Source of the DNA: Branchiostoma floridae
Taxonomy: Eukaryota > Chordata > Leptocardii > Amphioxiformes > Branchiostomatidae
Assembly: GCF_000003815.2 (NCBI RefSeq)
Contig: NC_049979.1
Location: 8,350,217 to 8,414,216 of the forward strand
Length of the DNA stretch: 64,000 nucleotides
Direction: 5' to 3'
The translations under genes were made by a program, and so were the position numbers. Every line of letters begins with the position of its first letter. The first letter of the stretch is position 1. Positions 1-64,000 of the stretch are shown here, piece by piece. The notes beneath the pieces are model-generated. The model made no database searches and was not told the origin of the DNA. It saw only the letters and a program-made list of their open reading frames with translations.

Positions 1-589
1 CTTTTCAGGAAGTCACCCTGCCGATCAACTCTGTACAGAAATGTCTAAGAGATTGTGTGGCCAACTCATTCTGATACCCTGGATTACCAGTGATCACTGT
101 GAAGACTTCTAATACAAATACTTTTCCTGATAGAAAAGGGGCCCATAGCCAGTATCATCTGCAGTATCATGTATTGGTTGCTGTTGACTTGCAAAAAATA
201 TCTGCAGTACGTCTTTGTCCGTGACTGGGTGACTTTCTGCAAAATGCTACAGTTGTAGGGGTAGCAACACTGATAAATGTAAAGAAGATATGAGAAACTT
301 TTATTATCAACGTTTGTTACAACAGTTGTCAAGGAGACAAAATGCAGATACGTGAACCAGTGTTATTTGCAGTACACGTTCTTACCACTTACTTTACCAA
401 ATATACAAAGGTTTGAAAAGCCAGAAGAATAAAACTTTATGTACAGCAATTGTAAATAATATCTTTTTTCAACTTTGGTGCTTGAATTTTTTTATATGAT
501 TCATACTATATATCCATGCATGTAGTCAAGCTCCTTGCATGAGATGCTTTATTGCTTGCTTTCATGTCTCTGTTTCTTTGATGCCAAAG

Positions 590-750
590 AGCTTCCTTTT
601 ATTCAAAGAGCAGCTGGTACAATACCATATAAAATGCAATGGCTTCGTAAGTCCTGCATACATACTTTATCAGTAGAGGAGTTTGCAGAAAATTATCCCT
701 TTGTTGTAGCCAAAGAGACTAATGAGATTTTACTTTCAGTACTTGATTAG
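590..750 (+). CDS. 3'-terminal coding exon of an unidentified gene (5' part outside window)
   Basis: An open frame ends at a TAG at 748-750 and is followed by a long non-coding tail with a poly(A) signal, as expected for a last exon. A pyrimidine-rich stretch (tgctttcatgtctctgtttc) ends near an AG at about 588-592, so I place the acceptor there; the exact site is uncertain. The encoded tail has about 52 residues and includes the stretch MQWLRKSCIHTLSVEEF followed by an acidic, helical-looking end (NEILLSVLD). The 'LRKSCI...' pattern is weakly reminiscent of BACK-type helices that follow BTB domains, but I cannot assign a family. The rest of the gene would lie upstream of the window. Confidence 0.4.
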
Positions 751-2690
751 TCCAGAGTTGCTGTTTTGTAGATGATATGATGATATTAACAATAATGTTT
801 AATCGCTGTGACAAATCATGTAAATATGTTATCAATTTTTTTGTAATTATGTAATTATTTCCAAATTGTTCCTGTGGAATTTTGTGTCCTATCATAAGAG
901 ATGTAAGCTGCAATTTCAGTGAATGTGACAGTGAGAGTACTGTAATCTGGGAAACCCTGAAACTGTGCTGCATGATTTGTTTGAAACAGGCCTGCATTCC
1001 GTCCTCCATGTTAGAGCAAGTGAAAAACTGCATGTACAAAGATGGTATCCAGGCTAGTTCAGTATAGAAACCAGACTTCCTCTTTTCTTTCACAATATTA
1101 TCAGTTGTGGGCAAGTGTTAAAAGTTCAATCCATATACAGACTTGTAATATGCCAAGGATGATAGTATCGTTTCCGCTCCCCTGTACAAATCATGCACTG
1201 CAGTTTCAACACATTTGTGGCAAAAGGTTGATGTGCACTGGTGCTCAAGGTTGTGGTGTCAAAAATCTTGCATAGGAAAAGACATGATATTCTTCCTGAT
1301 ATTCAGGACCAACAAGTACATAACATATAGTTACAGTTCTTACTGTTGCACCGTTGAAACAGGAGGTGCAGCATTCTCTCACGTCAAAACAATTCACAAT
1401 AGTATGCTCAGTATTCATAAAAGCAATCTATTTGTTGTTGTTGTTGTTTTGGTCCTAATAAGCAATGAAACACTAAGACTCTAAAAGATGTTGAAACATT
1501 GTAATTGCTATGAAGCACCAGATCTTTTGATACCTTTTGTCAGCTTAGCTGAAGCTATTGGAAGGTAGGGTGTTCATTCACTGTAGGATTGTAACATTGC
1601 ACTGGTGTTGTTTGTACATCTGTACATGCAGAACTGTGCTTGTGCCTCACATTCAGGATATAGTAGGAGATTAATGTGTATTTTTCCTACTAAAAGTGCA
1701 AAAACCTAAAGGCAATTTGATTTACACATATCCATCATTGACACTAAGATACTTTCAGTCATGGTGCCTAAATAGCAATATGTACGTTGGATCCAGTATG
1801 TGCTGTTCCGATATTGTTTGTTGTGTGTGGACCAAGCCAAGTTCTGCCAGTGAAGAAGAGATCCTCAGTATTTGGCACTTTCAAGTCTTGTACTTAGCCC
1901 AGGTCAGTACATGCTGTGTTTCTTCTTCAGTGAGACAGTGTCAGGCCATGTATCTGACAGTGATAACTACATTAGATGACATGTACAGTGATAACTACAT
2001 TAGGTTTGGACCTGAAACACACATCCAACTATAGAAATCATCTTGCAGTTGTCTCTACATAGGAAAAAGCTGTTTCACAGGAATGACTCTTTTTCATCCG
2101 GTCAATTTCCATCATCAAATACTGGTGTGATCATCTTCCCATCATGCATTGTGTAGCCATAGCCAGAAATTCAGTTGCCATGGTGACAGATGCGGGCATT
2201 CTGTAAGCTTATGCCAATGACCATGTAACCCAAGTAAAACAATCAGAGGTCTTGAAATTAAAGTCATGTGTTGAACCTCTTAGAAAAACAACTCTTTATG
2301 TCACGATATGTACCAGTATGTATATAACACAGACATGACTGTGAAGACTAGTGGAACTGTTAGTCAAGTTTCTGTATGGTACACCCAGCACCATCAAGTG
2401 TCTGTGCAATATTGCCATAAATGAGAAAAAAACACTGCAGACGATGCAGTAAAGTGTGGATGTTTATATTTGTACTATAGCAGTTTAGTTGTAGTTTCTG
2501 TTGTTTACAACATCTCATTCCTTTCTTGTTGTAAGTAGCTTTGTACTTTTTTATACAGCCATTTGCAGCCTATTTTTGTACTGCTGAAAAATTACCAGTA
2601 ATATATTTATGACCAGTGTGTCACGTATCTACCGTTTTATTCAGTTTGTTTAGAGAAATGTAGAAATAAAACTTGTGTGGTCACAATTTA
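751..2690 (+). other. Long 3' UTR with poly(A) signal
   Basis: About 1.9 kb of AT-rich sequence with no convincing coding frame follows the stop at 750. It contains a short GTT microsatellite at about 1432-1450. A canonical AATAAA at 2665-2670, followed by GT-rich sequence (acttgtgtggtcac), is the best candidate for the 3' end. Small ORFs here have no recognisable content and are taken as chance. Confidence 0.5.
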
Positions 2691-4642
2691 CGCTTCTGTC
2701 ACTTTCTTGAACTATTCACAATCAACCTTGCTAAATAAATAGTTTGATTATTTTGTAATCCAATATCCTTAAGAGTTAATCCGCTTAATTAAGTTAAAAT
2801 TTGGAGGACACATTTCCGGTACTGGAGAAAACTCCTATACAAATATATGTAGCCTCTGGATATACTAGGCTCCACAGTCACAGGATAAAATAGATAACAC
2901 AAAAGAGAAGTTGGCTGGCCAAAAATATACCAACCGACATACATCGTCAACTATATTTTCCGGCCCGCTAGCTCCTCTGGTGTGGTATATGTCTATTTGG
3001 CCAATACATAATTTTTCAGGGACATGTAGAGCCTGGTAGATGCTACTTAAGTCCGTCTGTGATCGCCTTTGAAATAACCTAACTTCCAGGAGGGTAACAC
3101 ACCCAATTTAAACTTTCACAAGTATGGACGATGTGCCATGGGTTGACAACAGAATAATTGCAAATGATGCATTTGGTAAAGTCTATGGTCCCAGTCAGAA
3201 AACATCACGGCACTCCCCAGGCCAATGCTCTGAGATTTATCAGGTTGTTTGTTTTCTTGCATAGCCGCCAATCCTCATTTCCTAACCACATCTCTTCTGC
3301 ATACTGGCCGGGCTACTGAAAACACCTGGGGACTGTGAAACCAGTGCGGTTAAAACTTAAATGCTCAAGTAGACAGCCGGAGGTAACGTTAGCACGCCGT
3401 GACATATGTATTACTGGTGACATTGCATTGCTATACAGAATCCAGTGATTGGACACCATAATGTATATCATGCAACTAGACAAACCTTCCATCACAAGAC
3501 ATATCCGGTTCTTTTTTTAATCTCTACCATAGCTGAGAAGCGAGGACTAAATTTTCTGTCTGTTAACTGTATCGGTTCAACATGTTCTGTTATTACCGGT
3601 ATGGTAAAAAATGCACGATAAAGGTCTTCATTCATTAATGAAGAAATGTAGAATCGTAGTCTATGTGCCATTTTCTGACACGAACGTAGCCTGACTAAAA
3701 TCGCCTACAGTTGCCAGGGAGGAGGTCATTAACCCCAGTCCTGAGCGAGAGTTTGTGTAAATACATCGGTAGCATAAACGTAAGTGAATGACGTGATCTG
3801 TCTAGAGATAAGAAGCTGGCACAAGCTAAAGACCGGTGTATGTGGTGTGAACCACGTACACCATCAGAATCAGAGTCGCCCCGGGACAACCCAACAACCT
3901 GTTGATGACCTGCTTTCCGGTAATTCAAAACACGACACCAAAATTTACGGCACACATGTCCCCATTTATTCTAGCGTAGTTGGCTGACATCTGTCAATGC
4001 CACTGATACCAAGGAGCCAAGGACGTAGATGACACTGAAAGGTTACAAGCTTCTTTCGCGACTTTTAAATTTCACAAGTGTACACGCGTCTACCCTAAGT
4101 TTGAATAAGCGTAGCTAACACGTTATATCTTTGAGACATTTCAAGGCCTTTCAATCATATCATAATGGCCATATCAATGAACCCAGAAAGCTGATTATGC
4201 GCATCCTCTTGCTTCGTGTCAACACATCAATTGCACACTGTAGTACTTAATGTATTTACCAGTCTTGAGAATTGGCGATAAGCGTACAAAATATATACAT
4301 TAAGTAATATGCAAAGTTACATTTTGGTTTACCTGCAAAGTTAATGGCGAATCATAGCATGTGATATGCTAGACTAAATAACGTTACCTTGTGAATTCTG
4401 GATTGATATTAGAACATTATGTGTAGAAACGCCTTTTTTTCGAGTCTGTGAGGCGGTATCAAGCAGTACGCTTGGGAATGGATTGTTGATTATTGTCTTA
4501 TCCTATAAAAAAATTGAGTCAGGCACATCTGGGTTCATGAGATGAAACTGAGGTAGTATTTCCTGTTAGTCCTGCTACTTTCCTGATGATGTCGACCCTA
4601 ACATAAAAAGTGGTCTGATCATAGCGGTAGTCTGTACGGTTG
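2691..4642. other. Intergenic; probably includes the 3' UTR of the GPCR gene
   Basis: No gene is seen. On the minus strand an AATAAA (plus-strand TTTATT at 3965-3970) lies about 680 bases past the GPCR stop codon and could end that transcript. Overlapping ORFs near 3.7-4.0 kb on both strands have no recognisable content. Confidence 0.4.
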
Positions 4643-7600
4643 CTAAGCGACAGACTGAGGCAGAGTGACGTCCGGCTTCCTGGCGCCCCGGCAGGTGAGG
4701 TAGTGGAACATGGTGAGGAGGATGACCCAGCATCCCCTGCGGTAGGGTCGACAGATGGCGATGTAGAGCAGCGGGTTGATGACGCTGTTGAAGGACATCA
4801 GACGCGCCGCCAGGAAGTCCACGTTATCGTCCAACCACACCTGCAGCTGGTTCGTCAGGATGCGCACCTGCAACGATACAGCGACAAAATACATTTAAGT
4901 TCGCGGGGATTTGATTTCGCGGTAGCGGGAATGAGGACTGTTCGCAGTGGTTTTAAGTTCGCAGTAGCACCATGCACTGTAGTCTCTTACTGTCATGGAA
5001 AAAGTTCGCGGTAAATTTGCAACGCGAAAGCCGCGAACATAAAACCACCGCGAAAATTTCTACATTTACAGTACTTAATAATTTCATTGAAGACATTGAA
5101 TGATAAGTTATGAGATATCATATGAACCGGTTTGATAGCGTAGCTTAAAATGAGCATCTCAACTGTAAGAACGCACGAAATGTACCAAAACAAAAGTGCA
5201 AGGCGAATTGGTATTTTCGAATGTCTTTACACCATCTAGAATGATCGAGTAGGTAGTGGGCTTATGTGTTATTTGGCGACATGTCTTTGTGCAATGATGA
5301 CACACTTCCACAAAGTTCGCCAAAGCAAATATCTACCAAGTTCAAGAATAACAGACAGCAGGAAGAAACCGGCGATGCATGTGCGTGTATTGTTGAATGA
5401 AGGGACACCTTGGAAATCGTTCGAAACGTAATGCACACAGCAATACGTAAGAAAATTGACCTGTGAATTGAGGAACATTTTAAAACCGCTACGAGATCCG
5501 CCATTCACCCCAAGAGACAGTATGTGGTAGCTATTCCTTTCGGTGTGACATTTTAGATTAACCCATTGGAATGGCTTTTAGAGTAATATTGCTTGCGAAA
5601 AAATCTTTTTACCAGAAAGTCATACAAAATGCAGCAAACAAATACGTGTAAAGCAAGCCGAGTACTACATCTGCTTGGATATTACCTTGAAGGGCAGTCA
5701 ACGTTTGTAACAAAACATGCAAAAGAAACACCAGAGTTCGTGCGCCATCTACTGTGAACAATACTCATTAATCATACAGAAAGGTTCTTTAGGCACAACC
5801 AGGGAGTACTCACTTCCAACGTTTCGATGTCTATCAGACACCATCATCAGGGTAGAATGACTGGAAACTACTTCTTTCTATATGAATGATTGCCAACCTG
5901 ATGAAGTTGTTTACGGACTACTCATTAATATTATCAAGGAGGTTCAACCTGTTATGATATTTGCCGTGAGACAACTTATCCGGGGCTGTTGTCCATCCAA
6001 ACAGCTGCGCCGCACAATTGATTACAACCTACTCAAACATGTCAGTCACGACACACATTCTCGAGTACCATTGATCTGATTTTAATTCTGTCACGACTAC
6101 AGGAACACCGTGGTGAGGCCTGCTTCGGCAGCTGTTTTTCTGCCAAAATTCCCATCGGTAGGTGCTGCCTGAAATTCTAACACCTTTAGAAGTTTGGAAC
6201 GGTTGTTTTATGGTTGACACAAAATACCCATAGAACCATTGTACCGTCTACCAGGGTTGTAGCCAGCACCTGTCCTTCAGTCCTTTGAAGGAATTTTGCA
6301 GCTGGGGACTGAAAAAAGATTCCCCCATTCCGTCCCCTGGGACAGACAAAAATTGATATGTAAAGATATAAAAAAACTGAAACCCATGTGTTCTTCTTCA
6401 CCAAAACAGATGCCATTGAACAGCTTAGTCTACAAGCAAAATTTGCACCCAAAAATGCAGGAAATAGTGTCTCAGAGGGTCTTGATTTAAAAATTTTCTG
6501 GGACCCAGACCCCCTAGAAATGACGCGCAACGTCACCCCATGCCTTCGGTGCTCGATAGGATTCCCATTCAAATCAAGGGGACTGAAAATGATTTCAGGC
6601 TGGCTACAACCCTGCCGTCTACCATCAAAGTACTAGTATATCATCAGCCTGTATCACACATGACATATCAGCCATTGGTGCACTTAATTTCTTTTGGTTA
6701 CTTTTTTGGCCAACGAACCCAACACTAAAGTTTACTTTACCGTTCTACTGTAGTGTTAACGACCTGATAAATAAGTGATACTCACCGCGAAGAGCAGCCA
6801 GCACATGGTGAAACATGTCGCCACGGCTAGAGTGAGCTTGGCAAGTCTGGTCTGTAACTTCCTGTCATGTGTCACCTGGCGTCGTCTGGACCCGCGTCTC
6901 CCGTCTGAATGAGACAAATTTTAAGTTATGATCCTTTGCAATTGTGTACTAAACGTGATAATTTAAGTGTGCGAAATTTGACTATATAACTTCACAAACA
7001 ACGTCCTTCTGAAAAGTACAATGTTGGGCGTAACATTTGATTCATCATACGGTAAAGGAAAATATCTGCAAACGAACGTAGTTGTCCGGGTGATGAACCT
7101 TTGATGTGAACTGATCACAATAGCCAAGTGAATAAATGATTGGATTTGTGTAGCAGATATTCTGTTGAAGTTGGTTTACTGATTCATGATATAGTACAAT
7201 AAACACAAGGAGGGACGTCCTCAAGTGAGCTGACTCTATTCAGTCTATTGTACAAGTTAGTTTGTATTATGCCAAACTAACATTACTGGCGTCACGGTAA
7301 CTTTTGTTCTAATGCCAACATATGATACTAAGTATGCAAGCAAATGATACTATTGACATCATATACCAGTCATAAGGACCTGACATTAAACATAACTTGG
7401 GGCAGGCTAAGAGTGTTGGCACAAACCTTTGACGTTCAAATTTCAATGAAAAGTTGTTTAAGTATACATATCCTATACACCATACAGCAATTACTAGGGC
7501 AACTGAATATGATTTTGGAAACGGTCCGACGTTTCAGATAACGATCCGTTATCTTTCGTCTGACCGCTTCCAAAATCATATCCAGTTGCTTGAGTAATTA

Positions 7601-8695
7601 CTATCTGTATTTTATCGACTGGGTGTCTAATCTTCATCATTAAAGGATACATAAACTTGATATAATGCGGTATTGGGGCTGATGTGCTATTGCCGTCCGG
7701 TTGCACATGACAATATGTAAACGCTCATAAGCAATATTTTTGCTTGAAATTACTTGAATAAGATGATATCAAGCGGCTGTTCGACAGCCAGAGCGTGCCA
7801 TGGCTCGCTACACTGATTGGAACCATCCATTTCACGTTAAAAAAATGTGTGTCTCTGTCAAAGAGTACTTGACGATAAACTACCATTTGTCATAAGGTTG
7901 ACTCTTACCTGTTCCTTCGTTGTCCTCCTCTGGTGTGGGGAACACCTGCCGAAACCGCCACGCGTACACCGCGATCAGGACGTTCGCCACCACTATGATC
8001 ACCAAACACCCGCTGAGATTGATGAAGTTCAAGTACACGACAAAGCGTCCTGCCGGTGTGGTGTCGGTAAAGTCGAACATGCAGAACGTGTAGGGATAGT
8101 GCGGTACGTTTCGGTTCAGTCCGAACGTCGGGAGAAGGGCAACAACAAGGGAGTACAGCCCTATACTACCAAGAATGTAATACATTTTCTTACTGTCAGG
8201 CCCAAAGTGTGCCTCGTAGGAAAACGGTTGAAGCAGAGACAGGCACCTTTCCGCGCTCATGAGAGCCACTATGAGTTGTGAAGCGACACTGAGCCCAAAC
8301 AGCACGATTCCGTTTAGATCACACAAGGCAGGGATGGAGTAGACATCCACATAATACCCCACCAGAGGGATCACTAGGCCGATGGAGCAGTTCAGTACGT
8401 CTGTCCAGGCCAGCCACCGCAGCAGGATGGTTGGCCACGTCTTCCTCCTCTTCATGATGTACCTGTTCACGATGAGGATGAGGATGTTTCCGAAAATCCC
8501 GACAGTTATCATGAAGAACAGCGTTACTGAGGCCAGAGCCTGCAGCCAGGACGGCAGGGCGGCGGGCCCTACGTACCCGGGGTACGGGAGGGATTGGGTC
8601 GTCGCGTTGGCAGGGACGCTGCGGTACGGCGACGATGTCGTCGTCAACGTCGGACTGGAAACGTTCGCGCTGCTGTTCCCGGCGTCGTTGTTCAT
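4643..8695 (-). CDS. Prostanoid-receptor-like rhodopsin-class GPCR, three exons
   Basis: Exons read on the minus strand: 8695-7909 (ATG), 6904-6786 and 4867-4643 (TAG stop), joined by GT-AG introns with matching phases, giving 376 residues. The N-terminus has three N-glycosylation sequons (N7, N11, N30). TM1 carries GN at 69-70 and TM2 carries D99. Cys125 and Cys205 are placed for the ECL2 disulfide. TM3 ends in E149-R150-C151 instead of DRY, a form typical of prostanoid receptors. ECL2 reads YPYTFC, close to the prostanoid YPGTWC signature. TM6 follows a basic third loop in exon 2. TM7 has Arg324, aligned with the prostanoid carboxylate-binding Arg, then NPLLY at 333-337. Family knowledge: such receptors sit in the plasma membrane and couple eicosanoid ligands to G proteins. 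The subtype and ligand are not determinable here; a related lipid- or amine-receptor branch is the alternative. Confidence 0.88.
4896..5075. repeat. TTCGCGG-rich inverted repeat (MITE-like)
   Basis: In intron 2 of the GPCR, several copies of (A)AGTTCGCGG occur on the plus strand near 4897, 4950 and 5000. Their complements (CCGCGAA) occur near 5030-5055, so the stretch can fold back on itself. No clean target-site duplication was found. It looks like a degenerate dispersed element. Confidence 0.4.
6252..6614. mobile_element. Non-autonomous hAT-type MITE with perfect 8-bp TSD
   Basis: The 363-bp element begins CAGGGTTGTAGCCAGC and ends with the reverse complement GCTGGCTACAACCCTG, a 16-bp terminal inverted repeat. 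It is flanked by a perfect 8-bp direct repeat CCGTCTAC (6244-6251 and 6615-6622). Eight-base duplications with CAGGG-type ends are characteristic of hAT transposons. No transposase reading frame is inside, so it depends on an autonomous relative. It lies in intron 2 of the GPCR gene. Confidence 0.85.
7489..7600. repeat. Foldback element (about 40-bp imperfect inverted repeat)
   Basis: The left arm starts AATTACTAGGGCAACTG and continues through GATTTTGGAAACGG. The right arm is its near-perfect complement, ending CAGTTGCTTGAGTAATT. Only about 25 bases separate the arms. It lies in intron 1 of the GPCR. It could be a very short MITE or a solo foldback; no target duplication was identified. Confidence 0.6.
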
Positions 8696-11461
8696 CGTTA
8701 TTCAGTCACGAAATGCCGTCCAGTGGCCGTGACTTGTGTTAGAGGTAGCACCGATCTTGTGCCTCACACTCTATCTGTCTGTCAGCACCTTAGTTCACCT
8801 GTATTATGCTAAGAGTTATGAAGTCAAGTAGAAGACGTAATGTCGGCTGAGTGCTGATATATACCTCCGGTATGGCACCAGTACAACACAAGAACACATA
8901 CAGAAAGCCGGTGAATTGTTTTCATCATCGGCGGTGATAAAACAGGTCAGTTCCGCGCTGGAAATATACGTCTGTCTCCCCTATCGTGCCAGGTCATCTG
9001 CACCCCTACACCGATAAGGGATCATAAGGGTTATTTTGGTCCGACTCAGAAATTAGTTCGGCTCTGGAAAAAAACCTTCCCGTCTGTCATGTCTTCAAAT
9101 TGACGACTTCTATTGGTGGGATAGACGTACGGATCCCACCTCTGCCACGACCCAAATTGATCATTAGTATGCTTACCCCTCAGACACACTCCCAGCAGGT
9201 ACACATTAACGTTAGACTGTCCAGAAGCCGTCTTCCTGGATTCCTCACCCGAATGGCAACTTTAAACTTTTGACTTCCACTTGCTATCAAATAGACACGC
9301 AGGCTGGGGCTAGCGCCCTAGAGGACACCCCCGTCACATCATCCATCCTCCCGAGGTCTGGGTTTACTGCGACCACAAGGTGTCGAACGACTCTGTGCAC
9401 GCGAGAGCTTTAAGGGATCGATCACTATGATCTGACAGCGAGGAAGGCTCCACAGGTTAAGGAGCGGTCCCAGAACTGTACTGCTCAGAGAAATTACACC
9501 CAGAGAACAGCGGCTGAGCCCCGTTACGTTATACCAGAACCACCTCTTTCCCAGGACATTACCCCGCGAGTGAACTAATATTGACACGAGGGTTATTATA
9601 TCCGTGTTATCGGTGTTTATAATACAGCGCTATCGGGCACAACTGTCCCCCAACACCATCATCCCACGGTTGCTGCGAAAGCTATGCAGCCCCCACATCC
9701 CCTTACAGCGGATATGAGCCAACTAACACTTATGTACCGCCGAGTTAGAGTCAGAGGTGCTGCTCTTTCAAAATACGAAGTCTACGCGACTTCTTGGCTA
9801 ATGTTCAAGCGCTCATGTGCTACCACTTTGGCTTGTTAAAAGTTTATAACGTTACTTATTTTTGCACGAAATGTTTCATGTGTATGTCAAAAGGTGCGTA
9901 TTTTCTCTGTTCAACAAACATCACAGAACACGAGAGTACGAAACGCTGTCTAACATTTTGCACGCACGCCTGTGTCAGTCATGGTACCTTACTTTTGTCG
10001 AATATTCCGGCGTTTTAACTTCTGATTGATTACAAAAGATGTCCTGACTGGGCTAGGTAAAGTTACCCGTTTGTGCACTTTTTTGAGTGGTTAATCATGG
10101 CTTTTAAGGACACAATTATCCTAACAAGTAACCACTTCAACCACTAGCACCTAATAAAGTTTTTCTGAATTCCGCTTAGTGAGCACACGCAATGTGTTTC
10201 ACTGCACGTATTCACTGCAGATATACAATAAAGATAACGATATCTTTATGACTTTAGAACTACAAACTTTGCCAGCTGATTTCTTCACTGTCGCTATATA
10301 AATGAAAGACTAAACGTTGATACATTTCCTCCTTACTTGAAGAGCGAGTATTCCTCAGATGGATATCTTTATCTTAAATCATGTCATCTTTCTATGATAT
10401 AAGAGCCCGGTTGTACAACACACAGAAGTACAGTCTAGTCCGGGAGGCACATGGCAAACCACGTGCAAGTAACAAGGTACTTCGTCCTGTTTCACAGTGA
10501 TTCTTCATACATAGCTCCAAATTACGTATAAATCAGGCATTAAGGTCAACACTGTCGGCGACATGGAAAAAGACTTCCTATGTTCTCTTGTAAGGGCGTC
10601 CCTACAGTAAACATGATTTCCTGCTCGGTTGTGTGTAAACTACACTGTACATGTGTATCATTAGGCTGTATCATATAAAGACCAGGTAGGTCGTAAAAGC
10701 GTCACGGCAAACAGCGATTTAGGCTGAATACACTTGCTCTGGGAGTGTATTTTCTCACGCAGGCCTTTCACATGGACTCTCATACATTTCAAGAAAATAA
10801 ATGGGTCTTTTCAAAAGGATATTGTGTAACTAGGCCGAATCCATTAGCTGGCCAATGCAGTAAGTGTTAAGCAAAGAGATTAACTCACTGGACAATACAG
10901 GAAACTTCAATTGAAGGCTTCGTCTACTTGCTTCATTCTGACCTTTGATACTGATTTTCGTTATCCTGATCTTTTTTGCAGGTGCAGGTGGAATACATCG
11001 TAATAAAGGTGGGAACTTGTGTGAATTATGTTCAAAAACAAGAACAGGCAGATCAAATGGTGCTACCCTTCTAGCATGTATTACCTCCATTACGAGTGCA
11101 TATATGCAGAACATTGGCACCTAGCCTAATATGGTCGTGAGCTGATATGATACTGGCGGGTGATGTCTACGGTGTGGCGTCCGGTAATGGTAATGATGGA
11201 GACGACAAGTGTATCCATGGCAACCTAATGCCGCCTTAGCAACGCCCCAAATCACGGCTAGGAAACTGTGCTTGAACATATATCACGGGCTTTCCATGCC
11301 TACACATCCAGCAGACGTGAAATCATCTACATGCTGTAGCATTGCTCTTAATGGCAGACTTCGGATGATTGTGCTTATCAACAATCTACGAGGCACAGAA
11401 ACAAGAAAACGAGTGCAATAGAATAGATCTGATTAGAAAAAGCCCTACTTGTAGAGCCGAC

Positions 11462-11495
<34 letters not shown>

Positions 11496-12023
11496 GTCTT
11501 CATTCGTCATATATATATATGGGGGCTATTAAGATATTAAACAATGACCTCCCCCAGCACCTTTCCTCCGCATCAATTGGTAAAAACAAGGAGGTTGAAA
11601 AGAGCGGAATCTCCTTGGTCAAAACAAGGAGACGACTTCATAGTAAAGTTATATAATACTTTAACTGAAAAAACGCATTCCACAAACCACACTTCGTTAC
11701 CCTTTACATATAGATCTTGACAGGGTCGCTAGGGGCGCTAACTTTGTTGTGAATGACGTTGAAACTAGAACGGAGTGTTTCTGAGAAACCATATGGATTA
11801 TGAAGCATTATTGGATTATTGAAGCGCATGAAAAAATGTATATCGTCATCACCGACTTATGATTATGTCAACAGTGTTTCTCAACACGTTCGTATTATGC
11901 CGAGAGAGGTTAACTAAAGTTCTGTCGATGTTCCAGGTCATGTTCATAACACAAGAATGTCCAGAGGCTCATAACGGAGAAGGGAAAGCATTCGCTAATT
12001 GCCTCTCAGACCTCCTTGCTCAG
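8696..12023. other. Intergenic region, no gene recognised
   Basis: This follows the 5' end of the minus-strand GPCR and should contain its 5' UTR and promoter, but I see no decisive element. Scattered ORFs of 60-96 codons on both strands lack recognisable content or splice logic. An AT microsatellite at 11465-11493 and a truncated retrotransposon from 12024 close the interval. Confidence 0.4.
11465..11493. repeat. (TA)n microsatellite
   Basis: An uninterrupted TA dinucleotide run of about 14 units, with a second short ATATAT run at about 11509-11520. Confidence 0.9.
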
Positions 12024-13686
12024 AATTTAAGTCCGCTCTTGTTCAACCTTTATATAAACGATCTCCCAGCCACTTTAATGTCACCTTTATGTGATCCCGT
12101 CGTCCTAAAAGACACCCCCATAAGTAGTCTTTTATGGGCAGACGACCTTGTACTGTTGTCAAAATCAGAAACAGGCCTCAAAGAATGTCTCAAAAGATTA
12201 GATGACTTTTGCTCTCTTTGGAAACTATCAATTAACAGAGATAAGACTAAAATCATGATTTTCTCAAAACATGGCAGGACAAGTAAGCAACAGCAATCAA
12301 CTTTCCGAACACAAGGGCACACAATAGACATCACTAAATTCTATACTTACTTAGGCATAGATATCACCCCATCAGGGTCATTCTCACGGGCTACTAAACA
12401 GCTGCGACTAAAAGCTCTCAGGGCCTCCTTTAAACTCAAATCCTTACTAGCATCAAACCATAACCCATTGAATTTCCCTTGCCCTTGATCTGTTCCATAG
12501 TTTAGTCAAACCTATATTACTTTACTGTGCTGAGGTACTAGGGACAAACATCCAATGTAGAGACTTGATCTTTAACGGAGTACAGTCATATCCTGCTGAA
12601 AATATACGGGAAGGAATTTATAACATCCTTTCTCCGATATTAGGTTCAAATATACAACTCCTAAAGGTTACACGATTAGGAAAGAAGAACGATGTGACAT
12701 CGCCTCGTCCTGTTCTAGTCCGGTTTAAGAGATATAGTGACAAATTAAATATTCTATATCAATCGGAATTACTATCGAATCAAAATATTTTATTGACACA
12801 TCCCAAATTCTCATATGAAGTGTCTGATTTAGAGCATGTTCTTCTCAATTACTGTAAAATCCTACTTCAAGTTCCCAGAAGTTCCGTTAATGCCGCCGTA
12901 AGGGGTGAACTCGGAACATTTCCATTATACATTGAAGCCCAATCTCAACTTATTAAATATTGGCTTAGACTACAAAACCTTCCAAACGATAGAATAGTTA
13001 AAAAAGCTTACGATTTTGCTGTTGAACAAGAACAGGACTGGGCCGTACATGTACAAGACATATTGTGCAGACACGGTTTCCAAAATGTTTGGTTAAACCC
13101 TGCAGTTGACGCCAAACATTTTGGAAACGTGTTCAAGGAACGTCTGAAAGACACGTTTGTTTCTGGCTGGAGGCAAGAGATAAGAAATTATAGCAAATTG
13201 CAAACCTATTCTAAATTTAAGACCAACTTCACTCTCGAAAAGTACCTTTCATCAATTCAAAATAAATCATTTGTTGCTAACATAACAAAATTGCGAATTA
13301 GTGCACATTGTTTGGAGATAGAAAAAGGTCGATATAATAATATACCAGCCACTCAGAGACGCTGTCCTACTTGCAATCATGGTATCGAAGACGAACTACA
13401 CTTTCTATTATTATGTCCCACATATACTGAGGAAAGGCAGAAGCTTATGGACGTTATCAACAAGACTACAAACATAACATTACCTAAGACAAGTTCAGAA
13501 ACTTTCAATTTACTTATGTCATGTCCTGATGCAATTTCCTTGTACATAGGCCAATACATCTCTACTGCTTTTCAAAAAAAGGAATCGTACTGTCACAAAC
13601 ACTTGATGTTAACTCTGTATCGTGAACCACTATGTTATAGTAATACCTATTTCCATGAATTAATCCGCTCAGCTAATGTAGCATAG
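12024..13686 (+). pseudogene. Broken LINE reverse transcriptase with an ORF1-like internal segment
   Basis: The first frame (to the TGA at 12486-12488) contains the RT catalytic box as LLWADDLVLLS (WADD in place of YADD) and the following KTKIMIF and YLGIDI motifs. A one-base frameshift near 12480 moves the reading to the second frame, where RT-thumb sequence (SLVKPILLYCAEVLG) continues. That frame then runs into about 80 residues resembling the RNA-binding C-terminal region of L1-type ORF1 proteins (IFNGVQSYPAENIREG, RLGKK, RPVLVRFKRYSDK). It then returns to ORF2-like C-terminal sequence (VLLNYCKILLQV, AAVRGELGTFPL) and a Cys/His motif near 13365-13420 (CPTC ... HFLLLCPTY). The copy is inactive because it is truncated and frameshifted. 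Confidence 0.75.
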
Positions 13687-13862
13687 CGACTAGTCATTTG
13701 TTACATAGAACCCTCTTACCATTGTTATGTATAAGCAACCACGTAGATATTTATCTTGATGTTCTGTACAATGTCATGTATTACACCCGAACTTGCCATA
13801 CATTGTACCCGTGCAATTGTTGCGCAATAAAGATAAAGATTGAAAGATAAAGAAAGAAAGAT
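12024..13862 (+). mobile_element. 5'-truncated non-LTR retrotransposon (LINE) copy
   Basis: Recognisable content starts abruptly inside a reverse transcriptase at NLSPLLFNLYINDLP, so the 5' part including the endonuclease is missing. It ends in a 3' tail with AATAAAGATAAAGATTGAAAG, a short-repeat tail of the kind LINEs carry. Coding remains run to 13686, followed by about 170 bases of 3' UTR. A family assignment (CR1/L2-like versus L1-like) is not secure because features of both appear. Confidence 0.85.
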
Positions 13863-15787
13863 CAAGGACTGAAGGAGGTTAAAATCTAACCTCCTAGCTT
13901 GACTTCTAACCCAAAGCCCCTCCATAGAGCAAGGAAAACAACAAGTCTCGCTCTCCAGGCGTGTTGGAAATGAGAAGTTTTGTTGAAACAAGCTTGAACA
14001 GGCGGTTCTTCAGGCTACTGCTCCTCCAGACTACAGGAAGTCACGGAAATGTCAACCGGCGGGAGATAAGAAAGGTCCAGCACGGGTTTTCTCAAATCTC
14101 ACTTGTAGGGTTTGTAAGGAATATGTTTTCACTTTCGATTCAATAAAATTACCCCCACCCCTACAAAATGATACAGAAGCCGATGAAGGTGTACCTTTCA
14201 GCACTCCTTAAGGTTTTGAAACCACTTAACGTTGAAAGAGTAAGTCGGGATCATTTCATTTGTCGATGATGAAAATGTAATCCCCGTCAGAAGATTTGGT
14301 ACGCTCCACAGCAGGATGCACAACACGCCAGTGTGGGGAACTTTTCACAAGTTCTTTTAACATTTAAATTTCGCTGAATCTGCACAAACGCTCCCGGTCA
14401 TCCAGACGATCGGCCTTTGTAGTCGAAGTCGGCTAGCTGGAAGAGGACGCGGAGACCGTACTACCAACAGCTCACTTTCCCAGGCTTTCTTGGATCCCAA
14501 TCAGGTACGTAGAGAATACTCCTGGTTTAGGGGGTGTTTTCATTTGCACATACTGTGTGAGTTAAAATACTTCTGGGTTCGTGCGGAAGTGTAGGGAAGA
14601 CATGTTTGGGGAAAGGCGAGCAGATCTAGGTTGACTGCGACACACTGCGCAGTTTGTTTTTCCAGATTGACCCGCAGTGAGATCGACTTTAGTCATCCTC
14701 GGTACCAGTCACAGACCAAACCAAAACTGTTATCTCAGCAAGGCTCTCGTGTCGAGCAAGTTTGTAAAGGTTAAGTCAAACTCGGGGACTATTTGTTGAA
14801 GAGACGGAGAAACACCCCGTGTTGGCATTTAATTCCATTGTCGTGAGGGTGAGTTGTTTTGAAAACGTCTTTCCTCTGAACATGTAATGTCAGAGATCAT
14901 TAGAGGCAGCTTTCGAAACGACCGGGAAGATTTTGTATAACCCAGGAGCTTTTATCTTGATGATCCTTTATATAACTAAGGAGGTTCCTAGCAATACTGA
15001 ATATGTGTGCATGTTGGAAACTGAGTTGTTATGTTCAAAGTTTGTTTAACGTTCCTTGCATAGTTGCAGGTCAGTTATAGGTCTTATTGTACATACACAT
15101 CAGGGCCAGATCATGGACGTCACATTCTTTGTTGCCGGGCCCTTGATGTCCAATGATGTGAGCAATATAACCAATAGTCACTGTCATTCATTCATATGTA
15201 TCAAGTCCTTGACATGTGCAACTTGGTCCCACATACCGAAAGTCTTTCCCTTGTCATGTAATATATCTTACAAACCACGGTAAGTCTGTAAGAATCACGC
15301 GATGTTACACAGATGATGTAATAGCCATACGTTTAACATCCTGTTGGCACCACGGAACTACGAACGTCAGCAACATGTCCATAAGAGGGGAGGCAGCCGG
15401 GGCTGAAAGGAACCATTGTACTGTGTTCTGCTGACATCATGTGGTCCATGATCATGAATAATGTAAAAAGTAGCCTCGCAGCAGTGATGAAAGGATAACC
15501 AAGGCCCAGTGGATACTGGCCTTTCTTGGACAGGGACTTTTGTGATTATGCTTAGAAACGTAATGGCCCCAGGGATTCTAATGAATATGTGCACTTAGGA
15601 CAAAAGGTATCAAAAGACTGACTTTGGCGCTCTTATGATGGCTCTTATTATTAGAAAGACGATACCGTTTTAGTGTCATTCTCTTTATTTTGCCAACGTT
15701 ACCTTAGATCACTAGTGCAAATTGATAAATGATAATCTTTCCATGTGTTCCGTCTGTGTATGTTTCAGTGCTACCCATTCTAGCAGG
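13863..15787 (+). other. Upstream region of clusterin with candidate 5' UTR exon and acceptor
   Basis: No coding gene is seen. A strong donor (CCCAATCAG|GTACGTAG, intron starting at 14505) and an acceptor (TGTATGTTTCAG, ending at 15768) would splice a non-coding leader exon ending at 14504 to a 19-base 5' UTR before the clusterin ATG at 15788. The start of that leader exon, and therefore the promoter, is not defined. A short palindrome (GGAGGTTAAAATCTAACCTCC, at about 13873-13893) follows the LINE tail. Confidence 0.4.
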
Positions 15788-18700
15788 ATGAAGGCCGCAG
15801 TGTTTTTGTTGCTGCTGCTCCCGGCTGTCTTCTGTGCGCCGAACGGACAGGTCTCCCCGAAAACACTCAGCCGTAAGTCAAACAAACGGAAGAGGCACCA
15901 ATAGCTTCAGATAGTCACTGTAATATCTTACACCAGATCTACATGTGTTATTTTGTGGAAAGAGGAAACCATATAATTCTCCCGTAGTATATTTCCCTTG
16001 TAACAATTGGTACTACCGGAAAGTCTTCCTTCCTGACGAAAATCTGCCAAAATAATCAAATCTCTCTGCCTACGCAGTTAAAGAAAAAACAAGCAAATGT
16101 GGCATGGATTATCATAACCGTTCAGGAGTCAACACACGGAATGACTCAATGAGACTGTGAAAGAGAATATGTGTCATTGTAAGAAACCTCAGAACTGTAT
16201 AGAACTTTTAAAGGGAGCAAAAGGCGCATGTTCATGTGATTCCATCGCGGTCAATATTGTTTTTAAACAATTCATTCATGAGGCGATGAAAAAATAGCCG
16301 TGCACAACAGCAGCACTTTTTTCAAAACCAAAAATTTTTTTACGAGACATCGTAAAGAAAATGAGATACAAATGCAGATTACACAGTTTGAACGTGAGGA
16401 AAATAATCGACAATACATGTTTAAGTTCATAGCCACGAAGGGGTTTGAGCGTATCTAAACGTACGTTCAAAAAAGTGTGTGTGTGCATGTGCCGTGTGTG
16501 TGTTTGTGTGTGTGTGTGTGTGTGTGCGTGCGCGTGCGAGTATTTCTATTCGTGCGTGTGTATGTGTGAAAGTGAGTAAGAGCGAATTATCGGGAAAAGG
16601 ATTTTTTTAGATCAACAAACTCCTATTAGCACTCAGTCCGGCAAATTTGCCATATCTATCCCCTCTGTAGTGGTGAGCACGCTCGGGTATGGAGACATCT
16701 CCGTGTCGCTCAGCAAGGCCATCCGCCGGCTGGAGGACATCTCCCGGATGAAGGGGAAGGACGAGCGCGTGCTTTTTGAGCTCAGGAACAAGGTTAGGAC
16801 TTTCTTGCACTCACGTTTGCTGGAACTTGATAATTGACGGTTCATGTTATCAATTTTGAGATGCGGACATTGTAGACACTCCTGGAACTTTCCAAGCTGT
16901 CCCGAATACAAAACAAAAAAATGGAATCTTTCTCCAAACTGTAAAAACATCTCAAAACAGGTGACGGAATTTAAACGACTTGTGAAAAGCGTTATTCAGT
17001 CAGATGAAACAGCTTATGAGACACTATAATTTTGTCAAGGGTTCCTTAGGCGCAAAGTGGTTATCAAGTGGATTATTCCTTTTTTCCCACATCTTTACGC
17101 TGTATTCCTGTGTCCACTTCAATAACTTTCTACGTAATGTTATGTTTAGTTGATGCTGACAATTTAGTTGCCATGGTCACAGGTTGCCCAGCTCGAGCGC
17201 CAGTACAAGGACAGACAGGAGGAGTCCCGGGCGGCAGGTGAGGTGCTGGAAGACGTGCTGGCCAGATGTAACGACTCCGAGCGGAGACGGCTGCAGGACC
17301 GCTGTCTGCCGTGTCTGGGCGAGAGGTGAGGGTTGTGGTCATCGTGGGGATCTATGGGGAGGGGTGGTGTGGTGGGTAAAGTCTAATGAATCATTGGGAA
17401 AAGGCGAGAGAAGATGTAGAATGTCATGACTGTGATGGGCGATTGCTAAGCAGGAAATCTATTTTTTGTGTGACAGGCCAGAGATCAACGCATTACTAGC
17501 GGTAAGAGCACACGCCGGTAAGCTAGCTGTAGCGTATGTTGTATTTCTTGACTCCCAGATCAATTATCTTCAAGACTTGGCCACCATTACCGTAAAACAA
17601 GGATATGTCATTCTGGTGTTTATTTCAGGTGCGTAGAGTTCTACAACGACAACTGCCACGAAAGGAAAGCCCAGGTCGTGCGGCAGATCACGCGCCTTTT
17701 CCTCAACGACGAGGGACAGACCACGCTGCTGAACCCGGGAGACGCGTCTAAGGACCCCTTCCTGCAGGCCATCAGTCAGGTAGGTTACAGAGGGACAGGA
17801 GGGAGAGGATGGAAAAGAAACATATAGAAAGGAGGAAGCAAGGAACTTCCTGACCGGAAGACCACAAACAAATATGCCTTAAGTATTATTCTTATTTCTT
17901 TCAAATAGCAGAGGAAATAAGACTGAAGAGAGGAGGAAGGAAGGCTTAGGAAGCAATCTCAAACGTGTACATGTAAGCCTGTTTGTGTTTCAGCTGTGCA
18001 AGGAGCTGCGGGAGTGGTTCAACGGCAGCGTCTTCCACGAGGTGGACCACTACTTCCGCGACAGGCTGGACGGAGACTTCTTCAAGGAAATCGGGAACGA
18101 CACCAAGGAGTTCTTCGAAGATGTAGGAGAATTCTTTAAGGTATGTTCCTGCTAATAGTCCCACTTCTCAAGTCCACACCCACACCACATCCCAAAGTTT
18201 ACAGCTTGACGTAAAGAACAGAAAACTTGTATGTTGTTCCAGAATAACATAACGTTTTTCCCCTCTTTGGACCTACAGGAAGATGTTGCCACGTGGTTTC
18301 AAGAGGACCTTGTTGACTTCTTCGAGAGGGACGTGTCGGACTGGTTCGTCAACACGACCGCCGACGCCAACGTGTTCTTCAGCGAGGAGTTGCCGATCTG
18401 GGCCGAGAACACCGGACGGGAGTTCATTGACTTTTTCGAGAAGGACGTGGCGACTATCTTCCAGGTAGGATGCAATAGTGACGCACAAAAAGGGAGAAAC
18501 GGTTGGATAAAATATGACTGTGATGTATGTTCTCATGAAAAAAATGCTCGAGCCTTGCATCATTGCACGTAGTCTCAATACGTTTTATATTTACTCGGGA
18601 TAAGATGACAAACATGACCATCATCTGAATTCTGTCAACAAAGATATTAACCAACAAAAAAAAGCATCTGATCGTGCTGGAAGTTCTAAAGTTCTATAGT

Positions 18701-21700
18701 ACACGTCATAATCAGTGTGGTTTTGCAATTGTCATTCTGCAATTGTTGTTGCAATGAAACACAAGAATCGTGACCAATTGACGACGATGCATCGTCGTCA
18801 CAAAATGTAAAGTTATCAAAAGTCTTTCAGGCAGTTACAATTTGCTAGTATTGAAAATTAAGGAATACCGATGACATTTTCTCATCTCACGGTCAGTCGA
18901 GGTTCTTGCAGTTTGAGACCAGCATGTCCCGGGAGAAGCACCTGCTCATGTGCCCGTCCGGCCCGTAGGTGTGCCAGTGGTCCGCGTGGCACTCCGCGCT
19001 GCAGTACTGCGCCAGCTTACAGTATCTGCACGTCCGGAATCCATCCAGGCGTTTGCTTTTGTCGCTTAAGAAGCTGCAAAGGGATGGAGATGGCTTTGAG
19101 TAACCAAAGAAAAAAGGAAAGCAAAAACACCAAATCTGACAAAACTTTGACAACAAAACCTTTTTGTCAACACTCATACTTACCTAGACCGAGTCCTGTT
19201 AGCTTCAGTGCTTATGGATGGTGCGACACGTGAATTATATACCACATGAGATTACGAAGGCAATGAATTCTTAAAACTCAACAAAGATATGAGAATGTGA
19301 TAAAACAAAGTCGGGGCCTCTGTTGTACCAAGGATAATGCCCTTGGTTGTACCCACCTACCTCATGCAGGGAGGATTGGAGCAGAACACGGGCATCACTC
19401 CCTCTGCCGGGTCCTGTACTTCGTACATTTCGTTCCGCAGTGAGTAGAACTCATCACCTTCATCCATCTGCAGACGAACCCGCACACTCTTGCGCCGAAA
19501 GTAGTGCAGCTCCATCGTCCCGTCCAGGAACATCCGCAGGACCATGGCCCACTTCAGCAGGGCTTTCACAAAGGCGCAGCGCTTCCATCCCCTCGCCCTC
19601 TCGATGAAAGTCAGGACAGCCGGGAGCGCGCCAGCCTCTCTGAGTACTTTGTAGCCCATGATGCCGCCGATGTCCAAGAAGTAGAGGCCCGTCCTGAGCG
19701 CCATCCACAGCACCCTGAAGCTGCTGCGCTTCCTGAGTATTGTAGCGATACAGGTAGAGAAAGACGGAATTTCCCCAGTCTCCTGTAGCAGAGCACGAAC
19801 CAGGTCGTCCCGTTCGGTCAGGACGATCACGTCGTGCAAGAGGTAGGTCACCCCGCCGTCACTGTACAGCCTCAGTCCGAAGGCTCCAGGGGAACAGGAG
19901 GGGCAGCCGAGGTGATCCTTCTTAGGTACCATTGTTTCCGTCTCATCTGCCAGGTCCAGCATGAATCCGTGCAGCCAGGGCCAGATCTCGGGGGTGTACC
20001 TGGCCAGCACAGCCGCGGCCGGTCCATACGTGCACATCATGGAGAACCTCTCCAGCAGCGCCAAGCGGTAGGACACTATCCAGTCTTCTCCCATCTGCCG
20101 CATCTTGATGTAGGAACGTTTGCGGGCTAGCTGCCTCTTCGTGTTCCTTTTCAGTGACAGCTTGCTGTCTTTATCAATCACCTTACGTCCGTCCCTGGTG
20201 TCGGCAGCCTCACTGAGGTCCCCACCTCCTCCCCGGGACTGTGCACTTTTCCCGAAACCTGCCAACTTCCCTTCGTTTCGAATATCGCCTTTCTCGGCAG
20301 CACTGGACAGGATGTTTTCAGTGACTTTCCTGTCAACTTTCTGGTGATTGTCTCCTCCCTGTCGAGACTTATTGCTGCTATTCCCTCGCATCTCCTCACC
20401 GGCGTTAACCTTATCATTTCTTACTGCCTTCTTCTTTTTGGGACCGTCTTTGCAGTTTTCAACTCGCACTTTGCTCTCTGTTTTCGTCGGTTGTTGCCTG
20501 GTTGAGCTTTCCACGAGATGATCACGATAAACGATTGAAAAGAGGAGCAGCTTCTCCAGCACCGGTCTGAAGTTGGAGTCCACGTAGCGCTGCATGATCT
20601 TGCTCTGGTGGAAGCTGTCGTACGGCATACACTCCCTCAGAGTCACGGTCAAGCTGGAGTCCCACAGGTAGCTTCCGGGCGGACCGTGAGGGCAGGACGC
20701 GATTTTCTTGACGCATTCGTCTATGTTGTACAGGCAGTCTGTGCACAGACACCCGCTCTTGTGAAATGGTCCCTCAGTTAGCGACATTTTACGCACGTCT
20801 CGCCAGGCTAGTATATAACAAACAGAGTACAAGTCGCACAGATGTTGGATCAGGCAGCAGGTCTTAGAACTGTTTTGTTTACCCCGGTTTCCATGGGTAC
20901 AACGATGTGTCATTGTTCCAGAATAATGCAGTTGGACGCAATGAACATGTGCTTTGTTACGTTATAAAACAATGCATTCGTTCCATCATAGCTGAAGTGG
21001 GGATACGTTGCTTACAACAAACCCATGTGAGACCCATATCTTAGCGTCATATTTTAACTATAACTTGTTCTGGAATTTGCTGGATAATTGTCATTGCTGA
21101 GAAACTTGTGTTACGTCCTTGGTTTAAGAAAATCTGTTCATAAGTTTGACAAAGTTGCGTTATGTCTAACGACCAATCTGTCTTCTAGAACTTCGGCAAG
21201 GACATATCCCAGTTCGTGGAAGAACAGGTGAGCCCTACGTTCGATGAACTCCACGACAATGTCCGAGAGTTCGTGGAGGAGGACGTGGCGGACGCTTTCT
21301 CGTCTGCGAGCGAGTACGTCGGGTCGGCCGGCGAGACGGCAGATGGAGCCGCCGACGCCCTGGGGAACACCGAGAAGTTTCTACGGGGAATCAACAGGCA
21401 TCTACAGACCGTGGCAGGGTGAGTGAACGAGTGATCATGACTTATTTATTGAGTGGATGATTGAAGGAAAGACTGAATGGTTGACATTACTTCCTTGGTT
21501 TATCGTTTTCAAAATTGGCTTTGCGTCCGCGATAACAAATTTATAGAAATTTATTCATATTATGGCATAGTAAGTTATTAGTAGGGCATACATATATGTC
21601 GAAAAAGATGTGAAATGCGGACCTCACGGAGGTAAGTGAAATTACAATTTCGTCACTAAACTTGGCCTGAAACATCAACACATGTCTTCATGACAACAAT

Positions 21701-24700
21701 GCATGATTGTATCAAACTGTACGTGCCTCCCCGCAGTGGCCTGGACCAGGTAGGCAAGGTGCTGAAGAACGCCAGCGGACACGCCAAGAAGGCCGTGGAG
21801 CAGGCTAAGACCCAGGTGCACGACTTCTCTCACAAGGTGGAGGACTTCTTCGAGGATGCGGGAGATCAGATAGTGGACGGCTTCCAGACGGCTGGGAGGG
21901 AGATCCAGGACTTCTTCGAAGAGGACTTCGCTGGCTTCTTCAAGGACACATTCAGTGAGTGCGATTCATCTATTTCGACAGGTCGCTAATAATATGTCAG
22001 TACGCATTTGTGGTGGCTTGTAGTATGTACACCTCTGTCCAATATACCGGGGTTGTATCATACACTAATATACAATCCAGTGCTTTAATGAATGAAGGCC
22101 TTCATTGCACATTCTTGCCACGCCGGGCTTACAGACAACAACAAGACATGTTGGAGAAATAACGTTACATTTAACAGATACAAGATGAAACTATCGTCAG
22201 ATAAATTCAACTTCTCCTCACTTGCCAGTTATGGTGGAGATGTATGATTTATGTTCAGTTATGTTTTCAGTCATGGTGAAGATATGATTTATGATCGATG
22301 GTTTGTCCATAGCTAGTTTCATTATGAATATGAATTTTGCTACAGAACTTCTTACCTACCTACCTAGTCCCTTGACCTCCAGGTCGTTGGGGGGGGACAA
22401 GGTGGCCATGAAGATAGAGAGTTGCCTCCAACTTAAGTGTATGAAATAACATTTATGGCCATGTCTACCCCTTCCCGCAGGTTTCCTGGGACGGCGGCGC
22501 CGCGCCCTGGACGACTCCTCCCTGCCCGCCGCCCTGATCAGCATCCCCTCCCTGCGGGGCCTGCTCGCGCAGAACGACCTGGACGAGCCGCCCACGTGCC
22601 AGGCAATCCTGCAGGACTCGCGCAGCTGCGCCCGGCTCGTGCACACCTGTAATGACTGCAGGGTCAGGACACAGGATGGTAAGGCCTTTGACCACCTGCC
22701 TACTTGCCTAGACTAAGGACTGGTCCCTTGCTACACTCCGTAATGTTTCTCAGTGCAATGTTTCATAATTCAGAACCTTAGACTCAGCTATCTTGATGGT
22801 TGGTCCTTTGTTTTCACGATCTGGTCTTTCCATGTCTTGCAGGTCTTCCCAGTGGTATAACCAATTTTTGTGCTGGTCCTCTGTATAATACGTATATGTG
22901 GAAAGGGTTGACGCGGGTAAGAAGGGTGTTATAAGCCAGGGATCTAGCTGTGCATGTGCATGTTCATTGACGATATCAAAGCAGTGATTTTTCTATTATC
23001 AAAAATGCTTCCGATGAAAGCAACAAACGGTGCCTTTATGAGTTGTTCTTTCAGTAAACAGATCGTCTTTACAATGGTCATGTTCATTAGTTTGGGTTTA
23101 CTACTATTACGGCACACCCTTTTATTCTTCAGTGTGCCCAGAGAAGCAGGAAATCCTGAAGCAGTACTTCTCATCCCGAAACGCCAGCAGGAAGACATTA
23201 TTGGCCCTACAGGTACGTTACCACAGAAATTATCACAACCACTGTACTTAACAATGAATAAACACAAGAATCAAGACAAGTAGGAAAAATAGTATTAAGA
23301 TATGAAAAATTACCTTGCGAAGAATATATGTTTATCATAGAGCAGTGATCACCTTATACATTAGACGCTTCATGCAGTTGATTATTTTGATAGAATATGA
23401 AATACTTACGCCATGTATTGTACCCATTGCGACACATGGTTTCTTTTATATGTCTAGACCACCAAGAGGTTGTATGAGAAAGCTTTGAACATGTCTCGCG
23501 GGGACCAGTCTAAGGTGGAGGACAAGTGCGACTGCCTCTGGGCCTACCATGTCGCCGAACTCCCCAGGGAACAGCGCCGCTTCAACGTCACTCAGGTAGG
23601 ATGGTTATGTAGTCTACTATTACTAATATGTCCAGGTAGGGTCAGTTCAAAATTTATAACAGATCCATCTAGCGATTTTGATCGGATAATTGTCAGCTTT
23701 GGACACGAGTCAGTTTACGATTCATCAATGTGGCCTTTAGTACGGCCAGTCTAGCCGAGCTGGCTGAATCTCTCGGCCTTTAGTCCGGCTGGAAATAATG
23801 ATGCACTGAGAGACGAATTTTCGCAGCAACAATCATTGTAAAGTATTCTAGAAAAGAACAAAAGGGAATGCTACTCTTACTCAAATTTAGTCATTCTTTT
23901 CTCTAATGTTAATGTGATGCACGTGCACAGCTTGCGATCCAGCCCGGGCCCGACCGCGTCACGATTGTCCGCGCCGTTGTCCGTATCTTCGACGCCCCCG
24001 AGAGGACCTTCATCGTGCCGGTCCTGTCGGAGAACAACCCCGAGACGGACCCAGCCGTCATCGCCGGCCCCATAGCCAAGCAGGCGCTGGAGTGGTACAA
24101 GGCGCAGCTACCGTAAGTACTGGGTTCTGTGTGTTTACTGGTGTTGTCCTATATGTCACACCGGTACTGTCCTATAGTGGTACGCACATCGTACTGTTGT
24201 AACGGATCAGAGTATGTTTTACCCAGCTGAACAGTTCCAATTTTTGCATTTTGCGACTTGCAGTCGCAAAATGCCTTCTGGCCAGTGTAGTCGCCGTTGT
24301 GATGTTGAGATGAACGGACCTGTTCAATCCATGCCAAACATTTGTATACCTGTTAAAACAGGCATTTCTTCAACATGTTCGCACTAGCGCAGTGGTAAAG
24401 TTTACGCATTCTAAGCCAATGCACCCGGTTCGAATCCGGGGAGGTAGATTTTTTTTTCTTTTTTACATCCATTAAAATACTAATTTTTACATCCATTTGG
24501 CCACACCAATTTATTTCTTTGGTTAACGGATTCGCCGCTTCGTTTTTTTGCCGAAAAGAAATAAAAATTAAAAAAACTTAAAAATGCCCCGCAACAGAGC
24601 TCACTCAAAAACAGGCAATGTGTAGTGAAATTTGCTGCAGTTCACGCAAATTTTAACAGGTGGCGTCTAGATCTGCTGCAGTTCAGGCACATATGTGAAT

Positions 24701-25126
24701 CTCTCCATGCGCCAATATCAGGTTTAGTTACTCTGTTCTATTTATATGACATTCTAATAACTAGAAAAAAACGTTCACACACGCAAACATTGGCAAAATG
24801 CCAGCTTTTTTAAAAGCACTTGTTTTATGATGGACGGGATCAAAGAGGTCACATAATTTTGGCCAGTGTGTGAACGCTGGTGTACATGGCATGAAACCAA
24901 CAGAAAACAATTTATGGTACTTCAGCACCAAGGTCAGGATCTGTCCACTAACAGGGCTTTGATTCCACATCTACCAAACCATTTTCATTTTTTAAAAAGA
25001 AAACTCTGAAATTAATGCATACAACTTGTCTTCCCCTCTCACAGAAGTACCAAGAACCCAGAAGGCGACAAAGGCTTCGCCGTTGAAATGCTGTCCGATG
25101 CAATAATGCGCCCTTCGATAGCCTAG
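15788..25126 (+). CDS. CLU: Clusterin (apolipoprotein J) homologue, 13 exons, extended middle region
   Basis: Exons: 15788-15872, 16671-16792, 17183-17325, 17629-17779, 17994-18140, 18279-18464, 21189-21418, 21737-21954, 22481-22678, 23133-23212, 23458-23595, 23931-24112, 25045-25126. All introns are GT-AG and phases close to a 653-residue secreted protein. Residues 1-16 form a signal peptide ending before APNG. Five cysteines at 98, 110, 113, 118 and 126 match the vertebrate beta-chain cluster spacing within one residue. Cysteines at 467, 477, 484, 487 and 495 have the spacing x9-x6-x2-x7, identical to the human alpha-chain cluster as I know it. The C-terminus has the beta-strand-like VTIVRAVVRIFD and a final helix as in clusterin. 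Known role: extracellular chaperone and lipid-binding glycoprotein. Oddity: about 200 extra residues between the clusters contain repeated acidic DFFE-type helices. A MYND gene lies in intron 6 on the other strand. Confidence 0.93.
16478..16565. repeat. GT-rich microsatellite
   Basis: An impure (GT)n/(GC)n run in clusterin intron 1, including about ten consecutive GT units, able to alternate purine-pyrimidine over most of its length. Confidence 0.85.
17994..18464 (+). other. Clusterin exons 5-6: acidic aromatic amphipathic repeat block, first part
   Basis: These two exons encode about 111 residues with a recurring roughly 11-residue pattern of acidic pairs next to Phe or Trp: EFFEDVGEFFK, EDVATWFQEDL, VDFFERDVSDWF, IDFFEKDVATIF. 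Exon 8 (21737-21954) carries related units (VEDFFEDAGDQI, IQDFFEEDFAGFFK). The pattern predicts amphipathic helices suited to lipid or unfolded-client binding. This block explains most of the length excess over vertebrate clusterin (about 450 residues). Confidence 0.75.
18893..20787 (-). CDS. MYND zinc-finger protein, two exons, nested in clusterin intron 6
   Basis: Exon 1 is 20787-19361 and exon 2 is 19073-18893, joined by a GT-AG intron (donor ATGAG|GTAGGT, acceptor TTTGCAG), giving about 535 residues. An in-frame upstream ATG at 20913 would add 42 residues of unremarkable sequence, so I prefer 20787. The C-terminal MYND finger spans the intron: CSNPPC at the exon 1 end, then CRYCKLAQYCSAECHADHW and a final H-x3-C (HMSRC). 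N-terminal cysteines (CLCTDC) may form a second metal site. The middle (about residues 80-200) is a low-complexity Lys/Arg/Gly-rich linker, followed by a mostly helical domain I do not recognise. MYND fingers bind proline-rich partners, often in transcription or cilium-assembly proteins; no SET domain is seen. It is a complete gene on the strand opposite its host. Confidence 0.85.
22492..22503 (+). other. Predicted furin-type cleavage site (RRRR) in clusterin
   Basis: Four consecutive arginine codons (residues 432-435) lie at the start of exon 9, between the two cysteine clusters, in the context FLGRRRR|ALDD. Vertebrate clusterin is cut by a proprotein convertase at the corresponding boundary into disulfide-linked beta and alpha chains. 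The position therefore fits two-chain maturation. Confidence 0.7.
24246..24274. repeat. Perfect 13-bp hairpin
   Basis: GCATTTTGCGACT (24246-24258), a TGC loop, then its exact complement AGTCGCAAAATGC (24262-24274), in clusterin intron 12. It could be the centre of a small foldback element; no target duplication was found. Confidence 0.6.
24377..24447 (+). tRNA. Degenerate tRNA-like sequence (pseudo-tRNA or SINE head)
   Basis: It has an A-box-like CTAGCGCAGTGGTAA, an anticodon-type stem of five perfect pairs (GCATT/AATGC) with a seven-base loop CTAAGCC (anticodon AAG), and a perfect B box GGTTCGAATCC within a five-pair T stem. A T-rich tract follows as a possible Pol III terminator. The variable loop is a single base and the acceptor arms do not pair, so it is unlikely to be a working tRNA. 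It lies in clusterin intron 12. Confidence 0.45.
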
Positions 25127-27433
25127 AGGGCCCTGCCGTCAACCGTCACTCACGGATATTCCTCATATTTATGACAGACGGTCTTTAGGCAAATAGCGAG
25201 TTACTGATGCGTGGTTAGTTCATTCATACGTGTTTCAGAACTAGCGGCCAATATATGAACTGCATCACTGCATTCATCAACGTAAAGTTTATATACTGTA
25301 GTAGCTTGTGAGAGTTATGTTCATAATGTTGGGCTTCTTTGTAAAACTGAAGAGCCGAAGTTCACAGTATTGAGACGATGAAAAGTATAACTAATTGATC
25401 ATGCCTAGATGGTCTACTAATCTAAATTTGACATAGATACAAAGGTTGTAACTGCAGTGTTTATAGAAATTGGCATGGCAGGTTTACCATGCAAGGTGTA
25501 GCGCTGGTTTCATCAATGTATTCAAACGATTTTTTATCTGACTCTTATCATTAAAAAGCCAGTTTTGACAATATAGTTGTCAATTTATTGCGTGACATTT
25601 AACAATAGGCACATACTCTTTGTCACTGACTCCAGAAACAGGGAGAACCTGGTACAATCCTGGGTTGGGTATCTCGGTTGGGGCTGCACTTGTCTGATGG
25701 AAGGAGGCACATCTAGGGCAGGGGCTAGCAACCCCTCCATGTAAAAATATATCCTGTTATTGAAACATCAGGGTAACTTGCAGTCCTTTGTGCCACTGGG
25801 CACTACAAGGGTCTGAATGAACTGTCACTGGAACTAGCGGAAGACTACTTGCCACATATTTCTTACCCCCGGCCAAGGCAAACAGCTGAAATGAAATAAA
25901 AGGCTGATTCGAATCAAATTGGAATCCAGCCTTGTTAGCTTTGACCTTCTCCCAATGGTTGCTACCCTGCGACTTTGTGTTGTATTGTTCTTCCAAATTT
26001 CTGTTGCCTTACACTATGTTTCAAGTTGGAAAATGGAAGACATGGCAGAGAACATAAAAACCCTGAATACTGCCATTGATAGTGCTTCCGCTTTGAAAAG
26101 AAGACATATTTCCTTTTGCCACCTCACATCAAATGATGATGATTATCAGCATCTTCCTAATGAAAATGAACCAGTCTGAGCAGTGCATACCGGTTTAAAG
26201 TTGTTTTATTTGTTTGTGGTGGCTCCAAACTATCGCTTAACTGAGGAATAAAAGACTCCCTACTAAAGCCACAAGGCAGCTTTGCACAGCTTTGGAATCA
26301 CAATAAATATAGTCTGGAATAAAATACATGTTTTCCATTTGTGGTATCAAGATTTCCACAAAATATCCCAGTGACATTAGTAGCAGCACAACAGAGTTTG
26401 ACAATAGTTGTGACAAAAAATGTCTCCTTAGCCTATAGCTTTGCATCCTAGATGGGTAAATCTAACATACTCTTTTTGACATCTGGGTGGTAAATTTCCA
26501 CATATGTGATGATGAAAATAATGGTTTCCATCTAATTATTCAAAAAGGTAATGGTATAGCTAGTATCACACATTTTGTCTGCTTGGACATTATCTGCATT
26601 ACATTATTTCCTTTACACTCTCGTAATGTAGCTTGTATGTATTCTGTACAACTTTTTACACAAAATTGCAAGCATGCAACACCGTTTAAAGGATTAACAT
26701 TATCACTTACAGTAAACAGGCAACTTAAAAAAATGTAATGTCCAATTTTTTTTGCATTGTCATGTAGCAGGAATATCCATATAAATATGGTCCACACTTT
26801 TGGCAGCAACTTTATCCACCATAAAAACTGGTAAGGTGATCCCTACCTACCATCTTCATTGCCTTACATCTATATTAAAGGCAGCTTGTAAGGCATAAAC
26901 ATTGTTGACAGCTCATAAAAATGCACAAGTCAAACTCACAAAGTTCCTGTTTGTCTCCGAGACCACTGAGACTAACTACCAAGCTAAGCACTAAAGACTT
27001 GCTATGTCCTCTGAAAACCACCCTGTAAAAATAAAGGAGCACTTGGAATACTAAGAAAAACATTGTGGCACATTCAGTTGTAGTACATTCATTCAGTGTA
27101 CATANNNNNNNNNNNNNNNNNNNNNNNNNNNNNNNNNNNNNNNNNNNNNNNNNNNNNNNNNNNNNNNNNNNNNNNNNNNNNNNNNNNNNNNNNNNNNNNN
27201 NNNNCAAAATCTAGAGGAACTCCCCTAGCTGTTCTACATACATATGCAACAAAATAATTGCTTCATATATCTTGAGACTTTGTATATTTAACTTCTTTGA
27301 AAGGAACCTTACATATGACCAGATTAATATGTACCACTTTGTAAGATGTGGCACTTAAAATTGAGACACTTGAGACCCTCCAGTGCAAGCCAGAGGTTTA
27401 AGGACAGTGTTTGTTTTCTCTGAGATGTTTGTA
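25127..27433. other. Convergent 3' UTRs of clusterin (+) and MIA3 (-)
   Basis: Clusterin ends at 25126; an ATTAAA at 25550-25555 is a candidate poly(A) signal. MIA3 ends at 27434 on the minus strand; plus-strand TTTATT at 26205-26210 and at 25584-25589 are candidate AATAAA signals for it. The two transcripts may therefore overlap tail to tail. The 86-codon plus-strand ORF near 25919-26179 has a hydrophobic start but no recognisable content, and I do not call it. Confidence 0.5.
27105..27204. other. Assembly gap (100 N)
   Basis: Exactly 100 consecutive N, a conventional placeholder length, so the real gap size is unknown. It falls in the probable 3' UTR of MIA3 and breaks no coding exon. Confidence 0.98.
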
Positions 27434-29606
27434 CTATGGCGGCATTCTGGACCGGTCTCGTCTGTCCTCATCACTAGGGGGTGGTCTTCTCCCCATGGGA
27501 GGGGGGTTGGGAGACCTCCGGGGAGGGGGCGGGCCATGAGGGCTGAAGTGTTGGGGAGGGGGGCCGCCAGGGGGTGGGGGGCCCATGTAGTGCTGCAAAG
27601 TAAGACAGGCAAAAATCAATACACTTACATGTCTATGTCATGGGATAACTCTTTAAAATTTGGACAAAACAAAATTTTAAACAAGAAATTAGGAAAAATT
27701 AGGATTTATAGTGTTTCATATTTCTGATTGCAATAACTGTGTAATATAAGAGTCATGAAAGGGAGACTTGTTTGCTATGTCATGATTTCAGAGTAGACAG
27801 GTCAGCGTGAAAACAAAGAATAAAAACACAGCAAAAGTTAAAAATTTACAGTACCCGGACATGTAATAGTTGCAACAGTGTTAAGTAAAGGTTTTGAGTA
27901 CTCACCTGTGGGGAGTCTAATGGTGATGATGTTCGTGGGATACCCATGGGGGGAGGGGAGGGGGGTCCAGTTGATCTGGAGTCTGTCAGAAACAAGAGTC
28001 AGGTACCACATTAGCCAATAGAAATTACATTCTAAAATGTGGCTGCTCAAAGGGAGAGTTACAATCACAAAAGTGCACATGATGCAAACAAAGACAGAAG
28101 TAAACCAAGTAATATCTCAAGGCAGGTACACCACTGAAGTTGTGTGTAGACATTACAGGATCACAGAAAGATGACAAGAAATTCAGGAGAAAAAGACTTG
28201 AAGTGAGGAGATCACCTTGTGAGCCTGACTCCTCATCTGAAAGACAGACAACACACAGGACAGCTCAGAGAAAAGCACACGTAGCAAGAAGAACACCACA
28301 GAAGAGAATCATATCAAAATCACAAGAGTAAAGAAATAACATTGCCTCAATCTACACTTTTATTAAAATCCATTAATGGAATCAAATACCTGTTCTGTTC
28401 AAGCTATAATTGATCAAAAGAAACTGATAATTTGTTGACATCTTTAAAGAGTCATCAGTATCAGAGATTAACCATTAGTGTTGATGATACACGTCATGAA
28501 AGGAAAGTACAGCACAAACCTGGTCTCCTGGGAGGTCCTCTAAGCTCTCTGGGGCCTGACATTCTCCCAGAAGAAGGGGGTCCTCGCATAGGCATAGGAG
28601 GGAGGGATCCCGACCCTCTCCTCAGGTCAGGGGGTGTCATAGGAGGGGGGCCTCCTCGAGGGGGTGGGAAATCCATAGGTGGACCTCTGTGTGGACCTGG
28701 ACCGAAGTCAGGGTGGCCAAACGGTTCCGAGGGCGGTCTGCGATCAAAGTCTCTGTCAGGAGGAAAGTCCCGTTCAGAGGAAGGTCTACTACGGCGGTCA
28801 AAGTCTCTGTCTGGGAAGTCGTCCGGAGGGCCACGGAATGGGGGTGGTCCGAGGGGCGGAGGCCCCATGGGGGGTGGGGGACCTCGGAAAGCCATCTCTG
28901 GGGGTGGGGAAGGGGGTCCATCAAAATCACCATTACGGCCTGGAGGTGGACTTCTGCCGAAGGGAGGACCTGGATAGTGGAAATACACACAGGAATCATT
29001 GTCATACACATTAACACAGGTTAAGCACATGAAAACGTATACATTCTTTTCAAACAAGCAGTACAAGCAGTACAGTATAAACAACAAGTGAAGCATGCAG
29101 ATTCAGTTTCCTGAGTTCTGCAATCTGAACAGCTGAAGGTTTGGACTACTTTTAGTCTATATTCCTTATGTTTTTGTGGAGACATGACCATTTCATCAAG
29201 GAGGCATCAGGAAGAAAGCTAGTGGTTGTTGTTGTAAGGCATATATTTGTACCTACCGTGCCTGGGTGCCCCTGGGGGCAGCAGGGGTGGGGAGAACCGT
29301 GGAGGGAAAGGAGGTGGTCCTGAAACAAGAAAAAAAAATTATTAGACTTCATCTCATCTCATCAGGAAAAAGCTTCTCCTTTTTATAGGCTACAAATTTT
29401 GATGGGTTTCAGCACGAGTCAGCAGGGCTAAGGTTCCACATTGCAATACAAACAAACAAACATTAAGGTATAAATGAAAGTGGACAAGATGAAAACACAA
29501 ACAGCTTCTGAATGTACCATTGATTGGTGTTGGCTTGATCAGAGGTGGGGACTGCATCAGGTATTTGTCCTTCTCTTTGGCCAAGGCATTCTCAACTTCC
29601 AGCAAC
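27434..29606 (-). other. MIA3 Pro-rich cytosolic tail (exons 27-31)
   Basis: Exons 29606-29518, 29319-29257, 28969-28520, 27982-27906 and 27592-27434. After a last helical piece (LLEVENALAKEKDKYL) the sequence becomes dominated by PPP, GPP and Arg-Asp-Arg runs, e.g. GPPPPMGPPPLGPPP, ending DEDRRDRSRMPP. In TANGO1 this region binds the COPII inner coat (Sec23) through PPP motifs; many PPP motifs are present here. The strong GC and C-strand skew creates long shadow ORFs on the other strand. Confidence 0.85.
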
Positions 29607-32600
29607 CTGAAGAGGATAACAGACATGTAAGTATCACTGTGGGAAGGGTTTACTGTCCATCTTCTTGGTCAATCCTAGTGGAGATTCTCTAAGGAGCCAA
29701 TACTCCAAACACAGTTACATACCTCAGAATACTTAGTACCTATTTCTCATAACATGCTTTGTACACCATGTGAAAATATTTCTGGACTGCTTACTTCTGT
29801 CTGAGTGTGGCAGCTTCTCTTTTGGAGTCCTGTGCCTCACGCTCTGACGTCCTGGCAGCCATCTATGTAGAAATCAAATACATGTAATTACAAACACTCT
29901 ACCCAATTCAATTAAATTCAAGTCATGTCAGGCCAAGCATGACGTAAAACTTAGGTCAGCATTATGGGGTTTTCCAACTAGTTTCAAGAACTGTTGAAAA
30001 AATGTTTTTCTGAAGTGGAAGTAGAATTGGGACTTACCCAGCTTTCATGAGCCTTCTTCTCGATGGATGCTATCTGGTTCCTGAAGCTCCTCTCCGACTC
30101 CTGCATTTCTTTCAGAAGGTCATCCTTTTGGTTTCTGGGGGAAAACAAACAAGTGTAAACATACAAATAAATAGCAAAAGATAAACAATCTTTGTGTGTC
30201 CAAATCCCTATCATTATCATTATCATTCTCTCTGCTTCGGAACGTATGTAACTTGTGGTAAACAATGTAAAAATGAGTGAGCAATAGGTGTATTCTGCCA
30301 TTAGACCTTGCTCAAAAGTTGTGAGAAAAGGAAATACTAACTGGTAGAGCTCCACTTGTTCTTTAGCCATTTTGTACTTTTCCTGTGTATCCTGCACCTT
30401 GCCACTCACATCCTGCCGGATCATTTCCTCTTTACCAAGTTTTCTGAAAAGCAAAAACACATTGGGATCAGATGAATATATGATGAACATACAGAGACCC
30501 ACAAAGAAAAAATAACAAAATGTAACCTCAGATAAATCAGACTATTGCATATCATGAACATTCTTGTTTTATTTTCAGTGATGTTCATGTTGTGAATTTG
30601 TGACACAGTGAATCTTTTCCTTGCATTACAATTGTACCACCCACAAATTCAAAACACCCTACTGTGGAATACTGAAAATAGTAAAACACAGGAGAGAAGC
30701 TCCTTACCTCTGCAGTTCCACTTCTTTCTCCTTGAAGTAGTCCTGAAGAGTGTTCAGGCGCACCTGAGCCTCATAGTACTGCTTCTCAGCACGCTTCCTG
30801 GCCTCGGAAAGGTTATCCACCTGCATTTGGAGCCTGTCCGTTTTGTCTGAAAATAAAAACGCAAACCCCTACATTGTGAGACTAAGGACTAACAAGCAAA
30901 ATTGAGCATGTTTGAGGGTAGAAATGTTCTATGAGCAAATCCTGTGTGTGAGTGTATGTGTTTGGTATATCAAGACAAGTTGAGATGAGAAAAATATACG
31001 ATGTCTTTACTATACCTTTAAAGAACTGTCGAATTACTTTTCAAAACATTTCTAAAGGAACTCAGCAGATTTAGAAAAAGACCATAGCATAGGGAGTCTG
31101 TACCTTCATACTCTTTCCTAGAGCCGTCCGCTTCCTCCAGCCGAGAGCGAAGGTAGTCCCGCTCTGACTCTACCAGCTTCAGGGTGGAGTTTATCTGATG
31201 AAAGCAAAAAAGGAAAGCCACAGTTTCAGAACAGAAAACAAACACATATTACAGAATGCAGGATTGTCTGAATGAGATGACAGTAACACATAAGCAAGTT
31301 GCTTTTCCTTCTGTCTACAATAAAACCATGGATAGGTGCTCATATTATGGACTCCAGCAGCAAAAGTAAGAGCTTACAACATGCTGAAAAAGATACAGTG
31401 ACAAAATTGCAACAAATTTCAGGAAACAGATGACTTACTCGTGCCACATCCAACATCTGCTGAATCTTTTCATCCTTTGCTGTGGAGGCATCTGTGAGAT
31501 GATGGGATGAAACTGTTGTTGAATATCATCCGTCTCATCAACATATCAAGAACCGAAATAACTCAAGCCCACTACTGGTAGTATCTTTTGTAATAGTCTA
31601 TTTACATTGAGGAAAACTATCAACTTCTAACTAAATACTGTCAATCTTGAAACTATTGCCTTTTATGTGGTGACTTCATAATTGTCTAACTCCAAATTCA
31701 AAACATAGCAAAAACCTCTTCCTTCTTATTTTAAAATAAAACCACCAACAAGGTGAATAGCTTAACAGTAACTTTACAGTGCATGTAGTCACTAGAAATG
31801 GAATCTACCATATCTACAATACATCTTCTCAGACAGGACACTCCTTACCTTCACTATCCTCTTCCACCACAGCTGCAGCATCCTCCGACTCCAGAGCCTT
31901 GATCTGCATCAGGCAGTCTCTGAGGACCTGGAGAGCCAGTTTTGTGTACAGAGAGAATAACTAGGTCTGTCTGTCTCTCAACATGTGCACTACAACATGC
32001 ATTCAACTACATGTAGATGGAAATCAGTAACATCTGTTGTGAACAAAAGCATCCATGTGTTTTACAGATATCAATAAATGCACTGAAGAACCTACTGTTT
32101 CATGTATGTATGACTGCAAAGACCTGTGGAAAACTTTACTACAATCCATACAGAACTGGTGGCTAGCCTACCTCAATCTCATTTTCCTTATACTGGACAT
32201 TCTCCTTCAGCTGCTCATTCTCCTGCTTGATCAGCTCAATGGACTCCTTCAGTTCACTAAACCTGCAAGGTGCATGGCATTAATGTGATGGGAGAAATGT
32301 ACCATAAACTGTTGTTAAGGTATCTCTTGTTGTCATGTGCAACTTACAAAGTAACATCATACGGAAAGTTCTCTAAAAGGCTTTCTGATAAATATTTTCC
32401 TCCCATTACCAGAATGTGTTCTAAGTCCATACACCATTGGTCAGTCTTACATCTAAAAGACTAGCATGCACTTGCCATCTCCCGTGTTTCCTTTATGTTA
32501 TTTCACCAATGCTAACCTTTGAATACCTTTCAAAACCTTAAAATATCCTGTTAATACACCACTTGGTTCAAATCACACAATAATTCTTTTCATACCACCC

Positions 32601-35600
32601 AATAATGTGGCATGTTAACTTTAGAGTAACACCAACCAACTCACCAACATCAGTCCCCAACTTAATGAACATCAGTTTATAAACATTGTGTTGCAATGAA
32701 AAGTTCCACCAAAAACATACTAGCTACATTTCTTTGACCTTTAAATCAATTCCCCCTTTGTCCACCAATGTACATCTTTGACCATCTTCACCTTTCTGTT
32801 GGTATGTATTCTGCCATGATTCTGTGGAACACAACCAGTCCACAGTTCAAAGCTTGAAAATTTACCAGCTATATGTGTACAATGTCCTATTTAATACTAG
32901 TGATATGCAAGTGCAGTGCCAACAAAAGTTAGCAACTATGTGAACACTGATCCAAAGAAGGCATGTTAGGTGATACATGAACCAAAGAAACACTTACTGC
33001 TCTTGGCGTCCTTGAATTTCTTCTTCCAACTGAAAGAAAGAGAAAAGTGCATCCACCTTTAGTCACATTAGTAAAAACTTGTTCATTTGCAACGATAATG
33101 CTCAAATATGTTAACCATCAAAAGAATGCACATATACATGTACTTTAAACAGAAACCAATGCTAACTGAAGAAGCATGGCATTATCTAACACAATTGGCA
33201 GACCCAGAGCACCAGTCCAATCCTGTTATTTATCTTTGCAAAGGAGGTGCCCAGAAGTACTAGGAAAATAAAATCACATTTATCTGATAATCCATGTCAT
33301 ATACATATATACTTGTTGTTTCCCCACCTGACGTTTGCTCTCCTCCAGTAAGTCCCTGTGTTCCTTAATGTTCACCATCTCACTGTCAAGGTGTTTGGTC
33401 TTACTCTCGATCTCTGTTAGCCGCTCTTGTATCTAGGATTTCAAGAAGAACATTGGTATTGGTGGTGTTTTTCTGTGACAGTGTTACTAATTTTTAAAAT
33501 GTTCTAAAATGAGCTAAAATGAATTATGTTACCTGTGAAAACCTAAACACTATTTCATACATACTCTTAATTCCAAAATGAAATTCATCACATAAACACT
33601 TTACTGAACTCTGTTGGTTAACCACTAGTATATTATTCAAATTAGTCTGCAATAAAGTTCACATCAACATTACATTGTATACACACTATTTATCATACAA
33701 GTTATTTCTACAGTAAATACAGAAAATAGAAGGTTTTTGAACCAACCTTTTCTTTTTCTTTTCTCTCCTTCTTTAAGTTCTTCTTGTATTCTGTTTCTAT
33801 CTCCTGTTGTTTTGCATACTGTAATAGAGTAAAATCATTCAGTCATCCAATTAATCAACTCTATTTGCAATGACCTATTATCTATAATAATCGAAAATAC
33901 TAATCTAAAACATATTTAGCCAACTTTCCATTTTTGTGTGATTGTGTTGTGATGTTCAGAAGCTTCTTAAGAACACATATCCTACCTCTGAGGATGTAGA
34001 CTCTAACTGTTCCCTGGCCTCAGACACCTGGTCCATAAGTCTCTGGATCTCCTGGCGCAGGGTCACTTCCAACTGGTCATTAGATGATAACTTCTCCTGG
34101 GGGTCGGTTATTGGTTTATTTGTATCAGTACAAATGACCTGACTCTTTATCTCATATCCACTGCCACAAACTATTAGAACTATGTGTAATACTCTTTGTG
34201 GCATGGATTTTTCAAAGATATTGAACTATTCAGAGAACCTTTTATAACTCTTTTCCATCCGATCATCAAAACCTGCTAGACATTCCACTTTTTCTATGAA
34301 GATTACCCTAAATACAAGAACAAATTCTATATTTCAAGAATATGGAAGCATAACATTTTGCATAGCCGCTGTATTTATCAGTATTTCTAACAACTAACAA
34401 ATCAGGCACTTGCCAACAGTACATATAATATCAATAGCTCACCTCTAGTTCAGAATTCTTCTTGGACAAGGCTTGGGCAGAGAACTTTTCTACATCCAGG
34501 GTTTCTTCCAATTCTCGTATCTGTAATAAAGATGACATCTATTTATCACACAGTTACTCATGAATGGAAACATTCAAATGATAGCTGAAGCATCAACAAA
34601 AATGATACTAGTATTTGGATCACAGCAAAAGTTGAAGGCAAGGGATAGCCTGACTTACTCTGTCTTCAGCAGCCTCTGCACCCTTCCTCAGGTCTTCTTT
34701 CTCCTTAGCAGCTTTATCAATTTCTGCTTCTAGCTGTTTCTTCACGACTGGAAAATAAAGATTTTTTTTTTTCAAGACAAGGTACATAAAGGAGGAAGTA
34801 CTGACAGCTTAACCATAATAATCAGAAATAAATGACTATCACTGAAATGGTGCCTATAACAACTGAAGCTGCTAGAAATTCTAATAAGAAATAGGTAATC
34901 TTTTCCAACATTTAGCTCTGCACTGAGCTTAAGAGGTATTCACCAAATCAAAGAACAAAAAAATATCATTGAACTGAACAATGTTGTAGAAGTGGCGCTG
35001 TACTCAGCTCCTAAATCAATGAATAACCTTAGGGCACTGATAGAAGCGAAGACATTTATTTATGATTATTCATGGGTCAATGGTTTGGGTCAGTCCAATT
35101 AGTACACAACCCCTCAGGTAAAGTAAAGCACACAGAAAAGATGATTATTCTTACCTGCTGGGTCCACTGGTTTTCCATGGACACACTGTAAAGGAAACAA
35201 AGGTTTTACTGTTCAGTGCCAGCATTGTTTCACAGTTCTATACTTTTTTCTATGTAAAATGTAAAACCACCTCAGGGCACAAGTAACATGCTTGTTTTCT
35301 ATGGACTCATTAACATGGCTGCATGTTTGGAATGTGACCACCAAGGTCTCTACTAGTAAACAACTGATGTGACCCAAATCATTAGTACGTTCTGCAATGT
35401 CAACACAAATTCAAACATTATTAACAGCTCTGTCACAAAGTGAAAACATGAATTCTTTAAATCCGTCAACATAAAATTTTAATGAAGTTATGATTTTGAA
35501 GTGTGTGAACATGAACACATGTTTCTAACAAAAAGTGTTTTTCCTTTCCAAAGAAAACAACAAAGTTCTAAGAAACGTACCCGTGTGACACACTTGTAGG

Positions 35601-38600
35601 AAAAGACGCAGAATGTGACGATCCCGACAAGCAGCGTTGTGACCACGGCCAGCCAGGGTATGGGGATGCCCTGGAAGATCAGGTCGTTCGGTGTGTACTC
35701 CAGCCCCCAGCCGCGGAGCTGCTCCGCCCACTCCGGTGGCACCAGGGCCCCGAGCTGCCGACAAAAACACACAGGCATCTCCCTAAGTATCTTCAGAAGC
35801 ATCCCGTAAATCTGCAGCCAACTGATGGGTACTGGTACAGGGCAGCCGTACAGATCGGTAACCTCGAACCCGTAATGTTGGCAGATCAACTCGATATTTT
35901 GGCTCATGTTGACTCAAAGACCCCGTTCACACTCAAAAAAATGAAGCGGCTTCAACGTCGAAGCCGCTTCAACGGGCAAGCCGCTTCAAAAAAATTACGT
36001 TCACACTCATTTCATACAATCCGATTAATCGCACACAATTCCGTACCTGGACTTCAGGTACTTTTTTACAACATTGTTTGTAGGTTTTCTCAAACCCACT
36101 CTTAATAGTCTTATATCATGATCCAGAGAGAAAGCTGTTCAAAGATATGCTTGTTTCTTGTGATTTTGTTTTAGCTTGCTGTGTTTCCTCTCTCTTCGCG
36201 TGATAAAAAAAGCTTTGTTTGCTTCCCATTCCACTTGCCTTGACCCTACAGCGATTTTTTTTCTTTCCAGACATTATCATTGGGCACAAAAATCAGTAAC
36301 GTGAGCAAACCTGTCAGTGTGGCGTGTGTTCCTGCTCCCGATACCTGGATATATAACCTCCAACAGGGGGCAAATCGGAAATTTGCATAGAATCTATCCC
36401 GCGTTGCGTTCACACTCGCGATTTCAGCCAAGCGGCTTGGTCACAAGTGTTTCAAACTACCTCTCAGGGAAGGATTGAAAACGAGCCGGATCGGTGAAAA
36501 TGCAAGCCGCTTGGAGCGTTCACACTCAAGAATACGATCCGGATCAAGCGGCTTCGACGTTGAAGCCGCTTCATTTTTTTGAGTGTGAACGGGGTCAAAG
36601 TCAAATGATCTCAACTCAAAACGACAGGTAAATACGTGACAACAAATCGATCATGGAAAGGTGTGCAGCATAGACATGACAACATATGGACATGACAGCA
36701 AAAACGATAAGTTTCTTCCAATATTCTTTTAGAACACGATCATCAAGAATTTAGAAAGACATTCTAACAGATATTCGTAAAGAAAAATCTACTGCCCCCC
36801 TCCCCCTTCAGATCAAGGTTTGGTACTACTACTTCCGATCGTGATTTTACGACACAAGACCCCAAAGCTACGATCAATCGTACCTCCACAATCATTGAAA
36901 AATAACTTCATTAGCCATATGCTGTCAAGATTAATCGTCAGATTCTCTAGAATTGAGAGAAAGTTCACCTTTCCGAGCGATATTCGCAACGTAAGCGGGC
37001 TGGCGGTCGCCATCTTTGCTACGTAATCACAGTGCGAAGTACACGTCAGACGTGTCCGGGCGGACGAAGGTCGCGGATGTTTACGGAGTTTTCAATAGTT
37101 CCAGCCGGTACATTATCGATCGTCGCACAGCAGAGAAAGTACTTGACGAAACGAAGAATTTTTCACCGGATGTGCGACACTTGACCCCGGGCACACAACA
37201 GGGTTACTCAATTAGCCAGGGGTTACTACGGAGGCATATTCATTCCTGAGTATATAGTGGGCGCAAAGTCCCTAACCATACAGAAAAACGGATTATCGTA
37301 AACGTGGCAGTTTGCACTGGTGCCGTGATCTACTTGAAGGCCGCTCTATCAAGCCTGTCATGAGTTTTGGCTTTTCGATATTGTGGCTTTGCTTTTCACT
37401 AAAAGCTGGTTTAGGGTTACTTTCCTACTACTGAGCTTTATCGTTGACAATGTAACTTTAACGCTTAACAGTATAACGTAACATATAACGTTAATGTTCA
37501 TAATATTAAAAAAAATATGTATTTTAAGTATTTACAATGCCGACAGGATAACTGTAACATTGCTAAAAATGAATCATGTATTTTCTTTCTAGACAACGTT
37601 ATTGCCTTTTAATATTCCACACCATGTCTTTGAAGCTTGTTTTGCCCACTGAGACCTACCATTTCAAGAAACTGGAAGTCCAACACTATGTAGATGTCCT
37701 CAGTGTCAGTCTTTGAGATGTCTTCTGTTGGGAATTCAAAAGATATCAACAGCATTCAGCAAAATGAAATAAAACCATAAAGGAAAAGAGACTGCATGAT
37801 CAAAAGTTTGTATAATTTCTTAATAGACAAAGCACCCAAGGAGAGACTTGAGCTTACTTTTGTTTTGATTACACATTTGTGCAGCACTGTTTGCAAATGG
37901 TCCACCTGATAAAAAATTCATCTCCTTACCATCTGCTTCCAATTCAGAAGCAGTTGCTGGTTCTGATGTGGGTTGCTCTTTGTCTGCAGCATCTGTCTGG
38001 TCTGGTGCAACTTCCTCCTCTTTCTCTTCTTCTGCTCTGAGGGCATCTAACTTCTCAGAGTCAAGGCCAACCTTGTCAATGACTTGTTCCGGTTTGGCAC
38101 CTTCCAAGTACAAGTTAAGTGTTCTTTCTGTACTGCGTCCATCCCAACCATACCCCCGTGCAGGTTCATCAGGCAGTATGTATTGTGGTGTTTGTGCTGT
38201 AGCCTGGTCTGAAGGCACACTTGTCTCAGTTATATGTGCAGACTGCAGTGGCTCAGTTGGCTGAATAGTTGTAGGATCTGCAACACCAATGCTGTCTGTT
38301 TCTCCCATGTCTGGAGAAACCTCACTGCCTTGCAACAGTTGCTGCATCCCTGGTTTTGCTACATCTTTCTCCAGGTCCCCAATGGCCATATCATCTGAAC
38401 TGGCAGTTGCTTCTGTTTTCATGTCTACGACTGGAGTGGACAGCATGCTGTCAGGACTACTTTGAACACTTGTGGGCATTATGTCTTCCCCAAATGGCTG
38501 TCCCATTATTTGGCTGTATTCAGACATAAATGCCTCTTTGTCCAGAACCTCATCCCAATCAAATGGTAAGTCCTCAGTTGACATGGCAACATCATCATCC

Positions 38601-41600
38601 AACACCTCATCCCAGACAATCGTGGTTCCATCTATGACTGTTTCCCCTTTGTTCTCCTTGGCCTTTCTTGCCTCTTCACGTTTCTCCTTCATCTTAGCAG
38701 TCCAATCCAGCATTTCCTGTCTTAGTCTTTCCTGCTGTTTTTGGTAGACACCATCTGATTTGGTAAGCTTTTCAACCTGTTCTCTAAGCTGTTGCCTGGC
38801 ATTCTCTCCACTACCAAATGGAAACAGGGTATCAGTGTTGACTTTCTCCTCTGCTTTCGAATCTTCCTCCTGTTCATCCTTTACCTCTGGGCCAGGTTCC
38901 AAGATCAGGTTTTCCTCCATGTCATCCTGGCTGTTGACATCTGTTGCATCTGCTGTTGCAAAAGACAATTTAGATTCCAGCTGACCAAGCAGTGTTTCTG
39001 TTCTCTCTCTAGTTTTTGCAGTAATGGATTCAGTCATATCCATTAGTTTGTCCCGGATCTCCATCAGTTGAGGTGTCTCAAGTAACTTTTCAACATCTGG
39101 TTCGACTTCACTTGCTGATGCTTCATCCATCTTGGTGTCAGTTAAACCATCAAGATCATCTACTCCTGCTTCAGTCAGAGACTTCTGTTTCAAATCCTTG
39201 AACAACTCATCTGTCGCTTCCTGTTCATCTTTCATGACATTGTCTTCAGGCATTATATCTAAGTTATCATTGCCAGCGGTTTCATAATCTGATTCAGTGT
39301 TTTCCACCATATCAGATTCCAAAGGTTCCTTGTCATTCTCATCTGAACTCTCAATCTTCTCTCCTGGCACATCATTTTGATCTTCAACAATGCCATCCAA
39401 AGTTTCCTCTATATCTATAGAAGATGGACCCTGACTTTCATCCTCACTTTGGTCATGCAGTGTTCCAATGGCCTTTGCATCACCATTCTCAAGACTTGTT
39501 TCTACGTCTATGTTACTCTCTTTCAACCCTGAGGCAGCAGCAGCATTTTCATCTTCAAGCTGTTCCTCTTCCTCAGTAGTCTCCTCACCATCAGATGATT
39601 CAGTGGTCTCAGACTCTTCATCTGAGCTCAACTCTTTGTGTTGTGAAAGGTCCTCCTCTTCTTTGGGGACTTGGTCCTGTTTTTCTAACTGAGCTGACTG
39701 TTCTTCCGTATCTGATGCCTGGTTCTCGTCCATGTTATCTTCAGCTGGGGCATCACCTTGGCTTACTATTTCCTCTTGATGTGCCTCGTCTTTCTCTTCT
39801 TCCTGCTCCTCCTCAGAGCCCTCTTGCTCTTGGATGCCGTGCAACTGATTTGCTGCTATGGCATTTTCATCCTCCATCAGTTCTTCTTCTGGTTCTTCTG
39901 TTGTATCTTGTTCTTTCTCTCCATTTTCCCCCTGAATTTCCCTGTCACTCACTTGGGATGGGCTGTCAATATCTTTACCATCTTCTGTCTTCTCCTCCTC
40001 ATCGTCCTCTAACTCCCCCTGCTTTGCAGCCACTTCCATTTCTTCTTCTTTTCCTGTCTTTTCTTTGTCATGTTTGTCTTCTTCATGTTCTGCCTTTTCT
40101 ATACCTATATCCTTACCATCTTTTTCATCAACTTCTTCCATATTGAAAAACATATCATCTAGAGCCTCATCCTCTTGATCATCTTCCTCTTCATCCCCCT
40201 CATCATCATCATCACCTTCCTCCTCCTCCTCTTCATCATCCCCTTCATCATCTTCTTCCTCATCACCACCCATTTCTTTTCTATAATCTATTCCACCTAA
40301 TTCCTCTTTGTTTACACCATCATCCTGCTGCCCCCCATCTGCTCTCTCCAATTCTTCCTCCAGTTGTGTGTCTTCTTTTCTATCCTCATGTTGTGTATCT
40401 TCCCTATCCTCCTGTTCTGTATCTTCCCCATCCTCCTGTTCTGTATCTTCCCCATCCTCCTGTTTTGTATCTTCCCCACCCTCCTGTTCTGTATCTTCCC
40501 CACCCTCCTGTTGCGTATCTTCCCCACCCTCCTGTTGCGTATCTTCCCCACCGTCTTGTGTACCTTCCCCACCCTCTTTTTGTGTATCTTCTTCTCTGCC
40601 CTCCTGTTGTGTATCTTCCCCACCTTTCTGTTCTTTATCTTCCCCACCCTCCTGCTCTATATCTTCCCCACCCTCTTGTTGTCTATCTTCTTCTCTATCC
40701 TCCTGTTGCGTATCTTCCCCGTCCTCCCATTGTGTATCTTCTACATCCCCCTGTTCTGTCTTCTCTTGATCCTCCGTTTGAGCATCTTCTTCAGCCACTT
40801 TCTGTACCTCCTCTTCCTCCTCCTGTTGCACCTCCTCTTGATCATCCCATTTCAACTCTTCTTCATCATCCCCCTCTTTATTACCCTCTTTGTCATCCAT
40901 TTTTCCCACCTCCCCTCCATCCTCTTGTTCCACGTCCTCTTCATCCTCCCCTTCCTTCTCTTCTTCATCCTCCCGTTCTTCACGATTCACCTCTTCATCC
41001 TCCTGTTGGAAATCCTCTTCTTTCTCCTGCTGAATGTCTTCCTCCTCCTCCTGCTGTAGCCCCTCTTTATCCTCCCTTTGCTCCTCCTCTGTTTTGGCCT
41101 CTTGCTCATCGTCTGTATTCTTTTGCTCTGTTTCTGCATCCTGTTGTTGACTTTCCTTTTCTTCATCTCCCATGTCTTTATACAAGCTCTCAAGGTAGTC
41201 ATTGAGATCTGAAGACAGAAACATAATTAAATATATGCTAATCCTTTATTCATCCAGAGTTAATTGTTATGTCATAGGATGTCAACGCATAGGAATCTGT
41301 TACTTTTTAAGAAGAAATTCATTATCAACACTCAACGGGTTCACAAGGTGTCTTATATAATGAGAGCATATGTTGCAGATTAAGTATGTATGATATCCAC
41401 ATTGTTCGCAAGTTTTGATTAGAATTATGGATGAAAAAATTGCTGTTTTCACATTTTTGCAGCTGGCAATTGCATTGCATTGCCTGAATTTATCATATAA
41501 CCATTTTTTGGCAGACTTCTTTGAAATAATGTTAGAAATTGAACATTGATAATTTATGGGATCAATATTTTTTTCAATAATGCAGGTATCTCTCAGCATT

Positions 41601-44600
41601 GCAAGGAATTTATTATACAAGTAGAACTAACTTGCAGTGAATTCTAGCAGTTGAGTGTACCATGACATACCACCACCAGGGGCCTGACCAGAAGTGACCC
41701 AGTCCAGGCCTGGAGAGGGCCTTTGAGGGGAGAAAGCTGCTACAACCAAAGATCCAAGAAGGCAAGGAAGATATAGGCATGTTAGCATCTACTACTACTG
41801 ACTACTTCATGCAAGGTGTTAAACAATAGAGAAGCTATTTTTATTTGTGAACAGAATTGATTAATACTACAAAGGCTCTTGAGTTAAAAGGATAAGTACA
41901 ACGTGGTGAACTAAAAGTTTTAGTAAGGTGAGTTTACTACAAGCATTTTTTATTTCAACGAAAGTAAGACAAAACATTGCTACTGCTTCTTTTGCAAGAG
42001 ATACTGTTTGAGTTAGTACCAGAAATATGAATGATTAACAGAGTCTGTGAAATACATCAACAATGTCAATTGAATGAGTAACCAGCAATATATTGGGGAA
42101 ACTGGTAGTGGTACCAGTTCTTGTTATACACACAAGCAATATTCTGACCTCTTGGCTTAGTGGTTACTCACCTTCAACCCCCATACTAGACAGATCTTTG
42201 TCCTCATCTGTGGCATCTATGGCTTTTACTTTGACTGTGGGACAAAGGAAGGAAAAAGCAAAAAAGGGTGATTGTAAAAACATACCATACATTTTGTGTG
42301 GTGATGGTGATTACTAAGAAGACTACTACAATCTGTATTCCTGCTGTGTTAAGAGAAGACCCATCACCTGTTTGCTAAAGACAGAATCTTTCACCAGATC
42401 AGAGTAGTATTAATTCTACTGGAGATAGAGTTGATTTAATAGCAAAAAGACTCACACTCCAACACCTCAGGTCCCAGAGAACCCCTGATTGTGACAGGAC
42501 TGTACCACCTCAGTGCATGCAAGACTCCCAAGGTGTAATTGTGGTCAGCAGGACAACTGATTGTAGGCATTGTAACCCAGGGTTGGGCCAACGGCGTCAC
42601 TGTTTCAGCTGTCAGTGTTAGTGTGTGACTTGTTGTGTTTGATGTGGTGTAATAGGATAGATGGTCAGAGGTGCAGTTTAGGTCAACAGGACAACTCATG
42701 GTGTACTCTCTTTTACAAATCAAAGCTGAGTACATCACTTGATCTTGAAATTCTCTCACTGTTGGAGTTACTTGGATACTTGAAGGGAAAAGCTCTACAC
42801 TGCAGTTGTGATCAGCTGGGCAAGTATGGAAAGAGAATGGCCGACAAACGCTATCAGGTACCACCTCTCTTATGTATGCATCAGGTACATGGCTTATTGA
42901 TGGGAATGGACATTTCAGCGTACAGTTTCCATCAGCTGGGCAAATATCATACACTGGCAGCAAGCATGTCTCAAGCAGAGACTTATATATCAAATGTACA
43001 TCCTCTACAACCTGGGGATCTATATTTTCATGGTGCTCAACAGTACAGTTTCCATCAACTGGACATGACTGTAGGATAACCAGTGGACATGTTTGATACA
43101 TCTGAACAAAATCAGATCCTTCTTGGGGACCCCAAAGGGCTTGTGTGACCTGTCTTTTCTGTGTCCTTGAAATGTGTGAGTCAGCCATGCTGCAGTTGAA
43201 ATCAGCAGGGCACATCTTGTGTAGGAGGTACTGGAAGCATAACCTTGCTGATACTAGATTAGTACAATCTGTACTTGCTCTCTCTTTTTCTTTAACTAGA
43301 TGCTGTTCCTGTGACTTGTATGGATGCAAGGCAGCTCCTGGTACAATGATGTTGATGTCAGATAAACATTGTTTCTGTAATTGCTGTAATAGTAATTTTC
43401 CCCACATTGTGGGTTCTGGTTTGCAAGATTCATTACTAGAAAATGACCCAGCTCTCTGCAATGGTTTCAATGATTGTACTTCTACTGTGCAATTTAGATC
43501 TGCTGGGCAGGTCCAAAACAATGAATGGTACAAACATGTTCTAGGGAGTTTCAAATCTGGACAGGAATGCTCAACATGTTTATCCACCAGTTCAGTATCA
43601 TCTATTAACTGTGCCTCTTCCACGTGTGACTCGGTTTGCCACAATGAGCAACTTGCATCAGCAGGGCAGACATGTCTGTGTAGCAGGCAGATAAACTGGG
43701 ATTTGGGGGAAACAGCTGCAGATGAACTTGTATTGGCATGTTGCACTACTTCATCAGATGAGTCTGACATGATCACATTGACTGGTGTTTCTGCACAACA
43801 GACAGGGTATGTCACATCAAGATACAGCTCAAAGCTGAAAGCAGGGCATACAGATGGACTATCTTCTCTTTGAAGCTGCATTAAATGATCAGTTTCCTTC
43901 AGCTCAAGTCTGGCTTCAATGGGATCAGTTTTCTTCAAGGGGCATGTCAGTGTTAAAACATGGTAGGGAGAGAACAGCAGACAACTTGGCTGTTTTGTAG
44001 GGGGTTTCCTTGCTGGATGGTGCATCACAAAAACATCCTTTTGATAACTGACTCCAATCATCAGTTCTACGTAACTAGGTTGTCTCAGTGGGCCATGGCC
44101 TGTTACTACATCAGTATCTTGTTGTACAGGATAAGTGATATCCAGTGGCCCAGAACTGGTTGGTTGTTCCAGTGAACATTTTAGCATTAGTGCATTCAGC
44201 AGGGAGACATGAAGATATGTCATCTCTAAAATCTTCCAAGAATGCTTTACAATCTTTACATCATGCTGACTACTTCTGGCATGCAGAGAAGCCGAAGTCA
44301 TAACTTCTGTATAAGTTGGTTGTGTTGGTGGGTAACTGTAGCTCACAACTTTAGTTCCTGGTTTCACCAAAGTGCCTGTATCTGGCTTTACTGGATGAGT
44401 ATCTAGTGGCACAGAACTGGTTGTTTGATTCAGTGAACATTTTAGCAGTAAGGCATTGAGCAGAGAAACGTGAAGATATGTCATCTCCCAAATTGGTTTT
44501 ATCTTCAATGACTCTTTTACAATTGTAACAACTTGCTGACTTGTTTGGGCTTGCAGGGAGGCCTTGGTCATAATTTCTGTGTATGTTGGTTGTGTTAGTG

Positions 44601-47600
44601 GGTAACTGCAGCTTTCAGCTTTAGTTCCTTGTTTCACCAAAGGGTCTGACTTTAATGTCACAGGGTACCTTGTCTCCTTCAATGGGCATGTTAGCTTTAA
44701 GGCATTGAACAATGGGGGCCGTGGGGATGCCATCTGTAAGGCAGGCTCTGACCTTGGTTGATGATGTGATGTTGCCTGTAACATTGGTTCTGTTCTTGGT
44801 TCATATTGTGTAACAGAAATTTTCCCCCTCAAAAGTTTCAGTGGCAAACATACCCTAGTCATAACTTCTATATAACTTGGCTGTATGGCAGAGGGCTGAC
44901 ATGTTCCCTCTTTTGACTCTTGTTTCAGTACATCACTTGTTCTTGGTGACTTAACTATAGGATGTTCCAGTACATGTTCTGCTCCCTTCAGTTGACACTT
45001 TTTTGTTAAGACATGTAGGAGAGAGAATTGTATGCAAGTTGGGTGTGGGGTTGTTTCTGTTCTTCGTGACTGCTGTGCAACAGACACATCTTTCAGAGGA
45101 TCCCTTGGTTGATGTTGTGTAACAGAAATTTCCCCTCTCAAAACTTCCTTTGACAAATATACCTTAGTCATAACTTCTACATAACTTGGCTGTATGGCAG
45201 AGGGCTGACATGTTCCATCTTTGAACTTTAGTTTCAGCAAACTACTTGGTCTTGGTGACATAGCTATAGAACTGTCCAGTACATGCTCTGCTTCCTTCAG
45301 CTGACACTTCTTTGTGAAGACATGTAAAAGAGAGAGCTTTACACAAGTTGGGTGTAAGATTGTGCCACTTCTTGGTGAATACTGTGCAACAGACATATCT
45401 TTTACAGAATCTCTCTCAGGAATATCTGCTAAGATCATGACTTCCATATAACATATAGCAGGGCAGTTGCTAGTTTTTTCCTGCTTGGTCAGTGGTCTTG
45501 TAGGAAGTCCTGATTTCAGAGGCACAAAATGACCTGACTCTTTTAGTGGACATATCATTGTTATTGCATCAATGAATGAATGCTGCAGAGGTGTTCGGTG
45601 GGAGACTCGTGCAATTGTAAGTGGTTCTGGGATCATGGATGCATCTCCTTGGACACTAACTTTTTGGTGTGTTGCCTGTGTAAGATAACCTGACTCATCA
45701 AGTGAACATGTCTGTGTTACTACAGCCATGAATGAATGCTGTGGGGATGTTAGCTGTAAGACTGGTGCTGTCTTTGCTTCTTCAGGTACAAAGGATTCAT
45801 CTAGTTGGACACTGCTTGCTGGCAGGCCTAGCTTTGCCATAACCTGTGTATAATGAACTGACTTTTTCAGTGGACACGTCAGTGTTACCACATCCATGAA
45901 AGAATGCTGTAGGGATGTTGGCTGTAGGACAGGTGCTGTCTTTGCTTCTTCAGGTACAGAAGATTCATCTACTTGGACACTACTTGGTGGCAAGTCTAGC
46001 CTTGCCATAACCTGTGTATGATGACCTGAGTCTTTCAGTGGACATGTCAATGTTATGGCATTGATGAATGAATGCTGTGGGGATGTTGGCTGTAGGACTA
46101 GTACTTTCTTCGGTTCTTCAGGTACAGAAGATTCACCAATTTCGACACTACTTGGAGGCAGGTCTAGCCTTGCCATAACCTGTGTATGATGACCTGGCTC
46201 TTTCAGTGGACATGTCAATGTTATGCCATTAATGAATGAATGCTGTGGAGATGTCGGCTGTAGGACTGGTGCTTTCTTTGGTTCTTCAGGTACAGAATAT
46301 TTATCTCTTTGGACACTACTTGGTGACAAGTCTGGCCTTGCCATAGTCTGTGTATAATGACCTGACTCTTTCAGTGGGGATGTCAGCATTATTGCATTGA
46401 TGAAAGAATGCTGTGGGGATGTTGGCTGTAGAACTGGTGCTGTCTTCGGTTCTTCAGGTACAGAAGATTCATCTCTTTGGACACTACTTGGTGGCAAGTC
46501 TATCCTTGCCATAACCTGTGTATAATGACCTGACTCTTTCAGTGGGCATGTCGGTGTTACTACACCCATGAATGAATGCTGTGGGGATGTTGGATGTAGG
46601 ACTGGTGCTTTCTTTGGTTCTTCAGGTATAGAAGATTCATCTCTTTGGACACTACTTGGTGGCAAGTCTGGCCTTGCCATAGTCTGTGTATAATGACCTG
46701 ACTCTTTCAGTGGGGATGTCAGCATTATTGCATTGATGAATGAATGCTGTGGGGATGTGGGCTGTAGGACTGGTGCTTTCTTCGGTTCTTCAGGTACAGA
46801 AGATTCACCAATTTCGAAACTACTTGCTGGCAAGTTTAGCCTTGCCATAACTGGTGTATGAAGACCTGACTCTTTCAGTGAACATGTCAGTGTTATTGTA
46901 TTGATGAAAGAATGCTGTGGGGATGTCGGCTGTGAAACTGGTGCAGTCTTTGGTGGTTCCTCTCCGGGGACAATACTAGTTGGTGGAACAGTCACTGCTC
47001 TACTGGCTGGTTGTTGCTTAACAGAAATGTCCTTTTGGAGCATTTTTGGTGTCAAACTTGTCATGGTCATAAGTTCCATATAATCAGGTTGTGTAGCAGG
47101 GCATAGATTTATTTCCGTTTCTGTCGCTGGCTTCAATATTGGTAGTTCAGAGGTGCTCAATGGCAGTTCAAGTTCAGTGAATTTATCTCCTTGTACACTT
47201 CTTGGTGGCAGGCCTACCCTTGTCATAACCTGTGAATAGCTAACCTGTGTAAGAGGACATTTGCCAGATGCTGCTTTAGTCTCTAGTTGCAACAGAGGAC
47301 CTTGTTCTACATGTATTACTCTTTCTTCCATGGGACATGTGCATGTTAATGCATGGAGGAGATGGGATTGTGAGTAAGACAGTAGTGTGCTAGGTGCTGT
47401 CCTTTGTGAGAGGTATGTAACAGGAGTGACCTTGTGTTGTGTTCTGAGAGGAAGGACGACCTTCAGCATCACTTCTGTGTAACTATGCTGGATTGCAGTG
47501 CAACAGCCAGGTAATAATATATCTGTTGGCATGAATGGAGGAGTTGTTTCTGACAAATTGGGAATGCTTGAGTCCTTCAGCTCAGAGGTAGGTGTTTTGG

Positions 47601-50600
47601 CAATGTAGAGAGATCGTTGTGGAGAAGTCAGTGGAACAGCTGGCGCTGTACGGGATGGCTGTTGTCTAACAGAAATCTCCTTTTGGAAACTTGTTGATAG
47701 GAAACACATCATGGTCATCAATTCCATGTATGTAGGCTGTGTAGCGGTGTGATTCACTTGCCCTTTAGTCTTTTGTTTCAATATCTGACTTACTTTGGGC
47801 ATTTTAGAGGTGCGTGGCACAAGTTCTGTTTCTTTCAGTGGACATGTGTGTGTCAGAAGATGCAGGACACAGAGCTGTGAGCAGGATGCCTGTGGGCTTA
47901 GTGCTGCTGAATGCTTAACAGAAACATCCTTCTGGGAGAATGTAACTCCAGTCAGGACTTCAGTATAACTTTGATTCATGACAGGATGATGACGAGCTCC
48001 TGAGACACTCTCTAATTTCTCCAGAGGGCTGGTTTTGACCAGCATTGAGCTGATCAAAAGGTTTTCAGAGTCTGTCAGTGCACAGGTCAGTGTTACAGCA
48101 TTGTAGAAAGAGAGTTGTGGGGAAGTCAGTGGGATGGACGGTGCTGTACTTGATGGCTGTTGTTTTGCAGAAATGTCCTTTAACAGACTTGATGGCAAAC
48201 ACATCATGGTCATTAGTTCTACATAACTAGACTTTGTTACAGGGAAAAGATCTATATCAATTTTAGTCCCTGGCTTCAACATTGGTGGCCTAGAGGTGCT
48301 GGATACAGGTTCTTTGTCCTTCAATGGGCTCGTGTTCATCAGGACATGTAGAACAGACTGCTGCAAGCAGGTTGGTTGGGAGCTTGCTGCAGTTTTTAGT
48401 AACTGTTGTTTTACAGATACATCCTTCTGCAAAGTTGAGACAAGTGGGCCTACTCTAGTCATTACTTTGGTGAAACTTTGCTGATGTGTGATAGGAGAAT
48501 CATCTGTTCCCATAGCAGTCTCTGATGTCTGTAATTGACTTGTGTCTAACAGTTTTACACTGACCACTGAATGTTTTGTTTCTTTTAAAGAACCTGTCAT
48601 CGTCTCCATCACTGTGTCTAGTAGGGAAGGTTTAGGACAAACTGACTGTTGGGTAGGTAATTTCTTTGGTGAAGGCTTAGATGCATGCCTCATCACTTCT
48701 ATATAACCTGGTTGGGAGGACCACTGACAATCCTGGCAGATTGGGGTGTGTAAAGGTTCATGTCTGTAGTGTTTGTCTTCTGGAGATACAGAAGTTGGCC
48801 TGTGCATGTGAGTTAGCTGTTCCCAGTATGTTAGTGAGGGACAGACAGGCTGTGCTGTGCCGTCTGTGGGCAGGATGGTGCTGGTGACTGCTAAACGTTC
48901 ATGTCTGTAGTGTTTGTCTTCTGGAGTTACAGATCTAGAAGTTGGCCTGTGCATGAGTGTTAGCTGTTCCCAGTATGTCAGTGAGGGACAGACAGGCTGT
49001 GCTGTGCCGTCTGTGGGCAGGATGGTGGTGGTGACTGCTAAACGTTCATGTCTGTAGTGTTTGTCTTCTGGAGTTACAGAAGTTGGCCTGTGCATGTGAG
49101 TTAGCTGTTCCCAGTATGTTAGTGAGGGACAGACAGGCTGTGCTGTGCTGTCTGTGGGCAGGATGGTGGTGGTGACTGCTGGCAGGTGTGAGGGTGTCAG
49201 TGGCTTGAACTCAGTGGCAGCTGTTAGTGGCACAGACATCATAACAGAGCTTTGTGATTTATCATAATCATCAATCATAAGAATCAGTACATGTCAGCTA
49301 TGTTAGGTTTAAATGTTGCCTAATGTACAAATGATTTGAATTAAAACAATAGAAGATTTTCTTTTGCGAGTCAAGGAATTGTTATATGATACACACATAA
49401 CGCTAGTTCACCCTTATCCGTTGGGTAACCTATATCCGTTGCTTTTTAAAAACAGTGTATTTAGGCACATCAAGTCAGCGGGTGATAGTTTTAAACTGCA
49501 ATATCCTGAATATATTGCAATTTGAAACTAAAGTCCATCAACGTGATATCCCCCAATACCCTGTTTTGAAAAGCAACGGATATAGGTTACCCAATGGATA
49601 AAGGTGAACTAGCATTACATGCATTACCAGATGGTCATTCTACCACGTAAGACATGTTTTTATGGATGGAAATTTTTATTTCTTAGTTAATACAAAACGA
49701 CAATGATTATATGATGAGTACATGTACTTGCAATTACTAATCATGAACGAGGGAGTAAACAAAATGTCACTTGTCCTTTGTCTTGCATCAAAGAAGTCTT
49801 TCAAAAGGCAATATGTACCATTATGAAAAGGTTACACAGTCAATGTTATCATACGTTTCCTTTAGTGCCATCATTGCTGTATGTCCTTGGTACTAAGGTC
49901 ATACCCTTTTCTTTATGTTGGTATCAAACTACTGAAGTGGCATCATAATGAGAAATATCTGTTGTTTCAATTCAGTCCTTGATCAGATACTAGTATGGCA
50001 CTCTGGGTGACTACAGAGACATGAGCATGGTGGGAGTCAGGAGTACATGTATGTGATATGTGAGAAGTTCATGGGATATATGCAGTGATAAAGAAAGGCT
50101 GGGTCTATGTCTTTGTGTATGTATGGATGGTGTTTTTATGTGTGTTGTAGTATGAGACATAATGCCCAGTGTGTTTGAAAACACCAGTTAAAAGTATTCT
50201 TGCTTGCTTAAAGGTGACAAATTCATTCACATCATAAATTATTTCATTTCTGTCACTCAGTCGTGTCCTTGTCAAAGTAACAGAGATATAACTGTAGCAA
50301 AAATTGTGATCTATACTTTGCAAAAGTTGCAGGACAATGATGATGAAAAGAAAAGAAAGTCCACTCCTGCAAGGAAGTGTTCTGACCCTTCACTAGGCAC
50401 TTACCTTTTCTCCTGTGTGATCTCTTCTGCTCTAAATTTGTGTCATGTTCTTCTTTAGATGCTGAAAATGGACAAGATTGAATCAGTCAAAAAAGCTTTC
50501 ATATGACATGAGTGATATGACTACCAGTCTGTTTCTTTAAGAGTCAGCTCTAAAATGACTGCAAGTCACACTGTTTCTGTTGTTACTTACTACAACTTAT

Positions 50601-53600
50601 ACTTTAAGTTAAGCAATTAGTACATCTCGTTTGTGATCAGAGGTTATATTTCTACTGGGTCACACACTAATGGTTTCAAGCCATGCTACTAAGCAGCACT
50701 ACTAGTGAGTGTAGTATGAAGGTCAAAAGAAAAAAAAGGCTAAAAAGGCTTCTATCAGATGTTTCAAGAGGTGAGCTTTTTTTTATCTCAGTAGCTGTCC
50801 TACAGGTTGAAGAAGAATGTCAGTTCTACTCAGCTACACAGCTCTAGAGACACTACAGGGAAGCATCTTTGCCTGCCCCCTACTTGGAGCTGAAGCAAGT
50901 CATTGTGACTCACATGTAACAATACTGTGTGCAGTGTGTTTGGCACTTTCTGGCTGATAGCCATCCTCTTTGGCACTTTCCGATTCCTTTGTCTTTCCAT
51001 CAATGTCAGTGTCACTGTCCATGTCTGTCTGTATTGGCTGAGTTGATGTCGGGGTGAGAAGTGAAGGTTCTGTAGATACAGTGAACCCATGAGGCTTGAC
51101 CATGACCTCAAGGTACTGTGACCAGGAAGTACTGATAGCTTTTGTGTGAGAAGTCTTTACTACCAGTTCTGGAGCTGTGATAACTGCAGGGACAGGATCA
51201 CGACCAGAAACTGTTACATCTGTCTGCACAGTTTGGTCCTCTTGGCTCACCACCGTGCTTGTCGTTTTAGGTGTCCCAACTGAACTTGTAAGCAAACTCT
51301 GTATTAGCTGACTGTAAGTGTGTTTGGCACTGCTTTTTGCATGAGGCTTAGCTAGAGGTACCTGATCAGGTTTAGAAACTGGTTTGCTGATAGCTTCAGT
51401 CGTTGAGTCAGATGTCACTTCTGGTTGGTGTGAGGTTTCCTTGCCCAGGTAATCCAGGAAGGTCTCTGTCATCACCTGTGAGTATGTGGATTTGGAAGTA
51501 CTGTCTGGTGGAAGTCTGGGACTAGTGGGTAAACGTTCCTTCCTATCAGGGGATGGGATGGTCTCAGTAATGTGCTGATCCTGGTCTATGTCTAAAGCTG
51601 CTTTGCTGAGTCTTTCATCTGATGCTTCAGGTACTGCCTGGTCAGAGTACATAACTGCCATTGTTTGAGAATAGGTTGGCTTGGCACTATTTCCAGTGGG
51701 GAATTTCCTCACCCTTTCCTCACCTCTCTCTGCAACCTCCAATATTTCTCTGCTTTCTTTATCTGTTGTTAGGAAAGCTGTTGGCACTGGATGAGTTGAC
51801 AGTTTGGATGTATCTTCAGCTTTGAGAAGACCTGTCATCACCAGAGAGTATGTGAGTTTGGCACTATGTTCAGAATCTGTGAGTTTGGCACTATGTTCAG
51901 AATCTGTTAGTTTGGCACTGTGTTCTGAGTCTGTAGGTTTGGCACTGTGTTCTGAATCTGTAGGTTTGGCACTGTGTTCTGAATCTGTAGGTTTGGCACT
52001 GTGTCCTGATTTGAGCATGTCTTCCATTGCTTCATGTACAGGCAGTGAGGGTGTCACAGTTTTTAGTGTTATGGGACCTTTGTAAAGCTCTATCATTACC
52101 TTGGCATATGTTGGACTGATTGTGGTGTCAGTAGGGGGAAGGTTGGACAAAATCGAAGAAGCGATCTGGTCAGTGGAAACTGGTGCACTTGGCTCTGCCA
52201 GATCTTGATCCAGATCTTTGTCATCAGTAGCTACTGGTTTTGTTTGTTCCAGTCTTTTTAATTTTTGTGTGCTTGACTGACTCTGGTCAGTTAGAATTGA
52301 TTCTACTGTTTGAGAATATGTCAATTTGGCACTGCTCTTTGTAAGCGATTTAGCTGGCATGGAGGGTGTTGAGATTTGACTAGGTTTAGTTGTTGGCACA
52401 GGATGTTGAACTGGTTTTGGAACCATGTTTTCAGCAGCTGATACTGATTGTGTAGGTGTGTCATCAGCTGTTTCAGTCAGGTGAAGAGGTGCCATTATCC
52501 TTGTGTATGTGGCTCTGGGAGTCTTTGCTAAGGTGATGTCATTTACCACAAAGGGTGTGCTGATTGGCATAGTAACAACGTCTGGTGTGTGAGCTGATAT
52601 TGCTACAGCTTTGTGCGCTGTTTGGTCAAAATGAGATTCTCTCATTACATGTGGATAAGTGGGTCTGGAGCTGCTCTCTTTGGAAACACTTGGCACAGCA
52701 GAGAGGTCGTAAATGTCATCTGCAGAACTTTTCTCTTCTGTTTTGGCACTCATGTCTATGTCTTTTTCTGCAGATCGTGTTTCAGGTGCTGTTTGACTGT
52801 GATATATACCTGTCAACATCTGTGAATATGTTGGATTGGGAACATTTCCTGTAGGGACTTTGGATATGGTAGAGGTTGTTGAGGATTGCTTTGGAGGCAT
52901 TGTTGCCTGTTTATGAGTGTCTACTTTGTGGTCGTGACTGGTGCTTTCTACATCTTCAGGTCTTGGCCTGTGTTCTGCGATTTCAAGATCAGAAAATATC
53001 TGACTCTGATAAACACTCATGACGACCTGCATGTACGTGGGTCTGTCTGCATATTCTGTGGAGTCTTTATGTGTGATGTCCAGTGTTGGGATTTTATAAA
53101 CAGAATCTATTTCATCCATCTGCTTCACATGCCCTTCTTTGCTGGTTGCAGTTGCCTCACTGAGTTTTGTTGAAGTTGGCAAAGCCTTACCTTCAGAAAG
53201 ACCTGTCATCACCCTCATGTATGTTTGTGTGGGGGTATGCTTTGTGGGAGCAATGTTTGTGTCTGGAGAGATCATTTTATCACCAGATACTGTAAAAACT
53301 TCCTGAGCAGATCCCTGTGGTTGGCCAACATCTTTATATGTAGATTTCATAGCCCTGGCAGCTGAGATGGTTAATGTGCTTGGTGACATCTTCTCTAAGT
53401 TCAGTCCCATGACTTGTAAGTATGTGAGTTTCAATTCACCTTCAGTGAGAACTTTGGGCACAACATAGGGTGAAGGCACGCGATCACCCAAAACTGTTGG
53501 ATCTTTCTGAAGCACCTTTGTTTCTTGGTCGAGGTCGTCAGCCAAAGGTGCAAGTGTCGTCACTGATTTTGAAGAGGATATAGCTTCAGTCCAGTACAAA

Positions 53601-56600
53601 CCCGTCATCACCTGGGAGTAGGAATTTCTACTGTTACTTTCTCCCATACCCTTACCCAACATTGATGATGGATGTGAAGCACTATCATCATTGTTAGAAA
53701 GGAAAACTTTTACAGTTTTTCTTTGTACCTCCGGCATTAGATGATCAGCTGACAAATCAACACTTCTTTCTTCTGTTGCAGTCAGCAAAGAGCCCTTTTG
53801 GACCACACCATTGCCAAATGCTAAGGAAGTGTAAGAGGGTCTGTCACTCTTCATTGAAGTGAACTTTCCTGTTATTTTTGTTTCTGCATCCTTTGAAGGT
53901 GGGTGGATATCCCTTTCAGTTTCTAGTGGATGGTCAGGCTTGTGATGCTGATCCCCAAGCATAGCAAAGATGTAGGATGTACTGTCACTTCTTGCAGAAG
54001 AAAATTGGGCTGCTGTTTTTGATTGGGGAGAGGCACTGTCCTTACCTAACCAATGATTATCCATGATAACTCTATTGTGACCATGCATAACAGAGACATA
54101 TGAAGGATTTTCACTTCTTGTGGGTAGAAAATCCTTTTGTGATGTTGTTCTACCAGGTTTCTCAGCCTCAAGTTCATTTGCAACGGCACCTTCTATTGCA
54201 CCTTGTTCCTCAGCTGCTTGGCTTTCCTTCTTGCTTACAACATTTTTTACCTCCAGCAAGACCCCATCCTCCACTGCTTCATCTGACAGTCCAATATCTA
54301 TATCATCTTCTTCATTTAGCACAGTCCCCTGAAAGACCTTATCCTTTGACTTCAGCATTACTGCCATATACCTGTGCTTGGGAGTAAGACCACTATTTTG
54401 TTGTTCTTTGTCAGGTTGGTCATTGGCAGGTTCTTCTAATCTAGACTCTTCCTTGGTCCCAGTTTGTGCCTTAAGATTCCCAACTGTCTCAGTTTCTTCA
54501 TTAAGATCCCCTTCTGTCTCAGTTTCTTCCCCGGGATCCCCAAGTTCAGACTGTTCCTTACGATTCCCTTCTGTTTCAGATTGTCCCTGACCATCATGCT
54601 CTGTCTTAGCTTGATTGTTTAGATCCTCTTCTGTCCCAGTTTGTTCCTTACTATCTTCTTCTGTCCCAGTTTGTTCCTTACTATCTTCTGCTGTCCCAGT
54701 TTGTTCCTTACTATCTTCTTCTGTCCCAGTTTGTTCCTTACTATCCTCTTCTGTCCCAGTTTGTTCTTTACCATCTTCTTCTGTCCCAGTTTGTTCCTTA
54801 CTATCATCTTCAGTCCCAGTTTGTTCCTTACTATCGTCTTCTGTCCCAGTTTGTTCCTTACTATCGTTTTCAGTCCCAGTTTGTTGCTTACTATCATCTT
54901 CTGTCCCAGTTTGTTCCTTACTATCGTCTTCTGTCCCAGTTTGTTCCTTACTATCGTCTTCTGTCCCAGTTTGTTCCTTACTATCGTCTTCTGTCCCAGT
55001 TTGTTGCCTACTATCCTCTTCAGTCCCAATTTGTTCCTTACTATCGTCTTCTGTCCCAGTTTGTTCCTTACTATCTTCTTCTGTCCCAGTTTGTTCCTTA
55101 CTATCCTCTTCAGTCCCAGTTTGTTCCTTACTATCCTCTTCTGTCCCAGTTTGTTCCTTACTATCTTCTTCTGTCCCAGTTTGTTCCTTACTATCCTCTT
55201 CTGTCCCAGTTTGTTCTTTACCATCTTCTTCTGCCCCAGTTTGTTCCTTACTATCATCTTCAGTCCCAGTTTGTTCCTTACTATCGTCTTCTGTCCCAGT
55301 TTGTTCCTTACTATCGTCTTCAGTCCCAGTTTGTTCCTTACTATCATCTTCTGTCCCAGTTTGTTCCTTACTATCATCTTCTGTCCCAGTTTGTTCCTTA
55401 CTATCGTCTTCTGTCCCAGTTTGTTCCTTACTATCGTCTTCTGTCCCAGTTTGTTGCCTACTATCCTCTTCAGTCCCAATTTGTTCCTTACTATCGTCTT
55501 CTGTCCCAGTTTGTTCCTTACTATCTTCTTCTGTCCCAGTTTGTTCCTTACTATCCTCTTCAGTCCCAGTTTGTTCCTTACTATCCTCTTCTGTCCCAGT
55601 TTGTTCCTTACTATCCTCTTCTGTCCCAGTTTGTTGCCTACTATCCTCTTCAGTCCCAGTTTGTTCCTTACTATTTTCTTCTGTCCCAGTTTGTTCCTTA
55701 TTATCCTCTTCAGTCCCAGCTGGTTCCTTACTATCGTCTTCTGTCCCAGTTTGTTCTTTACTATCTTCTTCTGTCCCAGTTTGTTCCTTACTATCCTCTT
55801 CTGTCCCAGTTTGTTCCTTACTATCTTCTTCTGTCCCAGTTTGTTCCTTACTATCCTCTTCTGTCCCAGCTGGTTCCTTACTATCGTCTTCTGTCCCAGT
55901 TTGTTCTTTACTATCTTCTTCTGTCCCAGTTTGTTCCTTACTATCCTCTTCTGTCCCAGTTTGTTCCTTACTATCTTCTTCTGTCCCAGTTTGTTGCCTA
56001 CTATCTTCATCTGTCCCAGTTTGTTCCTTACTATCGTCTTCTGTCCCGGTTTGTTCCTTACTATCTTCATCTGTCCCAGTTTGTTCCTTACTATCCTCTT
56101 CTGTCTCAGTTTGTTCCTTACTATCTTCTTCTATCCCAGTTTGTTCCTTCAGATCTGTCTCAGGCTGTTCCTTACTGTCCACCTTTGATTCAGTTTGTTC
56201 CTTGAGGCCCTCCTGTATTTCAAGTGGCTCCCTTCTATCTTCTTCTGTCTTAGTTTGCTCCTTGAGACTTCCTTCTATATCAGGCATCTCCTGAGTATTT
56301 TCCTCCAAGCCAGGTTGACCCTGATTGACCATTTCTTGTTCATCCTTTTCATCAACCTCCTCTTCATCCTTTGGTGTGATCTCTGCTTTGTGAATGTGCT
56401 TTGATGCAATAAGTTCTTCCTCTGTCCACTGCTTTTTGGCTGATGGGACAGGTTTAAGATCCTTCTCTTCTACATCAACTGACTTTAACGTTCTACCTTT
56501 CCATACATCTCCCATAGCTACTGGCTGCTGCATGTCATTCAAGTCATCATCAGTAAAGAAAAATTCTATCCTCTCCTCAAAGTGATCTGCTTCATCTGGC

Positions 56601-59600
56601 TCTTGTACTTTGTCAGTGGCCATCATATGCAAGAGAAGAGGGTCCATAGTTTCTTCCATCTGCTGTTGTTGGTGGTGATGATATAGTATTTCCTGATCGT
56701 GCTGATGATTTGCCATATCATCTTCCCATTCTCTGTAGTCGTGTTGCAAATGTTGTTCATGTCTATGTTCATGCGTATGGTGAGTGTGCGTTGGGTCAGA
56801 ATCTCGGTAGTGTTCGTTGTGATAAAAGTGAGAAGCATGTCTGTCATGTCTGTCCCATTGTCTGTCCGTGTGAGTGTACTGCACTCTCTCGTGATCGGGC
56901 CCCGGACCATGCCAGTGCGGTTGGCGTGTGTCTGGTCTGTAGTCATCTACTGGTTGTGGGGTTAGTGGGTTAGGTACAGTTAGTGACAGCATCAACCAAC
57001 AGCAAACAAAAAACAAAAACATGAAGGGAATGCAACCAACAAAACAAAAGTCAACATAATAAACTAAAGCAAAGTAAACAAAACAAAACAAGACATAAGG
57101 AAAATATCAAACTCACAAGCCAAGCAAAACAAAAAGATGCACACAGTTTATATGTAACTGTCTAACATGCAGGGACAGCTCTAGCTCTAATTCCCCGGCT
57201 AATTAACCAAACTGACCATGCGAGTGATTAGGTTGGTTAGAGGATGTATGTTCTTGGCTGGCAGATGCTTAATGAACTCATGTTTCACCCTTCCTTTGGG
57301 TTTACATGACTAGTAATTTACATGGTAAAACCAATTGCAAAGTACAAACTGACAGCTGACAAAGCATTGTATGGTTTGACAAGAAATTATATACATGACA
57401 CAAACGAACAAAACACACGAAAAACATGACAAGCACAAATCGCTGATGCCACTTTTCTCTTCTTGCAACAAGGTGATGACTTACCCTGTTGTGATGATTC
57501 TTCATGGATGTTCTGATTCTCCCCATGCTCATAATGTGGGTGCCCATAGTCCCTCTGTTCATGCTGATGGTGAATGCCATAGGGAGAGGGGTCCTCCTGG
57601 TGGGATGTACCATGTTGGGCTTCAGGGGGTGTTCCCTGTGGCCAGTGCTGCTGATGAGATAGTGGGACGTCATGTTGCAGACCACCTGTCCTCTGTTCAG
57701 GGTGACCTTCCTCAGTGTGATATGGCACTTCATAATGAGACACTTCATGATGGGGCATACCATGTTGCTGCTCCTGTGGGGGTGCCCCATTTTGCCCGAC
57801 CTGTTCAGAGGGGTCGCCATAGTTCATAGGTTCCCACTGAACACGGACAGGTTTGGCACCATGGTCCTCCCCCTCCTGACCCATATACTGAACCATCCCC
57901 TCCTCTTCATTTGGCACTTGTGATCTCTGTACAGATGGGTCCCCCCTCCCATGCATAGTCCTAGGGTCTTCCCCTTCAGACCCTGGGGCCAGGTGATCCT
58001 GGGGGTGACCATGAGAAGTGTCTTCTTCCTCTTGGATATTTCCTTGCAGTGCTTCCTGTAAAAAAAATGCATAAAGCAGACATTAATGATTGAGTTTATT
58101 CATGTTTGATGCAGGAAGACAAACAAGGGCAGAGGTTAGACAGCACAGACACTTAAAAATGATATCAAAAACTCTCAACTCCAATACTAATAGGGAGAAT
58201 GTATTTCCACTGAGTACTAGAAATATTTGCTTGTTCTCATGCTCATTCATATACCATTAGCTTTCATTTCATATCTTAACGTTACATATATATTTGATAC
58301 TAATAGGAGTGATTTATATCTAATAATGGAAACACTCGCTTTCATGTTCGTTCATTATTACTTATTCTGCTTTATTACAAAACACATGTGCTTATTGCAT
58401 CACTTTATGTGCATCAAGAACTACCGCATGCATTCAGAAGAGTTTTTAAAAATGCCTTCCTTACCTTTGTAGGAACTATATGTGGCAGTGATGTATGAAA
58501 TATATTCAGCTCTACCAGAGCATCCTTCCTAAAGTACCCAAACGTGTCCTCCTTCCCAGCAACCTGTCAACAGAAGGAACAAAATGTTTGTAAAATCCAG
58601 GGTTGTCTCCAGTTTTGAATTTTTCATGTCCCACTCATTTTTGGGAGTCTATGTTGTTAAGTTTCATATTAGAATCTAACAAAATATATTCTGATAAATT
58701 TTATGTCATGAAGTTTTTTGATAGGTGGGATAACTATTTTTCCCTCCAAAAAAGAAATTTCCGTCCCTCAAGATGGAGAGATGGGTCTTGGGTGACAGCC
58801 CGGACCAATAATACACATACATTGTACTATAAACAGCAATGCTGATGAATCTGATAATGATGTTGATGAGGACAAGGAATCGCACAGGATTTTTAATCTG
58901 GCATGATAATATATTTATTATATGTATTGTAATGACAGAGGAAATATCTTACCACCCCTCCCCACAAGCCATTCTTGTCTGCCTCCTTACTGAAGACAGT
59001 GATGACATCATGAATGTTGAAGGACAGCAGACGAGGGTCAGCTGACCTGTAGGACTTCCTCGCACGGCCCTGAGAAATGGCCTCTGGAAGGACACACATG
59101 TTCTTTAAGTTAGCAAAGGGATATTTGGGGCATATGTCTGGGGGTCAGTTTGGTTGCTAGTCAGTACTTAGTAGTTAGTACTAACTTACTATGTTTCTGA
59201 AGGCTAGAGTACGAGGGGAAGGATAACCTCAAGCCAACCGTTCACACTTATGCCACATCTTCAGAAAAGACGCTGGAGCCGCATGTTCCCTGTATAGGAA
59301 CTTAAATTCCAACCAGTACACAACAACCATGTTTCGCCGTGTGGCTCTCTCAGTGTTATAGGCTCAAATCTGAAGGCTGTTATTGTTACAGAGTTATGGT
59401 GTGAACTAAAAAAGCAGTAAGAATAGCAATAACCTCAGGAAATTACTTCCAGAAATTAATTTGCAACTGTAGCTTGGGTATTTGACTGGAGTCTGGGTGG
59501 TGACTGTTAAGTGAAAAAAGTTGGTCACTTGGTCTGAGGCAGCGAGACATCAACAAAACAGTACAAAATTTTTTAAAAGCCAGATAAAAATGTATAAAAA

Positions 59601-60759
59601 ACAATAAAAAACAGCCGGAGCCTAACCTCTTCTTGGAGAGAACTGAGACAGCAATGCTAGTTCTGAGCAGCCATGAAATGGCAAGATTGCCAAAATACTG
59701 GCTGTTTCTTCCCATGTTGTATATCACATTGTCAATCATTAACTGCTCAACAATAAACAGAGTGAACACCACCTACAGGGTGTAAAGCTAGTTACACGTA
59801 GTATCATTCATATGTTAGTCCATGGACATTGACAATTTTTCATTTTCAAAGTTTTCAATACACTAAGATCCGACAACATGGTAACGTTAACACTACAGAT
59901 CCTGTTAAACTTAATATTTTATTGCATTAACTCTGAAGGCAACAAAACAGTCAACAACACCCCCAATCAATGTATCTACGACTAATACAAGAAAGGTCAG
60001 GATGTAACTAATTAGTAATGTCTGATGGATGTTGAAACTCCAAAATGTGCCTTATTTTATATCTTAGACACTTGTTGATAGACTATAACGTTAACTTCAT
60101 GCTGGACTTTCAGGCCAAACCACTTCTGAACATATGTTAATCTATTGTTATCACAAATCAGCAATAAATTATTCATGCAGCAAGATAGGCTGCCCTTTTC
60201 ACCATTTCAGTCATGGGGCTTCTTGTAATTAAAAAGAAAGGTCGCAGCGATATTGTTACCTGGACACATACAATAGCACGCCAGGGTTCGCCTGTTTGAA
60301 CGCATTGTGTCAAAGACGCATTGATTGCTTTATAATAACAGTTGTTTATTACCCAACCTATGGCCATGATTGCAAGCGTGTCTGAACGCCATGTTCCTCC
60401 ATAGTAACAAGAACGGTTACACGTTGGCAATACTCCAGCCTCTAGTATGATCGTGTACAATATATCGATGATAGCAGTTACACATATGTTTTGATCAGCT
60501 GGCCAAAGCGCGCGCGGTCAATCAAATTTAGACAGTGTCCAAATTATGCCACGCTGACTATCTGTGTAACAACACACACACGGTTATACTACAATATTGA
60601 ACAGCAGGAGAGAAGGATGGAGAAAATTTCAACGCCATTACCTCTGCAACTTGCGTCCACGCATCTCTGAGTTTGAGGAATGAAGGAATCCGCGGATTTG
60701 AAGGCGAAGTCAGACAAAACGATCGCAAGAATCGCCACCAGCCGACCGGCGGCCGCCAT
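27434..60759 (-). CDS. MIA3: TANGO1/MIA3, giant form: ER-exit-site cargo receptor, 31 coding exons
   Basis: Thirty-one exons on the minus strand join in consistent phase from the ATG at 60759 to the TAG at 27434, about 6,503 codons. Order: signal peptide; MIA-type SH3 domain; His-rich segment; a very long repeat-rich luminal arm; a membrane segment at about residues 5786-5807; coiled coils; a Pro-rich tail. The assignment rests on the SH3 sequence (SADPRLLSFNIHDVITVFSK, then FGYFRKDALVE) and the coiled-coil stretch ERSFRNQIASIEKKAHESW, which is nearly the vertebrate TANGO1 sequence. Known role: at ER exit sites the SH3 domain engages HSP47-bound procollagen in the lumen, while the cytosolic part recruits COPII coat through its coiled coils and Pro-rich region. 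Vertebrate TANGO1 is about 1,900 residues, so this lumen is several-fold larger. Exon coordinates are in the part entries below. Splitting into two genes is possible only if a promoter inside the locus is used, but every junction is in phase. Confidence 0.9.
29795..35185 (-). other. MIA3 coiled-coil region (exons 12-26)
   Basis: Fifteen short exons: 35185-35155, 34747-34659, 34520-34443, 34096-33986, 33818-33747, 33432-33328, 33029-32998, 32262-32172, 31927-31849, 31491-31439, 31194-31104, 30846-30708, 30443-30342, 30134-30038, 29862-29795. They encode about 410 residues rich in Glu, Lys, Gln and heptad Leu, e.g. KKQLEAEIDKAAKEKEDL and NEQLKENVQYKENEIE. The exon at 31927 (VLRDCLMQIKALESE) and the one at 30134 match vertebrate TANGO1 coiled coils. 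These coils mediate self-assembly and pairing with cTAGE5/MIA2 and recruit tethers. Confidence 0.88.
35581..35907 (-). other. MIA3 membrane exon with possible alternative start (short isoform)
   Basis: The exon ends at 35581 (ACACGG|GTACGT). The membrane span is PWLAVVTTLLVGIVTFCVF, preceded by a hydrophobic, probably membrane-embedded segment (SWLQIYGMLLKIL), as in TANGO1. Two starts are plausible. For the long form, an acceptor CCTGTACCAG places the exon start at 35831 in the phase required by the upstream exon. For a short form, an ATG at 35907 opens the same frame (MSQNIELICQHYG) with an in-frame stop just upstream. A weaker acceptor just upstream of that ATG (TTTGAG|TCAACATG) is also phase-compatible. 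Mammalian MIA3 is known to make a short isoform without the lumenal domain. Confidence 0.7.
35919..36596. mobile_element. 678-bp MITE with about 50-bp perfect terminal inverted repeats
   Basis: The left end reads GACCCCGTTCACACTC and the right end is its complement; the two termini match for about 50 bases. A nested palindrome (AAGCGGCTTCAACGTCGAAG) lies within each end. Flanks give either a 3-bp AAA duplication or, if the element is taken to start one base later, 5-bp CAAAG, so the superfamily is uncertain. There is no transposase frame. It sits 12 bases upstream of the alternative MIA3 ATG. Confidence 0.85.
36600..37260 (-). promoter_or_regulatory. Candidate internal promoter for a short MIA3 transcript
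   Basis: The minus strand contains AAAGATGGCGACC (about 37005-37016), resembling the YY1 site often found at TSS-proximal ATGs; the main MIA3 ATG has a similar context (ATGGCGGCCGCC). That ATG opens a short frame with a potential donor (GGAAAG|GTGAAC). This is suggestive only; no initiator or TATA is clear. Confidence 0.3.
37261..37929. other. MIA3 intron sequence, nothing recognised
   Basis: AT-rich intronic sequence between the acidic exon (donor at 37929) and the candidate internal promoter. No repeat or ORF of note. Confidence 0.4.
37930..41208 (-). other. MIA3 giant exon 10: Glu-rich acidic luminal domain
   Basis: A 3,279-base exon (acceptor TTTCTGTCTTCAG, donor GCAGATG|GTAAGG), phase 1 to phase 1, encoding about 1,093 residues. 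The first third is extremely acidic with EEDxQQE-type runs and an 8-residue tandem repeat; the middle has mixed acidic disordered sequence. The last 300 residues are better mixed, with possible amphipathic or coiled stretches (ARQQLREQVEKLTKSD, LRQEMLDWTAKMKEKREEAR), resembling the membrane-proximal luminal helices of TANGO1. High net negative charge suggests Ca2+ buffering or a repulsive brush, by inference. Confidence 0.82.
40380..40745 (-). repeat. 24-bp coding tandem repeat (EDTQQEGG)
   Basis: About 15 imperfect copies of an 8-codon unit reading EDTQQEGG or variants (EDTEQEDG, EDTKQEDG), in frame within MIA3 exon 10. Copies differ by a few substitutions and small indels (e.g. REEDTQKEGG), all frame-preserving, as expected under coding constraint. 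Confidence 0.85.
41671..42234 (-). other. MIA3 small linker exons 8 and 9
   Basis: Exon 8 is 42234-42172 (63 bases; FKVKAIDATDEDKDLSSMGVE) and exon 9 is 41736-41671 (66 bases; AFSPQRPSPGLDWVTSGQAP). Both have clean acceptors (TTTGTCCCACAG, GGTTGTAGCAG) and donors, and both are phase 1-1, so either can be skipped without shifting the frame. No domain is recognised. Confidence 0.7.
42530..43685 (-). repeat. Eight CPxDxNC[T/S] motifs (Cys pair plus N-glycan sequon)
   Basis: Reading N to C: CPADASCS, CPADLNCT, CPADFNCS, CPVDGNCT, CPADGNCT, CPADHNCS, CPVDLNCT, CPADHNYT. They are spaced about 39-102 residues apart in the C-terminal part of MIA3 exon 7. Six have both cysteines and an N-C-[T/S] sequon; the first lacks Asn and the last has Tyr in place of the second Cys but keeps the N-Y-T sequon. 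Each follows a hydrophobic helix-like lead (e.g. SLFWTCPAD), the same place where upstream repeats have TCPLK. Confidence 0.85.
45560..46935 (-). repeat. 168-bp coding tandem repeat, about nine copies
   Basis: The landmark sequence GAATGAATGCTGTGGGGATG (plus strand) recurs near 45.57, 45.73, 45.90, 46.06, 46.23, 46.40, 46.57, 46.74 and 46.90 kb, mostly 168 bases apart. Each unit encodes 56 residues including PTSPQHSFINAITLTCPLKE, HHTQVMARLDLPPSS and VPEEPKTAPVLQ. Copies in the middle are the most alike, consistent with recent unequal exchange. Confidence 0.88.
48748..49190 (-). repeat. Three tandem copies of a 141-147-bp coding unit
   Basis: Near-identical units encode LTYWEQLTHMHRPTS, PEDKHYRHE and ILPTDGTAQPVCPS. 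One copy has a 6-base in-frame insertion. High identity implies recent duplication at the 5' end of MIA3 exon 7. The YWEQLTHM core resembles the YxEVMT core of the later units. Confidence 0.88.
49402..49613. mobile_element. 212-bp MITE with about 54-bp inverted repeats
   Basis: The left end starts GCTAGTTCACCCTTATCCG and includes GGGTAACCTATATCCGTTGC; the right end is the complement with three differences. The centre is itself a smaller palindrome (TGCAATAT...ATATTGCA). The target duplication is unclear (flanks ATAAC and ATTAC). It lies in the intron between MIA3 exons 6 and 7. Confidence 0.8.
49614..50404. other. MIA3 intron, nothing further recognised
   Basis: AT-rich intron sequence between the MITE and small exon 6. 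Overlapping short ORFs on both strands have no recognisable content. Confidence 0.4.
50405..50461 (-). other. MIA3 small exon 6 with a basic cluster
   Basis: A 57-base exon, acceptor CCATTTTCAG and donor AGAAAAG|GTAAGTG, phase 1-1. It encodes SKEEHDTNLEQKRSHRRK, linking the two largest exons. The RSHRRK cluster fits a minimal proprotein-convertase pattern (R-x-x-R), but it could be just a basic linker. Confidence 0.65.
51852..52013 (-). repeat. 27-bp coding tandem repeat, six copies
   Basis: Six head-to-tail 27-base units encode the 9-residue repeat HSAKPTDSE, with a Pro/Leu difference between the first and last copies. It lies in the Tyr-core part of MIA3 exon 5 and is directly followed by LTYSLVMTGLL, so it looks like a local amplification of the linker before one Tyr core. 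Confidence 0.92.
54621..56155 (-). repeat. 30-bp coding minisatellite, about 50 copies
   Basis: An essentially gapless array of 30-base units (plus strand CTGTCCCAGTTTGTTCCTTA plus ten variable bases) encoding SKEQTGTEED-type decapeptides. Variation is mostly E/D at the last acidic positions and occasional RQQ, KEP or TAE. Runs of variants recur in the same order (for example around 54.8-55.05 kb and 55.23-55.5 kb), showing a higher-order duplication of about 420 bases. No stop codon or frameshift occurs in 1.5 kb. Confidence 0.95.
57485..58055 (-). other. MIA3 exon 4: His/Gln/Glu/Pro-rich luminal linker
   Basis: A 571-base exon from acceptor CATTTTTTTTACAG to donor CAACAGG|GTAAGTC, entering in phase 0 and leaving in phase 1. 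It encodes about 190 residues rich in His, Glu, Gln and Pro, e.g. HHEVSHYEVPYHTEEGH and HYEHGENQNIHEESSQQ. The His-rich composition continues into exon 5. It lies directly after the SH3 domain. Confidence 0.78.
58465..59083 (-). other. MIA3 exons 2-3: MIA-type SH3 domain
   Basis: Exon 2 is 59083-58953 and exon 3 is 58563-58465. Together they encode about 77 residues: AISQGRARKSYRSADPRLLS with FNIHDVITVFSK, NGLWGGV, then FGYFRKDALVE. This is the family pattern ('GRA..DY...D.R.L.F..GE.I.V...LWAG...FGYFP.D.V'). The preceding Cys pair (C33, C38) matches the family's conserved N-terminal disulfide region. This domain binds HSP47/procollagen in vertebrate TANGO1. Confidence 0.9.
60642..60759 (-). 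other. MIA3 exon 1: signal peptide
   Basis: ATG at 60759 in the context CAACATGGCGGCC. Residues 1-24 form a hydrophobic signal peptide (RLVAILAIVLSDFAF), followed by CVDASCR; the donor is TTGCAGAG|GTAATGG. An upstream in-frame ATG at 60846 would add 29 residues (MPGTSAS...) ahead of the signal peptide and is less likely. Confidence 0.82.
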
Positions 60760-62750
60760 GTTGGATTTCCCTTTTGCGACGACGCAGGCGCAGCTTGGCG
60801 CGGACACGTCAGCGGGAATCGCGTCACTTGCGGAAGTTCCTGGCACATTCCAGTGTTAGTCTGTTTGGGAAGGGGGTCATTTCAGCACTGTAAACATCTA
60901 ACGACCAAGGGTGGAAAACAACACCATGCATATCCGCTTGCAATCTGATGCATGTATATGATAGAACAAATCAACCATCCCCGGATTCACTTTCACTTTC
61001 AAAACATTTCACTTTCAAACCATTGATCTATCTGTGTTGGGATCTATTAGGACTTTATTAATTCAATATATCGATGTATGGGGGTAATAGAATGTAGAAA
61101 CAATTGATTTGGTTGGTCATATATTGCTATCAGATAGCTTACACGTATTTCCCTCGGTGCTGACACTGGTAGGTGCACACGACTTTGATACTGTAAACGT
61201 CATTTGCCTGGACGTAACGTTATACACGTGTGCTGAATTTTATAGTACGCCATAAAGAGTCGCAGTCGCAAATACACACATTGGGAAATATGCAGATTCC
61301 AGAATGGCTGTGTGTCCCATTCAACTTCTTAATTAACACTTTCGATATAAAGAAAACATCATTATCTTAAAAATCATTATCTTTTTTTTTTAAATTTTGC
61401 TCGATCAAGGAGTTTACTAGTAATATAAAAGGTTTTAACATCCTTGGCTCGATACACCACCCAGGGTATCCCACAGCCTTTCAAATATGATGTCACTGAG
61501 GAATATACGATGTAGTATAAAAATCTGTGACGTGTTAAGACCTTTGTTTATATCAGCCCATTGACGCCCGTGCTTTGTGTGTTGTGTTTGCATATGGCAT
61601 TCAACGATCCCGGATCTTGCTCACAACTAACGTCAGGGTCTGCTCGGAGCTGTACGTACGAAACAGACTCGCGCTCGATATCGGTGAAACTTTACCGGTG
61701 TTGTGCCGTTTTATCCCACAAGTATATACGGAGTTCAATTTTGTATTAGTAGACAATTTCCCCCATATCTTGTGTTCAAAATTACAATCAGGTCTTTTTC
61801 TTCTCGACATATTGAAAGTTTATTTGCAAGTTCATGCCCGTAGGCCCATTGCAAGTATATGGAAGAAACAAAGATAGGGGACACGCATGTCACATTGAAC
61901 AGTGATAAACATTATTGTGCAAAGAGGCATAGCCTGACATGTCATGTTTGAACGAGACACGTCCTTGTTCCCTTTAATATCCCTACACCCCCTCCCATCT
62001 TAAGACCTTTAGACGCAACACTGGCACACCTTGTTCTTCGAGTCTGAAGATTTGTTTCTTTTGTCCCAGTCAGGTATTATCCCTGTATCAACACCTGGCA
62101 TCTCCTGGCGACAATCATGCGTGGAAAGAATAACATCTACGTCATCGGTCACTAAATATGCAGGCTTTTATTCAGCGATACAAACGACATTTCCTCTAGA
62201 TCTGATTAATGCTTTTTGCATCAAGTTCATGATGGACCAACACAGGCGACAACTGTTGCTAAGTCAATAAAACCGTAAGGTGGTATGCAGAATGATGTAA
62301 GTCAGCTGTCAGAGATCTCATTAAATGTACATGTATGACGAACACCTTTCTTTGTGGTTTAACGTCCAATTGTAGCCATGTAAATCTTTTGAGTTCGTTT
62401 TCTTGTAACAGGTGTTCGCCCGAGGATTATTGGGTCGGGTAGTAATACGCCATGCTCATCAGCGAGATATGACAGAAATATTCTGTTGCTTTTTTCACCG
62501 TTAGCTTACAGCCTGTGACCCGTCTTAGAAGGACTTACGATACATAAACGCAAGGTCCTAGTAGCAAATGGGAGCGACTTAATTCAGCTAACATCAGATG
62601 ACGTCCACTCGATCTGTATCTCAGTCAGCTGCGGCGGTGGACCTTGTCAAAGCTATGTCTAGAACGGTGGTGAAGCCTGACCGTGCTGTTCTTGAGTAAC
62701 TCTGATGAAGTTTCGGAAACAACACGACTGAGTGGTCACACTGTGGGATC
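60760..62750. other. MIA3 promoter side and intergenic sequence
   Basis: The first 80 bases upstream of the MIA3 ATG are GC-rich, consistent with a promoter and 5' UTR. No TATA or other decisive element is seen. The rest is AT-rich, with small ORFs of no recognisable content. Confidence 0.4.
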
Positions 62751-63299
62751 ATGGCTGGCGGTAGGGAGAGAGCCTCGCCGGGAGGACTCAGCGTCTGCAG
62801 TTGGCCCATGAGCGCTCCACTGAGACGGGGTAAGTCAAGAGGAAGCCAGAGCGACATTGGGCCGCGTCCACAGGGCCCCGTCTACCGAAGGAACAGAACG
62901 ACAATCACGTATGACGTCTGTAAGGGACGATGTTCTGGAACGCAAGTCTTAGAACAAACGGACTCGGTCGGCAAAAACACTTCACGAAGTCTGGAGACAC
63001 CCGAGTCGCGCTTTGTCATGGCAGACGAAGATTGCCTTTGCGGCAAAGTTTTTCACATGAGCGATGCCATTGCGGTCGTGCCGCCAGGTAGCACGCCAAG
63101 GACAAAGGCAACCACCAGATGGTTTACTCCTACGTCTGTGAAAAGTGCAGGTACGGACTGTCGTCACCCCGGTAGGATTACAGCGAGCAGGGCGACCATG
63201 TGTGTGGGAGATAAACATATCATGGACAGACTCTGGGACCTCAACAGCTATCTGGACAACGGTGACATCCACCGGCCTTTTTCAGGTGATGGCTACTAG
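62751..63299 (+). CDS. Hypothetical ORF, possible first exon of an unidentified gene
   Basis: A 182-codon frame starts at GATCATGGCTGGC. It is Arg/Ser/Thr-rich at the start and has a mixed C-terminal half (DEDCLCGKVFHMSDAIAVV, DKHIMDRLWDLNSYLDNGD). I recognise no family. A possible donor (CCTTTTTCAG|GTGATG) near its end suggests it could be an exon that continues beyond the window. Its GC content is higher than the surroundings. It could equally be a chance ORF, since the overlapping minus-strand frame is also open for 96 codons. Confidence 0.3.
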   Translation: MAGGRERASPGGLSVCSWPMSAPLRRGKSRGSQSDIGPRPQGPVYRRNRTTITYDVCKGRCSGTQVLEQTDSVGKNTSRSLETPESRFVMADEDCLCGKVFHMSDAIAVVPPGSTPRTKATTRWFTPTSVKSAGTDCRHPGRITASRATMCVGDKHIMDRLWDLNSYLDNGDIHRPFSGDGY

Positions 63300-64000
63300 G
63301 CGTTTGTCATATCCCAGTAACTGTCGAATTATCATTGACATCCATCGTGACGTCCGCGTTTGAATCTCAGTAATATAGACTCTGTCCTTTGTGTATCGAA
63401 AAACAAACAAACTCGTGCATGTTCTCCAGTCAAATTTCCTTCTATTCTACATTTTAGACAATACAAGACTCTATTTCAATTTCTTTAACCCAGACCACTT
63501 TACAAAGCATTCCCTTTGAAAACTCCACAATTTTGGTTCATAGCTTTCTATGCAGTTTTCAGTACTGTAAGACTCTATTGTCTGTGTTTTTTAAGTTTCC
63601 GTGTCACTCCATTCCTAGTCGAGGTTAGTATTCATGCCAGTGTTGTTGAAAGAACGTCTTGAAGCTGTTTGCACAGACGGTGTTCTTAAGAGTGGATCTC
63701 TCTCACAGTGTGCTTTTGTGGATGGCAAAGTAGTGGGTTTCGCGAGACGTAAAGGGTTCAAGTCGTTTGACAGCATCGGACAGTGTTTTTAAAAGTCAGA
63801 GGGTTAAGATGTCAGCACACAGGTGGACCTCAGTAGTGGGTGCCTGGAACACTGGTACACAGTGAAAACATTCTTGTGACTAAGCGAATCGATTGAAATT
63901 GAAGCTTCCCGGTCCAACTGAGACATTTTCACTTGTTTGATCCAGAGGTAGTGGCCGCGATCAGTCGTAGTTCATGATGTAATCATGACTTTGCTGACAG
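63300..64000. other. Nothing recognised
   Basis: AT-rich sequence to the window end with no convincing ORF, RNA or repeat. Confidence 0.4.

Follow-up and report, generated by a model that had tools for sequence, protein, structure and literature searches.

The minus strand of the 64,000-nucleotide stretch of Branchiostoma floridae DNA analyzed here (hereafter the window) carries three giant open exons, flanked on one side by exons for an SH3 domain and on the other by exons for a membrane segment, coiled coils and a Pro-rich tail. This raises the question of whether all of these belong to one TANGO1/MIA3 gene and, if so, what a protein with such a lumen might do. The family is a known one and the gene model is well supported; it is the luminal part that is unusual. 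The reading we favor, with a probability of about 0.7, is that of a single TANGO1/MIA3 gene encoding a very long TANGO1L, which would serve as a splice-tunable multivalent capture brush, together with a short form probably expressed from an internal promoter.

Gene structure and TANGO1 family membership

An independent rebuild of the locus joins 33 minus-strand exons, from 60759 (the first base of the ATG) to 27434 (the last base of the stop codon), into a single uninterrupted reading frame of 6,507 residues. All 32 introns are of the GT-AG type and the phases are compatible at all exon joins of this model. The start and end are those given by an earlier note on this DNA, whose tally of 31 exons (about 6,503 codons) is replaced here by 33 exons and 6,507 residues; a model without the 21-nt exon 31 has 6,500 residues. 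An assembly gap of 100 N (27105-27204), presumably within the 3' UTR, lies 229 bp past the stop codon.

The exons, all on the minus strand, fall into a luminal, a membrane and a cytoplasmic set. Exon 1 (60642..60759) supplies the start codon, the signal peptide (within a hydrophobic segment at residues 1-27) and the beginning of the SH3/MOTH domain with its CVDASC sequence; by domain search, this domain continues through exon 2 (58953..59083) and ends in exon 3 (58465..58563). Exon 4 (57485..58055) codes for lumen rich in His, Gln and Glu and ends in phase 1 at a strong donor. There follow the giant exon 5 (50914..56949; 6,036 nt, 2,012 codons), exon 6 (50405..50461), which is a phase 1-1 basic linker of 19 codons containing KRSHRRK, the giant exon 7 (42456..49220; 6,765 nt, 2,255 codons), the phase 1-1 exons 8 (42172..42234) and 9 (41671..41739, with a NAGNAG acceptor), and the giant, membrane-proximal exon 10 (37930..41208; 3,279 nt, 1,093 codons), which has a strong acceptor. 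Exon 11 (37660..37724) encodes the moderately hydrophobic segment of the long form and ends in phase 0 with LDFQFLEM. The transmembrane segment, common to the long form and the candidate short form, lies in exon 12 (35581..35754); exons 13-28 (29518..35185) specify the cytoplasmic coiled coils, and exons 29-33 (27434..29319) the Pro-rich tail and the stop codon.

Elsewhere in the window there is a frame for a rhodopsin-family GPCR at 7880-8701 on the minus strand (7tm_1, E 5.7e-14) and, at 11832-13686 on the plus strand, a retroelement reverse transcriptase fragment (RVT_1, E 1.2e-12) followed by a 404-residue open frame without a Pfam match. The region 18893-20961 (minus) holds a further open frame, of 534 residues and likewise without a Pfam match, with a weak MYND-finger match (E 0.0017) below the cut-off downstream of it.

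The family identity is anchored at both ends of the protein. Pfam recovers an SH3_2 domain (E 2.5e-7) within the first 116 residues, and a search of PDB sequences with the SH3 part, taking matches up to E 1, places human TANGO1 (7r3m, E 1.5e-4) at the top of 12 matches, with the CxDxxC loop covered, followed by MIA (E 3.4e-4). The cytoplasmic part aligns colinearly with human TANGO1S (sequence from PMC8524724), beginning at the membrane segment and reaching as far as the onset of the Pro-rich region, with 27% identity over 499 columns (E 3e-37), and the end of the coiled coils reaches 42% identity over 132 columns (E 4.9e-17); these E-values assume a nominal database of 2e8 letters, and coiled coil forms part of the match and inflates the similarity. 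The block NQIA..EKKAHE.W..AR..ER...KREAA.LR.KLLE, conserved with the human form, is specific despite this inflation. The Pro-rich exons 29-33 carry many PPP and are predicted, from their sequence, to form the Sec23-binding domain. Judged by these matches, the assignment to TANGO1/MIA3 that the earlier note had made is secure.

Within this family the SH3 domain is of an invertebrate type. Residues 1-130 contain Cys33 and Cys38 only, a single pair belonging to the CxDxxC loop, and hold no Cys for the second disulfide that tethers the C-terminus to the RT loop in the vertebrate-type MOTH domain. In this the SH3 domain differs from that of human TANGO1L and is like that of Drosophila Tango1, a protein reportedly of about 1,400 residues, far below the lancelet one. 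The single Cys pair, together with the mosaic CpG pattern of the window (see below), fits an invertebrate origin, and the absence of the second disulfide is described for invertebrate TANGO1 in the available excerpt of PMC10119292. As in Drosophila, where Tango1 is the sole member (PMC7829582, excerpt), one gene would encode the complete TANGO1. With human TANGO1L (MIA3, 1,907 residues; PMC8524724, excerpt) the protein has in common the luminal SH3/MOTH domain, the membrane segment, the coiled coils and the Pro-rich tail; however, the human lumen comes to about 1,100 residues (1,907 less the 785 of TANGO1S, from the same excerpt), against about 5,715 here, encoded in giant exons that bear repeats.

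Repeats and motifs of the luminal arm

The luminal arm spans residues 25-5739, which corrects an earlier estimate of about 5,600 residues to about 5,715; most of it comes from the three giant exons. Its giant exons have the marks of coding DNA. Exons 5, 7 and 10 have no stops in the reading frame, against 81 and 245, 194 and 113, and 45 and 120 in their respective other two sense frames, and first-order simulation of the 33.4-kb locus, repeated 100 times and read in three frames, produced no open frame longer than 219 codons. The periods of the tandem repeats in the giant exons are divisible by 3 in 16 of 16 rows, as against one of the six other rows of the window (the rows partly overlap), and the copies in these 16 rows match at 70-93%, so they are diverged. 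The view that the arm grew largely through internal repeats is upheld: by a hand sum over the tandem-repeat rows, tandem arrays make up about 5.5 kb of the giant-exon DNA, which totals 16.1 kb, and diverged units extend over residues 1417-4110.

Exon 5 comprises an acidic part, 50 ten-residue units of the DSKEQTGTEE type and then Y-x-Q-V-M units of mostly 59-69 residues. The ten-residue units correspond to an in-frame 30-bp tandem array of 53.3 copies at 54552..56149 (minus). Among the 50 copies, pN/pS is 0.41 and the differences fall mostly on the third codon position (564/523/1628); the out-of-frame controls give ratios of 1.55 and 0.61, one of them thus also below 1. The eight 56-residue repeats behave otherwise: with a pN/pS of 0.86, codon positions differing evenly (358/386/361) and lower values in the out-of-frame controls (0.62 and 0.75), this comparison gives no sign of purifying selection in them. 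Hence, this eight-copy array is either young or weakly constrained.

In exon 7, units with Y-x-E/Q-V-M motifs and TCPLKE half-motifs give way at the end of the exon to CP(A/V)DxNC(S/T) repeats (42456-43700, minus), in which the N-glycosylation sequon itself contains a Cys. The two motif types alternate, with resolved units of 52-103 residues and three longer gaps of 130, 223 and 562 residues in which the pattern is not resolved. There are six exact CP[AV]DxNC[ST] copies and a few degenerate ones; each exact copy includes an NC(S/T) sequon, and nine of the 16 luminal sequons lie in residues 4200-4593. The strict Tyr pattern Y[STMVI][QE][VLI][ML] has 17 occurrences between residues 1084 and 4592; in 1,000 shuffles the mean was 0.08 and the maximum 1. 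A looser Tyr pattern matches at 32 places ahead of residue 5740, and a Cys pattern matches at 27, two of which overlap. The arm can accordingly be described as a series of about 30 Y-x-(Q/E)-V-M-like and about 25 Cys-centered motifs in S/T/P-rich surroundings, with a spacing of mostly 52-112 residues where it is resolved.

The arm is strongly acidic. Its net charge is -595 and its Asp+Glu content 19.6%, rising to 36.8% in exon 10, and the sole basic triplet cluster of the lumen is the KRSHRRK of exon 6, between the giant exons 5 and 7. Exon 7 holds 71 of the 73 luminal Cys, the other two being the SH3 pair in exons 1-4, and exons 5 and 10 have none. A hydropathy scan (19-residue window, threshold 1.3) identifies three hydrophobic segments in the 6,507 residues—the signal peptide, the exon 11/12 segment and the transmembrane segment—and at this threshold no further span in the luminal arm. 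An AlphaFold model of one repeat unit has helices at positions 2-9, 13-16 and 38-48, the first and last lying over the two motifs, with a mean pLDDT of 56.0 (78 for the first ten residues); a model of the Cys-rich region, made without an alignment, contains nothing confident (pLDDT 33.5). The arm, with a contour length of about 2 µm, is probably mostly disordered, low-confidence AlphaFold models being in themselves no proof of disorder.

Searches for relatives of these repeats gave little. Pfam returned nothing above the cut-off for the giant exons (two were without matches and one had a single match below the cut-off), and neither the exon-7 unit profile nor that of the CPAD repeats found a match among PDB sequences up to E 1. 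Compared with each other, the exon-7 and exon-5 unit profiles gave a probability of 19.6% over 13 columns only, and the exon-7 unit and CPAD repeat profiles one of 18.1%; from these sequence profiles, a common origin of the exon-7 units with either of the other two, beyond the short motifs, is not established. Two comparisons with known TANGO1 sequences were set aside. Against the human lumen, for which the query was approximate, exon 10 scored best among the giant exons, at 24.3 bits (E 0.053), a score surpassed among 60 block-shuffled controls, of which the highest reached 26.6 bits; the likeness of the CPADHNC repeat to the CADDEC loop of the MOTH domain is at chance level in BLAST (E 1.7) and is a lead only. 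Exon 10 contains two copies of an EDENA motif, which presumably resembles the human luminal motif EELLEDENAI.

Splicing and the extent of the transcription unit

How much of the arm enters the mature protein would depend on how the giant exons are spliced. We scored splice sites with a model trained on sites from outside the luminal block (24 donors, 24 acceptors) and ranked them among all GTs and AGs of the locus; an alternative weighting of the scores gave similar ranks. The donor of exon 4 is in the top 0.4% of GTs, with only that of exon 6 stronger among exons 4-11, and the acceptor of exon 10, in the top 0.2% of AGs, is the strongest of exons 5-12. Between them are weak sites: the acceptors of exons 5, 7 and 9 rank in the top 35.7%, 7.5% and 18.5% (7.7% with the second AG of the NAGNAG for exon 9), and their donors in the top 10.0%, 16.7% and 7.0%. 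All of exons 5-10 are phase 1-1, and ten skipping patterns (exons 5, 6, 7, 8, 9 or 31 singly, and the blocks 5-7, 5-9, 5-10 and 8-9) all remain in frame with no stops. Since the exons are symmetric and skipping keeps the frame, the locus looks built for a variable arm length. For exon 5, an alternative in-frame acceptor at 57063 (top 1.4%) outscores the one at 56949, and the additional sequence codes for a hydrophobic stretch; its use is the less likely, as a membrane span at this point would place the giant exons in the cytoplasm and upset the remaining topology.

These features bear on the most serious rival to our reading. With exons 5-10 symmetric and the block flanked by two strong sites, a donor on one side and an acceptor on the other, the gene could also yield a form of ordinary size: skipping exons 5-9 (exon 4 to exon 10) gives a frame of 2,177 residues without stops, and the weak sites of exons 5, 7 and 9 mean that this form may coexist with the long one or even dominate. 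In its strong version, the rival holds that this product, near the vertebrate size, is the normal one, that exons 5 and 7 are rare or tissue-specific cassettes and that the 6,507-residue protein is rare. The site strengths and the in-frame skip favor it; however, the small exons 6 and 8 inside the block have good splice sites, and exons 5 and 7 contain no stops in 4,267 codons and have frame-keeping tandem periods. Exons left unused for long would decay, and hence these two appear to have been kept coding. On balance, we regard the strong version as unlikely, and prefer a TANGO1L in which the giant exons would be joined into the mRNA.

The extent of the transcription unit can be approached through the CpG content of the DNA. 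Gene-body methylation leads to CpG loss, for which the CpG o/e ratio is the customary proxy (PMC8857923, excerpt), and in most invertebrates methylation is concentrated on transcribed genes (PMC11292947, excerpt). Two stretches are depleted, 37.5-60.0 kb with a CpG o/e of 0.172 and 25.3-35.3 kb with 0.233, as compared with 0.92 upstream of the gene (60.25-64 kb) and 0.83 toward the left end of the window (3.25-25 kb). Exonic and intronic DNA give like values, with 0.157 for the giant exons and 0.226 for introns 2-10. A CpG-rich region at exon 1 (60250..62000), where 500-base windows are mostly at 0.86-1.15, is the presumed long-form promoter. From exon 2 to exon 11, the highest 500-base window (0.73, at 49.25-49.75 kb) lies over a 220-bp inverted-repeat element of intron 6 (49398-49617), with 54-nt arms that are 93% complementary and an o/e of 0.77 within the element and 0.24 around it; the next-highest windows, both at 0.53, are at the start of exon 5 (56751-57250) and in exon 10 (40501-41000). 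This profile places the giant exons in one long CpG-depleted unit with a CpG-rich start at exon 1, and so favors the single transcription unit assumed earlier. It supports, but does not prove, their splicing, since it concerns the DNA and not the joined mRNA.

A second rival would make the giant exons one or more separate secreted-protein genes between an SH3 half-gene and a TANGO1S half-gene, as in the sponge Amphimedon, whose luminal and cytoplasmic parts are separate proteins (PMC7829582, excerpt). The in-frame extension of exon 5 up to the acceptor at 57063 does read MFLFFVCCWLMLSLTV, which is signal-peptide-like, but this stretch is T-rich DNA directly preceding the acceptor. CpG o/e rises mildly where exon 5 begins, whereas depletion runs across all the giant exons and introns 2-10, with no window above the one over the intron 6 element. 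An internal CpG island (see below) suggests that the 3' half is able to start alone; however, the phases match at each join, including that between exon 11, ending in phase 0, and the in-phase, fair acceptor of exon 12 (top 4.5%). We consider separate genes very improbable. That the arrays were over-expanded, or foreign coding DNA inserted, through an assembly or haplotype artefact is scarcely credible: long tandem arrays are difficult to assemble and a 100-N gap lies just past the stop codon, but the gap is beyond the coding region, the array copies have diverged, the frame is open all through the giant exons and their CpG level is close to that of the neighboring introns.

The internal island, a probable short form and a proposed capture brush

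The single TANGO1/MIA3 gene that we prefer has a second CpG-rich region. This internal island (35401..37500, minus; o/e 1.05, or 1.04 without an inserted element) covers the membrane exon 12 and is likely a short-form promoter, a candidate that adds to what the earlier note had described. The 5' end of the membrane exon can be drawn in two ways: at the acceptor at 35754, as in the long form, or farther upstream, by an extension to an ATG at 35907. This extension (35755..35907, minus; 51 codons, beginning MSQNIEL) would start a short form of 807 residues in total, whose frame is open and whose ATG is preceded by an in-frame stop (TGA GTC AAC ATG). An alternative candidate first exon at 36969..37013 (minus), reading ATGGCGACC..AAG and ending in phase 0, would instead yield 771 residues. 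A 678-bp inverted-repeat element (35919-36596), with 58-nt arms that are 95% complementary, ends 11 bp upstream of the short-form ATG. A scan of 36900-37100 for bacterial promoters gave no match, the model being a bacterial one and inapplicable to an animal.

The arrangement recalls human TANGO1S, a protein of 785 residues whose start lies in exon 6a, just ahead of the transmembrane exon 7 (PMC8524724, excerpt). Like the human form, the candidate one would start just upstream of the membrane exon, be of similar length (807 versus 785 residues) and have the membrane exon and coiled coils in common with the long form; they differ in that the start here, as read from the DNA, falls in sequence that prolongs the membrane exon itself in the 5' direction, behind an inverted-repeat element. 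A two-promoter layout of the locus is therefore likely, and an armless, TANGO1S-like form of 807 residues is probably made from the internal promoter. A literature search for TANGO1S together with invertebrates gave no match.

These elements suggest how the locus might work. The upstream promoter would drive TANGO1L, with an SH3/MOTH domain of the collagen-binding type at the tip of an acidic arm of about 5,715 residues, anchored by the usual membrane segments and followed by the usual cytoplasmic part. The arm itself would be a sticker-and-spacer chain of short Tyr and Cys motifs set on polar, S/T/P-rich sequence, and may act as a multivalent capture brush, whose many weak contacts would retain bulky cargo, or condensates of cargo, at the exit sites of the ER. 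Skipping or inclusion of the giant symmetric (phase 1-1) exons would tune the length of the protein from about 2,200 to 6,500 residues, and the acidic root of the arm by the membrane could bind calcium. The short form would supply the cytoplasmic functions without the arm.

Disordered multivalent transport barriers, which we take to be of the FG-nucleoporin type, offer a parallel: there too, short motifs with hydrophobic residues are spaced by polar sequence. The motifs of the arm are different and it resides in the ER lumen, and so the likeness is one of design only, with no homology claimed. The available excerpt of a 2026 study (PMC13255678) proposes that disordered TANGO1 domains may recognize procollagen in condensates at exit sites and likens them to transport-barrier systems and to PEX13; such recognition through multivalent weak contacts fits an arm whose polar chain bears short motifs by the dozen. 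A fuller version of this idea we put forward tentatively, as a possibility to which we give no great weight. In it, TANGO1 of this lineage has become a splice-tunable, nucleoporin-like ER capture brush, its arm ranging from about 1,400 to 5,700 residues through symmetric giant cassettes. The arm would combine an array of Tyr motifs, a polyacidic membrane-proximal segment and an array of Cys and N-glycan sites, the CP(A/V)DxNC(S/T) loop of which may echo the acidic CxDxxC disulfide loop of the collagen-binding MOTH domain, and the two-promoter system would predate the vertebrates.

No giant TANGO1 lumen appears among the titles listed for TANGO1 searches, including those with Branchiostoma or amphioxus, in which subscription papers are thinly covered. 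The accessible part of a 2023 paper (PMC10119292) has invertebrates with TANGO1 only and vertebrates expressing different isoforms; if the lancelet locus makes its short form, that view, as worded there, needs revision, and a non-vertebrate internal short-form promoter, if true, pushes the origin of the long/short pair back. The luminal role of TANGO1 was still called elusive in a 2021 review (PMC7829582, excerpt). A five-fold longer, motif-repeated arm that is apparently adjustable by cassettes would permit a direct test of the idea that cargo is recognized in condensates.
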